NCBI GenBank assembly: GCA_021831785.1
Contig: JAKBMB010000026.1
Location: forward strand, 124,001 to 188,000
Source of the DNA: Deltaproteobacteria bacterium
Lineage (GTDB): Bacteria; Desulfobacterota; Binatia; Binatales; Binataceae
DNA: 64,000 nucleotides
Direction: 5' to 3'
The position numbers and the translations under genes were made by a program. Every line of letters begins with the position of its first letter. Position 1 is the stretch's first letter. This document shows positions 1 through 64,000 of the stretch, in pieces. The notes beneath the pieces were generated by a model. The model saw only the letters and a program-made list of their open reading frames with translations. It did not search any database and was not told where the DNA came from.

Positions 1-809
1 CGACCATGGGCTACCGCGTCGAGGTTTCGCCCAAGGCCTTGGACCGCGACGACATTTTGGCCGGTACCGACGCGGTCCGGGCGGCGGAGTTGCAGCGTTT
101 TTTTGCCGACCCGCAGATAAAGGCGATTTTCGCCGCACGCGGCGGTTACGGGAGCGGCCGACTCTTGCCACTGCTGGACTTCGCAGCGATCGCGCGTCGG
201 CCCAAGATTTTTGTCGGCTTCTCGGACGTGACTTATCTGCTTAACGCGCTCGTCGGGCAAAGCCAACTGGTCTGTTTTCACGGGCCGACGGTCGCGATGG
301 ACCTGGCGCGCAGTCTCAGCGCGGTGTCCCTGGCGCATCTGAAGGGCGTGCTGGGGGGCGAGGCCTTCCCGCTGGTCCTGCCGGCACAGGAGGTATTGCA
401 CGAGGGTTTGGCGCGGGGCGAGCTGATTGGCGGATGCATGTCGGTCGTAGTCGCAATGTTAGGGACGCGCTACGCGCCGTCCTTCGAGGGGCGCATTTTG
501 CTGCTCGAAGACATCGGTGAGAAGCCCTATCGCGTGGACCGGATGTTGACGCAGTTAGCTCAGTCGGGGGTGCTGAGCAAAGTGGCGGGCGTGGTTTTTG
601 GCGGCATGCGCGGCTGCGAAGACACTCCCCAGGAGCGGCGGCTCATCCGCCGCTTCGTGCGCGAGCAAACCTGCGCGCTCGGCGTGCCGGTTTTGGCCGG
701 CCTAGACGTGGGTCACGGCACCGAAAACCTGGTCATCCCGTTCGGCGTGCAGGTGACTCTGGACGGACACAACGGGCGGCTGTGCTTCGCCGATAAGTGG
801 GTAAGCTGA
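1..809 (+). CDS. ldcA: LD-carboxypeptidase (peptidase S66), 5' end outside window
   Basis: This serine peptidase family releases the terminal D-alanine from L,D-linked tetrapeptides in cytoplasmic murein recycling. The frame is open to the first base, and about 40 N-terminal residues of the usual ~310 seem to be missing, so the gene probably begins upstream. The S66 landmarks are visible: the nucleophile region G-F-S-D-V-T, a catalytic-Glu segment L-L-L-E-D-I-G-E and the His segment V-G-H-G-T-E-N near the end. It is followed after one base by a serine hydrolase gene and then by mpl, which also recycles murein tripeptide, so the three form a likely cell-wall recycling operon. Family assignment is firm. 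Confidence 0.88.
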   Translation, partial: TMGYRVEVSPKALDRDDILAGTDAVRAAELQRFFADPQIKAIFAARGGYGSGRLLPLLDFAAIARRPKIFVGFSDVTYLLNALVGQSQLVCFHGPTVAMDLARSLSAVSLAHLKGVLGGEAFPLVLPAQEVLHEGLARGELIGGCMSVVVAMLGTRYAPSFEGRILLLEDIGEKPYRVDRMLTQLAQSGVLSKVAGVVFGGMRGCEDTPQERRLIRRFVREQTCALGVPVLAGLDVGHGTENLVIPFGVQVTLDGHNGRLCFADKWVS

Positions 810-810
810 C

Positions 811-1950
811 ATGGCGCGTTCGGACTGGACCCAGGTTGCTCGCGCCTTCGAACAGGCTGTAGAAGCCGGCGTGATGCCCGGAGCGGCGGTGCAGGTGCGC
901 GTTGGCGCTGACATCGCGTTCGAGGCCTGCTTCGGCTCGCGCTGCCTTATGCCGCAGCCCGAACCGATGCGCATCGACACGGTGTTCGACCTCTCGTCTC
1001 TGACCAAGCCGCTGGCTACCACGATAGCCGTGATGTGCCTGGTGAGCCAAGGAAAGCTCAAGCTCGACGACCGCGTGACCCGTTTCTTTCATAACTTCGG
1101 CGTCTACGGCAAAAATTTCATCAGCTTTCGCCACCTACTGGCGCATTGCTCGGGACTTCCGGCCTACCGCCCGTACTATACCGAGATCGCCGCAATGGAG
1201 CGCAAGGGCAAAGTGAACTTCATTGCCAGCCGCGGTGCCCGCGAATACGTTTACTATCAAATCCATCGCGAAAAACCCGAACGGCCGGCCGGCACGGGAG
1301 CGGTCTACTCTGACCTAGGCTTTATCGCACTCGGGGAGATGGTCGAGGAAACCGGCGGCATGGGGCTTGACCGCTTCGTCAGAGACAAGGTCTATCGGCC
1401 GCTGGGACTGCGCGCTACGGACTTTATTGACCTTTCGCTGATGCGCTCGCGCAGGCTCGAGCCCGTGCGCGAGATGTTCGCCGCCACCGAGTTGTGCCCG
1501 TTTCGCAAACGCCTTTTGCTGGGCGAGGTCCACGACAACAACGCCTACGCGATGGGGGGCGTGGCGGGCCACGCTGGGCTTTTCGCCCCGGTGCGAGAGG
1601 TGGGCAAGCTCGCGGCCGAACTGGTGGCCTGTTGGCGCGGCCGGTCGAGCTTTCTGCCCAAAAAGCTCGTCGCCGAATTCTGGCAGCGGGACCAATCGGT
1701 CAAGGGCTCCACGTGGGCGCTGGGATGGGACACGCCGTCGCCCGGGCGTTCGAGCGCCGGCCGCTACTTTTCATCCGCCGCGGTCGGACACCTCGGCTTT
1801 ACCGGCACCTCGCTCTGGATCGAGCCGCAGCGCGAAATAATCGTGGCGCTGTTGACCAACCGCGTGCATCCTCACTCCACTAACGAGGCCATAAGAGAAT
1901 TTCGCCCGAGGATTCACGACTTGGTTATGGAGACTATAAATGGAGCCTAA
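811..1950 (+). CDS. Beta-lactamase/class C-type serine hydrolase
   Basis: This 379-residue protein has the penicillin-recognising serine hydrolase fold. The S-x-x-K motif is S63-L-T-K66, the second motif is Y166-S-D168, and the third is H-L-G-F-T-G near residue 328. No convincing signal peptide is seen, so it may act in the cytoplasm. Related proteins include esterases, D-aminopeptidases and murein-tripeptide amidases, and the substrate cannot be read from sequence. The start lies one base after the ldcA stop and the 3' end overlaps mpl by 11 bases. Being sandwiched between two murein-recycling genes suggests a peptidoglycan fragment as substrate (inference) rather than antibiotic resistance. 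Confidence 0.82.
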   Translation: MARSDWTQVARAFEQAVEAGVMPGAAVQVRVGADIAFEACFGSRCLMPQPEPMRIDTVFDLSSLTKPLATTIAVMCLVSQGKLKLDDRVTRFFHNFGVYGKNFISFRHLLAHCSGLPAYRPYYTEIAAMERKGKVNFIASRGAREYVYYQIHREKPERPAGTGAVYSDLGFIALGEMVEETGGMGLDRFVRDKVYRPLGLRATDFIDLSLMRSRRLEPVREMFAATELCPFRKRLLLGEVHDNNAYAMGGVAGHAGLFAPVREVGKLAAELVACWRGRSSFLPKKLVAEFWQRDQSVKGSTWALGWDTPSPGRSSAGRYFSSAAVGHLGFTGTSLWIEPQREIIVALLTNRVHPHSTNEAIREFRPRIHDLVMETINGA

Positions 1951-3415
1951 CGCCGCTGCTCACGACCTCGCCGCGCAGATTCGGCTCGCCGCGATGCCCG
2001 CCGCTGTGCGTCATATTTATTTGGTCGGGATCGGCGGCAGCGCGATGACCGCGTTGGCCGGAATGTTAACCGCGCGCGGGTTTCGGGTTTCGGGCTCCGA
2101 TCTCGAGGTCTACGAGCCGGCGGCGTCCCTGCTAAGCCGTCTTAAAGTCGAGGTGCGCAAGGGATTCAACCCGCACAACCTCCAGCCGAGGCCCGATCTA
2201 GCGGTAATCGGCAATGTCGTCACCGCTGCCAACCCCGAGGCGGCGGCCGTCCTGGAGTTGAAAATCCCGTACCTTTCGATGCCGGAGACGGTGCGCCACT
2301 TTTTACTCGGCGGCCGGCGCGTGTTGATGGTGGCGGGAACGCACGGCAAGACGACCTCGAGCGCGATGCTCGCGCACGTTCTGGCCGACGCCGGGCGCGA
2401 CCCGGCAATGTTGATCGGCGGGATGGCGCGCGACTTCGGCTCCAACTACCGCATGGGGCAAGGCCGCGACTTCGTGATCGAAGGCGACGAGTATGACAGC
2501 GCGTTTTTCGACAAGCGACCGAAGTTCCTGCATTACCATCCCTGGGGCGCGATCCTCACCGTGGTCGAGTTCGATCACGCGGACATTTACCGCGACCTCG
2601 AGCATGTGGAGAGCGCCTTTCGCGCCTTGGTCGCCCAACTCGACCAGACGCGCCGGCTCGTCGTATGCGCCGATGACCCGCGGGCGATGATGGTCAGCGA
2701 GGGTGCGCGCGCGTTGAGGCTGACCTTCGGCTTGAGGCGGGGCGATTTTCTCGCCGTCGATATACGCGCGGGAGCTCCTGCCGCGCGGTTTGCGATGGTT
2801 GAGCGCGGGCGGCGTCTTGAGCGCGAGTTCGAGCTGCCCGTCGGCGGACGGATGAACATTCTCAACGCGCTCGGCGCATATGCGCTGCTGCGCGAGGCTG
2901 GACTCGATGTGGAAGAGATCGCGCGCGGGCTTGCCTCATTCAGCGGCGTCGCCCGTCGCCAGGAGCTGATCGGCGAAGCCGCCGGGGTGGCCGTGGTCGA
3001 CGATTTCGCGCACCATCCGACGGCCATACGTGCGACTCTCGACGCCGTGGCCGAGCGCTTCGCGGGGCGGCGAATTCTAGCGGCCTTCGAGCCGCGCTCT
3101 AACACTAGCCGCCGGCGCGTGTTCCAAGACCAATTCGCCCTAGCTTTCGACCGTGCCGCGCGCGTCTATCTTGCTCCGGTCTATTTCAAGGAAAACGACC
3201 CTTTGCCCGCCGCACAGCGCCTCGACACGCAGGAACTCGCGCGCGCCGTCTCGGCCCGCGGACCGGCCGCTTATGCTTGTGCGCGCGACGCGGAAGTTCT
3301 CGACCGCATGCTCGGCGAAGCGCGCTCGGGCGACGTGGCCGTGTTCATGTCGAACGGACCCTTCGGCAATCTCAAGGACCGCTTTTTGGCCGCGCTCAAG
3401 GCGCGCGCCGGTTGA
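1940..3415 (+). CDS. mpl: UDP-N-acetylmuramate:L-Ala-gamma-D-Glu-meso-DAP ligase
   Basis: Mpl ligates recycled tripeptide directly to UDP-MurNAc, bypassing MurC/D/E. The protein is 491 residues. It has an N-terminal Rossmann-like domain opening with L-V-G-I-G-G-S-A-M-T (residues 28-37), an ATP-binding loop G-T-H-G-K-T-T at 133-139, the E-G-D-E-Y-D-S-A-F-F-D segment typical of Mpl rather than MurC, and the C-terminal Mur ligase domain. The ATG lies inside the last codons of the preceding hydrolase gene, indicating translational coupling. The presence of mpl implies meso-diaminopimelate peptidoglycan. Confidence 0.92.
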   Translation: MEPNAAAHDLAAQIRLAAMPAAVRHIYLVGIGGSAMTALAGMLTARGFRVSGSDLEVYEPAASLLSRLKVEVRKGFNPHNLQPRPDLAVIGNVVTAANPEAAAVLELKIPYLSMPETVRHFLLGGRRVLMVAGTHGKTTSSAMLAHVLADAGRDPAMLIGGMARDFGSNYRMGQGRDFVIEGDEYDSAFFDKRPKFLHYHPWGAILTVVEFDHADIYRDLEHVESAFRALVAQLDQTRRLVVCADDPRAMMVSEGARALRLTFGLRRGDFLAVDIRAGAPAARFAMVERGRRLEREFELPVGGRMNILNALGAYALLREAGLDVEEIARGLASFSGVARRQELIGEAAGVAVVDDFAHHPTAIRATLDAVAERFAGRRILAAFEPRSNTSRRRVFQDQFALAFDRAARVYLAPVYFKENDPLPAAQRLDTQELARAVSARGPAAYACARDAEVLDRMLGEARSGDVAVFMSNGPFGNLKDRFLAALKARAG

Positions 3416-3813
3416 GCAATCGAGCGGCCTAAACACGTGCTGCCGCGGCGCCGAGTTTTCGGCCGGCGATGAGCGTTGGTTCGCTGCCTCGCTTGGGAAG
3501 CTCCGCGCGATCGCGCTGTCCTCAAGACCCGGGGTTCGTACCCTTCCGGACGTCGCTCCTTATAGCGGGCTTTGCGTCGGCCATCACGCACACCGTAACC
3601 AAGACTCGCGATCGCGCCGCGCATTCCTGCCGGCTTAGGCGGCGTTTACCAACCGCTTCGCGACGGCCGTGAGCCGCGCAGCGGTCAGAGATTCACTAGT
3701 TGGACGACGAACACTTGCCGCAAGTCTGCTTCTTTGACACCGTTTGCTACGGGTGGTTTAAGCCCGCGCCGGGACCAGAGGGCCCGCGCGGTAGCCAAAA
3801 GGGGGATAACGCC
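3416..3813. other. Intergenic stretch with no recognisable gene
   Basis: Between mpl and the LLM oxidoreductase I see no tRNA, repeat or convincing small gene. The reading frame of the downstream gene stays open back to about 3700, but that part (D-E-H-L-P-Q-V...) does not resemble the family, and the well-placed ribosome-binding site at about 3798-3807 supports the later ATG. Confidence 0.5.
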
Positions 3814-5223
3814 ATGATTGAGTTGGGAGTGTTTCACAACGGCGCAAGCGACCTTCCGGTCACCGTTATTTCCGACAATGTCGCCGTTAATGACGGATCG
3901 CTGGCGGAGGTTCACGAATCAGGCCAGCGGATCATCCTTAACCAGGTGCGCCACGGAATTCTTGCCGATCGCCTAGGTTTCAACCTTTTTCTCATGACCG
4001 AGCATCACTTTCAGCCGGAGGGCGCCGAGCTAAGCCCCAATCCGCTGATCACGGAGGCGGCGATCGCCACGCAGACCAAGTCGATCCGGTTGGGGCAGAT
4101 GGCCAACATACTGCCGTGGTGGCATCCCGTGCGCATCGCCGAGCAGGCAGCGATGCTGGACGTGATAAGCGGCGGCCGGCTTGACTTCGGGATCGGACGC
4201 GGCTACCAACCGCGCGAGGCGGAAGTCTTCGGCCGGCCCTACGGCTCCACCATTCAAGACCAGGAGCGCAACCGCGCTTACTTCGAAGAGGCCTACGAGC
4301 TAATTCTCAAGTGCTGGACCGAGCCGTCGTTTTCGTTTCACAGGGAATTTTACTCCATTCCGCCAAGCTACACGCGATGGAATCACAAACAAACCATCGC
4401 CTATTTCAATTGGCCGAAGGCTGGGCGTGCACTTGACGAGGTGGTCCGGTTGGGCAAGCCCGATTTATATTCCGTGGGTAGCCCGGTCTTGGCGGGAACT
4501 ACCACGCTGAAAGAAATCTCCGTCATCCCGCGCCCGCTGCAAAAGCCCCATCCGCAGGTGTGGGAACCCATCACCAGCGAACGGTCGATTCGCTGGGCGG
4601 CCCGCAACGCCGTCAACGCCTTTGCGATTGTTGAGCCGACCTCGCGCCTTAAGCGCAACATGGAAATTTACTACGAAGAGGCCGAGAAATGCGGATGGCC
4701 CGACCGGCTCGGACGCGGAAGATTCAAGTACGGCTGGGACGTCCAGAAGCGGCGCGGCTTCGGTAGCTGCCGCTATATTCATCTGGCAATGCCGGGCAAG
4801 GACAAGGACCGCGAGCTCGCGCGGGTCAAGAAGGCGCTCGAGCTGCAATGGGATTATTACGGCCCGTTCGGCTTCGCGGCGGTGCTCGCCGAGGCCGACG
4901 AGCCGATGTACGACTTGCACGTGAAAGTCACGGCGGACCTCCTGCTTAAGAAGGAAATCGCGATGTTCGGCACGCCGGCCGACGTATGCGCTGCGATAAT
5001 GCGGATCAAGGAAGGGTGCGGCTACGAAGACTTCTTCTTCGGTACTTGGTTCGAGATGGGCGGCTTCGAGAATGAAGAAATCGAAGATCAGATGTGCTAC
5101 TTCGCCGAGGAAGTGATGCCGCTTTTGCGCCGCGCGTGCGGCGGACAGGTGCAGAGTCCGCCGCTAGGTTCGGACTTCGACTCGATCGGCGGCGAGAATC
5201 ATCGCATGGCAAAGCTGGCGTAA
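3814..5223 (+). CDS. LLM-class flavin-dependent oxidoreductase (luciferase-like)
   Basis: This is a 469-residue bacterial-luciferase-fold TIM barrel that would use FMN or F420. Family landmarks are the N-terminal strand I-E-L-G-V-F, the M-T-E-H-H-F-Q motif near residue 65, and the segment D-V-I-S-G-G-R-L-D-F-G-I-G-R-G typical of LLM monooxygenases. I chose ATG 3814 because a purine-rich A-A-A-A-G-G-G-G-G site precedes it and family members begin at this point. It is a monocistronic plus-strand gene convergent with the Nudix gene. The substrate is unknown. A truncated second LLM gene lies at 53516 and an F420-biosynthesis relic at 10933, so F420 use in this lineage is possible but not shown. 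Confidence 0.82.
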   Translation: MIELGVFHNGASDLPVTVISDNVAVNDGSLAEVHESGQRIILNQVRHGILADRLGFNLFLMTEHHFQPEGAELSPNPLITEAAIATQTKSIRLGQMANILPWWHPVRIAEQAAMLDVISGGRLDFGIGRGYQPREAEVFGRPYGSTIQDQERNRAYFEEAYELILKCWTEPSFSFHREFYSIPPSYTRWNHKQTIAYFNWPKAGRALDEVVRLGKPDLYSVGSPVLAGTTTLKEISVIPRPLQKPHPQVWEPITSERSIRWAARNAVNAFAIVEPTSRLKRNMEIYYEEAEKCGWPDRLGRGRFKYGWDVQKRRGFGSCRYIHLAMPGKDKDRELARVKKALELQWDYYGPFGFAAVLAEADEPMYDLHVKVTADLLLKKEIAMFGTPADVCAAIMRIKEGCGYEDFFFGTWFEMGGFENEEIEDQMCYFAEEVMPLLRRACGGQVQSPPLGSDFDSIGGENHRMAKLA

Positions 5224-5492
5224 GCTCGGATTAATTGGGCAGACGAAAGCGCTGAGGGTTGGTCCACCTCGCGTTTGGTCCAACCGCAAGACGAAAGCGT
5301 CTCGCACGCCGGGCCGTGGCCGAGGGCTTGGTGTGCGAGGCACAGAAAATCCCCATCCGATCGCGCGCTGGCTGAGCAAGGCCGCGGTCCTTGCGCGCGC
5401 CTGCCACGGCTAAGCCTCGGATCGCCGCTGCGCCAAGTTTTTCGCAACGCGGCCAATGATCATGTTGTCATGAGGGGGGATGCGAGCCCGGC

Positions 5493-6206
5493 TTAGGAAG
5501 GGGCTCTCCTCGCGCTGCGATAGAGCGCCTCGGCGCGCTCAAAACATTCGAGCAGGGTCACCGTTATTCGCAGCGTTAAACCCCAAATAATCCGACCCTG
5601 GTATTCGATGCCCGGGAAAGTGGCGCTCGAGCCGTCGGCGTATAAGTATCGATAGGGTACGCGGCGATTGGGCTCGCGCAGGGCGCCGAGCGGCACACTG
5701 AAGACCTCGGCGACCTCTTGCGGGTTGGAGCGCACGGAGTCGAGCGAGCGCACGATGCCCGCGAACGGCGTGACTGCGACCCCGCTGCGGCTGGTCTCGG
5801 CGAATGGCAATCGCCCCAGCACTTCGACCGCATCGCGTTCCAAGCCAATCTCTTCCGCGGTCTCGCGCAAAGCCGTATCTAACAGATCGCTGTCGGCGGG
5901 GTCAAACTTTCCGCCCGGGAAAGCGACCTCGCCGCGATGACTGAGCAAATGCTGAGCGCGCCGTGTGTAAAGCACATGTATTACGCCCTCGCGCTCGAAA
6001 ACGGGCACCAGCACCGCGCCTACTGCTTTGGCGCGTCGGCGCCGGCCTGCGGCTGCGGCCGAGTCCAGGCTGGCGATTAAGCCTCTTGCGCCGGCCTCGT
6101 CGCGGACACCCGCATGACGGAAAAAGGCGCGCAATCGCTCAAGCGTGAGCGCAGCTTGCGCGCCGTCGGCTCCCGATTGGTCGCCCATCTTTGATTGCCT
6201 GGCCAA
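5493..6206 (-). CDS. Nudix hydrolase, CoA pyrophosphatase-like (NudL type)
   Basis: This enzyme family hydrolyses the diphosphate of CoA or its derivatives. The 237-residue protein carries the CoA-type Nudix signature: H-R-G-E-V-A-F-P-G-G upstream, then D-x3-L-D-T-A-L-R-E-T-A-E-E-I-G-L near residues 105-124, with the R-E-x-x-E-E core intact. The C-terminal half has the I-W-G-L-T segment common to CoA-type members. A second in-frame Met at residue 7 is an alternative start. The gene converges on the LLM gene and is otherwise isolated. Confidence 0.85.
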   Translation of the reverse strand: MARQSKMGDQSGADGAQAALTLERLRAFFRHAGVRDEAGARGLIASLDSAAAAGRRRRAKAVGAVLVPVFEREGVIHVLYTRRAQHLLSHRGEVAFPGGKFDPADSDLLDTALRETAEEIGLERDAVEVLGRLPFAETSRSGVAVTPFAGIVRSLDSVRSNPQEVAEVFSVPLGALREPNRRVPYRYLYADGSSATFPGIEYQGRIIWGLTLRITVTLLECFERAEALYRSARRAPS

Positions 6207-6775
6207 AGTGCTTAAGCGAAAACGCCTCCCAGCCGTTCGCCGGCGCTGTGCCGCTCATTTTTGGCCTGGCGCCGGGCAGATAAAATAATCGACCCGCGGA
6301 AAACCGCGTTCGGCTCCCGCGCCGTTCGCCGGCCCAAAAACCCGGGCGCATGCTCGGGCAACTTCGCGCAGGTGCGGCAAAGGCGACGCGCGGATCGTAA
6401 CAACCACTTATCAGCCTACCAGGCCGGCTCGAAGCTTGCGCGGCCGGCGGCGCCAGCTCCCGAGAATCCCTGCGACAGACGATGCGCCATCGACTCTTTT
6501 CGCGCCCTCGCCGCTCGGCACGGCGATGACCGGAAGCGCCGCGGGCGCGCAATCAGGCCGGGCGACACAAATCACCAGAATGGCACGTCTCTTGTTCCTT
6601 CGCTGTGATGGCGATCGCTGAAGAGAAATCGGCCTCCGTTTTGCTAAAGTGGGTTTATCAATGGCCGCCGCTTATTCAATGCGAGAAAAACTTACAGGGC
6701 GAGCTTCATTGGGCAGGCTAGCCCGCACCATGCCGGTCAGTTTGCCTTTGTCGCGGGCCGGCGGCGTTTAGACTG
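6207..6775. other. Intergenic region between divergent Nudix and PBP genes
   Basis: About 570 bases separate the divergently transcribed Nudix and penicillin-binding-protein genes. Promoters for both should lie here, but I cannot pick a convincing -35/-10 pair. Open frames exist on both strands, but they are arginine- and proline-rich composition artefacts with no recognisable family. Confidence 0.45.
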
Positions 6776-9226
6776 ATGGCGCGTAAGCGAAAAAGGGCGG
6801 CGCGTTTTTTGCCCAAACTTGCTCTGGTCGTCCGCCTTTTTACGCTGCGGCGCAGCCTGGCCGGCTTGGTGGTGTTGGCGGTTTTTGCCGGCGGGTTTTG
6901 GCTGACGCGGCTTTATCAGCAGACCTCGCGGCTTATCGAGCAGCGCAAGCAAGCGCTTAGCTCAACGATTTATTCCGCGCCTCTGGTGCTGTGGCCTGGC
7001 GACGACCTTGCGCAGGTGCATTTCTTCTCTCGCCTGCGCCACCTGAGCTACAGCCAAGTCCCCAGCGTGGGGCGGGCCGGGGAATACGGGATTGCGCCCG
7101 CTAGGCTCACCATTTTCGTACGCGATTTTCGCCTGGGCGATATCGCCTTTCCTGCGCGTAAAGTGTTGCTTTCCCTTGACGGCACGCAGGTGGCGGCGAT
7201 CCTCGACCCGTACGGGCAGATGTTGGATCGCCTAGTGCTCGAGCCGGAGGTGATCGGTCGCCTGATGCCCAACGCGCCGGCCGAACGGATCGACGTTCCG
7301 CTCGACGAGCTGCCGCCATATCTGGTCAATGGCCTGCTTGCCACGGAAGATCGCTACTTTTACTATCACCCAGGTTTCGACCCAGTACGAATCGTGGAGG
7401 CGGCGCTCGCCGATCTGCGCGCCGGTCGAGCGGTCGCCGGCGCGAGCACGATCACCCAGCAGCTCGCGCGCACCTTTATGGGCAACCGCGAGCGCAGTTT
7501 CTCGCGCAAGCTGCGCGAATTCGCGACCGCGATCGTGTTGGAGATGCGCCTGTCCAAGAAAGAGATTCTTGCGCGCTACGTCAACGACGTGTACCTGGGC
7601 GAGGACCGCGGCAACCCGATCTACGGGATGCCGTCGGCGGCGCGCTATCTATTCAACAAAGATCTGCGCGAGGTGACGCCGGACGAGGCCGCGACATTGA
7701 TCGGAATGATCCGCGCGCCGATTTTGTACGACCCGCGCCGTCATCCGGAGCGCTGCCGCAGCCGTCGCGACATCGTACTGGCGCAGATGAAGCGCGCCGG
7801 CGTGATCGACGCCTCGCTGATGGCGCGCGCCGAGACCTCGCCGGTGAAGCTTGCCCCCGAGCTCAAGAGCCGCTACGCGCCCTATTTCACCGACTACGTG
7901 GCCTCGGTCGTAGGCAAGATGCCGCAGCTTGGCGGCAAGCTGGCGGGAGTCAAGGTCTACACGACGCTCGACGTGGAGCTACAGGAGCTGGCTAACGAGA
8001 GCGCGCGCGACAATTTAAGCCGCCTCGAGGGCCAGTACCGTCACCTGCGCCGCGCTAAGCCGGAGGACCGCCTGGAGACTTCGATGGTGGCGATTGATGT
8101 CAGGAGCGGCGCGATAAAAGCGATGGTTGGCGGGCGCAACTATGCCGTAAGCCAGTTCAACCGCGCGACAATGGCGCGCCGACAGCTCGGCTCCGCCTTC
8201 AAACCGATCGTTTACCTGACAGCGCTCGACGCGCACCGCTCGCCGTGGAGCCCACCGATGACGCTCGCCACGATGGTGCCGGACCGGCCGATGTCCTTTC
8301 ACGGATGGACCCCGGTCAACTATGAACGAACCTACCGCGGCGAGGTGACGGTAGCCGAGGCGTTAGCGCGCTCGCTTAACGCGCCGACGGCTTACGTGGG
8401 CGTCGAACTCGGACCGCGGCGAATTATTAACACCGCGCATGAGATGGGTATCGACGAAGAATTGCCCGCGGTCCCGTCGCTGGCGATCGGCGCGGGCGAG
8501 GCCACCTTGCTCGAGTTGACCTCGGTCTACCAGGTGTTCGCCGCGGGTGGGCAAGCGCGGGAGCCCTACGCGATCGTCTCGGTAGTCGACGGCGCCGGGC
8601 GTCAGGCATACCATCACGCGCCTGCCGAACGCCGGCTGGTCAGCGAGCGCGTCGCCTATCTGATAACCGCCGCGCTTCAAGGCGTGCTTGCTTACGGCAC
8701 CGGCGCGTCTGCCCGCGCATTGGGTGTGGATTTTCCGGCCGCGGGCAAGACCGGGACGACCAACGATTATGAGGACGCTTATTTTGTCGGTTACACGCCC
8801 GAACTGGTATGCGGCGTATGGCTCGGCTTCGACCAGCCGCACAGCATCGGACTCAGCGCCGCCCAGTCTGCGCTCCCGCAATGGGCGTCGTTCATGGCCG
8901 AGGCGTGGCCGGCCTCGCACGCCGGCTTCGGCGTACCGGCCGGCATAACCTTCGCTGCGATAGATCCGCAAAGCGGTGACTTGGCGACCCCTGGATGCCC
9001 GCGTACGCTGACCTTGCCGTTCCTCGCCGGTACCGCGCCCGTGACCCTCTGTCCGCTTCACGCCGGCCAAGCCGCCGTGGCGCGTCTGCCTTCGCCCGCG
9101 GTCTCAGGCGCGAACGCAACCCCGGTAAGCCCCGATGAGGTCAGCGGTCAGGCGGTGGTGCCGGCGCCGCCCGCCGGCATTGTAGCCGCGATTAAGAATT
9201 TTTTCGGCTCCCTCTTCGGCCAGTAA
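6776..9226 (+). CDS. mrcB: Bifunctional transglycosylase/transpeptidase, PBP1B-like
   Basis: This 816-residue class A penicillin-binding protein polymerises and cross-links peptidoglycan in the periplasm. It has a short basic cytoplasmic tail, one membrane anchor at about residues 27-45, then a UB2H-like region at about 65-150. The glycosyltransferase domain has catalytic E191-D-R and G-A-S-T-I-T-Q-Q-L-A-R at 222-232. The transpeptidase domain has S473-A-F-K476, S533-L-N535 and K658-T-G660. The C-terminus is proline/alanine-rich and low in complexity. The length and the UB2H-like region favour PBP1B over PBP1A. PBP1B normally needs an LpoB-type lipoprotein activator, and none is recognisable next to it. 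Confidence 0.9.
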   Translation: MARKRKRAARFLPKLALVVRLFTLRRSLAGLVVLAVFAGGFWLTRLYQQTSRLIEQRKQALSSTIYSAPLVLWPGDDLAQVHFFSRLRHLSYSQVPSVGRAGEYGIAPARLTIFVRDFRLGDIAFPARKVLLSLDGTQVAAILDPYGQMLDRLVLEPEVIGRLMPNAPAERIDVPLDELPPYLVNGLLATEDRYFYYHPGFDPVRIVEAALADLRAGRAVAGASTITQQLARTFMGNRERSFSRKLREFATAIVLEMRLSKKEILARYVNDVYLGEDRGNPIYGMPSAARYLFNKDLREVTPDEAATLIGMIRAPILYDPRRHPERCRSRRDIVLAQMKRAGVIDASLMARAETSPVKLAPELKSRYAPYFTDYVASVVGKMPQLGGKLAGVKVYTTLDVELQELANESARDNLSRLEGQYRHLRRAKPEDRLETSMVAIDVRSGAIKAMVGGRNYAVSQFNRATMARRQLGSAFKPIVYLTALDAHRSPWSPPMTLATMVPDRPMSFHGWTPVNYERTYRGEVTVAEALARSLNAPTAYVGVELGPRRIINTAHEMGIDEELPAVPSLAIGAGEATLLELTSVYQVFAAGGQAREPYAIVSVVDGAGRQAYHHAPAERRLVSERVAYLITAALQGVLAYGTGASARALGVDFPAAGKTGTTNDYEDAYFVGYTPELVCGVWLGFDQPHSIGLSAAQSALPQWASFMAEAWPASHAGFGVPAGITFAAIDPQSGDLATPGCPRTLTLPFLAGTAPVTLCPLHAGQAAVARLPSPAVSGANATPVSPDEVSGQAVVPAPPAGIVAAIKNFFGSLFGQ

Positions 9227-9259
9227 CCTTGCCCGGCTTTCGCCATCCGGGGCAAGGTT
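9225..9259 (+). terminator. Hairpin at the end of the PBP gene
   Basis: A perfect 10-bp stem (AACCTTGCCC / GGGCAAGGTT) with a 15-base loop starts within the stop codon of the PBP gene. No U-tract follows, so this is a possible Rho-independent-like or mRNA-stabilising structure rather than a textbook terminator. Confidence 0.4.
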
Positions 9260-9317
9260 CAAGCCTTTAGGCTCGTCGCGCACCGATGCTCCCGACGATG
9301 CTCGCGCCGGCGGTTGC

Positions 9318-9530
9318 AGTGCTTCATCAGAGCGTCGCCGCCCTTAACCACGAGCACCTGCTGGGGGCGCGGCTACAACATCCTGCGCCCCCAGCAGGTG
9401 CTCGCCTATCTCATCCCGCTTCAGTTCCTGCACGGCGCGTGTCCCGTGCGCCATTACAGGCTCCAATCCAAAAGTGCCATCCATCTTCTGCTGAACGAGT
9501 ACAGACTCTTTACAACAGATCCAATGAGTG
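9318..9530 (+). mobile_element. Relic of an IS481/IS3-type transposase C-terminus
   Basis: One frame reads G-Y-N-I-L-R-P-Q-Q-V-L-A-Y-L-I-P-L-Q-F-L and later L-L-L-N-E-Y-R. This matches the last part of rve-type integrase-core transposases (Y-N-x-x-R-P-H-Q-x-L-x-Y-x-T-P-x-x-F). The N-terminal DDE portion is missing and no flanking inverted repeats are visible, so this is a dead remnant. Its left edge is a perfect palindrome (9351-9404) whose right arm encodes the R-P-Q-Q motif. Confidence 0.55.
9351..9404. repeat. Perfect 20-bp inverted repeat with 14-base loop
   Basis: Arm one is 9351-9370 (CGAGCACCTGCTGGGGGCGC) and arm two is 9385-9404, its exact reverse complement. The right arm is coding sequence of the transposase relic while the left arm replaces the expected upstream coding sequence, as expected of a fold-back inverted duplication at a deletion breakpoint. 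Confidence 0.85.
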
Positions 9531-9703
9531 TTACCAACGCTTAGCGGCCATATGGTGGTTTTCTATGGTTTGAGCCATGGTGGAAACGTGACCGGACGTT
9601 ACGCGCAAGAGTTCTTATACGGGCGGGTCTCGAACGGAGATCCGAGGGTTCTCGCACTAAAATCAGCAGCTTTTCTTAAATGATTGCGGAGAAGGAGGAT
9701 AAC

Positions 9704-10495
9704 ATGGAGTTCAAACAGGTTGTCGGGCGTCGCCGCTCAATCCGCTACTACCAGCCGTGGCGGCCCGTGGAGCGAGAGAAGATTCAGAAAATCCTGGAGG
9801 CAGCCAGACTGCAATCTCAACACGGCAACGCTTCCGATATCCGCAAAGCAGTAGTTGTGATCAAGGGCGAGACGCCGGAGGATGTACGTAAGGCGCTGGT
9901 CGAGGCTCTTTACAGCCAGCCGCAGGCCGAGCAGGCGCCGGTGCACATTGTCTGGACGATAGATATGTCGGGGTGGGAGAAACTACGCGACCGTTTGCTC
10001 GAGCTTTTGAAGGTGCGGGCGCTGACTCCCAGCTACGGCTGGAGCGAGCAGTTCGTCGATACGGTCGTAATGCCAACGCCTGACTTTAATGTGCTGGCCG
10101 GGGACCGCACGTTTGCCGAGTGGCTGAGCGCGTTTGAGTCCGGCCTCGCCGTGGGTAGCGCCCTGCTCGCGGCGGTCGACGAGGGTCTCGGCACTCAACT
10201 GCTGACCGGCAAGCGCGAGGAGATCCGCAAAGTTTTGGGGATGCCCGAGTACGTAACTCCAACGCAGGTCCAGATCGTCGGATACCCGGCTGAGTCGCCG
10301 GAGGCCGGCGGACAGCGGCCGCGGCCTGACTTCGAGAGCCTCTACTTCAGCGGCAAGTGGGGTGTCTCGTTCAAGCGCGACCCACGAGTGGTCGAGCAAC
10401 TGCAGAGCGAGGGAATGATCCAGACGCCGGCTCCGCTACCGTGGCGCGCGCAGGAAGTGCGGGCCTTAGCCGCGACCTTCGGCTTGCCCGAATGA
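9704..10495 (+). CDS. Nitroreductase-family FMN oxidoreductase
   Basis: The 263-residue protein begins M-E-F-K-Q-V-V-G-R-R-R-S-I-R-Y-Y, the usual nitroreductase opening with the FMN-phosphate-binding R-R-S-I-R motif, and continues with E-K-I-Q-K-I-L-E-A-A-R-L-Q-S. The middle is longer than in classic NfsB-type enzymes. The late G-L-A-V-G-S-A-L-L-A-A-V-D-E-G-L-G-T segment corresponds to the conserved core helix. ATG 9704 is chosen over an upstream in-frame ATG because of the strong GGAGAAGGAGG site just before it. Substrate is unknown; the family reduces nitro, quinone, enone or iodinated compounds. A strong hairpin follows the stop. Confidence 0.75.
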   Translation: MEFKQVVGRRRSIRYYQPWRPVEREKIQKILEAARLQSQHGNASDIRKAVVVIKGETPEDVRKALVEALYSQPQAEQAPVHIVWTIDMSGWEKLRDRLLELLKVRALTPSYGWSEQFVDTVVMPTPDFNVLAGDRTFAEWLSAFESGLAVGSALLAAVDEGLGTQLLTGKREEIRKVLGMPEYVTPTQVQIVGYPAESPEAGGQRPRPDFESLYFSGKWGVSFKRDPRVVEQLQSEGMIQTPAPLPWRAQEVRALAATFGLPE

Positions 10496-10513
10496 AGCGC
10501 CACGGCGCAACGT

Positions 10514-10555
10514 CCGCGAGCAACCCTCGCGCTTTGGCGCGAGGGTTGCTCGCGG
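10514..10555. repeat. Perfect 19-bp hairpin with 4-base loop
   Basis: Arms 10514-10532 and 10537-10555 are exact reverse complements around the loop TTTG. It lies between the nitroreductase stop and the next start codon (10572). There is no U-tract, so it could be a bidirectional terminator, an mRNA stabiliser or a REP-like element. Confidence 0.8.
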
Positions 10556-10571
10556 TCTCGAGAGGATTATC

Positions 10572-10922
10572 GTGACCGACGCGGCTGAAACGACAGCCAC
10601 AGCGTTCTATGACTTCGAGACGGTGCAACGCTACGCAGCAGGTCTCGAAGAGCTGCCCGAGCAGGAGCGGGCACAACGTCTTGGCCTGCTGCAGGAGTTC
10701 AGTGCGATGGTGGGCCGGACGCCGGATGAAATGGTCGACGAGTTGTTCGACAAAGCGACGCATAAGTACCGCAAACGGGGGTTTTACGCCGGGCGGATCC
10801 GTGAGTTCTCGACCAAGGCGCCTGGCACCTGGGCGGAGCAGAACTTCCGCGGTAACGTTATCCGCAGCTTCTTCATCGCTAACGGTTACCGGATTCCGCT
10901 CGACAAGCCGCCATGGATGTGA
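10572..10922 (+). CDS. Small conserved hypothetical, possible recombinase-like helical domain
   Basis: This 116-residue protein has no certain family. It reads as an all-helical acidic domain with the pattern R-L-x-L-L-x-E-F-x-x-M-V-G-R-T-P-D-E-M followed by R-S-F-F-I-A-N-G-Y. That layout resembles the SAM-like core-binding domain of tyrosine recombinases, but the catalytic domain is absent. A second short gene at 11685 has the same layout (A-L-L-G-F...S-P-D-E-I-F ... V-Q-S-F-L-I-H-N-G-V), so the two may be diverged paralogs on either side of the cofD relic. The start is a GTG just downstream of the hairpin. Function is unknown. Confidence 0.5.
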   Translation: MTDAAETTATAFYDFETVQRYAAGLEELPEQERAQRLGLLQEFSAMVGRTPDEMVDELFDKATHKYRKRGFYAGRIREFSTKAPGTWAEQNFRGNVIRSFFIANGYRIPLDKPPWM

Positions 10923-10932
10923 GCCCTGCACG

Positions 10933-11678
10933 ATGGTCGCCGTTCTCAGCGGTGGGATCGGCGGGAGGCGGCCCCACACTCGGCTGGCGCAAGCCGTGCG
11001 TCCTGACCACTTGACTATCGTGGTCAATAGCGCCGACGACCGGTGGTGCTATGGGCTAAGAGCGTGCCCGGACCTCGATACGACGCCTTACGCACCCTTC
11101 GCAGAGCAAGACGATTTACCTGACTGGGGCGTTCGCGGGGACTCATGGCGATGCATAGAGCGGCGGCACACGCTCGGTGAGGAGGCCCGGTTTCAACCGG
11201 GGAACCTTGATCTAGCGACCTGTCTGTCGAGCGCGTCGCGGCCTCACCGTGAGTCTGAGCTGACCGCGATGACCGCGACGCTGGCCCAAGCGACGGAACG
11301 TCGCAGCGTGTGCTCCCGATGACGGAGGCAGAGGCGGAAACCTGGGTGGTGACGGCGGCCGGCGAAGCTTTGCACTGCCAGGAATCCCTCGTTAGGCGCG
11401 GCGCCCGTGAGCGCTTGAAAGCCGTCGAACAGCGCGGAATGAAAGGCGCAAACCCTGGGCCGGCGGAGCTGGAGGCCATAGCGGGCGCCGAACCTGTATT
11501 GTTCGCATCAAGCAACCCAATAGCGAGCATCGAGCCTGTCCCTGAGCTTCCAGGGGCGTGCGGCGCCCTCGCCGCCATCGTTGCCCGGTGCGGCATGGAC
11601 GGGGGCGGACTTGGTCGAGCGAGTGCTCGAATGGGGCAGGCGGGCGCGCAGGTTCGCCTCGTAACGGGTGAGGAGTGA
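10933..11678 (+). pseudogene. Decayed 2-phospho-L-lactate transferase (CofD/FbiA), F420 biosynthesis
   Basis: Two frames together reproduce the first two thirds of CofD. The first (10933-11322) opens with V-A-V-L-S-G-G-I-G-G and continues L-T-I-V-V-N-S-A-D-D and S-P/C-P-D-L-D-T, the nucleotide- and phospholactate-binding landmarks. The second (11310-11678) resumes at R-V-L-P-M-T and continues to S-S-N-P-I-A-S-I-E-P. A frameshift lies at about 11295-11310 and roughly 100 C-terminal residues are absent. Intact CofD builds the lactyl-phosphate linkage of F420. Several conserved positions have drifted, so this is an old inactive copy; a functional gene could exist elsewhere in the genome. Confidence 0.72.
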
Positions 11679-11684
11679 CATGCC

Positions 11685-12035
11685 ATGAGCAGTGAAGGAT
11701 CGATCTGGCGCGCATCGGCCCGAGTCCAGCGATGGCAGCGGGCGCTAGTTGAATGGGTGGGCATCGAACCCTCGCAAGCGGCGCATCGAGTCCAGGCGCT
11801 GCTCGGATTCTGCGCCAGCCGGCGGCTGTCGCCCGACGAGATTTTCGAGCGTGCAGCGCGAAGCGATGCCGAGTGCGCCACGCTTGTGGCCGAGGCTAAC
11901 TTTGCCGGAGTTGGACTGATTGTTCAGAGTTTTCTTATCCACAACGGAGTCAACGTCTACGGAAGGCTCGTCTGTATGCCTCGCACTGCCGCGCAGCTAG
12001 CACAGCAAGGCGCCCGCTGGACAGCCCGACGGTGA
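11685..12035 (+). CDS. Small conserved hypothetical, same layout as the 10572 gene
   Basis: The 116-residue product is predicted to be helical, with S-P-D-E-I-F-E-R and V-Q-S-F-L-I-H-N-G-V aligning by eye with the gene at 10572. A weak AGGAG site precedes the ATG. It starts just after the cofD relic. No enzyme motif, membrane segment or signal peptide is seen. It could be the core-binding domain of a lost recombinase or a free-standing DNA-binding protein; both are guesses. Confidence 0.42.
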   Translation: MSSEGSIWRASARVQRWQRALVEWVGIEPSQAAHRVQALLGFCASRRLSPDEIFERAARSDAECATLVAEANFAGVGLIVQSFLIHNGVNVYGRLVCMPRTAAQLAQQGARWTARR

Positions 12036-12479
12036 GCCGGCGGCGACATCTCCTTTGCCTGAAAAGGCTGGCCAGCTCAAACCCAATCATGTCCAAACAA
12101 GCTTGACACGAAACGATGGGCGCAGATCAGGCCGGTGATGAATCCGACTGGCGTGAAGTGCTCATCCGCCACGGACATGTCGCCGTAACCTGAGCCAGAG
12201 GGCGCGCGTCTTCAAGTCTATTGCGCTTTTCCGTCGCCCGTTTATCCATTCGCCACGGTTATTGACCGGCATTGCCTGCAATGGCCTCCAGCTTCTCAAA
12301 AGGCGCTCAAAGCCTTGTGCGATCGCCGTCGTTGGGGCTTTATTGCCCCAGCCTGGGGCATCGATCTCCCAGTCACTATAAGCAACAAGGGCGATTTTAC
12401 CAGTCTTTGTATGGTCCTTGGTCGGCACGATCAATGCGATCAGTTCGAGGCGAAATACCATAGGAGGAAGAGGGAAACG
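12036..12479. other. Gene-poor stretch in the accessory region
   Basis: No supported gene is seen. A short hairpin TGGGGC-TTTATT-GCCCCA sits at about 12333-12350 and an AGGAGG ribosome-binding site at its right end belongs to the next gene. Confidence 0.4.
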
Positions 12480-12845
12480 ATGTTGGCCGCAGAGCTAATG
12501 TCCGACGAACGCCACGCAGACTGGCAGGACATCGGTACGGATTTTCTCTTACCCGTCCAATACCGCGACCTGGTGAACGGGCGCAACGTTCTTGAAGGAG
12601 AGCGAAAACTGCTGTTCGCCGTGCTTGAGGATGCCATTCGCTGCTACGTCAACAACATGAGCTGCCAGAGCCCAAGACGCCGGGCACTGTTCTGCGAGGT
12701 TAATGAGTGGATTGAGACCTCCGGTGGCCAAAATCTTTTCGCCTTTGAGAACCTATGCGACGCGCTGGGCATCGATGGTGCTGCCGTGCGCGAACGGCTG
12801 CGCGCATCGCGCTTGCGTTCCGCATCGAGGGGATACAAGCACTAA
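12480..12845 (+). CDS. Conserved hypothetical small protein
   Basis: The start ATG follows a strong AGGAGGAAGAGG site. The 121-residue soluble protein contains E-R-K-L-L-F-A-V-L-E-D-A-I-R-C-Y, then R-R-x-L-F-C-E-V-N-E-W-I-E, then F-A-F-E-N-L-C-D-A-L-G-I-D. This is the pattern of a widely scattered small family in delta- and related proteobacteria whose function is unknown to me. The last segment resembles a helix-turn-helix-like unit, which would suit a small DNA-binding role, but this is not established. Confidence 0.6.
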   Translation: MLAAELMSDERHADWQDIGTDFLLPVQYRDLVNGRNVLEGERKLLFAVLEDAIRCYVNNMSCQSPRRRALFCEVNEWIETSGGQNLFAFENLCDALGIDGAAVRERLRASRLRSASRGYKH

Positions 12846-13318
12846 TAGCGCCAAAGGCGCCGTCTCCGCATCTCAAAAAGCGCGCGCCCCGGCTAACTCG
12901 TGAGGTTACGGCAACAACCAACGGACTCAGGCGCCTGCGCCACTGAGCCTGGACAGTGATCAAAGACCGCCGATGCGAGATCTTCGGCCCATTGGCACGT
13001 AAGACGAGCGCAGCGTCTGTGGAGCCCGGCGCTAACCCTTCGAGCTTATTGGATCGATGGGGCGCATGCTCGAGCGGGGCCATTTCGAGGGCCGTTCCTG
13101 GCGCGGCTTCCATCGTCATGCGACCATAGCGCGGAGTTGAGCGGCGAGCCGGTGGTGGACGGCAGCGAGTTGGCGGCGATCGCGCTGCCGCTCGCACTTG
13201 CCCGTCAGCGCAAGGTAGCATAGGTTATCGTCGGCGCGGTCGGCCAGGTGCGCGGCAGGTGGAAACTGCTGGAGGTCTGGAACGTCTATCCGGCGTGACG
13301 CAGGGAGGACGCGACGCG
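12846..13318. other. Gene-poor stretch in the accessory region
   Basis: Several short open frames occur on both strands but none has a ribosome-binding site plus a recognisable family. The stretch may hold decayed genes of the same accessory region. Confidence 0.4.
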
Positions 13319-13834
13319 ATGACAAGACCAGCGAGCTCTCGACAACTCCCAGCCCCTTCCTCGGTACGCAACCGGGCGGACGAGATCATCGCGCTCACGA
13401 CGAGCTTTTGCGCGGAGCATCTCGACGATGAGTACGGCGCGCTGTGCGCCAAACTGGTCAGCCGGCTGGCGCGCAAGCGCCCCTCGCCTCTTGGAAGCGG
13501 GCAGGTAAGAGTATGGGTGGGAGGCGTGCTCTACGTCATCGGCCAGGTCAATTTTTTGTTTGACCCCGGTCAGCACCCGCATATGAAGTTCGATGAGTTG
13601 AGTCGGCTGACCGGCGTTTCCAAAAGCGCGCTCGCCGCCAAGGCGCGGCTCATCATGAACCTTCTGCGAATCACCCCACTTGAGCCCGAATACTGCCGAC
13701 GAGAGATGCTGGCGCAGAATCCGCTCGCCTGGATGATCGGCGTCAATGGCATCGTGGTCGATGCCCGCACTCTGCCGGTTGAAGTGCAGGCCGAGTTGGT
13801 TCGCCGAGGTATTATTCTTGACCTGGGTCGCTAG
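13319..13834 (+). CDS. DUF6398 domain protein
   Basis: The 171-residue protein contains the DUF6398 pattern: R-A-D-E-I-I-A-L-T-x-x-F-C-A-E-H-L-D-D-E-Y, then L-A-R-K-R-P-S-P-L, then V-L-Y-V-I-G-Q-V-N-F-L-F-D, and S-K-S-A-L-A-A-K-A-R-L-I. The last part looks like a helix-turn-helix. ATG 13319 with a GGAGG site is preferred to an upstream in-frame GTG. DUF6398 proteins are of unknown function and often sit among mobile or plant/soil-associated genes. The C-terminal 50 residues after the domain are an extension I do not recognise. Confidence 0.7.
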   Translation: MTRPASSRQLPAPSSVRNRADEIIALTTSFCAEHLDDEYGALCAKLVSRLARKRPSPLGSGQVRVWVGGVLYVIGQVNFLFDPGQHPHMKFDELSRLTGVSKSALAAKARLIMNLLRITPLEPEYCRREMLAQNPLAWMIGVNGIVVDARTLPVEVQAELVRRGIILDLGR

Positions 13835-13895
13835 GACGCCCGCGATGCGCGGATAACTTGTTCGCTCCGGTGGCAAGCAGTCGTAATCGCTGAGG

Positions 13896-14285
13896 ATGCA
13901 GATGGCAACGGTGGGGCGGCGAGCGCCGAGCAATGCCTTTGTTGGCGCCTGGCGCATCATCGAAATGGAGCTTTGGGAGCGCAAAGACATTGACGAAGTG
14001 GAACCCGCCCACATCCGGTTCAACGCCAACGGAATGGGGAAGTTCCGCTTCCTGGCGGTTCAAGGTGAGATGGACTGCCGGTTCGAGACGCGGGAGGGAA
14101 AGCCGTTCGTGGAGTTCACGTGGTCCGGGTTCGACGAGATGGATCAGGTGTGCGGTAGAGGCTGGGCAGCGCTGGAAGCCGGTGGCAGCCTACAGGGACG
14201 GCTATTCTTTCACCAGGGCGATGACTCTGGGTTTACGGCTGAACGACAACGGAGTGCCAATCGGGTGCGGCGTCGGAGTGAGTGA
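13896..14285 (+). CDS. Conserved hypothetical, small lipocalin-like protein
   Basis: The 129-residue product has the pattern F-V-G-A-W-R-I-I-E-M-E-L-W, then G-K-F-R-F-L-A-V-Q-G-E-M-D-C-R-F, then V-E-F-T-W-S-G-F-D-E and G-R-L-F-F-H-Q-G-D-D-S-G-F. This is a common small soil-bacterial family with a predicted beta-strand-rich, lipocalin-like fold. Function is unknown. The last 15 residues are arginine-rich and differ from relatives, suggesting that the 3' end was rewritten by a nearby rearrangement. Confidence 0.6.
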   Translation: MQMATVGRRAPSNAFVGAWRIIEMELWERKDIDEVEPAHIRFNANGMGKFRFLAVQGEMDCRFETREGKPFVEFTWSGFDEMDQVCGRGWAALEAGGSLQGRLFFHQGDDSGFTAERQRSANRVRRRSE

Positions 14286-14494
14286 GATTTCCACCGCGCG
14301 GCTCCGTGATGACGGGGCTTGGAAGGGCGCGGCCGCGATAATTTCTTCCCGCAATTTTCCCACACCGAGACTTAACTTTTTCGAGATTCGGCGAGATGCG
14401 ATGAAATGTGGCGAGAGGTATGAACCTCTTGACGCAAAGGGGATTTGGCAAACACCTACCGCGATTTGGCGCGATCTTCCTGAGCGCTGCCAGA

Positions 14495-14543
14495 CCGATT
14501 CGTCATCCGCAGGTCGTCGGTTCGAATCCGGCGAGTGGCTCCA
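14495..14543 (+). tRNA. 3'-end fragment of a tRNA gene (attachment-site-like relic)
   Basis: The T arm is intact: stem GTCGG (14516-14520), loop TTCGAAT, stem CCGGC (14528-14532). It is followed by seven acceptor bases GAGTGGC, a discriminator T and an encoded CCA at 14541-14543. The matching 5' acceptor half and D arm cannot be found upstream, and the anticodon arm is disrupted. tRNA 3' ends are duplicated or left behind when tRNA-targeting integrases insert elements, so this is read as an att site or scar. Confidence 0.62.
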
Positions 14544-14760
14544 AAACATCCAGCAGAATCAATGACTTATAACAAATGGCGATCCGCTGGATCGATCTTC
14601 TTCATTCTGTGTCACCACTGTGTCACCGTCTAGTCGATCAGCTTCGGACTCGCGCTTTCTTTCCGAGATTCTTGCGCTCGACGCGGCGTGCCCTTTTTGT
14701 GACGCTTGCACGCCACGCATCGCGCGTCGTATCACGTGAGGGGGGTGGTTCGTGTGAGGT

Positions 14761-15250
14761 GTGAACCCCCGTTCATTTTACGAGTCCATCATTGCCGCAG
14801 GAGCTATAACGATCGGCTTTTGTGGGACGTTCCTCTCTTTTAGGATCCAAAGAGAAGCCAACTACTATCGTCAGCCTGCGCTAAGCTTCGAGCACGGAAA
14901 AGCCCGCGACGTACTCATTGGTCTCAGTCACTTTACGAACGCCTTTCTCCTGCTGATCTTGGCTACGCTCAGCTCCATGGTTTTTGGATTCCCGCTCCCG
15001 CTACTCGCTCTCATCGGCACAGCTTGCGCCTTAGCTAACCCCGGGATAATAGCCGGCTGGCTCATCGCGACGTTGATCCTTAATCGCCTCGTACTTCTTG
15101 GATGAACTGCTCCACTACAGGACTTTAAGCAACAGGCTGGTAGAGGACACCCGCGAGTGGGGCCGAGAATTTGTCGTTGTGATCGGCGGCATCGTAATCG
15201 CGGTGACTTGCGCCCTTGCTCTCTATTTGGCAGCGGCGGGCGTGCACTAA
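14761..15250 (+). pseudogene. Frameshifted small integral membrane protein
   Basis: The first frame (14761-15105) encodes about 114 residues with three or four hydrophobic segments. It ends in a stop right after N-R-L-V-L-L-G. A one-base shift at about 15101-15106 continues smoothly as D-E-L-L-H-Y-R-T-L-S-N-R-L-V-E-D, a further transmembrane segment (V-V-V-I-G-G-I-V-I-A-V-T) and a stop at 15250. The full protein would be about 160 residues. The family is unknown to me. Either a true frameshift or a sequencing indel would explain it. Confidence 0.5.
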
Positions 15251-15618
15251 CGCTCTAAATCGCGCTCTCCTTCTCGGTCCGGCCCGATTCGCCGGATATT
15301 CGACTTAGCGCGGCCAAATGCGGAGGGAACTTTTGCCCCGCCTTTTGCGCTTATACAGGTGGGGGTAAAAAGCAGCGTGAGCTATCTTCTGACTGAGGAC
15401 GTGCACGACCGCTTGGGCGAGATAGTATTCCATGGCCGTCCCTTCTCTCGATGCTTGGGGTCGACCCACTCGGACCCCGCTCGCACCATCAATGTGAGGG
15501 ACAGCCACCTCTCCCGGTGGCCCGTCTCCGCCGCGGCCCCATTACCGCATCTATGCCCCCTCAAGGTGCTGCGCGCATAGCGGTGGAGAAGCGGCCGGTG
15601 CTCGCCGGCTGAGGCTGC
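15251..15618. other. Intergenic stretch at the left edge of the catabolic island
   Basis: No gene, tRNA or repeat recognised. The stretch separates the decayed accessory region from the GntR regulator gene. Confidence 0.4.
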
Positions 15619-16374
15619 TCAGTCCAGGATCTCGAAAATCGGCGCCATCCGCCTTTGCGAAAATACGATGTGACGCTCCATGGACGCATATGCGGCGTCC
15701 GGATCGCCGGCGTTGAGGGCCGTGATCACGTCGGCGTGTTCGCGGATGGCTTCTTCCGTGACCCGCGAGTGGAATAGCAGTCGAAACAGATGCATATGGG
15801 TGTGCAGTCGTGCCAGCGTTTCGGCGATCAACTCGCTACCACTGGCAGTGGCGATGCGCGCGTGGAACGCAGCATCCCAAGTGGCGAACTTGCCGTAAGC
15901 TAGCCGCGCATCATCGGATGATGGCGCCGCCATGGCGGCGTGAAGCTCCCCCAGCGCCGTGCGGTCCTGCGGCGTGAGGGCGCGCGCCGCCTTGGCCGCG
16001 ACAACCGGCTCGAGCAGGACACGCAGTTCGAAGATCTGCTCGAAGCGGCGGCGGCTCGGCAGCGGTGCTGCGCTGTAGCCGACCAGGTGGGTCTTGACCA
16101 CCAGCCCCTCGGCTTCGAGGCGCACCAGGGCGGCGCGGATCGGGGTCTGCGACACCCCGAGGTCCTTCACCAGACCGTCTACGTTGATCCGAGCGCCGGG
16201 CGCGATCTTCAATGAAATCAATCGCGTCAGCAGCACCTCGTAGACGTCGTCGCCGACCGAGGCACGGCGCGGTATCTGCGGCTCCGTTTCGGTGCCGACG
16301 TCGATAGACTTCTCCAACAAAGCTTTGGGGTACGTCTTCATCGCCGAGCCAGACACGAAATCGCGCTTGACCAT
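15619..16374 (-). CDS. GntR-family regulator, FCD subfamily
   Basis: The 251-residue regulator has an N-terminal winged helix at about residues 38-105 (V-Y-E-V-L-L-T-R-L-I-S-L-K-I-A-P-G-A-R-I, then L-G-V-S-Q-T-P-I-R-A-A-L-V-R-L-E-A-E-G-L-V). A C-terminal FCD effector domain (about 110-240) carries the metal/ligand-binding pattern D-x3-H, H-x-H, H. FCD regulators usually repress and are released by small carboxylic acids or sugar acids. It is divergent from the dehydrogenase gene with 60 bases between them, and a near-palindrome at 16408-16423 is the obvious operator candidate. Confidence 0.88.
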   Translation of the reverse strand: MVKRDFVSGSAMKTYPKALLEKSIDVGTETEPQIPRRASVGDDVYEVLLTRLISLKIAPGARINVDGLVKDLGVSQTPIRAALVRLEAEGLVVKTHLVGYSAAPLPSRRRFEQIFELRVLLEPVVAAKAARALTPQDRTALGELHAAMAAPSSDDARLAYGKFATWDAAFHARIATASGSELIAETLARLHTHMHLFRLLFHSRVTEEAIREHADVITALNAGDPDAAYASMERHIVFSQRRMAPIFEILD

Positions 16375-16407
16375 ATATGAGTGTATTCGTATAGTTAAAA
16401 AAGATCA

Positions 16408-16423
16408 AATCGGATATCAGATT
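16408..16423. promoter_or_regulatory. Candidate GntR operator between divergent genes
   Basis: AATCGGATATCAGATT matches its reverse complement at 14 of 16 positions and lies in the AT-rich 60-bp gap, 12 bases before the dehydrogenase ATG. Position and symmetry fit a dimeric GntR site; the specific recognition is inferred. Confidence 0.5.
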
Positions 16424-16434
16424 GGATTTGAGGA

Positions 16435-17496
16435 ATGCTGATTGTCAGCCATACGGAGGCCCACGCGACGGGCATGTGCGCTCTGGCCAAGGCCGGTGTG
16501 CCCGATAGTCATGCGCGAACCCAGATGGACCTGCTGATCGAGGCCGAACTGTGCGACCGGCCATCCCACGGCCTCCTCCGGCTGCCGCGGATCATTGCGC
16601 GCATTGGCAACGGCGTGGCCGATCCCATGACGACCGGGGTGGCTGAGTGGCGCTCGGCGGCGTTCCTGCGGGTCGACGGCCGCGCGGGGCTCGGGCCGGT
16701 CGTCGCCGGAGCGGCGCTCGAGGCGGTGCGCATCCGTGCACGAGAGACCGGCATCGCGGTCGCCGCCATCGCCAATAACAACCACCTCGGCATGCTCGCC
16801 TGGTATGTGGAGCGGGTGGCGCAAGGCGGCCAAACGGCCATCGCGCTGTCCATCAGTGAGGCACTGGTTCATCCCTGGGGCGGCCGCAGGGCCATGCTCG
16901 GCACCAACCCCATTGCCATCGGAGTGCCCGCCCTCCCCCACCCGTTCGTGCTCGACATGGCCACCAGCATCGTGTCGATGGGCAAGATCTACGACCATGC
17001 CCATCGCGGAGAGCCGATCCCGGACAATTGGGCGCTCGATGCCACCGGCGAACGCACCACCGACCCCAACGCCGCCAAGCTTGGTGCCCTCGCGCCATTC
17101 GGTGGGGCCAAGGGCTACGCGCTCGGCCTCGCGCTTGAGGTGCTGGTGACCAGCCTGACCGGAACGGCCCTGGGCACCGAGGTCACGGGCACCCTCGACT
17201 CCGACCGCCCCTGCAACAAGGGCGACGTGTTCGTCGTCATCGATCCCATCTCGGGCGCGGTGACGGCCAGCATCTCGGGCTATCTCGACGCTATCCGCGC
17301 CTGCCCGTCGAGCCGGCCCGGCAGCCCGGTCATCGTGCCCGGTGACGGTTCGCGCCAGCGACGGGCCGAGCGCATGGCGGCTGGGATTCCGGTCGCCGAC
17401 GAGGTGTGGCGCGAGATCTGCGCCCTGACGCAGGCGTCGGAAGCGGCGCCGCTGTCGCAATACGCGGGCGATGGAGCCGCACGCCGTCTAGTTTGA
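16435..17496 (+). CDS. Ldh2-family malate/L-lactate/ureidoglycolate-type dehydrogenase
   Basis: This 353-residue NAD(P)-dependent 2-hydroxyacid dehydrogenase belongs to the Ldh2/MDH2 oxidoreductase family. Motifs visible are D-R-P-S-H-G-L-L-R-L-P-R (substrate-binding, residues ~42-53), N-N-N-H-L-G-M-L-A-W-Y (nucleotide-site His region ~113-123), G-T-N-P-I-A-I-G-V-P and F-G-G-A-K-G-Y-A-L-G-L. The family covers malate, sulfolactate, ureidoglycolate and sugar-acid dehydrogenases, and the substrate cannot be fixed from sequence. It leads a run with an Fe-alcohol dehydrogenase and an aldehyde dehydrogenase relic, suggesting stepwise oxidation of an imported hydroxy-acid or sugar. Confidence 0.85.
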   Translation: MLIVSHTEAHATGMCALAKAGVPDSHARTQMDLLIEAELCDRPSHGLLRLPRIIARIGNGVADPMTTGVAEWRSAAFLRVDGRAGLGPVVAGAALEAVRIRARETGIAVAAIANNNHLGMLAWYVERVAQGGQTAIALSISEALVHPWGGRRAMLGTNPIAIGVPALPHPFVLDMATSIVSMGKIYDHAHRGEPIPDNWALDATGERTTDPNAAKLGALAPFGGAKGYALGLALEVLVTSLTGTALGTEVTGTLDSDRPCNKGDVFVVIDPISGAVTASISGYLDAIRACPSSRPGSPVIVPGDGSRQRRAERMAAGIPVADEVWREICALTQASEAAPLSQYAGDGAARRLV

Positions 17497-17529
17497 CTCG
17501 AGGCCCAGTATTTGCCGCAAGGACAGACG

Positions 17530-18765
17530 ATGATCGATGACTTCGGAGTGATGCGGGCGCCGCGCGCGGTCCTGTTCGGCAACGGCCAGCGCCGAAGCCT
17601 CGGCCGGGTGGCCCGCCGCATCGGCACGCGCGCCCTCATCTGTACTGATGCACGCTTCGCCGCGGACGCCGAGATGGCGGTGCTTCGTGCCGCGCTGGAC
17701 GAGCAGGGCGTGACGGCGCTGGTGTTCGACGGCACCGAAGCCGAGCTTCCCCTCGCCGGCATCTCCGCCTGCCTGGAAGTCGCCCGTCCCTTCGCGCCGG
17801 GCATGGTGATCGGCGTCGGCGGCGGGAGCTGCCTCGACATGGCGAAGGTCGTGAGCCTGATGCTGAGCCACGACGGCCCCGCCGACGGCTTCTATGGCGA
17901 GAACCGCGTGCCGGGGCCGGTGCTTCCGGTGATCGCCATGCCGACCACCGCCGGCACCGGCTCCGAGGTAACGCCGGTTGCGGTGCTCGGCGACTCCAGT
18001 CGCGACCTCAAGGTCGGTATCTCCAGCCCCTACCTCATTCCCCATACTGCCATCTGCGATCCCGAGTTGACCGTCACCTGCCCGCCGGCGCTCACCGCCC
18101 TCGCCGGCGCCGACGCCACGACCCACGCCATCGAGTCGTTTACGGCGATCCGTCGTGAACCCACGGCGGGCCTTGCCATGGAACGCGTCTTCGTCGGCAA
18201 GAACCGGCTGAGCGACGGCCATGCTGTGGCGGCGATGAGGGCGCTGTGGACCTACCTGCCCCGCGCGGTGGCGAACGGCGCCGATCTCGAGGCGCGCACC
18301 GAGGTGATGTACGCCGCGATGCTGGCGGGCCTTGCCTTCGGCAGCGCCGGCACGGCCGCTGCCCACGCTATCCAGTATCCGGTGGGCGCCCTAACCCACA
18401 CCGCGCACGGCCTCGGCGTGGCGGCGCTGATGCCCTATGTCATGGCGTTCAACCGCCCCGCCTGCACCGCGGAATATGCCGCTGTCGCGCGGGCCATGGA
18501 CATCGTCGGTAATGACCGGGAAGCGCTGGCGGATGCAGCCGTGCGGGCGGTCTCCGACCTGTTCGACACTATCCGGATTCCCAGGACGCTTGCGGAGCTG
18601 GGCCTTAAATCCGATCAATTGGACTGGGTGGCGCGCCAATCGCTGCTGGCTTCACGCCTCGTGACCAACAATCCCCGCCTCCTCGATCTGGCCGGCGCGA
18701 CGTGTATCGTCAACGCTGCCTTCGACGGCGATCGGCCCTGGGCCCACCTGCCTGCAGCAAAGTGA
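17530..18765 (+). CDS. Iron-containing alcohol dehydrogenase
   Basis: This 411-residue group III (Fe-ADH) enzyme has an N-terminal dinucleotide-binding domain with the G-V-G-G-G-S-C-L-D-M-A-K motif (about residues 96-107) and P-T-T-A-G-T-G-S-E-V-T. The metal-binding D and H residues are in D-A-T-T-H-A-I-E, A-A-A-H-A-I-Q-Y-P and H-T-A-H-G. ATG 17530 is preferred to an upstream TTG because of the AAGGA site before it. It lies 33 bases after the Ldh2 gene, so the two are probably co-transcribed. Substrates in this family range from butanol and lactaldehyde to maleylacetate. Confidence 0.88.
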   Translation: MIDDFGVMRAPRAVLFGNGQRRSLGRVARRIGTRALICTDARFAADAEMAVLRAALDEQGVTALVFDGTEAELPLAGISACLEVARPFAPGMVIGVGGGSCLDMAKVVSLMLSHDGPADGFYGENRVPGPVLPVIAMPTTAGTGSEVTPVAVLGDSSRDLKVGISSPYLIPHTAICDPELTVTCPPALTALAGADATTHAIESFTAIRREPTAGLAMERVFVGKNRLSDGHAVAAMRALWTYLPRAVANGADLEARTEVMYAAMLAGLAFGSAGTAAAHAIQYPVGALTHTAHGLGVAALMPYVMAFNRPACTAEYAAVARAMDIVGNDREALADAAVRAVSDLFDTIRIPRTLAELGLKSDQLDWVARQSLLASRLVTNNPRLLDLAGATCIVNAAFDGDRPWAHLPAAK

Positions 18766-18874
18766 GGTCCATCGTGTCGCTTGCCACTAACGCAGCCAAT
18801 CGGTCCGACGACCTCGCAGGCGTGCCACCGACCTCTTTTTTATGGGGGCGACATGACGCCCGGCGAAACGGAGC

Positions 18875-19692
18875 GTACGCATCGACGTGCTCGACCCCGC
18901 GAGCGAGTGCGCGCTTGCAAGCGCCGCCGATGCCGGCGTGGAAATGCCCTGGCGGCGGTGATCCCGCAGCGGCCGCCGCCGGCCCAGCGTTCGCGAAGGT
19001 AGCGCCGTGCCAGCGCGCCGAGATCCTGCGCAAGTGCTTCGAGCTGATGATACGCGACTCCGAGCAGCTCGCGCGTCTAGATCTCCCTGGAGAATGGCAA
19101 GGCGCTGAGCGGCACCCGCGGTGAGGTCGCTTATGCCGCCGAGTTCTTCCGCTGGTTCGCCGAGGAGACGGTGCGTATCAACGGCGAGGTCAGCCAGGCG
19201 CCGAGCGGCGCTAACCTCTTCCTGGTGCAGTGCCAGCCGATTTGCATGTCGCTGATGGTGACGCCATGGAATGTTCCCGCGGCCATGGCGGCGCTGCTGC
19301 ACGAGGCCGGCGTGCCCGACGGCGTCGTCAATGTGATCGCCACCTCGACCGCGGCTGAAGTGGTGGACGCCATGCTGCATGCCGCACGGGTGGGCAAGCT
19401 GTCCTTCACCGGCTCCACCCAGGTGGGCCGCATCCTGCTGAAGAGCGCCGCCGACCAGGGCATCAACTGCTTCACGGAGCTCGGCGGCAACGCGCCCTTC
19501 ATCGTGTCCGACAACGAGACGGATGTTATCGCGCGCCAACGCCCCCGAATACCGCGGCTTCGTCTCCGAACCGGCGGCGCCGTTCGGCGGTGTCAAGCAG
19601 AGCGGCCTCGGCCGCGAGGGTGCCCATCACGGGATGCTCGAGTTCATGGAAGCGAAATACATCGCGGCGAGTTGGTGGGCCAACAGGTCTAA
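18875..19692 (+). pseudogene. Aldehyde dehydrogenase (succinate-semialdehyde type) with frameshifts and internal deletions
   Basis: Pieces of a GabD-like enzyme follow each other in changing frames: D-V-L-D-P-A-S-E; a helix R-A-E-I-L-R-K-C-F-E-L-M; N-G-K-A-L-S-G-T-R-G-E-V-A-Y-A-A-E-F-F-R-W; T-P-W-N-V-P-A-A-M; F-T-G-S-T-Q-V-G-R and E-L-G-G-N-A-P-F; finally F-G-G-V-K-Q-S-G-L-G-R-E-G. About 35 codons are missing after P-A-A-M, and about 180, including the catalytic Cys region, between the Glu motif and the C-terminal piece. At least two frameshifts are present. The gene cannot make active enzyme, so the pathway must use another aldehyde dehydrogenase or be decaying. Confidence 0.85.
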
Positions 19693-19895
19693 TATGCCTC
19701 GGACAAGGCGGGACTGGAGGGTCCGTACGCCTTGCGGTACCGAACTGAGGGAGCTGAAGTCAGGAGTTCAAATAACCTGGAGGAGATGCTTCAAACGAAT
19801 GAAATAGGAGCTTTGTTGTCGTCTGGCCATCGATGTGGAGACAGCGATGGCGGGAATTCATGTATAGCTAAACTGTTGCAGGAGAGGGGACCGAA

Positions 19896-21155
19896 ATGAA
19901 GAAACTGAGCGCGACGCAGCACGAAGAAAAACCGGACCAATTGCCGATCAATTGCAGTCGTCGAAGCTTCTTGCAAAAAGGCGTGATAACGGGTCTCGCC
20001 GTAGGGGGTTCGTTGCTCGGACTGCTTAACAAACCGAGAGTCTGGGCTGCAGCCGCTGATGCCGAGTCGGTTGTGGGCAGCCTGCCGAAAGAACTGCAAC
20101 AGTACTACGAACTGGTCACTACCACCCCGCTCGGGCCGAGCATATACCGTGATTTCAAACCCAAGAAATCCGCCCCGTGGCTCATTGGATACGCCAGCTC
20201 GTTTGGAGGGAACACATGGAGGATTGGGGCGAGAACGCGGCTTCAGAAAACCCTGCTCCCGAAGTACAAAGCGACCGGACTGGTCAAGGATGTCATAACG
20301 ACAGAGGCGAACCTCGACCTTCCCAAGCAGATCCAGCAAATTCGGCAACTCGTTGACCAGGGGTGCGACGCCATCATGACGATCGGCGCTGCGCACACCG
20401 CGCTGGATGCCGCCATCAAATACGCCCACGACCACGGTGTCCTGTTCGTCGCCATCCAGGGCGGTGTTTCGTCGCCCTATGCGCTGCAAGTCAGCGGAAA
20501 TTACGCGCTGTGCGGCAAGTTGCAGACTCAGGCGCTTGGTAAGCGGATGGGCGGCAAGGGCAACGTGTTGATCGTTCAGGGCATCCCGCAGGCACAGGCG
20601 AGCGGCGACTTCCAGAGGGGTCACGAGGCGGGTTTGAAGGAGTTTTCCGGCATCAAGATCATCGGCGCCGTGGCCGGCAGTTGGGTCGACTCGGTGGCCA
20701 AGACCGAGGTCTTGAAGTTCCTCGCCACTCATCCGCAGCGGCTGGGCGGTATCGCCACACAGTCCCCGGGCGATATCGGCGCGTTGAGTGCGTTGCAGCA
20801 GGCTGGCCGTCCGATTGTGCCGATGACCCCGGGCGGTGAGATGGGCCCGCTTGCGTATTGGCGCGATCACCCCGACTGGATCGATCTAGCTTACCAGGGA
20901 TGGCCTCCGGGCGACGAAATGGAGGAAGGATGGGAAGTGATGCTGCGCACGCTTGAAGGCCAGGGACCGAAGATCGCGAGCATCCTGATCGGGCCGGGGC
21001 CGATCACCCATGCTGACCTTGCCCATCTGCTTCCTCCCGGCACGACCTACACGTCGAATGAATGGGTCGAGCCGCCGTACGAGAAGTGGTTCCCGAGGAA
21101 AACCATGGACATGTACTTCGAGCGCCCGGCCGATCCGCTGCAACCGAAAGGATGA
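19896..21155 (+). CDS. Sugar-type ABC transporter periplasmic binding protein
   Basis: The 419-residue precursor carries a twin-arginine-like leader (S21-R-R-S-F-L-Q, hydrophobic core to about residue 52). The mature part is a periplasmic binding protein of the RbsB/type I sugar-binding class, with the repeated pattern K-Q-I-Q-Q-I-R-Q-L-V-D-Q-G-C-D-A-I and G-G-K-G-N-V-L-I-V-Q-G. The ATGA overlap with the next gene shows tight coupling to the ATPase and two permeases. Tat export is unusual for this class though not unique. The ligand cannot be predicted. Confidence 0.85.
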   Translation: MKKLSATQHEEKPDQLPINCSRRSFLQKGVITGLAVGGSLLGLLNKPRVWAAAADAESVVGSLPKELQQYYELVTTTPLGPSIYRDFKPKKSAPWLIGYASSFGGNTWRIGARTRLQKTLLPKYKATGLVKDVITTEANLDLPKQIQQIRQLVDQGCDAIMTIGAAHTALDAAIKYAHDHGVLFVAIQGGVSSPYALQVSGNYALCGKLQTQALGKRMGGKGNVLIVQGIPQAQASGDFQRGHEAGLKEFSGIKIIGAVAGSWVDSVAKTEVLKFLATHPQRLGGIATQSPGDIGALSALQQAGRPIVPMTPGGEMGPLAYWRDHPDWIDLAYQGWPPGDEMEEGWEVMLRTLEGQGPKIASILIGPGPITHADLAHLLPPGTTYTSNEWVEPPYEKWFPRKTMDMYFERPADPLQPKG

Positions 21156-22813
21156 TCGCGGCTGACGCGCTAGACACTCGGACGAACAACCGTATCGTGA
21201 GAGCTGGGGCGTTAGTGGTGCAAGAGGATGATTCAGCCGCGGTGGTCAAGCCGGGCGTCGCTTCGACGCCCGGCATCGACGTGGTGGCCGTCCGCGAGGT
21301 CAGCAAGTCCTTTGGAGAGACGCATGCGCTTCGCTCGTGCTCATTCTCGGCACGCGTTGGCGAGGTGCATGCGATCGTCGGCGAAAATGGCAGCGGCAAG
21401 AGCACCCTGGCGAAGTTGCTGGCGGGCGTGCTGCGTCCCGACTCGGGGAGCGTCGAGGTAAACGGCAAGCGGCCCGCGAGCCCGCACGCTGCAAGGCAAA
21501 TGGGTATCGCCGTCGTATTCCAGGAAATCCTGGTCGCCGAGGGTGGCACCGTATTGGACAATCTTTTCCTCGGCGACGATGGTCTGTTCCGCGCAAGGAT
21601 GTCGCAGCGGCAGAAGCGAGGCCGGGCGCAGGAGCTGCTGAGCGGCCTCGTCGCATCGCCCGTCGACCTCGATGCCACTTTGGACGAGCTGCCGCTGAAT
21701 ACCCGGCAATGGATCGTGATAGCGCGCGCGCTGCTCGGCAATCCGCGAGTTGTCGTCTTCGACGAGTCTACCGCTGCCCTCGATCATCCGAGCGTCGAGC
21801 GGTTTTTCGACGTGGTTCGGCATTTGAGGGACTCCGGCGTCTGCGTGCTGATCATCACCCACCGGATCCACGAGCTCACCACGATTTGCGACCGTGCGAC
21901 CGTTCTGAGCGACGGCGTCGACGTCAGCACGCTGACGGGAGCTGAGATCACGGAGGCGCGACTGCTGGAATTGATGCGCGGTGAGGTGCAACCCGAGACG
22001 CACCATCCGCCTCTCCTTGAGCGCCCCTTGCGCGGAACACGCGCTCACGCAGAAGAGGCGCTCGTGGTCTCAGGAGTCAAGCTGACGGCTCAAGCCGCGC
22101 CGATTGACCTTACGGTCCGCACCGGCGAGATCGTCGGGTTGGCCGGACTCGAGGGGCACGGACAGGTTGAATTCATTCAGATGGTCACGGGCTTCCGACA
22201 ACCGGCCGCCGGCCACGTCTACGTCAACCGCAACGGACACCGATACACAATCGACTCGGCTAAGTCCGCGGATCGCGCCGGCATGGCGTACATTCCGGGG
22301 GACCGAAACTCGGAAGGGCTGTTTCCGAATCTCTCGGTCTTCGAGAACTTCGGGATCTCTTGTTACAGAGCGACCTCCAGGGCCGGTTTCATTAACGGGC
22401 GCAAAGTAAAAAAGATGTTCCTTGAGCAGGTTGATGATCTGTCAATTCGGCTTGGACGCTCCAATGCTCCGATTAACTCTCTCAGTGGAGGTAGTCAGCA
22501 GAAGGTGATCATCGGTCGCTCTCTGGCTGCCTCGCCGCTAGTGATCGCGCTGAACGACCCAACCCGCGGCGTTGACATCAGCACCAAGCGTGATCTATAC
22601 GCCCTGCTGCGCAGCCTGGCGCAAGGCGGCAAGACGATCCTGTTCCTCTCGAACGAGATCGAGGAGTTCGTGGACCTCTGCGACCGGGTCGTGGTCTTCA
22701 GGTTGCAGACCGTCTTCAGCACGCTCCCCGCCGAGCAGACCACGAGCGATGCGGTGCTGGCTGCGATGTTCGGATACAATGACTCCGAAGGCTTCGACGG
22801 TGTCCGACGCTAA
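21152..22813 (+). CDS. Sugar ABC transporter ATP-binding protein, tandem domains (RbsA type)
   Basis: The 553-residue protein has two ABC domains. Domain one has Walker A G77-E-N-G-S-G-K-S-T85 and a Walker B-like V-V-V-F-D-E-S-T, but its signature is degenerate (L-P-L-N-T-R-Q). Domain two has the degenerate Walker A G-L-E-G-H-G-Q-V-E-F with an intact L-S-G-G-S-Q-Q-K signature. This asymmetric pattern is typical of RbsA/MglA-type importers. It overlaps the binding protein by four bases (ATGA). Confidence 0.88.
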   Translation: MIAADALDTRTNNRIVRAGALVVQEDDSAAVVKPGVASTPGIDVVAVREVSKSFGETHALRSCSFSARVGEVHAIVGENGSGKSTLAKLLAGVLRPDSGSVEVNGKRPASPHAARQMGIAVVFQEILVAEGGTVLDNLFLGDDGLFRARMSQRQKRGRAQELLSGLVASPVDLDATLDELPLNTRQWIVIARALLGNPRVVVFDESTAALDHPSVERFFDVVRHLRDSGVCVLIITHRIHELTTICDRATVLSDGVDVSTLTGAEITEARLLELMRGEVQPETHHPPLLERPLRGTRAHAEEALVVSGVKLTAQAAPIDLTVRTGEIVGLAGLEGHGQVEFIQMVTGFRQPAAGHVYVNRNGHRYTIDSAKSADRAGMAYIPGDRNSEGLFPNLSVFENFGISCYRATSRAGFINGRKVKKMFLEQVDDLSIRLGRSNAPINSLSGGSQQKVIIGRSLAASPLVIALNDPTRGVDISTKRDLYALLRSLAQGGKTILFLSNEIEEFVDLCDRVVVFRLQTVFSTLPAEQTTSDAVLAAMFGYNDSEGFDGVRR

Positions 22814-23816
22814 ACGGTCTGTCCGGCGGTTCATAAGCGGGCAGCGGTCGCTCTTGACGCCGTCGATTCTTTTCGTCGTCCTCTTGGTCATCGCAGCGCT
22901 CCATGGCCCGCACCTGTTCACCTCAGACGGCTTGGCGGGTGCGCTGATCGGAGCTTCTCCGCTGGTCGTCGCGACCATGGCGATCACCCCTATCGCCATT
23001 GCCGGACCCGCCGGAGTCGATCTCTCGATCGGCCCGGCGATGACGCTCATCAATATAGAAATTGTGCTAGGGCTCACAAAGATCGGTTTTACGGGGCCGG
23101 TGGCTGTCTTTGTCTTCGCGATCGGGCTCGGAGTCTTGTTACAGGCGGCAATGGGGGCGCTGATCGCCGTGCTTCGCGTCAGCACCGTGGTCGTGACGCT
23201 CGCCGTTTACCTTGTGCTCGACGGTCTGAACACGGTTATCTTGCCTCACGCGGAAGGCGCGGCGCCTGCCTGGCTGTCGAGTTGGGGTTCCGCTTCCACG
23301 ATTTTCTCGCCCGTTCTCTACGTCCCGCTCGCCGCGTTTGTCCTATGGGCGCTCATATCACGGACGACGTTCTTCCGAAACATTCGGCTGATGGGGGCGA
23401 ATGATAAGACCGCGTTCGTGAGCGGAATTCCCCTGATTTCCACGAGGATAGGAGCGCACGTCATCGCTGGCGTGTTCGTCGGCATCGCCAGCCTGATGTA
23501 CACGGGGCTCATCGGCTCCGCCGACCCAACCGCCGGCGCCTCGTTCACGTTGAGTGCGGTGACGGCACTCGTCATCGGCGGCGCGAGCCTGGGAGGCGGC
23601 CACGCTAAGGGCCTCGGCTCCGTCCTTGGAGCCATGGACATTTGGCTCATCTCGTACGTGCTTTCGACGTTCAATTTCGGGCTGAACGCAAGCTACTGGG
23701 TGCAGTTCACGACCGGTGCTGTCCTGGTCGTGTCGCTTGTCGCAGGCGGGATACTCACAAACGCTTCCGGTAATCGGCAGTGGCAAGAAAAATGGCTGCT
23801 GGGGTGGGGGAAATGA
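22779..23816 (+). CDS. Sugar ABC transporter permease 1 (RbsC type)
   Basis: This 345-residue polytopic protein of the BPD_transp_2 family has about 8-10 hydrophobic segments and the family motif G-V-D-L-S-I-G-P near residue 80. The start is placed at ATG 22779, inside the 3' end of the ATPase gene; GTG 22800 is an alternative. It forms the membrane channel with the second permease, so the importer is a heterodimer rather than the RbsC homodimer. Confidence 0.85.
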   Translation: MTPKASTVSDAKRSVRRFISGQRSLLTPSILFVVLLVIAALHGPHLFTSDGLAGALIGASPLVVATMAITPIAIAGPAGVDLSIGPAMTLINIEIVLGLTKIGFTGPVAVFVFAIGLGVLLQAAMGALIAVLRVSTVVVTLAVYLVLDGLNTVILPHAEGAAPAWLSSWGSASTIFSPVLYVPLAAFVLWALISRTTFFRNIRLMGANDKTAFVSGIPLISTRIGAHVIAGVFVGIASLMYTGLIGSADPTAGASFTLSAVTALVIGGASLGGGHAKGLGSVLGAMDIWLISYVLSTFNFGLNASYWVQFTTGAVLVVSLVAGGILTNASGNRQWQEKWLLGWGK

Positions 23817-24838
23817 CAACGACCCACGAAGGGCAGCTCGGTAGAGCAGGCCGCCTCGATCTGAGAGGAGTGATGACCCAGCACGGCAGCGTCGCGATGG
23901 CGGGTGTCGTTCTCGTCGCGCTCATCGCCTTTGGAGCATTCTCCATCGACGGCTTTTGGTCGCTCATCAATCTGCGATCCAATCTCGTGTTCGCGTCGTT
24001 CCTGGGCGTCGCAACGATAGGTCAGACGCTCTGCGCGCTGATCGGCGGCCTCGACCTTTCCATCCCGTTCGTGGTGGGCGCCGCGAATGTCGGCTTGGTG
24101 AAGCTGCTGAATGAGGGACTCCCTTCGGGCGCTGGGATCGTTGTCGTTCTTGTCCTGGCGGCTGCAATCGGTGCCTTCAACGGCGGGGTGAGCCATCGCT
24201 TGCGTGGGCAGTCTCTGGTGGTCACGCTTGGTGTCGGCAACGCCGTCCTGGGGCTCGTCCAGATCCTCGTGAGCAGCGAGGGCGTCTCCGGCATCTCGGG
24301 CGGGACGATTGAAGGGAACATCCCTCAGTGGATCGAGAGCCTCTCTTGGTTCAACAACTCGCTCGGTATTGCACCGGCGGTGATCCTGTGGGCGGCGCTC
24401 ACCGTCCTGACCATTCTGCTGCTGCGACGTACCTGGTTCGGCCGTGCCTTGTACGCGTTGGGAGGCAATCAGACCGCCGCCGAGCGTGTGCTAGTGTCGG
24501 GCCCGTGGAGCTGGACCCTTGTGTTCAGCGCCAGTGCCGTCACGGCCGCCGTGACCGGGATTCTCCTGCTCGGCTATTCCGGCAGTGGTTACGCCGGCGT
24601 CGGAGATCCCTACCTCTTCACGACGATCGCGGCCGTGCTGATCGGCGGGACGTCGCTCGTGGGAGGCCGCGGCGGTTACGGGCTCAGCGTCCTCGGGGTA
24701 TTCATCCTGACGGTGCTCCAGACGATTCTGTCCAGCTACAGCCTCTCGTCATCCGCGCAGGAGGCGATCCTCGGCGCGCTCATCATACCGACGGTTGCGC
24801 TCTACGCGCGCAGTCCGCATCCGCGTATGCTGATCTAG
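23813..24838 (+). CDS. Sugar ABC transporter permease 2 (RbsC type)
   Basis: This 341-residue BPD_transp_2 permease overlaps permease 1 by four bases (ATGA). It carries G-G-L-D-L-S-I-P-F and I-G-G-T-S-L-V-G-G-R-G, the conserved RbsC-type cytoplasmic and membrane motifs. It completes a four-gene importer (binding protein, ATPase, two permeases). An IS701-type relic and an AT-rich promoter zone follow. Confidence 0.87.
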   Translation: MTTTHEGQLGRAGRLDLRGVMTQHGSVAMAGVVLVALIAFGAFSIDGFWSLINLRSNLVFASFLGVATIGQTLCALIGGLDLSIPFVVGAANVGLVKLLNEGLPSGAGIVVVLVLAAAIGAFNGGVSHRLRGQSLVVTLGVGNAVLGLVQILVSSEGVSGISGGTIEGNIPQWIESLSWFNNSLGIAPAVILWAALTVLTILLLRRTWFGRALYALGGNQTAAERVLVSGPWSWTLVFSASAVTAAVTGILLLGYSGSGYAGVGDPYLFTTIAAVLIGGTSLVGGRGGYGLSVLGVFILTVLQTILSSYSLSSSAQEAILGALIIPTVALYARSPHPRMLI

Positions 24839-25069
24839 CTTGTTTCCTGACTGCCCGCTTTTCCATGGGTGTCAACAATGTCACTGCATAATAAACATGA
24901 AGTCACGCTGAGGGCAACATCATAGTATTATGCCTGCGGCAGCCGCGACTTGCTTATATACGACAATAGTACTGCTGTGTTATACTACTGTGCCATGAAG
25001 ATGCAGACCCAGACCTCAGAAAAGCGCGTTGACAGTAAGGGCAATAAGGCAAAGTGCGAAGTCGGAGCG

Positions 25070-25215
25070 CAGCAAGGAGCACGCGCAAGGTGGTGATTGA
25101 GGCAGACTCATGAGGCTGCGGCCTTAGCCGGAGCGCCGCCATCGGCTGGATGCTGTTGCGCGCGCCGGGCAAGAGCAGACCGGTCAGGTAGCCATGCAGC
25201 GGCGCCCATACCACA
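25070..25215 (-). mobile_element. Relic of an IS701-type transposase N-terminus
   Basis: The minus strand reads Y-L-T-G-L-L-L-P-G-A-R-N-S-I-Q-P-M-A-A, closely matching the N-terminal block of IS701-family DDE transposases (Y-x-x-G-L-L-L-x-G-x-R-K-S-x-x-P-M-A). Nothing of the catalytic region remains. It sits in the gap between the transporter and the lactonase gene. Confidence 0.55.
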
Positions 25216-25274
25216 CCTCCGCCCCATAAGTGTAGCGCACGCGAGACTTTTCTAATATAGTGCTTATAAACTGG

Positions 25275-25303
25275 TTGACATTTTGGTGTCTTGATACTAC
25301 ATA
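25275..25303 (+). promoter_or_regulatory. Candidate sigma-70 promoter for the lactonase gene
   Basis: A perfect -35 TTGACA at 25275-25280 is followed after 17 bases by TACATA at 25298-25303 (three of six consensus matches). The surrounding sequence is markedly more AT-rich than the window average. It points towards the SMP-30 gene at 25405. Confidence 0.45.
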
Positions 25304-25404
25304 CGTAATCCGTGCCCGAGCGGGAAGGTTCCGCCCATCCTCTGCCAGGATCGCGGCCGCCGCACGGCAACACCGGTCGATATAAACCGGAGGAGACTGG
25401 GGAA

Positions 25405-26310
25405 ATGACAGCCGTCACCAACACCGATCGCTTCTATGGTCTCGTTCCGAAAGGCGCCCAAGTCGAACGCCTCGGAACTGGATTCACGTTCACCGAGGGC
25501 CCCGTGTGGAACCACGGCGGCAAGTTTCTCCTCTTCAGCGACATGCCCGGCGATGTTCGCCGACGCTGGGATGCTAAGAACGGCGTGCGCGAGGTGCAGC
25601 GACCGTCGAACAAGGGCAACGGCATGACGTACGAGAAGAGCGGCGACTTGCTGATCTGTGAGCATTCGACAAGTTCCGTAGTGAGGCTACGCGCCGGCGA
25701 CCGCCGAGAGACAGTCGCGTCGCACTTCAACGGAAAGCAGTTGAACAGCCCGAACGACGTCGTCGTCGCATCGGACAACAGCATCTACTTCAGCGATCCG
25801 ACTTACGGCCGGATGCCTGTATTTGGGGTCGAGCGCAAGCAAGACCTGTCGTTCCAGGGCGTCTACCGAGTACAACCTTCAGGAGAGAGGCTCCAGCTCC
25901 TCGTCGATGATTTCGAGCAGCCGAACGGATTATGCTTCTCGCCCGACGAGTCGCTACTTTACATCAACGACAGCCCACGCGCCCATATCCGAGTCTTCAA
26001 GGTGGCTGCCGATGGCAGCATCGGCAGCGGTTCGATCTTTTTCGACCACATCGGCTCAGGAGCCATCGAGGAAGGGATTCCCGACGGAATGAAGTGCGAT
26101 GCACAGGGAAACGTCTATGTGACGGGGCCGGGGGGAATCTGGGTTATCAGTCCACATGCCGAGCTCCTCGGGAGGATCGATGTTCCCGAGAACGTCGGAA
26201 ACCTCAACTGGGGTAGCGACGACTGGAAGACCCTTTTTATTTGTGCGTCGACATCCCTGTACAGGATTACTCTGCACGTAAGCGGCAACCGACTGCCTTA
26301 TATGGTCTAG
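25405..26310 (+). CDS. SMP-30/gluconolactonase-family lactonase
   Basis: This 301-residue six-bladed propeller would hydrolyse sugar-acid lactones with a divalent metal. The metal ligands of the family are visible: Glu31 in F-T-E-G-P-V-W, Asn in N-S-P-N-D-V-V-V and Asp in Y-I-N-D-S-P-R. A GGAGGAGACTGGGG stretch precedes ATG 25405. Next to a sugar importer and two dehydrogenases it fits oxidation of an aldose to a lactone and then an acid. The substrate is unproven. Confidence 0.88.
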   Translation: MTAVTNTDRFYGLVPKGAQVERLGTGFTFTEGPVWNHGGKFLLFSDMPGDVRRRWDAKNGVREVQRPSNKGNGMTYEKSGDLLICEHSTSSVVRLRAGDRRETVASHFNGKQLNSPNDVVVASDNSIYFSDPTYGRMPVFGVERKQDLSFQGVYRVQPSGERLQLLVDDFEQPNGLCFSPDESLLYINDSPRAHIRVFKVAADGSIGSGSIFFDHIGSGAIEEGIPDGMKCDAQGNVYVTGPGGIWVISPHAELLGRIDVPENVGNLNWGSDDWKTLFICASTSLYRITLHVSGNRLPYMV

Positions 26311-26319
26311 GAGAAAAAA

Positions 26320-26943
26320 ATGGCAAACGAGGAAGCACTGCGGATCAATCGGTCTTCTGCAGCCCTGATCATACAGGATTTGCAGAACGACGTGATCACC
26401 GAGGGCGGAGCGTTCGCGGACTCCGGCGCACCGAAACATGCCGCAAGCCAGGGCGTTGTGGCCAACGTTGCGCGACTCGCGAAAGAAGCGCGCGCGCTCG
26501 GTGTGCCGGTCATTCACATCCACTACATCGTCGAGCCCGGCGCGAAGGAGCTCAAGCTCAACGCCCCCTTGTTCCAGGGAGTCAAGGAGACCAAGGCTCT
26601 CGTGCGGGGAACATGGGGAGCAGCGCCCGCGGCAGGGCTTGAACCCCAAGAAGGTGACTTCGTGATCGAGAAAATGCGCATGAACGGTTTCTTCAACACG
26701 AAGCTCGAGAGCGTTCTGCGCGGACTCGGAGTCGAAACCGTCATCATCACCGGTGCGTGGACCAACATGTCGATCGAACACACGGCGCGGCACGCCGCGG
26801 ACGCCGGGTTCGAGGTGATCGTTGCAAGCGATGGGACATCGACGGTGAACGACGAATGGCAGAACGCCGGTCTCAATTATGCTCTGACGAACGTCGCCCG
26901 GACGCCATTGTGCGCCGCGATCGCTTCAGCTCTTCGCGGCTAA
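26320..26943 (+). CDS. Isochorismatase-fold (cysteine hydrolase-like) protein lacking the Cys
   Basis: The 207-residue protein starts 9 bases after the lactonase stop. The Asp of the family triad is D20 in I-I-Q-D-L-Q-N-D, and the Lys is K118 in V-I-E-K-M-R-M-N-G-F-F. At the place of the nucleophilic Cys the sequence reads T-N-M-S151-I-E-H-T-A-R, so the Cys is Ser. True isochorismatases also lack this Cys and use water, so activity of a different kind is possible. It is probably co-transcribed with the lactonase. Confidence 0.85.
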   Translation: MANEEALRINRSSAALIIQDLQNDVITEGGAFADSGAPKHAASQGVVANVARLAKEARALGVPVIHIHYIVEPGAKELKLNAPLFQGVKETKALVRGTWGAAPAAGLEPQEGDFVIEKMRMNGFFNTKLESVLRGLGVETVIITGAWTNMSIEHTARHAADAGFEVIVASDGTSTVNDEWQNAGLNYALTNVARTPLCAAIASALRG

Positions 26944-27269
26944 GCCACAACTGCCGCTACGGTTCTTGGGCGATGATGAAGATGAGACGGAAGGATGGGC
27001 GGAAAGCCGGTCGTCCAGTGTTGCCGCCTCCGCATTAGCCGGACCTGCACGCGCCAATTCCTCGGCCAGCGTGAACCGAAAGCGGCAAAACGGTCCCTTA
27101 GCGTATAAAATTACACGAATCTCCCCAGTGCCCTTTTCTCGCTGGCGGAGTTCAACGAACCGCTGCGCAAAAGATTGCGGTTTGGAAAGCAAGGATGAAA
27201 AGGATCGCCGCGCGCGGGAGTTTACGAACGGAGCTTGCTGACACTCTCAATCTTACTTCAATGCGTGTT

Positions 27270-27558
27270 GGGGAAGCGCTGGAACGGATCGCTATTGCCG
27301 CCGCGCGGCAGGAATAGGACGGGCGTTACGCTGATCTGGCTCGCGGCAAGCGCAACGGGCAGATCGTCGCCGCCGGCCTGATGGCCATCACGTTGATGCT
27401 GGGCTGCGGGATGGTCTGGGTCAGCGCGCAAAGCAGGTTCGTTCCTTACGCGTCGTGGAGGTGTACAAGCTGGGCTATGCACCCGCGCGCGCGCCCTCGG
27501 GGCCGCCGTTCGTTTCGCAGCCAGCAGGCCCGCTCGTTTCGCGAGTAGTGAATTAGCT
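27270..27558 (+). pseudogene. trbF: Relic of conjugal transfer protein TrbF (VirB8-like)
   Basis: One frame reads A-A-A-R-Q-E-stop-D-G-R-Y-A-D-L-A-R-G-K-R-N-G-Q-I-V-A-A-G-L-M-A-I and then the transmembrane stretch to S-A-Q-S-R-F-V-P-Y, the N-terminal block of TrbF. After a frameshift at about 27450 it resumes V-V-E-V-Y-K-L-G-Y-A. An internal TAG (probably from Trp), a frameshift and loss of the periplasmic domain make it dead. It indicates that a type IV secretion/ICE element once occupied this place. In the bases between 26944 and this relic I see only an unassigned minus-strand frame (26926-27192). Confidence 0.7.
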
Positions 27559-27617
27559 CGTGCGCCATCCTCGGAGAGGGCTCCGGCCGCTGTTTCATGT
27601 TGTCCTGCCAGCGGCGT

Positions 27618-28070
27618 CTAGAACATTTTCTTCAGCAGCTCCACCAACTTTATATCGCCCCGGGCAGGGACCTCCCAATTAACCTGCACGACGCTCACGT
27701 CCTGGGCCAGGAGCGCCTCCTTGAAGGTCTCAAGGCCGATATTTATCGCGCGCAGTTCATCACGCAGGATATCCGGCGCCTGTCTTTCGCTTTCGGCCGC
27801 GCCTCCGAGGACCATCGCCTCCATTTTTTCAAGCGCGAGCCTAGCGGCTTTTTCCGCCTCGCCGTCAACCGCCATCACCAAATCAGCGCCTGTCGCGCTT
27901 TCACTTTCCGAAGTACTCAACCCGGCCTTGCGCAGAGCGAACTTGGCCTTTTCAGTCGCCATCGTGACGACCGCGTTGCGCACGCCTTCGAGCTTGCGCA
28001 CTTGCTGCGAGATTTGCATCAAGCGCAAGGCGTCCTGGAAGTAATTACGCTTTACCTTAACGGCCAACAT
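27618..28070 (-). CDS. Short FdrA N-terminal domain protein with a DUF1116-leader-like tail
   Basis: The 150-residue product begins M-L-A-V-K-V-K-R-N-Y-F-Q-D-A-L-R-L-M-Q-I-S and parallels the N-terminus of the complete FdrA at 39450 (L-R-K-N-Y-Y-Q-D-S-L-R-L-M-Q-I-S). The CoA-binding and ligase domains are absent. Instead the C-terminus reads I-N-I-G-L-E-T-F-K-E-A-L...V-V-Q-V-N-W-E-V-P-A, resembling the leader that precedes DUF1116 in other proteins. The DUF1116 gene at 38096 lacks that leader, so this may be a split accessory subunit rather than a fragment. It lies 75 bases downstream of the glycosyltransferase and is probably co-transcribed with it. A GGAGGAGG site lies directly before the ATG. 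Confidence 0.65.
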   Translation of the reverse strand: MLAVKVKRNYFQDALRLMQISQQVRKLEGVRNAVVTMATEKAKFALRKAGLSTSESESATGADLVMAVDGEAEKAARLALEKMEAMVLGGAAESERQAPDILRDELRAINIGLETFKEALLAQDVSVVQVNWEVPARGDIKLVELLKKMF

Positions 28071-28145
28071 GGCCTCCTCCCTTGACAAATCGCGGGAAAC
28101 TAATCGATACGACACTGCGCGATATGGCGACCTATCTTGACAGCG

Positions 28146-29348
28146 TCAAATCGCGCGGCCGGTAGCATGATGGCGCAGAATACGCGCATAAAACTCCGCA
28201 TGATCGCGGGCGGCGCGAGTCCAGCTAAAGCTCCGCGCCGTTTCGCGCCCGCGCGCAATCAATTTTTCTCGAAGCTCCGGCGTCGCCAGGACTTTGACAA
28301 TCAAATGGGCCAGCGCCTCGTGGTCCGTCGGGTCAACGAGCAGCGCGTTGCTGCCGTCCTCCAGATACTCTGTCATCGGCGGCATCTTGGAAGCGATCAC
28401 CGGAAGGCCGCAAGCCAGCGCTTCCAAGACTACTAGACCCCAGCCTTCTTTAACCGAGGGGAAGACGAAAACGTCCGCGGCCCGGTACAGGGCCGCCAAG
28501 GCATCCTCGGGCACATTTCCAAGCAGACGCACGTCTTCGCCGAGCACCAGGCCGAACCTGGCAAGCTGCTCGAAGAACTGGTCCCGATAATCGGTGTAAT
28601 CGAATAGCGTCATGCCCCCGGCCAGCAGCCATATCAGCCGTTCTCCGTTGCTTGCCAAACGGATGCGTGCGGCGTTAAATGCGCGAAGCGTGCTGAGCGT
28701 ATTCTTTCGGGGCTCGATCCCGCCGATGCTCAGCATCGCCCTGCACCCATTTGACCCGAACACCATCCGCGGGGCTCCTTGGTCCGCTTCGCCGCTTCTG
28801 AGCGCAAGCCGGCCAATATTGACTCCGTTATGAATCAGGACCGGGTCTACTCCGTAGCGCGAACGCAGCTCCTCCTCCCACAATTTGCTCACGACGATTA
28901 TGTGGTCCGGCTCCACGATGCTACGGAGCTGGCACTCGACGAGCGAAGGCGAGGTGAAATCATCCACGTGATGGACGGTGCGCACGAAGAATTCAACCGC
29001 GCCGCGACAGCGCAGCTCGCAGAGCGCATTGGCCGAGATACAATCCTGTGCGTGGTAGAGGTCGAAGCGTAGCTTCGAGGCTGCCAGATGCTCGATGTAG
29101 GCCGCGATCCGCGCGCGCACTCTTTCGTCCATTGAGGCGCTTTCTTTGACCGCGTACGGAATCAACGTATGAGGAAGAGTGACCGGCCGAAAAAAGCCTT
29201 CTCCGGCGCTAAGCGCGTAGACGTGGACCAGATGCCCGAAAGCAGCGAGTTCCTCGGCGAGGCTCAGGGTGTGAACCACGCCACCTCGCGGCTTGGTAGA
29301 GTAAGTGAGCAGTGCGATCCTAAGCGGCTGCATCCGGACGGTCTCCAC
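28146..29348 (-). CDS. MSMEG_0565-type GT-B glycosyltransferase of the Nit1C cluster
   Basis: This 400-residue GT4-like glycosyltransferase has the acceptor-domain opening I-A-L-L-T-Y-S-T-K-P-R-G-G-V-V-H-T-L and the donor-domain E-x7-E block K-E-G-W-G-L-V-V-L-E-A-L-A-C-G. The segment Y-H-A-Q-D-C-I-S-A-N-A is diagnostic for the MSMEG_0565 subgroup, which normally travels with the Sll0783-0787 nitrogen-starvation (Nit1C) genes. Here it is separated from the other members by about 12 kb and points the other way. A candidate sigma-54 promoter lies about 390 bases upstream. Its sugar donor and acceptor are unknown. Confidence 0.85.
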   Translation of the reverse strand: METVRMQPLRIALLTYSTKPRGGVVHTLSLAEELAAFGHLVHVYALSAGEGFFRPVTLPHTLIPYAVKESASMDERVRARIAAYIEHLAASKLRFDLYHAQDCISANALCELRCRGAVEFFVRTVHHVDDFTSPSLVECQLRSIVEPDHIIVVSKLWEEELRSRYGVDPVLIHNGVNIGRLALRSGEADQGAPRMVFGSNGCRAMLSIGGIEPRKNTLSTLRAFNAARIRLASNGERLIWLLAGGMTLFDYTDYRDQFFEQLARFGLVLGEDVRLLGNVPEDALAALYRAADVFVFPSVKEGWGLVVLEALACGLPVIASKMPPMTEYLEDGSNALLVDPTDHEALAHLIVKVLATPELREKLIARGRETARSFSWTRAARDHAEFYARILRHHATGRAI

Positions 29349-29737
29349 AAATTCCTTCCACCGGCTGCGCGATCATCTCAGGCTCATTTCCTAATACACA
29401 TTTAGTCGTCGCCCAAGCTGGGCGCCGGCGCCGGAGAGGCGAAGGCCGCGCCGATGCAAATACCTCGAGAGCTTCGTTCCATGCCGCATGATAGCCCAGC
29501 ATCCGAAATGCCTCGGAGCCGATAGTGCCGGCATACAAGGAGTTTGCGATAGCACGTTGCACTGCGCGTTATTGTGCGCCTATTTAGATGTCCGCGGACG
29601 TGACCTGTTGAGTTTCATAAGATAGCGTCCCGTCGAAACGACCGCCTTCTTGTGACGTTAGACGCTACGCCGATGAATGCCGGCTGCTCGCCAACTGGCT
29701 GCCCGTGCCGCAACAATAAGCATATGCCGCGACGATA

Positions 29738-29753
29738 AGCATGCACCGTGCCA
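29738..29753 (-). promoter_or_regulatory. Candidate sigma-54 promoter (-24/-12) for glycosyltransferase operon
   Basis: On the minus strand the sequence is TGGCACGGTGCATGCT: a perfect TGGCAC -24 element, five bases, then ATGCT for the -12 TTGCW. GG and GC are correctly spaced. It points to the glycosyltransferase start at 29348, leaving a long leader of about 390 bases. Confidence 0.5.
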
Positions 29754-30018
29754 GCCGCGGGCTCGAAAAGTACATCGCGTAAAGAGCGCCCCCGCGAGGA
29801 CAAACGCTTGCCCGTCGCTAACAGAGTTACAGCCGAGAGGTCCGCAAATGCCGACAACGCGGCGCAGCCCTCAGCATGCTGAGGCCAAGTTGGGGAAATC
29901 GGCAGGAGGGGCACACCGCCGGCGCATAGCGTAAGCCGAGCAGCGCGTCGGCGGTCAAACAGGCAGTTGCCCGAAGCCCAGCAATAAATAAATAATCGAG
30001 GCGTTCTTTTCCAACAGG

Positions 30019-30045
30019 TTTTGGTTGTGGCAACGAATTTTTGGT
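30019..30045. promoter_or_regulatory. Possible activator-binding repeat
   Basis: TTTTGGTTG (30019-30027) and TTTTTGGT (30038-30045) are spaced 19 bases apart, about two helical turns. The same nine-base TTTTGGTTG occurs at 31852-31860 next to the other sigma-54 promoter. Both could be upstream activating sites for the intervening enhancer-binding protein. Confidence 0.35.
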
Positions 30046-30163
30046 GCTTTACGGTCCGACCGCGATAGAGCCCTTAATTCTTAATGCTCGTTCCGACGGC
30101 AAAGCCGTCTCGCCAAAATCGACGCTTTGGCGCCGTCGACGGGCAGAGCGCAACGCGTCGGAT

Positions 30164-31792
30164 TTATCGCCCCGCCCTAGGCGTGTCAGGGGCAAGCAGG
30201 GCCTGTTTGAGGGCCAATTTTCTCACGCGAGCGCTCAGCGTGGTGGGTTTTAGGCCCAGCAATCTCGCCGCACCGCGAGCCCCGTAGATTCGACCGTTGC
30301 TGTGCTGCAAGGCGGCGAGGATATTGTCGCGTTCCAGCCGCTTCAGTTCTGTGTCGGGGAGCACTGCCGAACTCCTTGGCGAGGCGCCGCCGGAGCCAGT
30401 CGGCACAAGGCTTACCGGTTGTACAGCTTCCGGAACATCGAGGCGGAGCGAACCCAACCGCGCACAGATGACCGCCCGGTCCACGACGTTCTGAAGCTCG
30501 CGAACGTTCCCGGGCCAGTCGTAGTTTCGCAGTTGCTCGATATGGCGTTCCGTGAACTGCAGATTAGGCCGGTTGAAACGCTCACACGCGGCTTTAAGGA
30601 AATATGTCGCCAGCCCCGCAATATCCTCCAGGCGCTCACGCAGGGGAGGAACCTCAATCGGAAAAACGCTAAGCCGATAATATAAGTCGTGGCGGAAGCG
30701 CCCGGCGCGGACCTCGCCTTTGAGGTCACGGTTAGTTGCGGCGATAATGCGCACGTTGACCCGCCGCGTCCGGTCTTCGCCGACTGGCTCGAACTCGCCG
30801 TCCTGCAGCACCCGAAGCAGCTTCGGCTGCATTTCCATCGGCAGCTCACTGACTTCGTCCAGCAGCAAAGCGCCCCCGTCGGCGAGCTGAAACCGGCCGA
30901 CCCGGTTAGCTGAAGCGCCGCTGAAAGCTCCCTTCACGTGGCCAAAGAACTCGCTTTCAAAAAGCTCTCGCGGAACGGCAGCGCAGTTTACCTTGACCAG
31001 GGGACGGTCTCGCCGCATGCTTCGCTCGTGAATCGCGTGGGCCACCAGTTCTTTGCCAACACCGGATTCGCCCTGAATGAGCACCGCGATGTCGGCCGGC
31101 GCAACCATATCAATCTGGTCGAGCACCCGCCGCAAGCCGGGACTATTTCCCAAGATTGCGCGGCGGCCGGAGGCTGCGTTGACCTCCTCTCGCAAGTATG
31201 CATTCTCGAGCTCCAGGCGCTCCCGCAGCCTGTGTATCTCCTCGAATGCGCGCGAGTTCGCGATTGCGACCGCCGCTTGATCGGCGAAAATTCGCAGCCA
31301 GCCGAACGCTGTGTCGTCGAAATTGGCGCGGCTGAATACGCCCAGCACGCCAAGCCGGTCGCCGCGAAAACTCAGCGCGTGTCCGGCAAAGCTTTGGATT
31401 CTCTCGCGCCGCGTCCACTCGGGACGCGCGAACCATTTCGGGTCGTCCGGAACACGCTTAAGCAAAACCGACTCGCCGGTTGCGCCTATCCAGCCGATCT
31501 TCGCCTTTCCCAGAGGAAAACGGCAGAAATCACCGTTAAGCCGCGACCAGTCCTCGTTAGAGCCGAGCGAGCGTCCCGCGCTCGCCATCAGGTGCAAACA
31601 TTGGGTCTGGTCAAGGCAATCAGCCCGCAGCCGACAGCGCTCGCAAATATCTCCCGGACCTAGAAGCCATACGCGCGCCAAGGCTATGCCCGTCTGTTCG
31701 GCGAGCCCCTCCACGATGCGCTTAAGGACAACCTCAAGCGAGCGCTCTTGAGCAACAGCCAGAGCCACGGTCTGAAGCGCTTCTGCATGCAT
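30164..31792 (-). CDS. Sigma-54-dependent transcriptional activator, GAF-AAA-Fis
   Basis: This 542-residue NtrC-family enhancer-binding protein has an N-terminal GAF domain (about 15-185) containing a cysteine cluster C50-x2-C53-x5-C59-x5-C65. The AAA+ domain has Walker A G241-E-S-G-V-G-K-E, the sigma-54 contact loop G288-A-F-S-G-A (S for the usual T) and Walker B G-A-L-L-L-D-E. A C-terminal Fis-type helix-turn-helix covers about 495-530. No receiver domain is present, so it senses a ligand or redox state through GAF. It lies between two outward candidate sigma-54 promoters and is the obvious regulator of both flanking operons. Confidence 0.92.
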   Translation of the reverse strand: MHAEALQTVALAVAQERSLEVVLKRIVEGLAEQTGIALARVWLLGPGDICERCRLRADCLDQTQCLHLMASAGRSLGSNEDWSRLNGDFCRFPLGKAKIGWIGATGESVLLKRVPDDPKWFARPEWTRRERIQSFAGHALSFRGDRLGVLGVFSRANFDDTAFGWLRIFADQAAVAIANSRAFEEIHRLRERLELENAYLREEVNAASGRRAILGNSPGLRRVLDQIDMVAPADIAVLIQGESGVGKELVAHAIHERSMRRDRPLVKVNCAAVPRELFESEFFGHVKGAFSGASANRVGRFQLADGGALLLDEVSELPMEMQPKLLRVLQDGEFEPVGEDRTRRVNVRIIAATNRDLKGEVRAGRFRHDLYYRLSVFPIEVPPLRERLEDIAGLATYFLKAACERFNRPNLQFTERHIEQLRNYDWPGNVRELQNVVDRAVICARLGSLRLDVPEAVQPVSLVPTGSGGASPRSSAVLPDTELKRLERDNILAALQHSNGRIYGARGAARLLGLKPTTLSARVRKLALKQALLAPDTPRAGR

Positions 31793-31845
31793 AGACGCAG
31801 CATAACCGCATCAGAATGATAAAAACAATGAAATGTTGCGAATCT

Positions 31846-31858
31846 ACCAAATTTTGGT
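31846..31858. promoter_or_regulatory. Palindromic candidate enhancer site (UAS)
   Basis: ACCAAATTTTGGT is a perfect six-base inverted repeat around a central T. It lies 77 bases upstream of the plus-strand sigma-54 promoter and 54 bases from the activator's own start codon. It could serve activation of the operon and autoregulation. Confidence 0.5.
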
Positions 31859-31934
31859 TGCGACCTCTCGCCCACTAATGGCCGAAAATATCGACTTCCT
31901 TATGCATTTAGCCGAAGTTTCTGAACTGCACCTC

Positions 31935-31950
31935 TGGCACAGGTTCTGCA
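31935..31950 (+). promoter_or_regulatory. Candidate sigma-54 promoter for the coenzyme M / FdrA / Nit1C operon
   Basis: TGGCACAGGTTCTGCA matches the -24/-12 consensus TGGCAC-N5-TTGCA at all but one position (C for the first T of the -12 element). It points to the start at 32281, with about 330 bases of leader. No other gene intervenes in 31793-32280. Confidence 0.6.
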
Positions 31951-32280
31951 CAGTGCTGGACCAGGGGGGGCTTGCGGGTAGCGTAAAACCGGAGCCTAGA
32001 CCTTTCGCCATGCAGCCGACGAGAGCCATCGTATGCGCCGTAGTGACCCACCGGGCGCCTAGGCCGAGCGGTTCTCGCGAGAGGAGCGGTGTGCGAGTGT
32101 TTCGCGAGCGGCGCGAGTTGTACTGCTGTTTGGTCAACTGACGAAGGCAGCGGCGACCTCGCGGCTAGCAACTGGCGCAAGATTGGCGAAACCCCTTGGC
32201 GATGCTCGCCTCAGCGAGGTAGGGACGCTTAATTTTCGTGCGTGGTTTCAGGACGGACGCATGTCAATCAGCGTCAGGGG

Positions 32281-33264
32281 ATGATGATTTCCAACAAGAA
32301 TCCGCCACGGCCGACACGGCAAGGCGCGGCGCTGAGGAAAGTTGCAGCCGAATCGTTCAAGGGACGACCGAATCTGATGCCATTACCGTACCGGAGCGTG
32401 AGCCTGCAACCCTACGATGGCGCGATGAACGAAGCGGCGATCAACAGGCATTTTCTCGGCCGCGAGGCTTATCGGCGCACGGACTTCGTCGTTCTTCACT
32501 CCGGCGCCTGGCAGTGCGCGGTAGCAGCGATAAGACGCGCCGCCAAACAGCCCGTTAACTCGCAAGAGGAACCGCTGTTTTCGCGAATCGTGGCCGTCGA
32601 GGTGCTTGCTCTTCCTGACCGCTGCAGGTTCATCCGAGACCCGACTACCGACGTCGCAAACCCTTCTGCTATGGCCGCGCTGGCAGCCCAGCAAGGCGTT
32701 GGCCCCGATAGCACGCTGGTGGTCTGGGGCAAGTACGATCACGTTAATTTCATGCACTGCCCCGAGCCGGCGGTGGTTTACGTGGTCGAGGTCGCACCGC
32801 CGGAGCCGCCCAAGCTCTTCGCAATGGCGCAAGAGGTTTTGAATTGCGCCGAGATGCCTCCCATTCGCCTGATGCTCGAGCGAATCGATCTGGGCGAGCT
32901 TTGCCGCGCGACCGCCGCCACCGCTTACCTGTTCCCGTGCCGGTCGGGGGGGCTCGATGGCCTCGGTCTTCCGGTTTATTTTCTCGACGAACGGCCGCCA
33001 AAGCGCGACGATTGGACCCTGGTCGGATGCGAGCGCAGCCGTCAGTTCTACCGGCATTACTACGAAGGGGAGCCGTCGTGCGTGGAGATATGTCCGCGCC
33101 GCCTAATGGGCCTGCGCACGAAACCGACCCTCGTGAAGTGCTGCCTACTGGAGTTCGGTATCGAGAGCGACGGCGCGACCGTAACGGTGCCATGGGGCGC
33201 CGACCGAGGGATGGTGGAAGACGCGCTGCGCAGGCTGAGCCTGAGAGAGGGCCGTCATGCCTGA
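32281..33264 (+). CDS. Unknown protein heading the coenzyme M operon (DUF7714-like)
   Basis: The 327-residue soluble protein has no family I can name with certainty; it resembles a hypothetical family labelled DUF7714. Visible features are a Cys-rich C-terminal half (C-R-S-G-G; S-C-V-E-I-C-P-R-R-L; V-K-C-C-L-L-E-F), suggestive of metal or thiol chemistry, and the segment N-F-M-H-C-P-E-P near residue 165. ATG 32281 is preceded by CAGGGG; the frame is open further upstream. Its 3' end overlaps the phosphosulfolactate synthase by 8 bases, so it is translationally coupled to coenzyme M synthesis. It occupies the position that xcbA would hold before xcbB in Xanthobacter, making it a candidate for an unassigned step or accessory role (inference). 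Confidence 0.6.
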   Translation: MMISNKNPPRPTRQGAALRKVAAESFKGRPNLMPLPYRSVSLQPYDGAMNEAAINRHFLGREAYRRTDFVVLHSGAWQCAVAAIRRAAKQPVNSQEEPLFSRIVAVEVLALPDRCRFIRDPTTDVANPSAMAALAAQQGVGPDSTLVVWGKYDHVNFMHCPEPAVVYVVEVAPPEPPKLFAMAQEVLNCAEMPPIRLMLERIDLGELCRATAATAYLFPCRSGGLDGLGLPVYFLDERPPKRDDWTLVGCERSRQFYRHYYEGEPSCVEICPRRLMGLRTKPTLVKCCLLEFGIESDGATVTVPWGADRGMVEDALRRLSLREGRHA

Positions 33265-34111
33265 AAAAAGAGCTTGGGCCTCCGTCGTTGACGAGGTCTT
33301 GAACCATAGGCCACCTAAGCCCCGCAGCGGGGGTTTGACCATGGTGATGGACAACGGTGTGGGAGTGGCGCAAACCGGCGACGTTCTGCAAATTTCGGGT
33401 GATTACATCGATCATTGGAAGTGCGGCTTTGGAACCTCGGCGCTGGTTTCCGAGAGCGTGCTGCGCGAGAAGCTCGGCGTGCTGCGCGAACAGGAGGTGC
33501 TTACTTATCCCGGCGGCACTCTGCTGGAGGTCGCGCTCCTTCAGCGGCGCTGCAGGCCGTACATCACGCGCGCGCGAGAGCTCGGTTTTACCGCCATCGA
33601 AGTCTCGGACGGGACGATCACTCTACCCGCCCATCGGCGGCGCAACATAATCAATTTCACGCTCGATGCGGGGCTTGTCGCGATCACGGAGGTGGGCAAG
33701 AAGGACTCCCGCTGGCAGCCAAGTCCCGTCGGGATGGCGGAACAGGCGCTAAGGGATCTCGAATCGGGAGCAAGCTGGGTGATTTTAGAGGGCCGTGAAT
33801 CCGGACGGGGAGTCGGCATTTACGACGCCAACGGCACGGTGCGCTGCGAGGTCTTGGAGAAATTTTGCGAAGTCATGGACACCCAGATAGCGCGCGTGAT
33901 CTGGGAGGCGCCGCTTCAGGAGCAGCAGGCGAGCCTCATCGAACGCTTCGGCCCCGACGTAAATCTGGGGAACATTCCCTCCCATGCCGTGCTCGCGCTC
34001 GAGGCGCTGCGCGCCGGCTGGAGGTTTGACACCATGCGGGGCAAGGTGGCCGATCTCGTGCGCAGCGGCCGATGGGATTGTAACCGCATCGAAGACTCGC
34101 AGCTGAAGTGA
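33257..34111 (+). CDS. xcbB: Phosphosulfolactate synthase (ComA/XcbB)
   Basis: ComA adds sulfite to phosphoenolpyruvate to make (R)-phosphosulfolactate, the first step of coenzyme M synthesis in methanogens and bacteria. The 284-residue TIM-barrel protein has the family motifs K21-P-R-S-G-G-L-T-M-V-M-D, D-Y-I-D-H-W-K55-C-G-F-G-T-S, T-Y-P-G-G-T-L-L-E and E-V-S-D-G-T-I-T-L-P, followed by T-E-V-G-K-K. Its length matches the family. It is coupled at both ends (8-base overlap upstream, 4-base GTGA overlap downstream). The two lyase genes that follow match the bacterial pathway and not the archaeal ComB/ComC one. Confidence 0.88.
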   Translation: MPEKRAWASVVDEVLNHRPPKPRSGGLTMVMDNGVGVAQTGDVLQISGDYIDHWKCGFGTSALVSESVLREKLGVLREQEVLTYPGGTLLEVALLQRRCRPYITRARELGFTAIEVSDGTITLPAHRRRNIINFTLDAGLVAITEVGKKDSRWQPSPVGMAEQALRDLESGASWVILEGRESGRGVGIYDANGTVRCEVLEKFCEVMDTQIARVIWEAPLQEQQASLIERFGPDVNLGNIPSHAVLALEALRAGWRFDTMRGKVADLVRSGRWDCNRIEDSQLK

Positions 34112-35706
34112 CGATGGCGAAGGTTGAGCAGCTCCGCCCCGGTCCTCCCGGACACCCGCAGGCGCGAGGCGCGCCCGAGGCGGGCGCCCCGCCAAGCGCC
34201 ACCTATGCGCTTTCGCCGTTGGACCAGCCTACGCGCGCGTCCTCCGCGCCCGAGCTCGCGGCGGCCTTTGGCCGTGAGCTTGCCGAGCAGCGCGTACTGT
34301 TTGACGGGATGAACCTGGTCGACCTGGCGCACACCGTCGAGCTGATGGAAGAAGGCGTGATTCCGTTGGAGGCGGGCGCGGCGTTGCTCGCCGCGCTGCT
34401 CGACCTGGTTCGAGGCTCGGCTGACTTTAAGGCCGACCCCGCGTTGGGAGACCTTTATGTCAACCGGCAGGCGTGGCTCAATAGCCGGACTTCGGCCGCC
34501 GGCTGGCTTGGCGCGGGACGCGCTCGGCGCGAGTGCACAACCACGGCGTATCATCTTATAGTCCGCGCGCGTCTTTTGACGCTGGCCCAAGCGCTGCTGG
34601 ACGCGTGCGGGGCGCTGCTTGAACGCGCCGCGAGCTATCGCGACGCGCTTATGACAGATTACACCTATCTTCAACCGGCCCAGCCCACAACCTTCGGCCA
34701 TTATTTGGTTGGCTTCGCCTACCCGTTGCTGCGCGACCTGGACCGGGTGCGCGCGCTGTTCGGCCGAACCAATTTAAGCCCGGCCGGTTGCGGCGCGACG
34801 AGCGGCTCCACGGTTCTACGTGACCGGGAGCGTCTTGCTTCCCTGCTGGGCTTTGACGGGCTTGTGACGCATGCGCGAGACGCGATGTGGCAGGCTGACC
34901 TGCCGATCGAGACCGTTGCCGTGGCAACCGCGGCGTGCATCAGTCAGTCCCGCCTGGCCGAGGACCTGCAGGTCTTCGCCACGACGGAGTTTGGGCTGGT
35001 CGACCTCGATCAGGCACATTCGCGCACCAGCGCCGTCATGCCGCAAAAGAAAAATCCGTACGCGTTGGCGTACGTGCGCGGCATAGCTAACCAGCTAATC
35101 GGGATGCTCGCTTCGACGGCAAGCTCCGCGCGGACGCCGACCGGACAGGTGGACAATCGTTTGTTCGTTTACGGCAACGTGCCGTGGGCCCTCGAGGCGG
35201 CAGCCGAGGCCATCGCGCTCATGGCCGGCGTGGTAGAGCGTCTGCGCCTCAACTCCGCGAGGGCGAATAGCTCGCTGGAAAGCGGATTCACGACCGCCAC
35301 CGACCTCGCTGAAGCCATAATGGGAAAGGGGCGACTCGATTTCGCCCGCGCCCATATGGTCGTGTCTCGGCTGGCGCGCAACCTGGCCGCGCGAGGACTG
35401 GGAGCCAGGGATACGACACTGCACGACGTAGAGCAGGCCGCGCGCGACGTTGGCGCGCCGGAAATTGGACTTTCCGAGCAGGCCCTTAAACGAGCCCTTG
35501 ACGCGCGCGCGGCGATCGCCAGCCGCGTTGCCACCGGCGGGGCGGCTTCCGCAGCGCTTGAGCGGATGGTCGACGAATGTCGCGCGCGGCTGGACCAGCA
35601 TGCCGTCTGGCGCTCGCGGACGGCCTCAAACCTTCACGCCGCCGAACAGCGGCTGCTCAAACACGCCGGCGAGCGATCGCGGACTCAGCCATGTCCGTCC
35701 ACTTGA
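34108..35706 (+). CDS. xcbC: Aspartase/fumarase-superfamily lyase, XcbC-like (argininosuccinate lyase family)
   Basis: The 532-residue protein has the argininosuccinate-lyase layout, with Q-P-A-Q-P-T-T-F-G-H-Y and the signature loop S308-A-V-M-P-Q-K-K-N-P. Genuine argininosuccinate lyase is improbable in this place. In Xanthobacter the homologue after xcbB (XcbC) eliminates phosphate from phosphosulfolactate to give sulfoacrylate, so that role is inferred from order and family. About 40 N-terminal residues are proline/alanine-rich and non-conserved. The start is GTG 34108 overlapping the previous stop, or ATG 34114. The 3' end overlaps the next gene by 16 bases. Confidence 0.75.
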   Translation: MTMAKVEQLRPGPPGHPQARGAPEAGAPPSATYALSPLDQPTRASSAPELAAAFGRELAEQRVLFDGMNLVDLAHTVELMEEGVIPLEAGAALLAALLDLVRGSADFKADPALGDLYVNRQAWLNSRTSAAGWLGAGRARRECTTTAYHLIVRARLLTLAQALLDACGALLERAASYRDALMTDYTYLQPAQPTTFGHYLVGFAYPLLRDLDRVRALFGRTNLSPAGCGATSGSTVLRDRERLASLLGFDGLVTHARDAMWQADLPIETVAVATAACISQSRLAEDLQVFATTEFGLVDLDQAHSRTSAVMPQKKNPYALAYVRGIANQLIGMLASTASSARTPTGQVDNRLFVYGNVPWALEAAAEAIALMAGVVERLRLNSARANSSLESGFTTATDLAEAIMGKGRLDFARAHMVVSRLARNLAARGLGARDTTLHDVEQAARDVGAPEIGLSEQALKRALDARAAIASRVATGGAASAALERMVDECRARLDQHAVWRSRTASNLHAAEQRLLKHAGERSRTQPCPST

Positions 35707-38051
35707 TCGATTCGCCGGTCTACGCCGATTCATGGAGCACGGGGGAAGTGCGCGCCATCTTCGACGATGTCTCGCGCACCCGAGATTGGCTCGAGATTTT
35801 GGCGGTGTTGGCCGAAACCGAGAGCGCTTTTGGACTGATCCCGGAAGAGGCCTCCCGGCAGATAGCTATAGTCTGCCGCAGCATCGAGCTTGACGCCGCC
35901 TTCTTCGAGGAAGTGCGCAGCGGCTTCCAGACGACCGGGCATTCTTTGCTTGGGTTGATCCGCGCCCTTCAACGGCGCTGTCCTGGGGCGTCGGGCGAGT
36001 GGCTATGTTACGGCGCGACCGTGCAGGATGTCACGGACACCTGGTTGGCGCGGGCGCTCCGGAGGTTCTGGGCAATTGTCGAGCGCGAGCTGGACGCGAC
36101 CGAATTCAACGTGGCGCGCTTGGCCAGCGACCATCGCCTGACCGTGATGGCCGGACGCACGCATGGGCAGGCCGGCCTCCCCATCACGTTCGGGTTTAAG
36201 GCCGCGGTGTGGGCTGCCGAACTGGGGCGCCACCGCCAGCGCCTCGAAGTACTGTTGCCGAAGCTCAGCGTGGGGCAACTCGCGGGCGGCGTCGGCAGCC
36301 TTTCCGCCTTCGGAGCGCGCGCTCTCGAGTTGCGGGAGAGCTTCTGTGCGCGGCTGGGCTTGCGCGCGCCGGAGATTTCGTGGACGACATCGCGCGACAC
36401 GCTGGCCGATTGCCTGAATCTTATGGCACTGATCGCCGCGAGCGGGGACAAAATCGGCCATGAAATTTACAACCTGCAGCGCACCGAGATCGGCGAAGCG
36501 CGGGAAGGACAACCCGCTGCCACCGTAGGCAGCATCACGATGCCTCACAAGCGCAATCCGGAGCTGGCTGAGCACCTCGGCACGCTCGCTCGCCTGGTTC
36601 GCCACAATTCCGCTCTACTGGCCGAGAGCCTGGTCCACGACCACGAACGCGACGGCCGGTCCTGGAAGGTCGAATGGGTTGTTTTCCCGGAGAGTTGCTG
36701 CGTGCTAGGCAAGCTGCTCGCCGCGCTGCGTGAAATCACCGCCAACCTCGAGATCGACGCCGCCCGAATGCGCGCCAACCTTGACGCGGCCGGCGCCGTA
36801 GTTTGCTCGGAAGCGGTGATGCTGGCGTTGGCGGACAAAATAGGCAAACAGAGCGCGCACCAATGTGTCTACGAGATCGCCTCGCACGCGGCGGCGCGAG
36901 GCCAAAGCTTTAGAGATGCGGTGCGCAATAACGCCGCGGTTCAGCGCCATCTCGGCGCGGCCGAGATCGATCGCTTGTTTGAGTACGAAAAGCAGACCGG
37001 GCAGTGCGCCGCGATGGCTGACCGCGTCGTACGAAAACTCCGGCCCGAAGCGCGGCGCCTTAAGGCCGCCCTTGCCGCCATTCCGCGCGCCGGTCTGATT
37101 TCCGAGGCGACGCCGTTGACGGAAGTTCCCGGACTCGCGCGAGCCGCAGGTCTTCGAAGACTATGGCTCAAGCGCGACGACCTGATCGGCTTTGGCTTCG
37201 GCGGCAACAAGGTGCGAGGGCTGGACCTTCTCTTGGCTGACGCGGTCCGACAAGGGGCGGACACGCTGGTCACGGGAGCTGGACCGCAGTCGAATCACGT
37301 GCGGGCCACGGCGGCGGCCGCGGCCTATGCCGGATTGGGGACGGTAGCCGTGCTCTGGGGCGCGCCGCCATCGCAGGTCGAAGGAAACTATCGATTGACC
37401 ACGCTGCTCGGGGTTGAAGTGCGTTTCACCGGTTCGGCGGTACGCGCTTCGGTGGACGCCGAGCTCGAATCGACCGCGTCCGAGTTGCGACAGGCGGGGC
37501 GGCGGCCCTATGTAATCCCGCGGGCCGGAGCCTGCACGCTGGGAGCGATAGGACAGATGATCGCGGTCGCGGAGTTGGACGAGCAATGCGGCCGGAACGG
37601 GCTTACGCCGAAGGTGATTATCCTGGCGGCCGGGTCAGGCACCACGCTTGCAGGCTGGCTGCTCGGCGTGCGTGCCCTGGGTCTCGAATGGCGCGTCGAG
37701 GGCGTCACTGTGAGCCGCCCGGCGAGCGAGGTCCAGGCCCAAGCGCTATCGCTGGCGCGTGCGGCCGCCGACCGCTTGGGGGTGGCCGCGCGCTTCTCTT
37801 ATGAAGACTTCATCGTGCATGACGGCTTTATCGGGCAAGGCTACGGTCTGCCGAGTCGAGAGGCGGCCGAAGCGATACAATTAGCGGCCAAAACCGAAGG
37901 TGTCTTTCTCGACCCGGTTTATACGGGCAAGGCGATGGCGGCGCTTCTGGCGCTGGCAGGTCAAGGACGCTACGAAAATGACCAGGACGTGGTCTTTGTC
38001 CACACCGGGGGTGGGCCCGCGCTTTTCGTTAGCGGCCAGCATCTCGCATGA
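35691..38051 (+). CDS. Fused XcbD-XcbE: adenylosuccinate-lyase-type lyase + PLP desulfhydrase-type enzyme
   Basis: This 786-residue two-domain protein has an N-terminal half (about 1-450) in the adenylosuccinate lyase/CMLE branch, with T-H-G-Q-A-G-L-P-I-T and signature S281-I-T-M-P-H-K-R-N-P. The C-terminal half (about 460-786) is a fold-type II PLP enzyme like D-cysteine desulfhydrase/ACC deaminase, with L-K-R-D-D-L, G-G-N-K507-V-R-G binding PLP, and S-N-H-V-R-A-T-A-A-A-A. In Xanthobacter these are separate proteins XcbD and XcbE, acting after sulfoacrylate formation in the decarboxylation and thiolation steps. No stop or frameshift separates the halves, so this is a real fusion that may channel an unstable intermediate. 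ATG 35691 is chosen because homology begins there; the frame opens earlier. Confidence 0.78.
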   Translation: MSVHLIDSPVYADSWSTGEVRAIFDDVSRTRDWLEILAVLAETESAFGLIPEEASRQIAIVCRSIELDAAFFEEVRSGFQTTGHSLLGLIRALQRRCPGASGEWLCYGATVQDVTDTWLARALRRFWAIVERELDATEFNVARLASDHRLTVMAGRTHGQAGLPITFGFKAAVWAAELGRHRQRLEVLLPKLSVGQLAGGVGSLSAFGARALELRESFCARLGLRAPEISWTTSRDTLADCLNLMALIAASGDKIGHEIYNLQRTEIGEAREGQPAATVGSITMPHKRNPELAEHLGTLARLVRHNSALLAESLVHDHERDGRSWKVEWVVFPESCCVLGKLLAALREITANLEIDAARMRANLDAAGAVVCSEAVMLALADKIGKQSAHQCVYEIASHAAARGQSFRDAVRNNAAVQRHLGAAEIDRLFEYEKQTGQCAAMADRVVRKLRPEARRLKAALAAIPRAGLISEATPLTEVPGLARAAGLRRLWLKRDDLIGFGFGGNKVRGLDLLLADAVRQGADTLVTGAGPQSNHVRATAAAAAYAGLGTVAVLWGAPPSQVEGNYRLTTLLGVEVRFTGSAVRASVDAELESTASELRQAGRRPYVIPRAGACTLGAIGQMIAVAELDEQCGRNGLTPKVIILAAGSGTTLAGWLLGVRALGLEWRVEGVTVSRPASEVQAQALSLARAAADRLGVAARFSYEDFIVHDGFIGQGYGLPSREAAEAIQLAAKTEGVFLDPVYTGKAMAALLALAGQGRYENDQDVVFVHTGGGPALFVSGQHLA

Positions 38052-38095
38052 ACGGCCTACTACCAGCCCGGCCAACCCGCTTTGGCAGCGCATAA

Positions 38096-39445
38096 GTGAC
38101 GTCGTTGGCAACCCATATTGTTAGGCCCGGCTTAAGGAGGACAAACACGCGCCTTGGGGCACGGTCTCACAATGAAGAACCCAAGTACCTTGCCGACCGC
38201 ATCAAGTTTGCCAACGCATTTGCGGTTGAGAAACTTCTCTCCGTGAAGCCGATGCTTGTCGATGTCGATACGGCGCTCAGCGCGGTGCCGGGCATGACTC
38301 CGGCCACTATTCTTCACGCCGGACCCCCGATTGAATGGCATCGCATGTGTCCGCCGATGAAGCGGGCGGTAGTCGGAGCCGCGATATTCGAAGGCTTGGC
38401 GTCGAGCGAAGGGGAAGCTCAAAGCCTGGTGAACCGCGGCAAGGTGAAGCTCTCGCCGAACCATCACCATGACGCGGTCGGTCCTATGACCGGGGTGATT
38501 TCTGCCTCGATGCCGGTCATCGCCACGAAGGACGCGGTATCCGGAAGAACTGCCTACTCCACGTTTAACGAAGGGGCCGGCGCCGTCTTATGGTTCGGCG
38601 TGTTCCAGAGGGAAACCCTGGAGCGTCTGCGCTGGATAAAAGACGTGCTCGCTCCGGTGATGAAACAGGTGATTAGAAACACCGGCGGGGTCCCGGTCTG
38701 GCCGATCTTGGCGCAGGCAATCCAGATGGGAGATGAATGTCACAACCGCCACGCGGCGGCAACCAATCTTTTTCTCAAGGGCATTGTCGAGCAGCTTTTC
38801 ACAGGCGATTTCGGCGAGGAGGCCGCGCGCGCGGTCTACCGCTTCATCGCCGGCAACAGCCACTTTTTCCTCAACGTAACCATGACCGGCTGCAAGCTTG
38901 CGGCCGGAGCCGCGCATGGGGTGACTAACTCGACAATAGCGACGGCGATGTCTCGCAATGGCACCGATTTCGGGATTCGCGTCAGCGGACTTGGGGATGA
39001 ATGGTTCACCGCGCCGGCGCCGTATCTGCGCGACGCTTTGTACAATCCGGGTTACGGCCCCGCCGATGGCGCCCCAGATATTGGAGACAGCGCGATTATC
39101 GAAACCACGGGGCTGGGCGGCAGCGCGATAGCGGCGGCACCTGCGATGGCCTCTCTCGCGGGCGGCGGGTTCGAGGCCGCACGCGAAATTACTAAGCAGA
39201 TCGGCATGATCACCGTCGCGAAAAACCCGCAATTTCCCATACCGAGCTTGGACTTCGAGGGCGTCCCCAGCGGCATCGATGTTCGCAAGGTGGTCGAGAC
39301 GGGAATTCTGCCGAACATCAACAGCGCGGTGATTCATAAAGACCCCGGCGTCGGTCAGATCGGCGTTGGCATCGCGAAGGCGCCCTTCGAGTGCTTCGTC
39401 AAGGCCCTTATTAAGTTCGGCGCGCAGGCCGGCTTGTCCGGATAA
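38096..39445 (+). CDS. DUF1116 protein (AllG/YlbE type)
   Basis: DUF1116 proteins act with FdrA as parts of oxamate carbamoyltransferase in allantoin degradation by E. coli. The 449-residue protein shows M-L-V-D-V near residue 52, P-N-H-H-H-D-A-V-G-P-M-T-G-V-I, W-P-I-L-A-Q-A-I-Q-M-G-D-E-C-H-N-R and G-N-S-H-F-F-L-N, all family landmarks. The start is uncertain: GTG 38096 is in frame but weak, while a good AAGGAGG site at about 38134 has no in-frame start close behind. The V-W-x-P-P-A leader seen in other members is missing here and a similar stretch occurs in the small gene at 27618. It follows the fused xcbDE gene by 44 bases. Confidence 0.85.
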   Translation: MTSLATHIVRPGLRRTNTRLGARSHNEEPKYLADRIKFANAFAVEKLLSVKPMLVDVDTALSAVPGMTPATILHAGPPIEWHRMCPPMKRAVVGAAIFEGLASSEGEAQSLVNRGKVKLSPNHHHDAVGPMTGVISASMPVIATKDAVSGRTAYSTFNEGAGAVLWFGVFQRETLERLRWIKDVLAPVMKQVIRNTGGVPVWPILAQAIQMGDECHNRHAAATNLFLKGIVEQLFTGDFGEEAARAVYRFIAGNSHFFLNVTMTGCKLAAGAAHGVTNSTIATAMSRNGTDFGIRVSGLGDEWFTAPAPYLRDALYNPGYGPADGAPDIGDSAIIETTGLGGSAIAAAPAMASLAGGGFEAAREITKQIGMITVAKNPQFPIPSLDFEGVPSGIDVRKVVETGILPNINSAVIHKDPGVGQIGVGIAKAPFECFVKALIKFGAQAGLSG

Positions 39446-39449
39446 CCGG

Positions 39450-41069
39450 GTGGTACAAGAGAGCGAACGCGTGGCTCCGATAGCGGTCAGTGCTCTGCGC
39501 AAGAATTACTACCAGGATTCCCTGCGGCTGATGCAGATAAGCCGCGCGCTTTACGCCGTGGCAGGGGTGAAGAAGGCCGCCGCAATGATGGCGAGCGAGA
39601 CCAACCTGAAACTGCTTAAGGCCGAGGGCCTGCTTAACCGGACTTTCGAATCGGTGAGCGCGAATGATTTGGTTATCGCGGTGCAAGCCGATTCCGAACA
39701 AACCGCCCAGCAGGCTATAGCGCGCGCCGATGAGCTGTTGGCCGCTTCGAGAACCGAGAATCGAAGGCAGGTCGGCTACAAGAGCCTGGAGGCCGCGCTC
39801 GACGCGCTGCCCCAGGCCAATATGGCAATCATCTCGGTCCCAGGTCCCTACGCAAAACTGGAGGCCGCAAAGGCCATTGAACGCGGGCTCCATATATTTC
39901 TTTTCAGCGATAACGTGCCGCTGGACGAGGAGATTGAACTTAAGGAGCGAGCGGCGCAGCGCGGACTGCTCGTGATGGGCCCGGGATGCGGCACCGCGCT
40001 GCTCAATGGGCGGGGACTTGGCTTCGCAAACCGCGTAAGACGCGGACCCGTCGGCATGGTCTCGGCGGCCGGCACGGGCATGCAGGAGGTCGCCTCTCTG
40101 ATCCATAACCTCGGATCAGGCATTTCGCACGCGATCGGCGTCGGCGGCAGGGATTTGTCGGAGGAAGTCGGCGGTATCATGACGCTCCAATCAATCCGAT
40201 GGCTTGCGCGCGACGACGACACCGAAGTTATGGTGCTGGTTTCGAAGCCCCCTTGCGCGGAAGTGGCGAGAAAAATAGTTCACACGCTCGAGGAAAGCCC
40301 AAAGCCGGCGGTGCTCTGCCTTCTGGGAAGCGAGCTTAAAGCGTCCTTAGGGTCGCGCGTCCGCACGGCATGGACGCTGGAACAGGCGGCCTGGGAAGCC
40401 CTCGGGTCGCTGCGCCAACGCCGCGCCCCGGATTCGGATCGATTTCCCCACGCCAGCCTGAGCAGAAAAGCCGCGCGATGCATCGAGTCGCTCAGCCCGT
40501 CGCAACGCTACGTCCGTGGGCTGTTTTCCGGTGGCACGCTTTGCTATGAGGCGCAGGCGGTGCTCCGCCGCTACGTCGCAAAAGTTCACTCCAACGCGCC
40601 GCTTCGGCCTCAAGACGCCCTCAAGGACGTTAACCGGAGCAAGGGCCATACTTGCGTTGACCTCGGAGAGGAGGAGTTCACGCGCGGCCGCCCGCATCCG
40701 ATGATCGATGCCTCACAGAGGTGCGAGAGATTGCTGAGAGAGGCGCGCGATCGCGCAACCGCCGTCATTCTGTTCGACGTAGTGCTCGGGTATGTCGCCG
40801 GTCGCGACCCCGCCGGCGACCTTCTGCCGGCTATTCAAGAGGCGCGCCGCTCAGCACGCGAGAAGGGTCGCGCCCTGGCCTTCGTGGCCCACGTGTGCGG
40901 CACGCAGGACGATCCGCAGGACCTCAAAACCCAATGCGGCCAGCTCGCCCGCGCCGGCGTTATCGTGCTCCCCACTAACGCTCGCGCGGCGCGGCTGGCC
41001 GCTTGGATTGCCACGCGGGGCAAACGCGGCGAGAGTTCGGACGAGTTTCTCACGCAGGTCTCAGCATGA
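39450..41069 (+). CDS. fdrA: FdrA (AllF-type acyl-CoA-synthetase-like protein)
   Basis: This 539-residue protein related to succinyl-CoA synthetase is a partner of DUF1116 in carbamoyl transfer. It has an N-terminal FdrA domain (K-N-Y-Y-Q-D-S-L-R-L-M-Q-I-S), a CoA-binding-like domain (A-I-I-S-V-P-G-P-Y, then G-P-G-C-G-T-A near residue 172), a region with G-V-G-G-R-D-L-S and a C-terminal ligase-like domain ending R-A-G-V-I-V-L-P-T-N. GTG 39450 or 39471 are possible starts. The stop overlaps the GNAT start (ATGA). The third E. coli partner AllH (DUF2877) is not found in the window. Confidence 0.85.
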   Translation: MVQESERVAPIAVSALRKNYYQDSLRLMQISRALYAVAGVKKAAAMMASETNLKLLKAEGLLNRTFESVSANDLVIAVQADSEQTAQQAIARADELLAASRTENRRQVGYKSLEAALDALPQANMAIISVPGPYAKLEAAKAIERGLHIFLFSDNVPLDEEIELKERAAQRGLLVMGPGCGTALLNGRGLGFANRVRRGPVGMVSAAGTGMQEVASLIHNLGSGISHAIGVGGRDLSEEVGGIMTLQSIRWLARDDDTEVMVLVSKPPCAEVARKIVHTLEESPKPAVLCLLGSELKASLGSRVRTAWTLEQAAWEALGSLRQRRAPDSDRFPHASLSRKAARCIESLSPSQRYVRGLFSGGTLCYEAQAVLRRYVAKVHSNAPLRPQDALKDVNRSKGHTCVDLGEEEFTRGRPHPMIDASQRCERLLREARDRATAVILFDVVLGYVAGRDPAGDLLPAIQEARRSAREKGRALAFVAHVCGTQDDPQDLKTQCGQLARAGVIVLPTNARAARLAAWIATRGKRGESSDEFLTQVSA

Positions 41070-41515
41070 GCGATGTCACCGGCGTGATTTTCAGAGCCGC
41101 CGAGACCCCGGTGGACCTGGAGGATTATTTTCGGCTTCGCCGCCAGGTGTTTGTGGAGGAACAGAAAATCTTCGCCGCGACCGATGTCGACGAATTCGAT
41201 TCCGGTGCCGTCCACCTGATCGCGCTCGAGGAGCTATCGGGGAAGGTCGTGGGCGGGGTTCGCGTTTATCGCAGAGAGGGTGACACGTGGCTAGGGGGGC
41301 GGCTCGCGGTCGATTCCGCTTATCGCAGGTCGCAGGTCGGAGCAAAGCTTGTGAAGCTTGCGATAGAGACCGTCAAGGCCGCAGGGTGCAAAGAATTTTT
41401 CGCCTATGTGCAGGTTCAGAATGTCGGCTTCTTCGAGCGCCTAGGATGGCGGGTGCGAGGCAGGCCCGTCGTCTATCACGGCCTCAGTCATCAACTGATG
41501 GAGGCAAGCCTGTAG
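41066..41515 (+). CDS. Sll0786/MSMEG_0567-type GNAT acetyltransferase (Nit1C cluster)
   Basis: The 149-residue GNAT-fold protein has the segment L-R-R-Q-V-F-V-E-E-Q-K-I-F near residue 30, R-V-Y-R-R-E and the acetyl-CoA-binding loop R-R-S-Q-V-G-A-K-L-V. It ends G-W-R-V-R-G-R-P-V-V-Y-H-G-L-S-H-Q-L-M, which marks the nitrogen-starvation Nit1C subgroup. The start overlaps the fdrA stop by four bases, physically joining the FdrA and Nit1C blocks. The acceptor substrate is unknown. Confidence 0.82.
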   Translation: MSDVTGVIFRAAETPVDLEDYFRLRRQVFVEEQKIFAATDVDEFDSGAVHLIALEELSGKVVGGVRVYRREGDTWLGGRLAVDSAYRRSQVGAKLVKLAIETVKAAGCKEFFAYVQVQNVGFFERLGWRVRGRPVVYHGLSHQLMEASL

Positions 41516-41527
41516 CGCGGCTGAGTA

Positions 41528-42544
41528 GTGGCCATGCAAGAGTTAATAGCGGCTTTGCGATCGTCGCCAAGACTCGCGCAGAAAAGCGAGCTTGAAGTGC
41601 TCTGGCAGTTTTTCCCTCGGGTCTGCCGGATCGGCGACGAGCAAGTGCTGCTGGGCGATGACGCTGCTGCCGTCAACAGCGCGGACGGCTTTCTGTTGTT
41701 CGCCGCAGAGGGTGTTTATCCGCCTTTGCTCGAAGCGGACCCGTATCTTGCCGGCAGGGCCTCCGTTCTCGCCAATGTCAACGACATTTATGCCATGGGG
41801 GGCAGGCCGCTCGCGATCTTAGACGTGATGTTGGCCCAGGGAATGCGAGAGGCAACTGAGATGCTCAGAGGTGTCAACGACAACGCTTTGCGTTACAACG
41901 TTCCGGTGATCGGCGGCCATTTCGGAGTTGGCACGCAGGCCGACTCGCTCGCGGTCTTCATAATAGGCAGGGCGAGGCGGCTGCTTTCAAGCTTCAACGC
42001 CGCGCCCGGCGATGATCTAGTGGTGGTGTGGAACCCAAGGGGCACCTTTCACGCGCAATTCGGCTTTTGGGATTCCTCAAGCACGCTGACCGGCCCCCAG
42101 GCGATTACCCAATTGGAGCTCCTACCGCGGCTTGCCGAGGAGGGGCTTGCCGACAGCGCCAAAGACGTAAGCATGGCCGGGATTATCGGCACTGTGCTGA
42201 TGCTTTTGGAGGCATCGGCAAGGGGCGCCCGGATTAGCCCGGAAAACATTTCTACTCCTCCTGGGGTCCAACTTGCGGATTGGCTGCTGAGCTTTCTTAG
42301 TTATGGCTTTGTGCTCTCGCTGCGGCCGAACCTGACCACCGCGGCACACGGAAGGTTCCGCGACATGGGCATACTCTGCGAACGCATCGGCAACGTGACC
42401 GCGGATCACCAAGTAATTTTCATCGACAGCGCGGGCAACAAGCATTTGTTCTGGGATTTAAACGCGCGTCCATTCTCGGGCTTAGCCCGGGAGCGGATCG
42501 CAGGAAGTGTGGCCTCCGGGAGAGGCGGTGCAGAGATCGGCTGA
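41528..42544 (+). CDS. Sll0787/MSMEG_0567-type AIR-synthase-like protein (Nit1C cluster)
   Basis: This 338-residue protein of the PurM/ThiL/SelD ATP-binding superfamily has the metal/ATP motif L-L-G-D44-D45-A-A-A-V, D-I-Y-A-M-G-G-R-P near residue 88, G-G-H-F and K-D-V-S-M-A-G-I-I-G-T. In many Nit1C clusters it is next to or fused with the GNAT gene; here they are separate genes 12 bases apart. It probably phosphorylates or activates an unknown amide- or nitrile-like metabolite. A GTG at 41528 and an ATG two codons later are alternative starts. Confidence 0.82.
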   Translation: MAMQELIAALRSSPRLAQKSELEVLWQFFPRVCRIGDEQVLLGDDAAAVNSADGFLLFAAEGVYPPLLEADPYLAGRASVLANVNDIYAMGGRPLAILDVMLAQGMREATEMLRGVNDNALRYNVPVIGGHFGVGTQADSLAVFIIGRARRLLSSFNAAPGDDLVVVWNPRGTFHAQFGFWDSSSTLTGPQAITQLELLPRLAEEGLADSAKDVSMAGIIGTVLMLLEASARGARISPENISTPPGVQLADWLLSFLSYGFVLSLRPNLTTAAHGRFRDMGILCERIGNVTADHQVIFIDSAGNKHLFWDLNARPFSGLARERIAGSVASGRGGAEIG

Positions 42545-42687
42545 CACTGCGGGTTGGACCTGTGAACGAACCTGAATGGAGCCCCTCGGCGCGAGTTGGT
42601 AGCCACTGCTTGGCAAAGACTTCGAGAAGCGGCCTCAGCAAGGCAGCAACGCCGGACAGCGAGCCGGAGAAGCTCGCAAGCAAGATA

Positions 42688-43626
42688 ATGAAGGTTGCTG
42701 TGGTTGCCTTCGGAGGAAATGCTCTGGCGGGAAATGACGGTAGGAGCAGCTATGCCGAGCAAGTGAAAAAGGCCGAACACGTGTGCCTTGGTTTGGTCAA
42801 GCTGCTCGAGCTGAATTACGAAGTGATTATTACTCACGGCAACGGCCCACAAGTGGGGAATCTGCTCATTCAGCAGGAGCTTTCGGCTGACCAGGTCCCC
42901 CCGATGCCTCTCGATGTCTGTGTCGCGATGACCCAGGGACAGATGGGCTACATGATCGTGCAGACCCTCGGAAACATGTTTCGCGCGAGAAATGTTACGA
43001 GGCCGGTGGCCGCGCTTATGACCCGGATGGTTGTCGCCAGAGACGATCCCGCTTTCGGCGATCCCGTGAAGTTCATCGGTCCATTTTTTTCTGCAGACGA
43101 ATCTCGGGTCTTAGAAAACGAGCGCCACTGGGAAATGAGAAGAGATTCCACCCGGGGCTGGCGCCGCGTCGTGCCCTCGCCAGGACCCGCCGACATCGTC
43201 GAGAAGAACGAGATCGCGGCCCTGCTGAAACGCGGCTGCGTCGTCGTTGCGTGCGGCGGTGGAGGCATACCTGTGGTGCGCGACGCGAGCGGACGCCTGA
43301 CGGGCGTGGCGGCGGTGATCGACAAGGATTTCGCCGCCGAGCGGCTCGCGAGCCTTATCGGCGCGGAGCTCTTGATCCTGGTCACGCCGGTAAACCAGGT
43401 AGCGATCTTTTATGGGACTCCGAAGCAGCGCAACCTTAAGCGCCTGACAAGCGAACAAGCTCGCCGCTATCATGCGCAAAACCATTTTCCGGCCGGGAGC
43501 ATGGGACCCAAGATAGCAGCGGCCGTCGAGTTTCTGGCAAATGGCGGCCGTCGAGCCATCATCACCTCGCCGGACCATATAGCGGCGTCCTTGGAAGGAG
43601 AGGCAGGAACCGAAATAGTGCCGTGA
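42688..43626 (+). CDS. arcC: Carbamate kinase
   Basis: The 312-residue protein matches the ArcC/AllK family, which makes ATP and carbamate from carbamoyl phosphate and ADP. Motifs are V-V-A-F-G-G-N-A-L near residue 8, T-H-G-N-G-P-Q-V-G-N-L-L, A-C-G-G-G-G-I-P-V-V and the lysine-containing V-I-D-K-D-F-A-A-E. ATG 42688 is chosen since K-V-A-V-V-A-F-G-G-N is the family start; an upstream extension is not conserved. In E. coli such a kinase accompanies the FdrA/DUF1116 transcarbamoylase, so its presence argues that this operon also yields carbamoyl phosphate. Confidence 0.92.
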   Translation: MKVAVVAFGGNALAGNDGRSSYAEQVKKAEHVCLGLVKLLELNYEVIITHGNGPQVGNLLIQQELSADQVPPMPLDVCVAMTQGQMGYMIVQTLGNMFRARNVTRPVAALMTRMVVARDDPAFGDPVKFIGPFFSADESRVLENERHWEMRRDSTRGWRRVVPSPGPADIVEKNEIAALLKRGCVVVACGGGGIPVVRDASGRLTGVAAVIDKDFAAERLASLIGAELLILVTPVNQVAIFYGTPKQRNLKRLTSEQARRYHAQNHFPAGSMGPKIAAAVEFLANGGRRAIITSPDHIAASLEGEAGTEIVP

Positions 43627-43767
43627 ATCGCTCAATCATTTCTCATTGCCGCACAACGCGGATGCTACGAGGCAAAGCTGGGCTAGCCGCGGCGATGCGC
43701 TGAGAGCAAACTTTGGTTCTCGTTGGCGCGGATCGTCGGTAGCCGGGCATAGGGCGTTCTTTATTGG

Positions 43768-44381
43768 CTGGGAGAACGGTCATAGGTTATACAGCCGTTA
43801 GGGAGGAACAGGGCAATGGCGAAGCGAGTGAAGGTGCAGCCTGCGCAGAAGGGAGAGGCGATAGTTGATTACGAGGAGAAGGTATTTCCCGAGTATGAGG
43901 CGAAGCCCGGGGAGCGGGCATTGTTTTTGATTCACACGGTGCCGTATGAGGGTTCGGTGGGCGCGGTGAATCTGCTCACGGCGATGCGCACCAAGCGCAA
44001 GGGCTATGACGTGAGCATTATTTTCTATGGGCCGGGCTCGTCGATCCCGGTTTACCGGGGATGGCCGAAGATCGGAGAGGATGGATACGGCATCGGCATC
44101 CAGGGACTGCCCAACCTCGTGGAGCGGTTAATCGCCCAGGGAGTAAAGATTTACGCCTGTCGATTTTCGGCTTCCGCGTTGCAAGGGCATCGCGAGGACG
44201 ACTTTATCGCCGGAGTCAAGCTCATCCATCCCACCGACATCTTGGACCTCGTCATCGAGCATCATCGGGCTGGGGCCCTGATCTTCAACACCTGGACGGT
44301 CTAGACGCACTCTTGTAAGGCGCGCCCGACCGCGGCGCGAAGAATAACTATGGACCCAATAGCTCTAAAAGTGGAACTGCA
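43768..44381 (+). repeat. 614-bp perfect direct repeat, copy 1
   Basis: Identical base for base to 45209-45822 (offset 1441). This copy begins with the last 34 bases of an amidohydrolase coding sequence (W-E-N-G-H-R-L-Y-S-R-stop), although no amidohydrolase precedes it. It ends with the first 31 bases of the radical-SAM gene, although none follows. It is therefore the derived copy and the one at 45209 is the original context. Confidence 0.95.
43816..44304 (+). CDS. Sll0783/MSMEG_0572-family nitrogen-starvation protein, copy 1
   Basis: This 162-residue DsrE-like-fold protein is of unknown biochemical role and is the hallmark of Nit1C clusters. Sll0783 of Synechocystis is induced by nitrogen starvation and needed for polyhydroxybutyrate accumulation. 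Sequence landmarks are R-A-L-F-L-I-H-T-V-P-Y-E-G-S-V-G, I-I-F-Y-G-P-G-S-S-I-P and Y-A-C-R-F-S-A-S-A-L-Q-G-H. An AGGGAGGAAC site precedes the ATG. It is identical to the copy at 45257 because both lie in the 614-bp repeat. Confidence 0.88.
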   Translation: MAKRVKVQPAQKGEAIVDYEEKVFPEYEAKPGERALFLIHTVPYEGSVGAVNLLTAMRTKRKGYDVSIIFYGPGSSIPVYRGWPKIGEDGYGIGIQGLPNLVERLIAQGVKIYACRFSASALQGHREDDFIAGVKLIHPTDILDLVIEHHRAGALIFNTWTV

Positions 44382-44396
44382 GAAGGGGGAACACCC

Positions 44397-45242
44397 ATGA
44401 AGGTCAAGAGGAAGGTCTTCGACGCTCACAGTCATATCGGAGGCCTGGTCGCGTACAAGTTCTACGATCTGAAAGAGCCCGTAAAGCCAACTGTAATTGA
44501 GTACGCCTCCGCCAAGGAATACCTCCAACACCTGGACGAGTACGGCGTTGACCGGGCTCTAGTCATATCGAACTACGGCGTGCCGGATTCGGCGCAGCCC
44601 TTTACGCTCAACCCGCTCGTGCTCGACAGCGTACACAAAGCCGATCGCCTGGTCGGCGCGATATGGGTCTCGGCCCTAGCCAAGGACAAAGAACGCACCG
44701 CGGAGGCGCTCAAGCACGCGAAGGAAGAAGGAGTAGTCGCGCTTAAGGCGACTTGTCTTCTTGGCGGAACCTACAAGCCGGCCGATTGGGACGACAGCGC
44801 GCGGGAAATTTGGGAGAGCATAGTTAACGCCGCCCAGGCGCATGACCTAGTCCTTCACTTGCACACAAGCCCCGGCGGCGGCTCGGACATCGGCAACGTG
44901 TTCGAGTTTATCAAGGATTACGGCAAGCGAATCAAGGTTCACATCGTCCACATGGGCGGCGGCGTGAGCGGCCATATCCGGTTGGTTCCCAGATTCATCG
45001 AGTTGGTGCGCGACGGCTACAAGGTTTACACCGACACCACCTGGGCGGTGGGGTTCGGCTCGCGGTGGCTGCTGCATGAAATTGAGCGCACCGGCGTTGG
45101 GACCGATAATGTACTTTTCGCCTCCGACACACCATGGAGCGATTTTCCCTCGGAGTACTGGAAGGTCGAAGGGGCAAAGATTTCCGAGGAATTAAAGAAC
45201 AAGATTTTCTGGGAGAACGGTCATAGGTTATACAGCCGTTAG
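44397..45242 (+). CDS. Amidohydrolase-family (TIM-barrel) hydrolase
   Basis: This 281-residue amidohydrolase_2 protein has the metal-binding H11-S-H13 in F-D-A-H-S-H-I-G-G, further His in L-H-L-H-T-S and I-V-H-M-G-G, and the catalytic-Asp segment F-A-S-D-T-P-W-S. It occupies the place where Nit1C clusters usually carry the nitrilase, between two identical Sll0783-type genes. Hydrolysis or decarboxylation of a small amide or acid is plausible; the substrate is unknown. Its last 33 bases and stop are part of the direct repeat. Confidence 0.82.
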   Translation: MKVKRKVFDAHSHIGGLVAYKFYDLKEPVKPTVIEYASAKEYLQHLDEYGVDRALVISNYGVPDSAQPFTLNPLVLDSVHKADRLVGAIWVSALAKDKERTAEALKHAKEEGVVALKATCLLGGTYKPADWDDSAREIWESIVNAAQAHDLVLHLHTSPGGGSDIGNVFEFIKDYGKRIKVHIVHMGGGVSGHIRLVPRFIELVRDGYKVYTDTTWAVGFGSRWLLHEIERTGVGTDNVLFASDTPWSDFPSEYWKVEGAKISEELKNKIFWENGHRLYSR

Positions 45243-45822
45243 GGAGGAACAGGGCAATGGCGAAGCGAGTGAAGGTGCAGCCTGCGCAGAAGGGAGAGGC
45301 GATAGTTGATTACGAGGAGAAGGTATTTCCCGAGTATGAGGCGAAGCCCGGGGAGCGGGCATTGTTTTTGATTCACACGGTGCCGTATGAGGGTTCGGTG
45401 GGCGCGGTGAATCTGCTCACGGCGATGCGCACCAAGCGCAAGGGCTATGACGTGAGCATTATTTTCTATGGGCCGGGCTCGTCGATCCCGGTTTACCGGG
45501 GATGGCCGAAGATCGGAGAGGATGGATACGGCATCGGCATCCAGGGACTGCCCAACCTCGTGGAGCGGTTAATCGCCCAGGGAGTAAAGATTTACGCCTG
45601 TCGATTTTCGGCTTCCGCGTTGCAAGGGCATCGCGAGGACGACTTTATCGCCGGAGTCAAGCTCATCCATCCCACCGACATCTTGGACCTCGTCATCGAG
45701 CATCATCGGGCTGGGGCCCTGATCTTCAACACCTGGACGGTCTAGACGCACTCTTGTAAGGCGCGCCCGACCGCGGCGCGAAGAATAACTATGGACCCAA
45801 TAGCTCTAAAAGTGGAACTGCA
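45209..45822 (+). repeat. 614-bp perfect direct repeat, copy 2 (original context)
   Basis: This copy spans the end of the amidohydrolase gene, the whole Sll0783-type gene and the first 32 bases of the radical-SAM gene, all intact here. Perfect identity with copy 1, silent positions and spacers included, means a very recent duplication, ongoing conversion, or an assembly artefact. Confidence 0.95.
45257..45745 (+). CDS. Sll0783/MSMEG_0572-family nitrogen-starvation protein, copy 2
   Basis: The product is identical to that at 43816 and has the same ribosome-binding site. It lies 14 bases after the amidohydrolase stop and 45 bases before the radical-SAM gene, the conserved Nit1C neighbour. With the GNAT, AIR-synthase-like, radical-SAM and glycosyltransferase genes it identifies the locus as a Nit1C relative lacking the nitrilase. 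Confidence 0.88.
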   Translation: MAKRVKVQPAQKGEAIVDYEEKVFPEYEAKPGERALFLIHTVPYEGSVGAVNLLTAMRTKRKGYDVSIIFYGPGSSIPVYRGWPKIGEDGYGIGIQGLPNLVERLIAQGVKIYACRFSASALQGHREDDFIAGVKLIHPTDILDLVIEHHRAGALIFNTWTV

Positions 45823-46897
45823 AAGCTTCGGCCTGAAGATTAGGGAGCTGGCAGGGGTTAGGCGCGGAGGAGCGGGACCCGCCGGAGGCATTTATCTAAG
45901 GATCTTGCCCGACACTGAGGGCAATATTCCCGTCGTCGGCGACTTCGTTGATTCCTCGCCCTATAGTCTCGGTCAGATCAACGGCGAAAACTGGGTGTGC
46001 AAAGATGGGGTCGCCTTGGCGCAGGTCGAGCTGATGGGCCTGGCGAAGTTTTATTCCCATGCCACCTCGAGCGGGGCGCCGATGAACCGGATCGGCCTGC
46101 TTCATTGCCCGACGACGTTCGCGACGACCTTGCTGCAGACCTGCATTTTTTGGGAGGACTGGCGGCGATGCAAGTTCTGCGGCATCGAGTTGACCCTCAA
46201 AGACCGGAGCACCGTGGGATTTAAAGACGCTAAAAGCCTGGTGGAGACGATCTCGCTCGCCAGAGAGCTGGACGGCATCACCAACGTAGTGTTCACCAGC
46301 GGCGTTGCTAAAGACGAGGAGCGCGCGCTGCGAAAATACGCCGAGACGTGCGCCGCGGTGAAAGCGGCGACCGGGTTGCCGATCCAACTCCAGATAGTGC
46401 CGCCGGAAGACCTGCGTTGGCTGTCAAGGCTGAACGACTCGGGCGTCGACGCATTAGGAGTTCATATCGAGACCTTCGATTCCGATGTATTTACCAGTGT
46501 CACCCCGGGCAAGGCGAGAATCGGGTTCGACAAATACTTGGAGACCTGGGAGCGGGCGGTGAACGTCTTCGGCAAGTGGCAGGTGAGCACCTACGTGCTG
46601 GTGGGCATCGGGGAAAGGCCGGGGACAATCCTGGATGGAGCAAAAATCTGCGCGGAAATCGGAGTTTACCCGTTCATCGTCCCGTTTCGTCCGATCATCG
46701 GCACGCCGATGGAGACCGTCAAACCGCCGGCTCCCAGGGAGATGGCGGCTCTCTATTTCGAGGCGGCCAAGATTCTCGGGAAATACGCCGGTCGGTCGAA
46801 GAGCAGCCGAGCGGGATGTGTGAGCTGCGGCGAGTGCTCCGCGCTGCCGGATTTCGAGCGGACTTTGAGCGCGTGCGGCTCTGCCGCACGCCCGTGA
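45791..46897 (+). CDS. Sll0785/MSMEG_0568-family radical SAM protein (Nit1C cluster)
   Basis: This 368-residue radical-SAM-like enzyme has a non-standard cluster motif. C118-x8-C127-x2-C130 (in Q-T-C-I-F-W ... R-C-K-F-C-G-I-E) replaces C-x3-C-x2-C, as expected of the MSMEG_0568 subgroup. A second cysteine group C343-x2-C346-x2-C349 near the C-terminus may hold an auxiliary Fe-S cluster. The reaction is unknown; the whole Nit1C set is linked to cyanide/nitrile nitrogen use in pseudomonads. The start codons are shared with the right end of the direct repeat. Confidence 0.85.
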   Translation: MDPIALKVELQSFGLKIRELAGVRRGGAGPAGGIYLRILPDTEGNIPVVGDFVDSSPYSLGQINGENWVCKDGVALAQVELMGLAKFYSHATSSGAPMNRIGLLHCPTTFATTLLQTCIFWEDWRRCKFCGIELTLKDRSTVGFKDAKSLVETISLARELDGITNVVFTSGVAKDEERALRKYAETCAAVKAATGLPIQLQIVPPEDLRWLSRLNDSGVDALGVHIETFDSDVFTSVTPGKARIGFDKYLETWERAVNVFGKWQVSTYVLVGIGERPGTILDGAKICAEIGVYPFIVPFRPIIGTPMETVKPPAPREMAALYFEAAKILGKYAGRSKSSRAGCVSCGECSALPDFERTLSACGSAARP

Positions 46898-46957
46898 ATG
46901 CGCGGCCGTCCGCCCGGGTCCCCAGATACTGGAGCGAGCGCGCGCAGGAGCAAGGAG

Positions 46958-48310
46958 ATGACCAGAGATAACCTCCGCATTGTCATCGTGGGTGGGGGCG
47001 CCGGCGGGATTTCGGCCGCCTCTACGGCGAAGGCGATTGCCCCGCAGGCATCGGTTACTCTTTTTTCCGAGTTCGAGGATGTCGCTTACAGTCCCTGCGG
47101 CATTCCGTTCGTTCACGGCAAGGAGATCCCGAGCTTTCAGAACCTGTTCCTTCAGCAGCGCGAGCACTACGAACGGATAGGGATCGGCCTCAGGCTGGAG
47201 ACCGCCGTGGCCAAGCTTCATCTCAAGAACCACACGGTAACCTCCGCGGCGGACGAGACGACCGAGTGGGACAGGCTGGTGGTGGCCACCGGCTTCGAGT
47301 ACGAAAGCCCGGGGGTCCCGGGCGAGACCCTCGCCGGCCTGCATTACGTCAAAAATATCCGGCGGGCGATGGAGTTCGACAAGCTTCTCGATCTCGTGAA
47401 GCGCGTGGTCGTCGCCCAGGCAACGCCGCTGGGAATCGAAATGGCAGGCAACCTCGCCCATCGCGGGCTTGAAGTCCATCTGGTGGACGAAGGAGCCTGG
47501 ATTCTCTCCGAGATTGCCGATCCGGACATCGCGCAGCCGGTTCAGAAATCGCTGGAGGAATTGGGAGTCACGATTCACCTTGGCGCCAAAGTGTTGGCGT
47601 TTGCCGGTTCGGACGGCAAGCTGCAAGCGGCAAGCACGACCGCGGGAGAGTTGCCCTGCGAGGTCGCGATTATCGCCACCCACAAGCGGCCCAACAACCT
47701 CCTGGCGGCCGAAGCGGGACTGAAGATAGGCTCGACAGGCGGCGTGCTGGTCGATGACCACATGCGGACCTCCGCGCAGGGTGTTTACGCGGCCGGCGAC
47801 TGCGCGGAGATCGTCCATGGCGGCACCGAGCTCCCCATTCAAGGGCTCTCGGGGAGTCATGCCTACGCGCAAGGCCGGGTCGCGGGCGCGAACGCCGCCG
47901 GTGAAGACCGCGCCTACGACCCGGTGTACGTGCCATGGGGAATGGTTGGGGGAAAGGTCCAGGTCGGCGGCGTCTCGATGGGTGAAACGCTGCACAAGGC
48001 ACTTGGAATACCGCACGTCGTCGCCGTCGCGGAAGGGATATCCCGAGCGCGCTATTATCCGGGCGTAACCAAGATTCGCGTCAAACTGATCTGCGACCCC
48101 GGCTCCCTGCGAGTCATGGGCGCGCAGTTGGTTGGCGGCGAGGGCATCAAGGAGAGAGCCGACTTTCTTGCTTTCACGATCAAGCGCGGGGCGACCCTGG
48201 ACGACTTCGCGTGGATGGAGAATGTTTACTCGCCTCCGATTGGCGCCTTAATGGAGCCGATCGCTGTAGCCGCACAGGCCGGCTTGGCGAAGTTCAGGAG
48301 CCAGGGCTGA
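46958..48310 (+). CDS. CoA-disulfide-reductase-family flavoprotein (single active Cys)
   Basis: This 450-residue FAD/NAD(P)H pyridine nucleotide-disulfide oxidoreductase has G-G-G-A-G-G-I-S-A at 12-20 for FAD, one redox Cys47 in S-P-C-G-I-P-F, the second-half G-x-Y-A-A-G-D-C-A-E FAD motif and a C-terminal dimerisation domain with L-V-G-G-E-G-I. The single Cys places it with CoA-disulfide reductase, NADH oxidase and persulfide reductase, not with the two-Cys 2-ketopropyl-CoM carboxylase. In a coenzyme M operon it may reduce a CoM disulfide or act in the final reduction step; this is inferred. It has a good GGAG site before ATG 46958. Confidence 0.8.
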   Translation: MTRDNLRIVIVGGGAGGISAASTAKAIAPQASVTLFSEFEDVAYSPCGIPFVHGKEIPSFQNLFLQQREHYERIGIGLRLETAVAKLHLKNHTVTSAADETTEWDRLVVATGFEYESPGVPGETLAGLHYVKNIRRAMEFDKLLDLVKRVVVAQATPLGIEMAGNLAHRGLEVHLVDEGAWILSEIADPDIAQPVQKSLEELGVTIHLGAKVLAFAGSDGKLQAASTTAGELPCEVAIIATHKRPNNLLAAEAGLKIGSTGGVLVDDHMRTSAQGVYAAGDCAEIVHGGTELPIQGLSGSHAYAQGRVAGANAAGEDRAYDPVYVPWGMVGGKVQVGGVSMGETLHKALGIPHVVAVAEGISRARYYPGVTKIRVKLICDPGSLRVMGAQLVGGEGIKERADFLAFTIKRGATLDDFAWMENVYSPPIGALMEPIAVAAQAGLAKFRSQG

Positions 48311-48331
48311 ATACGGAATTAGAGCACCTGT

Positions 48332-48361
48332 CGGCCGGCCTCGCCGCAAAATGGCCGGCCG
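48332..48361 (+). terminator. GC-rich hairpin after the operon
   Basis: A perfect nine-base stem CGGCCGGCC / GGCCGGCCG with a 12-base loop lies 22 bases after the last gene of the 16-kb operon. No U-tract is present, so it is a possible terminator or stabiliser. Confidence 0.4.
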
Positions 48362-48446
48362 GTCCTCGGCTGGACAAGCCGCCAATTGCGCGAGCTGGCT
48401 CGGCGCGAGTGATACTTCACTCGCGCGGTCGATACGGCTGATAAAG

Positions 48447-48707
48447 ATGTCTGCAAAAATCTCTCTAGCGCAGCGATTTCGAAAAGCGGCGGAAAGATGT
48501 CTGCTGGACTCGGTTGTGGATGAAATGGTCGCGCTGTACCCGGATTGCTGCGCAAAACCTTACCGTAAGGAGAAACTCTATCTAGCACTGGTAAGGCGCG
48601 CCTTCGTATCTGCGTACCTCAATGTGCCCTGGAAGCTGCGCCGCAAACTTATTCTTTTAGCGTCTTACCCGGACGGAAAGCGACCCGGCTGGGGGCGGCG
48701 AAGTTAG
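48447..48707 (+). CDS. Hypothetical small basic protein
   Basis: This 86-residue frame starts at an ATG without a clear ribosome-binding site and encodes a helical, lysine/arginine-rich protein with three cysteines. No family is recognised. It lies between the operon-end hairpin and an IS110 relic and may be part of a decayed region. Confidence 0.3.
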   Translation: MSAKISLAQRFRKAAERCLLDSVVDEMVALYPDCCAKPYRKEKLYLALVRRAFVSAYLNVPWKLRRKLILLASYPDGKRPGWGRRS

Positions 48708-48763
48708 CACCCGTCGGCCTTAGTCCGCCAGAGTGAACTCGCTCCGTTCGGGATGCCGATCAT

Positions 48764-49035
48764 AAGCAAATGGTGATGCGCCGGCGGCTGACGCGCGAGA
48801 AGCTGCTGGCGTCTTTTGCGAATCTGGGATGCTGCATGAAGGGGATGGAAGCTTGCGCAAGCGCGCGCTACTGGGGCCGGGAGCTCCGGAAGCTGAGGCA
48901 CGAAGTGCGGCTGATCAACCCCAAATTCGCCAACACGTACGTCAAGAGCAGCCAGTCCGATCCTAACGATACCGAGACGCTCTGCGAGGCGGTGCGATGG
49001 CCTTCGATGCGGTTTGTCTCCGCTCAAGGTGGGGC
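48764..49035 (+). mobile_element. IS110-type transposase N-terminal relic
   Basis: The frame reads M-R-R-R-L-T-R-E-K-L-L, G-M-E-A-C-A-S-A-R-Y-W-G-R-E-L, H-E-V-R-L-I-N-P-K-F and E-A-V-R-W-P-S-M-R-F-V. This is the DEDD-domain core of IS110 transposases. The N-terminal start and everything after R-F-V are lost, so it is non-functional. It sits about 190 bases from tRNA-Ser. Confidence 0.75.
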
Positions 49036-49221
49036 GAAGTTGCGTTTTTTTGCGCCGTTGGGTTCGGGGCACTTACCCCCGGATTTCCCGGTTACCACTC
49101 TTGTTCCGGTCAATGCCGGCCATACCCGCACGCCTTCAGTTACCGGAGATTTGCCGGAAATTGCGAAAAATTTAAGGCTGCACGCAGATTCAGAAAAAAA
49201 GGACGGAAACTAGCGGGTTTT

Positions 49222-49312
49222 TGGCGGAGAGGGGGGGATTTGAACCCCCGGTGCCACGAGGGCACACGTGATTTCGAGTCACGCCGGTTAAACCAGACTC
49301 CCGAACCTCTCC
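49222..49312 (-). tRNA. tRNA-Ser (anticodon CGA)
   Basis: On the minus strand the gene begins GGAGAGG and ends with the matching acceptor CCTCTCC, discriminator G and encoded CCA. The anticodon loop is CTCGAAA, giving CGA for serine UCG codons. A long variable arm (GTGCCCTCGTGGCAC) confirms a class II serine tRNA, and the T loop is TTCAAAT within a five-base GGGGG/CCCCC stem. Confidence 0.95.
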
Positions 49313-49315
49313 GCT

Positions 49316-50381
49316 GATAGGAAGAGAATTTCTTTTCCGTCGCCGCCGGTCAAGACTCGCCCTGCGGGGGACGGCGCCGTCAGACCCGCGTTAGCCCGGA
49401 TTTCCGTATATGGGCCCAGCCCCTGCGCAAAGGGTCTTGAGCGTGATGACGTGATACCGGTTGCATTCGTATATCCGGCCGCTGGAAATGGGGCGTTAGT
49501 AATTGCTCCAGGCCCTGATGGATCTGCGCGCGCCTTCATCTTCTCGTTTTCACGGCCTCTAAAAGGGCCTTGGAAATCCGCGGATTTGGAAGACGCCGGT
49601 CTGACCGGTTTGCCATCAACATTAGCAAGACCACCTTCGCAACCCTGAGCAAGTAAATGCGTCCCCGGTTACCGTCTCCCGCAGCCGCGCCGGCTTCTCA
49701 CTTCATCCCGAAAGCCGGCGCGGCTGCGGCCGGGATGAGCCGCGCAGCGCGCAGCCGCTGCAAAGGGTGTAACGGAGCCCGGCGACGACACGCCCTTGCG
49801 GGCGGAGCGCTGAGCTACCGCCACTCTGTGGGGCTAAAGCCTGGCGCGGCTGGCCTGTCGTGCGCCGGGGATCGCCGGCGGCCGGTGGGCGTTTGATAAG
49901 GCATGCTCGCTACTACTGGTTTTTGCCGGCGGAAAGTCATCTCACCCGACGGCTCTTTGGGGCCATGCTGCCGAGGATTGCAACGCCGTCGGCGCCAGCG
50001 GGATAACCGGCGAAGGTGCAGCTTCCAAATCGGGCGACGCGCAGACGGGGAACGCAGCGGTGTCTCTGGAAATCGGCTGCGGGCAAGCGGCATCGAGTTC
50101 TCAGCCCGCTGCAACGATAGAACTGACCGCTTTGCCGGCAGACCGCAGCCTCCGCGACGACAAAAGCTTCCAAAACTTGCCCTACGGAACAGATTTGTCC
50201 TAATAGATGTGCTGGCCGGAAGGGCCAAAACGGAAATTCCGGTTTACGGCGTTCCGGCTTATCGGCCCGAAGAGAAAGACGCGCTGCTGCGTGCTGCGAT
50301 CAGCACCCTGGTTTTTGCAGACGCTCGCGAAGAACACGGATCGGTAGCGGCAGAGATTTGTCGCTAAGCGTGGAGATAGTG
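49316..50381. other. Long stretch without a convincing gene
   Basis: About 1 kb with only short or composition-driven frames. A plus-strand frame ending at 50367 contains the plausible coding tail R-P-E-E-K-D-A-L-L-R-A-A-I-S-T-L-V-F-A-D-A, but its beginning is arginine-rich nonsense, so it may be a decayed gene. Nothing else is recognised. Confidence 0.4.
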
Positions 50382-51233
50382 ATGACCCGAGTGAGGGGCG
50401 TTTTCTGTTTAGTGGCGTCCTTGTTGACTGGATGCGCCGGGGTCACCGCGCATCAGCTCAATCCCGGGATGACGGATACGGTAGGACCGGCGGGGCTGCG
50501 GTATTATATGCCGGCGCCGTACCTGCTGGTTGCCGAGTTGCCGCCCGTCGGGGTTAGCGGCCAATCCCCGGAAGCTCCTATGCAGAATCCGCCTAACGTG
50601 ACGCTTCCCCAACCGGAGCCCCCTCCGGGGGTTGTTTCCAATCCGAGCCCGAAAGGCAGCCTACGCGCGAAACGTAGGTCGTCACCCGGCGGCTCTTCCG
50701 CAAACCCTCCCGACGGGAGCGGAAACGCCACCGTGAGCGGCCCGGGTCCATCCTCCTCAACCTCGGTTACGAGCTTTGCAGCGAGCACTCCACAATACGT
50801 AATAAAACTGGTCTATTTGCCGGACCTAAGTCGCCCGATGGCGTTGACAGAGAGCACAGGCTTGCTCGGAACCTACGGGATGAAGCCCGCTTTGCAGAAT
50901 GGGTGGATGCTTACCTCGCTCGACGCCTCAGGCAATAGCGGAGTGCCGGAAACGCTGGCTTCGCTCGCCTCCATCCTCGGAGCAACTGTAGGCGCGCCGT
51001 CGAAGCCCGGCGGCCCGCCACCGCCAACTGCCAGGGATCTCAGGGGCTTCTTCGCGCCCGGGCGCTTCATCCTGCGGCCGGGCTTGTACAAATTCGCGTA
51101 TGACCCACGAGGACAACTCATAGGCCTTCAGGCCCTCACATACTTCACGGGACTTGGCGCTATATCCACGAGCGCCCCAACGGGCCTGTTAAGCGCCGGA
51201 GCGCCCGCCTCGACATCTATGAAAACTCATTAA
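50382..51233 (+). CDS. Predicted lipoprotein of unknown function
   Basis: The 283-residue product begins with a short basic stretch and a hydrophobic leader ending in the lipobox L-L-T-G-C (Cys18), so it should be lipid-anchored. A proline/serine-rich linker covers about residues 60-135. The C-terminal half has a repeated G-x-Y/F-x-L-x-P-G-L-Y-K-F-A-Y-D pattern without a known family. The next gene, 18 bases away, encodes a papain-like protease and the one after it a membrane protein; the tight spacing suggests one functional unit. Confidence 0.65.
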   Translation: MTRVRGVFCLVASLLTGCAGVTAHQLNPGMTDTVGPAGLRYYMPAPYLLVAELPPVGVSGQSPEAPMQNPPNVTLPQPEPPPGVVSNPSPKGSLRAKRRSSPGGSSANPPDGSGNATVSGPGPSSSTSVTSFAASTPQYVIKLVYLPDLSRPMALTESTGLLGTYGMKPALQNGWMLTSLDASGNSGVPETLASLASILGATVGAPSKPGGPPPPTARDLRGFFAPGRFILRPGLYKFAYDPRGQLIGLQALTYFTGLGAISTSAPTGLLSAGAPASTSMKTH

Positions 51234-51251
51234 AGTATAGGAAGAGTAGGA

Positions 51252-51785
51252 ATGCCATTACTGCCGATCGACGACCCCGAGGGCGTTCTGCTTCAGGTGC
51301 CGTTTGTTTCGGAGCAACCGTACGCCGAACTTTGCTGGGCTGCCTGTTGCGAAATGATCTTCAGGAGCTACGGCAGGAACAATGTCACGTTATGCCGGAT
51401 GGCATCGGAAGCATCGGGATTAAACTGCTGTCCCGACCCTTCCAGCAAGGCATGCGACCAGCCCCACTGGCCGGACGACATACTCCGCAATCACGGCTTT
51501 AGCTTTCTGCGCTCAACAAGCGCGCTGACCCTGGCCAACATACTGTACGAAATCAATTGCAAGCGGCCGGTAATGGCGGTGCTCGAATGGCTCGGCGCCG
51601 ACGGGTCGGATGAGGGCAGGCACATAATAGTGGTCGGCGGGTATTACCCTAACTGCGACTTGCTAGTGAACGATCCGCTCAAGGGCCAAGCAAGGCTTGG
51701 CTACGATTACCTGAATGCCGCCTACAACCTCGGGCGGTGGGCGGAATCCTATTACAATTTGACGCCCTTCAATGACACATTCTAA
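51252..51785 (+). CDS. Papain-like cysteine protease (C39/C70-like fold)
   Basis: The 177-residue protein has Q22-P-Y-A-E-L-C28-W-A-A-C-C-E-M with oxyanion Gln and nucleophile Cys, then H124 in G-R-H-I-I-V-V-G-G-Y and N140-D141-P. This is the catalytic set of the papain-like family found in bacterial C39-like and AvrRpt2-like proteases. No signal peptide is seen. The stop overlaps the start of the following membrane-protein gene by 14 bases, so the two are coupled. The target is unknown. Confidence 0.75.
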   Translation: MPLLPIDDPEGVLLQVPFVSEQPYAELCWAACCEMIFRSYGRNNVTLCRMASEASGLNCCPDPSSKACDQPHWPDDILRNHGFSFLRSTSALTLANILYEINCKRPVMAVLEWLGADGSDEGRHIIVVGGYYPNCDLLVNDPLKGQARLGYDYLNAAYNLGRWAESYYNLTPFNDTF

Positions 51786-53268
51786 TAACCTTTCCGAAAC
51801 CGCGCGTTCCGCGATCACGCAGCAGCTTGAGGCCCGACCAACCTTGGCTGGGCAATCTGCGCGAAGCGCAGGCAAAAAGATCGAAATTGCGGAAAGTCTT
51901 CCGGTCTGGACGCTATCGGCTGATCTCGGCGAGGCGCAGGAAGACGACCTTGACCGGGTAGCGGTCTCGGCCGGCCAGTGGCATCTCCAGATCCACCACG
52001 ACGACTCGCCTGAGGAATTCGTCATTGCTGTAAACGACGGCACAGGTGACGAGACTTGGCGCGTACGCGCGACTTTTTCCTCTCCATTGGCCAAGCAAAT
52101 CGACGAGGCGCTTAAGTCGATAGACCACCGCGCCATCTCCAAGCTGCGTCTGCTGGTCGTGCCGTCGCGCCAAATTTACGCGCTGTGGTTCAAAAAAGAC
52201 GGCGTGAGTTACGTTTTGGTCGCTTACATGCCCAACCGCCACGAACGTCACTTACGATATAAGCATCACTATGGCGGGAAAGACTTCCTGACCGCGTTGA
52301 AACAGACCGAGCGCATCAAGGGTCTGCCGGCGCCGCCCGTCGAGCGGAGTCGGCAGAACGACCGGGTGCGAAAACGCTTAAGAGATTGGGCTCCGAAATG
52401 CTTAACGGATTGCGTTTTAAAACGCCTAACAGAACGCCGTGAGAACCTGCGATGGGGCCTGCTGACATTGGGCACCGTTGCCGCGCTGGGGCTGTGTGCC
52501 TGTTGGGTTGCGCATACCGGGCCGGCGAGGCCACCGCCAACGGGATCCGTATCGGTTGACCTAACGACAAAGTGGCTGGTGGTGGAAGCGGTGATTGTGG
52601 TCGCCTGGGTCTTTGTGGGTTGCTTCGCCTACCGGCGCCCCGACGGCATCTTTATCGACGATCGCTATCGGATCAGTCTTTCGCGCTTCCAGTGGGTGGT
52701 GTGGGCTGCGCTTTTGTTTGGTGCGTACTTCACCGAATCGGTATGGAATATCTCGCACGGCTATTCGATTCCGCGCTTACAGCCCGACCTGCTCAAGCTC
52801 ATGGGGATCGTGGTAACCGCGCCGGTGATCAGTAACGTGATAGTCGACCACAAAAAGAGTGATAGCTCCAGGTCCTCTTCGGCTCCCGGCGCGAGGCCAA
52901 CATTCCCGACCCTGCCCACCCCTGCTCCCGCGGCGGGCCTGCCAGCACAAATCGGCAGCATCGATCGTAACGTGACGCCGTCTGAAGCGAGCTGGGCCGA
53001 CCTCTATCTCGGTGAGGAGGTCGCGAACCGAAACGTGGTTGATGTCAGTCGCCTGCAAAAGCTGATAATCACGCTCCTTCTTGTGATTACTTACTGCGAG
53101 ATGCTGTGGGAGCAGCTCGGGCACGTTGTGGTCGCTGCGGCGGCGAAATCGACGCCATCGGTTGGTGCAGCCATGCCGAGCGTTGACACCGGCTTCCTGT
53201 GGCTGCTCGGGATTAGTTACGGAGCTTATCTTGCCTACAAGGCAACCCCGAAAACGCCTTCGAGCTAG
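51772..53268 (+). CDS. Membrane protein with soluble N-terminal domain
   Basis: The 498-residue protein starts with about 200 soluble residues. A membrane part follows, with hydrophobic segments near 230-250, 268-288, 312-332, 350-365, 425-447 and 470-490. The segments F-I-D-D-R-Y-R-I-S-L-S-R-F-Q-W and S-W-A-D-L-Y-L-G-E-E-V-A-N...D-V-S-R-L-Q belong to a scattered family of bacterial membrane proteins I know only as uncharacterised. The coupling to a papain-like protease and a lipoprotein suggests an envelope sensing or defence-type module (inference). Confidence 0.6.
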   Translation: MTHSNNLSETARSAITQQLEARPTLAGQSARSAGKKIEIAESLPVWTLSADLGEAQEDDLDRVAVSAGQWHLQIHHDDSPEEFVIAVNDGTGDETWRVRATFSSPLAKQIDEALKSIDHRAISKLRLLVVPSRQIYALWFKKDGVSYVLVAYMPNRHERHLRYKHHYGGKDFLTALKQTERIKGLPAPPVERSRQNDRVRKRLRDWAPKCLTDCVLKRLTERRENLRWGLLTLGTVAALGLCACWVAHTGPARPPPTGSVSVDLTTKWLVVEAVIVVAWVFVGCFAYRRPDGIFIDDRYRISLSRFQWVVWAALLFGAYFTESVWNISHGYSIPRLQPDLLKLMGIVVTAPVISNVIVDHKKSDSSRSSSAPGARPTFPTLPTPAPAAGLPAQIGSIDRNVTPSEASWADLYLGEEVANRNVVDVSRLQKLIITLLLVITYCEMLWEQLGHVVVAAAAKSTPSVGAAMPSVDTGFLWLLGISYGAYLAYKATPKTPSS

Positions 53269-53515
53269 CCGTTGGCAGCATCGTTTTCCATCGACACAAG
53301 ATGGACGTGACGTGGAACGAAGCCGCAGCTCGGTCCGCAGCCGCCAGAGCCGTTGATAGCGATGCTTATCATCTATGGCTCGCCGAAGGCCCTTGGGGCC
53401 TATTGATGATTACAAAATATTGAGACCGCGCGGCGTTGTGGCGGCTGGCCTTGTGATCGCTGCGCGGACGTGATCCACCAGGGTAAAGGCCAATCGGAGA
53501 GGTAAAGTGACAGCG

Positions 53516-53671
53516 ATGAAGTTTGGTGTAGCTATTTTCCCCACACACTATACCATTCGCCCGGCGGAGGTTGCCCGCGCCGCCGAGGAACGAGGCTTCG
53601 AATCGCTGTTTTTTCCCCGTTACGGTGGCCTAACGGCCAAACCTGCGCGGGTGGAGGACGAAGATCCTTGA
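53516..53671 (+). pseudogene. 5' remnant of an LLM-class F420-dependent oxidoreductase
   Basis: A good ribosome-binding site (GGAGAGG) precedes ATG 53516. The frame reads M-K-F-G-V-A-I-F-P-T-H-Y-T-I and A-A-E-E-R-G-F-E-S-L-F-F-P, the N-terminal signature of this family, then turns into unrelated sequence and stops after 51 residues. About 85% of the gene is missing, cut just before the convergent DUF6178 gene. A 40-codon frame at 53301-53423 in the same gap is unassigned. Confidence 0.65.
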
Positions 53672-53687
53672 GCACCGCGGCGCTGGC

Positions 53688-55400
53688 TTAAGCATGGCGA
53701 ATAAGGAGGCTGCGTATACATTGCGGGTCGATGCCATCCTTTGGGTTCAAGCGGCCGAATTCTTCCTCAAGCAGGCTTAGGCAGCTTGTAACGAAGTCAG
53801 CGCTTCTTTGCAGCGCTTGGGGTGCAAGCCGTGCACGCAACAGAGCGTCGATTTGCTCGCGGAAAGTGCCTTTGAGCCGTCCTGGCCCCTGGCCGTTCGC
53901 CACCATCACCGCCCGCGCTCGAACCAGTTCGGTGGCGTTGAAGGCGCGTGCTTGAGCCTTCTCGCCCATCCCATGGCGCACCAGCGCGGTCGATAGAATC
54001 TGACTGAGCCGAATTTCGCGCCCGGCCACCTGAACGCGAAACCCCGCCGATGCGACGTCCAGTTCGGTAACCGCGCGCAAAAGCGCCGGCATCGCCTCGA
54101 TCTGATCCAGCACGCGATAGCCTATATGCAGATCGCGCATCCGGCGAAACGCTCTCCAGGTAATGGCGCCCTTTTCGTCGAGCCCGCCGTAAAACTCGGG
54201 CAAGCGATGTAAAAAGCCGCTCAACGCTTCGCGATAGGGCGAATCGAGATACGAAACGTCGCGCCCCTCTTTGCTGCTCAAGCCGAGGCTGCCCAGCAGC
54301 CGCTCGGCCCGGCTGCGCAGGTCTATCGTGAGGCTTACGCCCAGTCTAAACAGGAGCTTCTGATGGGTGTCGCGCAGATATTCGACAGCAGTCCTAAGAT
54401 CGCCGCCCGCCAGATGCTCTAGGGCGACGTTCAAATAGTCGTGGGCCAACCGAATGGCCTTCTGCACCGCCTCAAGGTCGCCGAAGTCAACCGCGCGCGC
54501 AGCCAGCACCTGGTTGGCCACCAGAGCGCTCTCGCTGCGCAGTTGATGCTGCCCGGCGGCGGAGAAGCCGGCCGACAGAGCGGTGTTAAACAACGAGTTG
54601 TCCTGCTCGGGCGCGGCCAGCGCGTAGTCAAGCAGTTCCAGATTCTCGGTCAGGACGCCCTCGCGGCTGCATTTCACGTGAGCGCTTTTGATCTGCTCGA
54701 ATTGGCGCGGGCTCAGGTACGCAAAGACGTTCTGCGCCTCGAAAAAGTCAGGGAATCCGCGGTCGCTCAGCCTTGCGTGGCGGAACTGATAAGCATGCTC
54801 TTCCAGTTCGGCTTCCACGCCCCAGTAGATCTCTTCCATCAAGTTGCCAAAGTACTCATAGTCGCGTTCGAAAATTTCCTCCAAGAGCTCCTGAATCAGC
54901 GCGGAGCCGGCGTCGTGGCCGACGAACTCGACCGCGTAGTAATCGTCGAACTGTACGATGAGATCGACCGGAACATCGAGCGACTGTTGCGCCTCCTCCA
55001 GCCGATGCACCTTGAGGTAGCGACGAAACAGCAACGTCACCAACTCGAAATCCAGGCCAATCAGCGCCTCCGCCATGCGGCTGCGCCCGGCTTCGGACAG
55101 CGCTTCCAGCCATTCCTGGATGCGGCCCAAGTTAGGGCGGTCTTTATGCCAGCAATCCAGATCGATGAGGCCTTTAATCTGCTCGGGCAGGGCCATCTCG
55201 AGCAGGTCGCCGGCGTCGGCTAACCCGATTTCCTTAAGCGTGTAAAAAAGCGTCTCGGGCGAGAACGACTGGACCAACCTCGGCGCCTCGGGCGCAGACA
55301 AAATCAAGTCTCTTTTGCGGCGCGCTGACAGGCCGTAAAGAAACTCAAGCTTCTGCCGAAACGGCAGGTTGAGAAATTCCTTTTCTTCGTGGACGCTCAT
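53688..55400 (-). CDS. DUF6178 family protein
   Basis: This 570-residue soluble, mostly helical protein is rich in Leu, Glu and Arg. The opening F-R-Q-K-L-E-F-L-Y-G-L-S-A-R-R-K-R-D-L-I-L, the middle F-D-D-Y-Y-A-V-E-F-V-G-H-D and Y-W-G-V-E-A-E-L-E-E-H-A-Y-Q-F-R, and the late F-L-H-R-L-P-E-F-Y are characteristic of DUF6178, a family common in delta-proteobacterial lineages. Its function is unknown. It is followed at the 3' side by the LLM remnant and preceded by ispF on the same strand. Confidence 0.8.
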   Translation of the reverse strand: MSVHEEKEFLNLPFRQKLEFLYGLSARRKRDLILSAPEAPRLVQSFSPETLFYTLKEIGLADAGDLLEMALPEQIKGLIDLDCWHKDRPNLGRIQEWLEALSEAGRSRMAEALIGLDFELVTLLFRRYLKVHRLEEAQQSLDVPVDLIVQFDDYYAVEFVGHDAGSALIQELLEEIFERDYEYFGNLMEEIYWGVEAELEEHAYQFRHARLSDRGFPDFFEAQNVFAYLSPRQFEQIKSAHVKCSREGVLTENLELLDYALAAPEQDNSLFNTALSAGFSAAGQHQLRSESALVANQVLAARAVDFGDLEAVQKAIRLAHDYLNVALEHLAGGDLRTAVEYLRDTHQKLLFRLGVSLTIDLRSRAERLLGSLGLSSKEGRDVSYLDSPYREALSGFLHRLPEFYGGLDEKGAITWRAFRRMRDLHIGYRVLDQIEAMPALLRAVTELDVASAGFRVQVAGREIRLSQILSTALVRHGMGEKAQARAFNATELVRARAVMVANGQGPGRLKGTFREQIDALLRARLAPQALQRSADFVTSCLSLLEEEFGRLNPKDGIDPQCIRSLLIRHA

Positions 55401-55717
55401 AAGGTAACTGCGACAGCATTATCCCTACGACCGGAAGATACCCCCGGCATGGAAAGCGAATCAAGGTGGCCGGCGCGACTTGTCTCGCTCGCCCGGGCGT
55501 TCTGCGAATCGAAGCCTTTAGCCTAACCGTGCGGGCCTGTGCAGCGCCTCGGTAAGCGCAATTTACTAGGCGACAGCCCCATTCTTAGCCCAGAGATGAA
55601 ACCCTAGCAGGACCTGCCAAGAAGACGCCCGTGGGCCGCTCAAGAACGTGCCAAATCAGGGGTGCTGCGCAACTCGGGACTTATCCCGTTCGCCGCAAAA
55701 CGCCCTCGGCTATGCGA
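55401..55717. other. Intergenic gap between DUF6178 and ispF genes
   Basis: About 317 bases; no gene or clear regulatory signal recognised. It should contain the DUF6178 promoter. Confidence 0.4.
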
Positions 55718-56197
55718 TCAAGACGCTTCCAACAAGACTACTGCCGCAGCCGCCATTCCTTCGCCCCTTCCGAGCGCGCCCATAGCTTCCGGGCTCGACA
55801 CCTTGACATTGACCAGCGCCGGCTCGACACTAACCGCGTCGGCCAGCCGCGCGCGCATCGCCGAAACATACGGCGCCAGGCGCGGCGCTTGAGCAAATAT
55901 CGTCAGATCAGCGTTGGCCAACCGCCATCCCCGGTCACGCGCAAGTGTCCATACCTGCTTGAGGAGACCGATGCTGTCCGCGCCTTGATAGCGTGGGTCC
56001 CGGTCCGAGAAATGGCGGCCCAGGTCACTCTCACCCAGTGCGCCCAGAATTGCGTTAGCCAGGGCATGGGTAGCTACGTCAGCGTCCGAGTGGCCGCTGA
56101 GACCGAGCGCGAAGGGCACGGCGACACCGGCCAGGATAAGACCCCGCCCTGGCCTTAGCGGATGGAAATCGAATCCTTGGCCGACTCTAAGCTTCAA
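55718..56197 (-). CDS. ispF: 2-C-methyl-D-erythritol 2,4-cyclodiphosphate synthase
   Basis: IspF carries out the cyclising step of the MEP isoprenoid pathway. The 159-residue protein matches the family length. It has V-G-Q-G-F-D-F-H-P-L with the metal-binding Asp and His, G-L-S-G-H-S-D-A-D-V-A-T-H-A, and the substrate segment H-F-S-D-R-D-P. The usual G-L-G-D-I-G is G-E-S-D-L-G here, a mild deviation. The gene is not fused to or adjacent to ispD in this window. Confidence 0.93.
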   Translation of the reverse strand: MKLRVGQGFDFHPLRPGRGLILAGVAVPFALGLSGHSDADVATHALANAILGALGESDLGRHFSDRDPRYQGADSIGLLKQVWTLARDRGWRLANADLTIFAQAPRLAPYVSAMRARLADAVSVEPALVNVKVSSPEAMGALGRGEGMAAAAVVLLEAS

Positions 56198-56640
56198 CTC
56201 GCGCCTAACTCCGTCTACGGTCTAACGCCGTCCAATTCCGTGCTCAGCCTAACACAACGACTCGCGTACTACGCAGGTCCGGCTGCGCAAGCGATAAGGC
56301 GTCGCGATGGTAGGCGCGCTTTGCCGAGTCAAACGGCCTTCGGCTGCTGCGCTCGTGGTAAGCAGCGGGTAATGCTCATTGTGCTGCTGCTCTCCGAACA
56401 AAGCGTCGCGACCTCTAGCTGTCCCGCGGCCGGTTATGCTCGAGCAACTCGCCTTATGGTGCTTGGTCTTTTACCCTCCGCCTGTTTGGCATGATAAGTT
56501 GGAGTCTCGTTACTCCGGCGCGTTTTGTGTAAGTTGACAAGCCGAATCCGACGGGCCATGCTTCGGGTTTGGTTACGGGTGGAAATCCCTGGGCTTAAAG
56601 CTTAAGCCAGGGCTAAGTCCGGCGAATAAGGGAGGAACGC
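56198..56640. other. Intergenic region with an AT-richer leader
   Basis: No gene. A TTGACA hexamer lies at 56534-56539, and a seven-base hairpin GGCTTAA-AGC-TTAAGCC at 56592-56608 sits shortly before the ribosome-binding site (GGGAGGAAC) of the next gene. Confidence 0.4.
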
Positions 56641-56925
56641 TTGGCTGTACCGAAGTTTGTAAAGAATCCGCGCCTCATCATCGGCGTCTTGCTGGGCCTG
56701 TACCTAGCCTATCTGATCGACGCCAACCTCGACCAGGCGGTCGGGATCACGTTGTTTCCGCGGGTGCAGTGGCAACTTCCTTTACTGGTCGTAATGACCG
56801 CGTGCGTTGCCTTCGGCTGCGGGGCGACTTTGGCGCTCCAATATTTGTGGCGACGGCGTCAAGCCTCAAAGCCTTCCGAGCACCTTAGCGCGGCTTCCGA
56901 GGATAGCAGCAAGACCTCGACTTGA
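56641..56925 (+). CDS. Small two-TM membrane protein (LapA/DUF1049-like)
   Basis: The 94-residue protein starts at TTG after a strong GGGAGGAAC site. Two hydrophobic segments (about 11-31 and 44-66) are followed by a basic R-R-R and a polar tail. The layout resembles LapA-type small membrane proteins that assist lipopolysaccharide assembly, but similarity is only structural. Its 3' end overlaps the convergent moeA gene by 67 bases. Confidence 0.55.
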   Translation: MAVPKFVKNPRLIIGVLLGLYLAYLIDANLDQAVGITLFPRVQWQLPLLVVMTACVAFGCGATLALQYLWRRRQASKPSEHLSAASEDSSKTST

Positions 56926-58103
56926 CTGCCGCGGGGCAGGCTGGTTTTTCCGGCCGGCCCGATCAGCAAGCCGTCGGCACGAGAAAGCGCGCTCAGGACC
57001 GCAGAGCCCTGCTCTCCGCTCGGGGCCGCGTATAGCTCGCCGTTGCGCCGCTCGATTCTGACGCGAATGAACTCGGTCAGATTGGCCGCGCTTTTGATAT
57101 CCTGCGCGCATAACGCGGTGACCCGGGGCAGCCAAAAATCCTCCCGTCCTCCCATTTTGCGCAGCGCGGGCCCTCCGTAAAGCTCAAAGCAGACCAGCGC
57201 TGAGACCGGGTTTCCGGGCAAGCCAAACACGGGCCGCTCCTCGAGTAAACCAAACATCAGGGGCCTCCCCGGCCGCTGCGCGACGCCGTGAAAAAGCTCG
57301 CGCATCCCAAGTTCGCGCACCACCTGCTTGACGTGATCGAACTGCCCCACCGAGACGCCCCCCGTAGACACGATAACGTCGCAACACAACGCTTCACAAA
57401 AGCGTTCGCGAATCTCAGGCGGCCGGTCCCTAGCGACCCGCAACAACGTCGCTTCGCCGCCCGCTTCGCTGATTGCAGCCGCCAACCCATACGCATTGGA
57501 ATTGACCACCTGGGCGCCCGAGGGCTGCTGATCGATATCGACCAGTTCATCGCCGGTACACACGATCGCGACACGAGGTCTACGGTAAACGTCGATCATC
57601 GACCGGTTGAGCGAGGCTAGCAGACCCACATCCGCCACGCGCAGCCGCCTGCGCGCCGGCAGAATCAGCATGCCTTCGCGCAAGTCTTCGCCGCGGCGAC
57701 GAACACACCCGCCGCTGTTGACCGATACCAACACTTCGACCGTGTCGTCCGACGACCGGGTCTGCTCCACCGGGACGACCGCGTCCGCGCCATAGGGAAT
57801 TGGCGCGCCGGTCATGATCCGAGCGGCAAGCCCCGGGCCTAGCTCGGTCTTCGGAAAGCTGCCAGCCGCGATAGTCTCGACGACCTTAAGCTTCGCGGGC
57901 CGCTCGCGGCTTGCCAGGGCAAGGTCGCCGGAACGAACGGCAAAACCGTCCATCGCTGAATTGTCGAAGCTCGGAACGTCGCGCGGCGCATAAATCGGTT
58001 CCCCCAGAACCCGCCCGAGAGCCTCGCGAATAAAGACCCGCTCGACCCCCGTTGGCTGCACGTTCTCGACGACTATCTTGAAGGCTTGATCAGCGCTTAT
58101 CAT
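56859..58103 (-). CDS. moeA: Molybdopterin molybdenumtransferase
   Basis: MoeA inserts molybdate into adenylylated molybdopterin. The 414-residue protein shows P-S-F-D-N-S-A-M-D-G-F-A-V near residue 53, M-T-G-A-P-I-P-Y-G-A-D-A-V-V-P-V-E near 100, the domain III motif S-T-G-G-V-S-V-G-Q-F-D, and L-P-G-N-P-V-S-A-L. ATG 58103 (M-I-S-A-D-Q-A-F) is the family-like start. It implies molybdoenzymes in the cell, although none is encoded in this window. Confidence 0.93.
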   Translation of the reverse strand: MISADQAFKIVVENVQPTGVERVFIREALGRVLGEPIYAPRDVPSFDNSAMDGFAVRSGDLALASRERPAKLKVVETIAAGSFPKTELGPGLAARIMTGAPIPYGADAVVPVEQTRSSDDTVEVLVSVNSGGCVRRRGEDLREGMLILPARRRLRVADVGLLASLNRSMIDVYRRPRVAIVCTGDELVDIDQQPSGAQVVNSNAYGLAAAISEAGGEATLLRVARDRPPEIRERFCEALCCDVIVSTGGVSVGQFDHVKQVVRELGMRELFHGVAQRPGRPLMFGLLEERPVFGLPGNPVSALVCFELYGGPALRKMGGREDFWLPRVTALCAQDIKSAANLTEFIRVRIERRNGELYAAPSGEQGSAVLSALSRADGLLIGPAGKTSLPRGSQVEVLLLSSEAALRCSEGFEA

Positions 58104-58332
58104 CGTCCGCCACAACCAGCTGCGCAGGAAGGCGAACCCTCGGGGACTTGCCCGCGGCCTGCGCTATCGGACTGCGCAGTGCGCCGCCGGTAACTGCGCA
58201 GCTTAAACCCAGGGCTTTAGCAGGATTACGCACAATCGAGAAAGCGGCCCATGCGCAGTAGGCTCAGGCGCGCAAGCCTGAACGTCTTGCTCTAACAGTA
58301 GAACTAACAGAGTCGAGGGTGTTTCCGAAGGC

Positions 58333-59361
58333 CTAAAGCGCGCCCTGAGCAGATTTTCCGTGCGCCGCCACTACCGGTACCCGCAGCTTGTAACTCTCAT
58401 TCGGCGGTACGCGGTCGCGCAACAAGGCCGGATTGAGCGCGCGGATCACCCCGACCGTGGTATGGGCCAGCTTGGCCGCTTGTTGGAGCGATGTGTCAGG
58501 CGGTACGGTTATCAGGTAATGCGCCGACGGGCCGGAGTTGTCGGTGAACGCGGCTAAATCGACGCCTAGTAAGGCCGGATGATGCGCGATAAAAGCAACC
58601 GCCATGAAGCGGTTGAGCAGCGCCCGCGTCCGGCGCGGCAAAACTTCGGAAAGCTCGCTATAGTCGGCACGCTTGAGATCCTCGAGCGGCAATGCGGAGT
58701 TCTCCCCGGTGTTCCAGGCAACGATGGTTAGGCGCCAGTCCCCTAGCAGGTCGTGAAGCGAGGCCAAATACTCCGCGGCTGCGCGCGTTGATTTAAGCGG
58801 GTCGAGTCGTTCGTCGACCCATCTGTTGACCCGCAACCCGAAGTCGCGCGCCGTGGCTTTGGTAAGCTGCCACGGCCCGTCGTGATATCCGGCGAAGGCG
58901 CTTTCCGCGAAAGCCAGGTAGATAAAGTCGGTCGGGACGCCGTAGCTCAGCAGCACGCGAGCCATGTCGCGGAAAAACGGGTACATCCCGAAAAAACGTG
59001 CCCGAAACTCGCCGATGTTTCGGGTATAGTCGTCGATGTAGCGCCGCACGGCTTGATTAAGAACAATCGGAAACGGCGCAGCCTGACGCGCTGGGCTGAG
59101 CACGAACGGAGCGTTTGGCGACAAACGCGGCCCGAGGGGCGCGGCCGCGGACGGCCCGGGCCCATCTTGCTGGACACGGACAACGGCCCTGGCCGGGGAT
59201 AGATTAACTGTCGGGTCAGCGGGCGCGCCGGAGGGCGAGTATGCTGGCGAAAGCTCCGCAGGCTGGGCTGCGGCGTAGCTTAAGACAAGGCCCACGGTCA
59301 GGCCAGCTACGGCTAAAAACCCTCGGAAGGATTTGTACAAATTGACTCTGCAGGTAGTCAT
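58333..59361 (-). CDS. MltD-like lytic murein transglycosylase
   Basis: The 342-residue precursor has an N-terminal signal peptide (hydrophobic stretch about 14-31 ending A-A-A-Q) and a proline/serine-rich linker. The SLT domain carries catalytic Glu in L-A-F-A-E-S-A-F and W-Q-L-T-K-A-T-A-R-D-F-G-L-R-V-N, then D-E-R-L-D-P and W-N-T-G-E. The usual A-S-x-A-G-A-x-G stretch between E-S and W-Q is shortened to A-G-Y-H-D-G-P. The C-terminal region with T-V-P-P-D-T-S-L looks LysM-like. It is divergent from the histidine kinase gene. Confidence 0.8.
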   Translation of the reverse strand: MTTCRVNLYKSFRGFLAVAGLTVGLVLSYAAAQPAELSPAYSPSGAPADPTVNLSPARAVVRVQQDGPGPSAAAPLGPRLSPNAPFVLSPARQAAPFPIVLNQAVRRYIDDYTRNIGEFRARFFGMYPFFRDMARVLLSYGVPTDFIYLAFAESAFAGYHDGPWQLTKATARDFGLRVNRWVDERLDPLKSTRAAAEYLASLHDLLGDWRLTIVAWNTGENSALPLEDLKRADYSELSEVLPRRTRALLNRFMAVAFIAHHPALLGVDLAAFTDNSGPSAHYLITVPPDTSLQQAAKLAHTTVGVIRALNPALLRDRVPPNESYKLRVPVVAAHGKSAQGAL

Positions 59362-59564
59362 CCGGTTCCTAGTTGCCCATCGCAGGATATTCAGCGCGGC
59401 GCCGAAACGCAACCACCTCGGATATTAAAAATGCTAATCTATGGATGGAAAATAGATTATGTAACCCGACCTCCGTCCACCGTTCCCCGTTCAATAGCCG
59501 GCTATGTGCTACTATCGCTTTTCGGTTGACCTTTGTCGTTGCAGGTCTGGTAGGCAGAGTTGCG

Positions 59565-60770
59565 ATGAGCCTTTGGCGCGACATTTTCGAGAGCCTAGTT
59601 GAGGCGCTTTTGCTCATCTCGCCCAGTCTGGAGCTTAAGGCCGTGAATCCTGCGGCCCAGACAATGCTCGGCATTTCCAAGCCCACACGCAAAGCACTAG
59701 CCAACTTAGTGGCGCGCAATCGGTGGCTGAGCCAGATGGTGGAGAAGTGCATCGTCGGCGGGCACACCCTGCATGACAGCGAAGTTAAGCTGCGCCTGGC
59801 CAACCAGTTATCTTTAGAGGTGAGCGTTCGTGTCTCGCCGCTGTTCGACCGCCAGGGCGAGGTTCGTGGCGCCCTCGTCCTGCTCGACGACCGCACGCAC
59901 CGGCGGGAAGTCGAGCGCACACTGGAGACGAGCGGTAATAACCCTGGCTTATCGGTTGTAGGGCTGGCGCATGAGATAAAGAACCCTCTGACCGGGATAA
60001 AAGGGGCAACCGAACTGCTGATGGCGATGCCTCCCGCCGACCCGCGGGCGCGGCAATATTGCGAGGTGATTTTAAATGGCGTTAGCCGGCTCACGGACCT
60101 AGTCGAACAGGTGATGGGTCTTGCCGGCCCCGAACCGATCAGGCTCACGCGGGTTAATATCCACAAGGTGCTGCATCAGGCGCTCGCGATGGCGGGGCTT
60201 TGGCCTACCACGCCTCCCGCGATTACGCTCGAGCTTTTCTTCGACCCGAGTCTGCCGCCGGTGGAGGGCGACCCCGCGGCCCTTGAGCGCGTGTTCCTAA
60301 ACTTGCTTATGAACGCGCGCGACGCCGTCGGAGAACATGGACTAATTCGCGTCGCGACGCGAATGGAAACCGAGTTTCATCTTACCGGCGGCGGACGGCG
60401 GCGCCGGTTTATGCGAGTTGCTGTGAGCGATAGCGGCAAAGGCATCAGTCGTGAGCAAATGGCCGAGCTGTTCACACCCTTTTTTACCACCAAGCCCGGC
60501 GGGACCGGCCTGGGCCTGGTGCTTAGTAAGCATATCGTCACCCGCCATCGCGGACGGCTATGGGCCGAACTTGAGAGCTCCTATGAACGGGCTTTCAACC
60601 GCGCTGAAATCCAACCATACGGAGCGCAGGGCAGGCTATCCGGACTGACGTTCAAAGTTCTTTTGCCTGTCGTTGAGCAGGACGCGGATGATTTGTCGGC
60701 GCCGGCGCAGCCGGTACAGGACGACGCGGGCTTGAGCGTTCCACGTCAAACCTCCGCATCCAAGTCATGA
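59565..60770 (+). CDS. NtrB-like sensor histidine kinase
   Basis: The 401-residue soluble kinase has an N-terminal PAS domain (L-L-L-I-S-P-S-L-E-L-K-A-V-N-P-A-A-Q near residue 15), the H-box G-L-A-H136-E-I-K-N-P-L-T-G-I-K-G-A, N-box N-L-L-M-N-A-R-D-A-V, G1 D-S-G-K-G-I and G2 G-G-T-G-L-G-L. The overall form matches NtrB/GlnL, the nitrogen sensor kinase. No NtrC receiver-type regulator lies next to it, so it may be an orphan. The start is ATG 59565; the frame extends further upstream across the divergent promoter zone. Confidence 0.85.
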   Translation: MSLWRDIFESLVEALLLISPSLELKAVNPAAQTMLGISKPTRKALANLVARNRWLSQMVEKCIVGGHTLHDSEVKLRLANQLSLEVSVRVSPLFDRQGEVRGALVLLDDRTHRREVERTLETSGNNPGLSVVGLAHEIKNPLTGIKGATELLMAMPPADPRARQYCEVILNGVSRLTDLVEQVMGLAGPEPIRLTRVNIHKVLHQALAMAGLWPTTPPAITLELFFDPSLPPVEGDPAALERVFLNLLMNARDAVGEHGLIRVATRMETEFHLTGGGRRRRFMRVAVSDSGKGISREQMAELFTPFFTTKPGGTGLGLVLSKHIVTRHRGRLWAELESSYERAFNRAEIQPYGAQGRLSGLTFKVLLPVVEQDADDLSAPAQPVQDDAGLSVPRQTSASKS

Positions 60771-60847
60771 TCATGTTCCCGAAGTGCCGTTCTCCACATC
60801 GAAGGAGAGGAAGAGAAAGAAATAGTCCGACAGCCTTTAGACTGCTT

Positions 60848-63211
60848 CTAGCGATAAATTTCGACTAGGCCGATTAGCCCAAGCTCGCGGTAGCGCTCCA
60901 CCAAATAGCCCTTAATCTCTTTGACCGTGGGCATCTGCAGAATATCCCGAGCAATCGCGCGAGTGGTCTCGTAGTCCGCTTCGCGGATAAGCTTGCGCAC
61001 CACGGGAATGAACACGGGGCTTAAGCTTAGCTGATCGAAGCCTATCCCGGTCAGCAACAACGTGGCCATCGGGTCGCCAGCCATTTCACCGCACAGGCTG
61101 ATGCTTTTGCCTTCGGCGTGCGCCACCGTCACCACCTCGTTGAGCCCAGCCAACACAGCGGGATGAAGTGGTTCGAATAGCGGCGCCACCTTCGCGTTGT
61201 TTCGATCAACCGCCAGCATGAACTGGATGAGGTCGTTAGTGCCGACCGAAAAGAAGTCCACCTCGGACACTAACCGCGCCGCAAGCCATAAGGCGGAAGG
61301 CACTTCGATCATTATACCGACTTTTACGTTGGGATTATGCTCTATTCCCTCGCGCGCCAGGCTCTCTGCCGCCTCGGCCAGCAATGCCTTGGCGCCGCGC
61401 AACTCCTCGACGCTGGATATCATCGGGAACAAAAGCTGCACCGGATAATTGGCCGCAGCGCGCAGGATCGCCCGCAACTGAACCTTGAACAGTTCCGGCA
61501 TTTCCAGCGAGATGCGGATGGAGCGCCATCCCAGAAACGGGTTCTCCTCCCGCGGCGCGCGCAGATAGGCCGGATATTTGTCGGCCCCCAAATCCAGCGT
61601 GCGAATGGTTACCGGCTTGCCGCCCGCTGCTTCCAGAACTTCCCGATAGATGCCCAGTTGTTCATGCTCGTCCGGGAAGTCGTCGCAGGTAAGAAAAGTG
61701 AACTCGGAGCGATAGAGCCCGATGCCCTCCGCGCCGTAGCGAAGCGCCAATGCGACGTCGCTCTTGAGCGCAATATTAGCCAGCAGCTCGACTTTATGGC
61801 CGTCCTTGGTCACCGCCGGCAATCCTTGCTCGGCCAGCAATTCCTGGCGCAGCGCCTGATAACGTTTGACAATGCGCGCGTATTCGCGCTCAATCTCCGC
61901 GCTCGGTCTGAGGTAAACGATCCCCGAGTTGCCGTCGACGATGAGCTCATCGCCCGTGGCTACCGCCTCGGTTACCCGGTCAACTCCAACCACCGCCGGA
62001 ATTTCGAACGCCCGCGCCAGAATCGTCGCGTGCGAGGTAACGCCGCCGGACTGAAGCACGATCGCAGCCAAGTTTTTGTGCGGGATCAGAGCCAATTCCG
62101 ACAGCGTCAAGTCATCGGCCACCAGCACGGTGGGCCGTTTGAACGCGGCTACGCTGTCCTCCTGAGCCATATGGCGGATCAAGCGCGCACCGAGGTCGCG
62201 TAAATCCGTGCTGCGATCACGCAGGTAGCCGTCCCTAATCGCGCTGAGCTCCGCCCCGAGCTTGTCAATCACGCGCATGACCGCGCTCTCGGCGGCATAG
62301 CCGGCGCGAATCTGGTCGCGAATCTTACCGATGAACTCCTCGTCTTCCAACACCAATCGGTGGCTGTCAAAGATTCGCAGCTCGGCCTTGGCCATCAACG
62401 GCGTCATCAAGCGCTTAAGCCTGTCAAGCTCCGCGCGCGCGTGCGCCACCGCCTCGTCAAACCGCTTAAGCTCAGCCGTCGGACTCGAGGCGCGCGTTGC
62501 GCGGTCGACACTATCATGCGCGGCCTCGGCCAGACGGGCGCAACCGTGCCCAAAACCGGGCGAGGCGGCCAAGCCTACCAGGCGCGGCCGCCTAATTTTT
62601 GGCGGGGCCACGCGCCTGGTCTTGCCGCCGACTTTCTCGAAGTTCTTGAGCTGGCGGTTGGCCTCTATCATCCGGCGCCGGTACTCGTCGCGCTCTTTTT
62701 CCTTGGTGATTAGTGCTTCGCGCAGGTTGAAATGGGAAAGAATCTGCGCCGCTTGATTGCATGCGGTGCGCAAAAGCCTCACCTCGTCGGCGTGGAAATC
62801 GCGCGTGCGTAGCGTCTGCACCACCAGCACGCCGATCGGCTTTCGCTGCGCGCCGAGCACCGGCACGCCGAGGAACGAATGAAAGCGCTCCTCGCCGGTT
62901 TCGGGAAAATATTTGTAGCGCGGATGGCTTATCGCGTCCGCTACCGCCACCGGCTGCATCTTTTCCAATACGAGTCCCACCAAGCCTTCGCTTATGCGCA
63001 GCGAGACCGCGCCCACCGAACCGCGGTCCAGCCCCACGGTCGCTCGAAGCACTAGGCGCTGGCTAGTCGGGTCCAGCAAGTAGAAGGAGCAGACCTCGGT
63101 CTCCATGCCGTTGGCAATGGTTGAAACCAACGCGTCCAATGTCGCCCGCACGTCATCGTCCGGGTTGCTAGCCAGGCGGGATATATCTTCGACTAAGGCT
63201 AAGCGATCCAT
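60848..63211 (-). CDS. ptsP: PEP-protein phosphotransferase PtsP (EI-Ntr), GAF plus Enzyme I
   Basis: The 787-residue protein has an N-terminal GAF domain (about 5-155) typical of NifA-like PtsP, an EI N-domain (about 205-350), the phosphohistidine segment G-G-V-T-S-H394-A-T-I-L-A-R-A-F-E-I-P, and a C-terminal PEP-binding barrel with G-T-N-D-L-I-Q-F and the active Cys in L-C-G-E-M-A-G-D-P. This is the first enzyme of the nitrogen PTS, which responds to glutamine/2-oxoglutarate. The kinase gene at 59565 converges on it. Confidence 0.93.
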   Translation of the reverse strand: MDRLALVEDISRLASNPDDDVRATLDALVSTIANGMETEVCSFYLLDPTSQRLVLRATVGLDRGSVGAVSLRISEGLVGLVLEKMQPVAVADAISHPRYKYFPETGEERFHSFLGVPVLGAQRKPIGVLVVQTLRTRDFHADEVRLLRTACNQAAQILSHFNLREALITKEKERDEYRRRMIEANRQLKNFEKVGGKTRRVAPPKIRRPRLVGLAASPGFGHGCARLAEAAHDSVDRATRASSPTAELKRFDEAVAHARAELDRLKRLMTPLMAKAELRIFDSHRLVLEDEEFIGKIRDQIRAGYAAESAVMRVIDKLGAELSAIRDGYLRDRSTDLRDLGARLIRHMAQEDSVAAFKRPTVLVADDLTLSELALIPHKNLAAIVLQSGGVTSHATILARAFEIPAVVGVDRVTEAVATGDELIVDGNSGIVYLRPSAEIEREYARIVKRYQALRQELLAEQGLPAVTKDGHKVELLANIALKSDVALALRYGAEGIGLYRSEFTFLTCDDFPDEHEQLGIYREVLEAAGGKPVTIRTLDLGADKYPAYLRAPREENPFLGWRSIRISLEMPELFKVQLRAILRAAANYPVQLLFPMISSVEELRGAKALLAEAAESLAREGIEHNPNVKVGIMIEVPSALWLAARLVSEVDFFSVGTNDLIQFMLAVDRNNAKVAPLFEPLHPAVLAGLNEVVTVAHAEGKSISLCGEMAGDPMATLLLTGIGFDQLSLSPVFIPVVRKLIREADYETTRAIARDILQMPTVKEIKGYLVERYRELGLIGLVEIYR

Positions 63212-63444
63212 GACGTTGGCTTCTTTAGACGCCCAATCGTCTCGACCCGGCGCGCCGAAAGGCTGGCCTCATTCTAACCTGCCCCAGCCGCTGCCTCAAC
63301 TTAAACCTTCGCCTTAAAGCTCAAGCGCGGCAAATGCGCCAGGAACTCCGGCCGGCGCCGCCGCCCAAGGCGGATAAAATGAAAGCCGAGCTCGTGGCCG
63401 AGATGGCCAGCGAGGGGGCCAGGCCGTTCCGCCCGCTCGGGCTT

Positions 63445-64000
63445 TCACTTCGAAAGTTGCGCGCGCGGCTCGGGCTCGAATTCGAGGAAATACTGGTACG
63501 GCAAAAAGTGATGCTCGCGCACCAGCCGGTAGCCGGCCGCGCGAAACTCGCCGATCATCTCCTCGCGCGAGATCTTATCGGCGGGCGGCGGGCCGACCGG
63601 AAGCGTCTTCTTTTTGAAGTCAACAACCACCACCCGCCCGCCGGGTCTTAGCCCCGGAGCAAGCCGGCGGAAATAGGCGACGCGGTGCTCCAGGTGATGA
63701 AGAGTGTCGCAGAAGAACACGGCGTCGACCGAGCGGGGCGCAAGGCCAGGGTCATCGGCCTTGACCAGTCGTGCTTGGTAATCTTTCGCCCCGAGCCGCT
63801 TCGCGTCGGTCTTCATATAAGCCACCATCGCGGGCTCGACGTCGAGCCCGATCGCCTCTCCGCTGGGAGCGACCGCGCTTGCAAAGCGGCGCGTGAAATA
63901 GCCGGTTCCCGCGCCGATATCGGCCACCGTCTGCCCGGGCCTCAGGTTGAGCGCGCGCACCACTTCGCCTGGCTTCTGCCATTTCGTGCGCGCGGGCGAC
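63445..64000 (-). CDS. Class I SAM-dependent methyltransferase, 5' end outside window
   Basis: The minus-strand frame enters from the window edge with K-W-Q-K-P-G-E-V-V-R-A-L before the SAM-binding motif I V-A-D-I-G-A-G-T-G-Y-F. It continues with a motif II-type A-I-G-L-D-V-E-P and D-A-V-F-F-C-D-T-L-H-H-L. It resembles small UbiE/ArsM-like methyltransferases that begin with a R-x-x-W-Q-x-P-x-x-V segment. The C-terminus is complete; the start lies beyond position 64000. The acceptor is unknown. Confidence 0.82.
   Translation of the reverse strand, partial: SPARTKWQKPGEVVRALNLRPGQTVADIGAGTGYFTRRFASAVAPSGEAIGLDVEPAMVAYMKTDAKRLGAKDYQARLVKADDPGLAPRSVDAVFFCDTLHHLEHRVAYFRRLAPGLRPGGRVVVVDFKKKTLPVGPPPADKISREEMIGEFRAAGYRLVREHHFLPYQYFLEFEPEPRAQLSK

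Follow-up and report, generated by a model that had tools for sequence, protein, structure and literature searches.

To our knowledge, and in the open-access literature, bacterial coenzyme M (CoM) has been tied to alkene and epoxide metabolism alone. In Xanthobacter autotrophicus Py2, the CoM synthesis genes xcbA-E of pXAUT01 are flanked by genes for 2-hydroxypropyl-CoM lyase, 2-KPCC and two SDRs. AllFG(H) is related to succinyl-CoA synthetase. In E. coli, AllFGH together with AllK yields carbamoyl phosphate and ATP (PMC11326118). The Nit1C cluster (nitBCDEFGH plus NitA; sll0783–sll0787 in Synechocystis) is needed for cyanide assimilation in Pseudomonas, and its NitA is a divergently encoded sigma-54 activator (PMC11049912). 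Finally, a cluster of Aminobacter sp. SR38 combines FdrA, AllG, carbamate kinase and a ring-opening amidohydrolase with a BMP-type ABC uptake system.

Elements of all these systems meet in the window, the 64,000-nucleotide stretch analysed here. Between approximately 32281 and 48310 it contains fourteen co-directional genes on the plus strand, most of them with profile matches over NCBIfam curated cut-offs, and the fourteen-gene run described in an earlier note was found in full. The first gene, which that note had listed as an unknown protein, encodes XcbA (DUF7714; 32281–33264, longest ORF from 32242; NF052538, 410.6 bits, cut-off 150). CoM synthesis is therefore complete, with XcbA-E all above curated cut-offs: XcbA is followed by XcbB/ComA, the phosphosulfolactate synthase (33257–34111; TIGR03849, 302.1 bits, cut-off 280), XcbC (34108–35706; NF052535, 628.2 bits, cut-off 575) and XcbD and XcbE, which are fused in a single ORF of 824 aa (35691–38051, start inferred, longest ORF from 35577; NF052536, 640.4 bits, cut-off 600; NF052537, 475.5 bits, cut-off 450). 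The next two genes encode AllG (DUF1116), a transcarbamylase subunit homologue (38096–39445; PF06545, 274 bits), and FdrA/AllF (39486–41069, start approximate, longest ORF from 39366; NF004760, 458.2 bits, cut-off 433), in which the GRPHPM motif is conserved. A GNAT N-acetyltransferase of the NitE family, whose start overlaps the fdrA stop codon (41066–41515, longest ORF from 41003; TIGR04045, 146 bits, cut-off 68), precedes an AIR-synthase-like protein of the NitF family (41528–42544; TIGR04049, 332 bits, over the cut-off) and a carbamate kinase (42688–43626, start inferred, longest ORF from 42562; TIGR00746, 369 bits, over the cut-off). The remainder of the run comprises a DsrE-like Sll0783/NitB family protein (copy 1, 43816–44304; TIGR04044, 177.5 bits, over the cut-off), an Amidohydrolase_2 family protein, AmdH (44397–45242; PF04909), a second Sll0783/NitB copy (45257–45745; TIGR04044, over the cut-off), a radical SAM protein of the NitD family (45791–46897; TIGR04043, 320 bits, over the cut-off) and a single-Cys flavoprotein (DSOR) with a match to the CoA-disulfide-reductase family (46898–48310, likely start ∼46958; TIGR03385). 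The NitB, NitD, NitE and NitF families thus occur together, and no match to NitG (MSMEG_0570) or NitH (MSMEG_0569) was obtained among the cluster proteins scanned.

Three minus-strand genes beyond this run extend the set. A GAF-AAA-Fis sigma-54-dependent activator recognized with Pfam (30164–31792) occupies a divergent, NitA-like position; its orthologue in the sister genome G001 is 66% identical and divergent from allG. It is accompanied by a Nit1C-associated GT4 glycosyltransferase of the MSMEG_0565 family (28146–29348; TIGR04047, 417.9 bits, cut-off 259.9) and by a 165-aa stand-alone protein that consists of the FdrA N-terminal domain and a segment resembling the AllG N-terminus of other clusters (27618–28115; partial NF004760 match, 71 bits), the gene for which sits in G001 between the glycosyltransferase gene and xcbA. 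The intergenic gaps of the run are short or overlapping, except for 189 nt before and 92 nt after the first Sll0783 gene, and terminator-like sites did not exceed shuffle expectation; judged from the DNA, a single transcript for the whole cluster is plausible. A candidate sigma-54 promoter with one mismatch to TGGCAC-N5-TTGC is located at 31935–31949 on the plus strand, and G001 contains a one-mismatch site in the matching gap (L008:6222–6236). Matches to the consensus across the whole window did not exceed chance in total, and it is by location alone that the candidate sites are suggestive. The two Sll0783 genes are identical and lie inside a perfect 614-bp direct repeat (43768–44381 and 45209–45822), which is either a recent duplication or an assembly artefact; the gene is single-copy in G001.

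A genome-wide XcbA scan covered approximately 85,000 species. Among the 84 loci, 57 were of the epoxide type, 16 were of other types, and 11, with the window additional to them, were of the AllFG/Nit1C type. The latter are distributed over Alpha- and Gammaproteobacteria, Chloroflexota, Marinimicrobia, Actinomycetota and the window's genus, where G001 has the same gene set in a different order. On plasmids of Methylocystis iwaonis, xcb adjoins Nit1C genes with a nitrilase, AllG and FdrA; a search of plasmid DNA with the AllG-to-Sll0783 stretch returned short fragments only. In a survey unselected for CoM genes, 796 Chloroflexota and Actinomycetota genomes were searched for the DSOR, and xcb was found no more than 20 kb away in seven of the ten new evaluable clusters. 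The other three (G599, G850 and G664) all carry the Nit1C/FdrA/carbamate kinase set with no xcb within 20 kb, and no alternative CoM synthesis genes were recognized in them, the extra genes being a luciferase-like monooxygenase, a PLP decarboxylase and an aminotransferase. Therefore, CoM is not strictly needed, and it may be only one among several thiols that could serve. The CoM, AllFG/carbamate kinase and Nit1C modules form one conserved association, which is well supported: their union, first remarked on in the earlier note, recurs in several gene orders and phyla, and the outcome that would have spoken against the note, CoM and FdrA/Nit1C blocks that are always separate in other genomes, did not occur. 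The AllFG/Nit1C context is found on several deep branches of the unrooted XcbA tree, so its age might equal or exceed that of the role of CoM in bacterial epoxide metabolism.

Each of the 21 clusters encodes one, and only one, of three unrelated enzymes: a nitrilase in 1, a nitrile hydratase in 4 and AmdH in 16. The label ‘nitrilase-less’ given to the locus earlier is right for the window, which contains no Nit6803/NitC nitrilase, and in place of AmdH there are relatives with a nitrilase (Methylocystis) or a nitrile hydratase (Actinomycetota and one Chloroflexota). A Nit1C nitrilase hidden elsewhere in the genome was rejected, as the best nitrilase, on another contig, is a distant one (227 bits against a cut-off of 502.6). 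In AmdH, the HxH, His and Asp residues are invariant. Its model is nearest to the 2-pyrone-4,6-dicarboxylate hydrolase and ACMSD folds, and the protein is similar to decarboxylases and to hydrolases of C-C bonds or lactones; its nomination as a nitrile-pathway enzyme comes from gene position, and the nitrile/amide role is therefore putative.

AllH, the third AllFGH subunit, was not found in the window. The genome has one copy, on contig C25, with no further cluster genes in its neighbourhood, and AllH is encoded inside several related clusters. The AllGs of CoM clusters are set apart from other AllGs by a branch with a support of 99. The DSOR is present in all 21 clusters, and nine cluster DSORs share an invariant SPCGIP with a single active-site Cys. 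Among solved structures, NADH oxidases and CoA-disulfide reductases come closest to the DSOR, which scores 247.5 bits against the CoA-disulfide reductase equivalog, below the cut-off of 578.8. The close DSOR clade occurs in 11 of 18 EaCoMT-negative versus 0 of 14 EaCoMT-positive genomes or records, and distant single-Cys homologues occur on 36 other xcb-bearing loci. The DSOR is a candidate CoM-disulfide reductase. The radical SAM protein contains C-x8-C-x2-C and a C-terminal AGCxxCGxCS, which are invariant in canonical Nit1C proteins as well. Canonical Nit1C occurs without CoM, AllFG or DSOR, and the GNAT/AIR synthase/radical SAM trio is therefore independent of CoM. The AIR synthase was also considered as a twin of HypE, and this was rejected, since the similarity is weak and no C-terminal Cys carrier was seen in the alignment. 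The idea of thiocarbamate-to-thiocyanate chemistry is a lead.

As the earlier note had observed, genes for epoxide carboxylation are missing. Epoxyalkane:CoM transferase (EaCoMT) gave no match at E ≤ 1e-10 in the window's genome or in G001, and strong matches in all epoxide-type controls; at the same threshold it is missing from most other AllFG/Nit1C-type genomes, the rest having weak or partial matches. 2-KPCC is in none of the 21 clusters, and 2-KPCC and two SDRs were not found beside the xcb genes of the window. The use of CoM for epoxides in the window's organism was rejected, as this genome is without EaCoMT. The wider proposal that CoM still serves alkene, epoxide or other electrophile conjugation (for example of unsaturated nitriles), with a transferase located elsewhere or unrecognized, could draw on the predominance of the epoxide type among xcb loci and on broken EaCoMT fragments upstream of the Methylocystis cluster, but the distribution of EaCoMT and 2-KPCC makes it improbable. 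Chance adjacency of three unrelated blocks is far less credible still. Every part is a known family that is also found apart, yet the arrangement recurs across phyla and gene orders, it reappeared in most evaluable loci of a survey that made no use of CoM genes, and within the window's family the two congeners are the only genomes with the markers XcbA, AllG and a radical SAM protein over the cut-off; the survey contradicts it.

Two further explanations take the association as real, and we consider both unlikely. CoM might be a protective thiol that, with the DSOR and an OsmC-type peroxidase, buffers cyanide, peroxides or electrophiles of the Nit1C pathway without any C-N chemistry. The presence of OsmC-family genes in the majority of the 21 clusters, the constant DSOR, bd oxidase genes adjoining one CoM cluster and one canonical Nit1C cluster, and the reported shielding of methanogens from oxidative stress by comDE overexpression (PMC12713407) are all in line with this, but OsmC is missing from the window and sister loci, and neither the constant AllFG nor the nitrilase/nitrile hydratase/AmdH slot would be explained. 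It is similarly doubtful that the product of the cluster is a metabolite or cofactor containing CoM, assembled by the glycosyltransferase, GNAT, AIR synthase and radical SAM proteins with carbamoyl phosphate supplied by AllFG and carbamate kinase. The Nit1C trio and the MSMEG_0565-family glycosyltransferase, which is present in nearly all clusters, are biosynthetic in appearance, and the AIR synthase superfamily includes the weakly matching HypE; however, the same trio occurs in canonical Nit1C without CoM, enzymes that degrade nitriles are encoded in the clusters, and the Pseudonocardia cluster and an FdrA cluster have uptake-type ABC genes as neighbours.

The best reading is that CoM would act as the thiol partner when nitrogen from nitriles or cyanide is used, in a route that ends in carbamoyl phosphate. 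The nitrile enzymes of related clusters, AllFGH and carbamate kinase are indications of a C-N route with this end product. That CoM plays a part in C-N metabolism, outside the epoxide pathway, is quite probable, and for the narrower proposal, that CoM synthesis in the conserved cluster serves the metabolism of nitrile- or cyanide-type nitrogen and not that of epoxides, we regard the chances as evenly balanced. Steps through S-carbamoyl-CoM are tentative. The CoM thiol or its disulfide would take up the C-N unit in S-linked form, as a nitrile or carbamoyl group, which a nitrilase, a nitrile hydratase or, in the window, AmdH would hydrate or hydrolyse. AllFG(H) would then phosphorolyse the carbamoyl group, giving carbamoyl phosphate and free CoM, carbamate kinase would recover ATP, NH3 and CO2, and the DSOR would hold CoM in the reduced state. 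Such a CoM-dependent route through S-cyano- and S-carbamoyl-CoM, in which AllFGH-type phosphorolysis resembles succinyl-CoA synthetase with CoM replacing CoA and leads to carbamoyl phosphate and ATP, is possible but speculative; if the S-carbamoyl-CoM route is true, AmdH would represent a third, unrecognized class of nitrile-processing enzyme. The suggestion in the earlier note of CoM as a thiol carrier in a C-N route is thus partly supported, by the association of the modules and the lack of epoxide genes, while its chemistry stays conjectural and three of the ten DSOR loci are without xcb. The recurring union across phyla points to a second, undescribed role of CoM. Joined to a carbamoyl-phosphate-forming enzyme, the union of CoM and Nit1C offers a shared answer for the roles of CoM and of the Nit1C genes, testable in cultured strains (Methylocystis iwaonis and Pseudonocardia alaniniphila).

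Compared with the described systems, the window shares with Aminobacter sp. SR38 the combination of FdrA, AllG, carbamate kinase and an amidohydrolase, whereas the Aminobacter cluster is without CoM, Nit1C or DSOR genes. As in E. coli AllFGHK, the oxamic transcarbamylase/carbamate kinase system, AllF, AllG and carbamate kinase homologues are encoded together, with AllH in the same genome; in contrast to E. coli, AllH is encoded on a different contig, AllG falls into a separate clade and the cluster showed no allantoin genes. The same five Xcb families as on pXAUT01 are present in the same A-B-C-D-E order, at 47–58% identity, but XcbD and XcbE are fused in the window, and the flanking genes are those of AllFG, carbamate kinase and the Nit1C core. 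With Nit1C, the window has in common Sll0783, the radical SAM protein, GNAT, AIR synthase, the MSMEG_0565 glycosyltransferase and the divergent sigma-54 activator. It differs from Nit1C in being without the nitrilase, MSMEG_0569 and MSMEG_0570, with AmdH in the nitrilase slot, in the long tree branch of its radical SAM protein, and in the addition of CoM synthesis, AllFG, carbamate kinase and the DSOR.

The gene families that the earlier note had listed at window positions 32281–48310 were recovered by profile scores, all on the same strand. XcbB/ComA, XcbC and a fused XcbD-XcbE exceed NCBIfam curated cut-offs, and the first gene, previously left as unknown, was identified as XcbA (DUF7714), so the coenzyme M (CoM) synthesis pathway is complete in the window. 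The xcb genes are followed by same-strand genes for the transcarbamylase subunits AllG (DUF1116) and FdrA (AllF), GNAT and AIR-synthase-like proteins, carbamate kinase (CK), Sll0783, an Amidohydrolase_2 protein (AmdH), a radical SAM protein and DSOR, a single-Cys flavoprotein of the CoA-disulfide-reductase family. Beyond this range, the minus strand adds three members, which encode a GAF-AAA-Fis sigma-54 activator, a glycosyltransferase of the MSMEG_0565 family and an FdrA N-domain protein of 165 aa. In agreement with the overlaps claimed earlier, most junctions overlap or span <50 nt; the widest gaps (189 and 92 nt) flank the first Sll0783 gene, and the AIR–CK gap grows to ∼140 nt with start codons adjusted by eye. 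Terminator-like sites in the locus showed no excess over shuffled sequence. The layout of the divergent sigma-54 activator is that of NitA in Nit1C clusters (PMC11049912). In the sister genome of the same genus (G001), the divergent gap contains a one-mismatch −24/−12 site and the palindrome TTGTTGC-TGC-GCAACAA, and a one-mismatch candidate −24/−12 site is found in the same gap of the window. A separate operon at window 16435–26943 encodes Ldh_2 and Fe-ADH dehydrogenases, a sugar-type ABC importer, an SMP-30 lactonase and an isochorismatase-family hydrolase.

The two Sll0783 copies are identical within a perfect 614-bp direct repeat (window 43768–44381 and 45209–45822) that extends into the 3′ end of the AmdH gene and takes in 32 nt from the start of the radical SAM gene. 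The order is AmdH-Sll0783-radical SAM in Chloroflexota and Marinimicrobia clusters, and Sll0783-AmdH-radical SAM in the sister genome; the window unites both. Either an intermediate stage of duplication or an error of assembly might account for the doubled gene.

Clusters joining xcb genes with AllFG/Nit1C genes recur in several phyla and gene orders. The sister genome carries the same genes in a different order; its CoM block comes last and is truncated after xcbB by the contig end. On two Methylocystis iwaonis plasmids, xcbB-A-D-E-C adjoins a canonical Nit1C block with nitrilase, and AllG, FdrA, glycosyltransferase and DSOR genes also lie by xcb. An XcbA-alignment scan covered 84,980 species (one genome per species), and the best 80 of 176 relatives, minus a sister-locus duplicate and plus the plasmid loci, gave 84 loci that were classed by neighbors: 57 epoxide, 11 AllFG/Nit1C (some being short contigs with just two markers) and 16 neither. 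Besides the sister genome, the 11 loci represent Alpha- and Gammaproteobacteria, Chloroflexota, Marinimicrobia and Actinomycetota. They occupy several separate places in the XcbA tree, requiring at least four changes (the root position is not fixed), which points to either an ancient union or repeated assembly. Among 96 relatives, XcbA is confined to the window's genome (G000) and its sister, which share the radical SAM family (over cut-off) with one other genome and AllG with two others. In many clusters, a ∼210-aa family occupies the allG–fdrA interval or adjoins Sll0783 (L191:11300–11932, L194:10469–11074, L004:7506–8171); the one member scanned had no Pfam or NCBIfam match.

A DSOR-clade profile, built from known clusters fetched for their CoM genes and thus favoring that clade, was run on 400 Chloroflexota and 396 Actinomycetota genomes, so that hits were chosen by the flavoprotein and not by the presence of CoM genes. 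It matched 14 genomes, 12 of them new, two of which were on contigs <4.5 kb. In seven of the ten remaining new loci, xcb lies within 20 kb of DSOR, together with the rest of the set; the other three (G599, G850, G664) have Nit1C, FdrA and CK, and xcb was found neither within 20 kb of DSOR nor in additional flanking sequence. The search supports the CoM-Nit1C association, yet also limits it. Two DSOR-Nit1C-FdrA-CK clusters with no xcb nearby (L243:3752–13071, L245:12102–14948) share genes for a luciferase-like monooxygenase and an aminotransferase, to which L243 adds one for a PLP decarboxylase. DSOR retains the single-Cys motif SPCGIP, and distant relatives, nearly all of the same motif class, occur on 36 other xcb-bearing loci, often <300 bp from an xcb gene. 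Judging from motif and neighborhood, the natural guess is that these flavoproteins act as CoM-disulfide reductases both in the AllFG/Nit1C clusters and on the other xcb-bearing loci.

The earlier statement that epoxide genes are missing holds genome-wide for epoxyalkane:CoM transferase (EaCoMT). Across 32 genomes or records, a panel selected partly on neighbors, EaCoMT was strong in 14/14 epoxide-type entries; at E ≤ 1e-10 none was found in G000, G001 or most AllFG/Nit1C-type genomes. Weak or fragmentary matches occur in G097, G103, G104 and a Methylocystis plasmid; broken EaCoMT fragments lie upstream of the CoM-Nit1C cluster of an M. iwaonis plasmid (NZ_AP027143.1:203664–204007). The close DSOR clade was present in 11/18 EaCoMT-negative versus 0/14 EaCoMT-positive entries (Fisher p 4e-4, in this partly neighbor-chosen panel). 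A third CoM context was seen in Chloroflexota (L029:1168–12862, also L026 and L034), where xcb lies by URO-D-family methyltransferases, a RACo-type corrinoid activator, a cobalamin adenosyltransferase and an MtrH-family protein; EaCoMT, the DSOR clade and the Nit1C radical SAM are all missing from these genomes, and the context resembles a bacterial corrinoid methyl transfer in which CoM takes part. On a Legionella lytica plasmid (L005:9823–13451), a long annotated phosphosulfolactate synthase gene neighbors an annotated 2-phosphosulfolactate phosphatase gene, without other xcb genes.

A nitrilase (1 cluster), a nitrile hydratase (4) or AmdH (16) is present in each of 21 clusters (not independent of one another), and never more than one of the three, a pattern which suggests that AmdH occupies the same slot as the two nitrile enzymes; in G101, the hydratase genes, for alpha, beta and a beta-N-like protein, are flanked by xcbA and Sll0783. 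The metal-ligand residues of AmdH are invariant. The closest structural matches of its predicted fold (mean pLDDT 82), at low sequence identity, are PDC hydrolase, ACMSD and related decarboxylases and hydratases, so its place at a nitrile would be one of several possible roles. Escherichia coli AllFGH transcarbamylase activity requires AllH (PMC11326118). An AllH gene is part of the cluster in G001, G097, G098 and G101; in G096 it lies just ahead of xcbA, and in G000 it is on a contig other than the window's. The AllGs of CoM clusters are set apart from other AllGs by a branch with support of 99.

CoM synthesis is associated in these clusters with nitrile and carbamoyl-phosphate enzymes, and epoxide genes are absent. 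In a possible route, CoM would bear a C–N unit as a thiocyanate or thiocarbamate, the slot enzyme would hydrate it, and AllFG(H) would phosphorolyse the CoM-bound unit to carbamoyl phosphate for CK. A thiol leaving group in the FdrA/AllFG(H) reaction would be chemically reasonable, since FdrA and succinyl-CoA synthetase have domain families in common. As the earlier note had supposed, no description of the union was found in the open-access literature, to which the search was confined. The GNAT/AIR/radical-SAM trio is also present in Nit1C clusters without CoM genes. Every part belongs to a known family, and the union of CoM synthesis, AllFG and Nit1C is a new, widespread variant.
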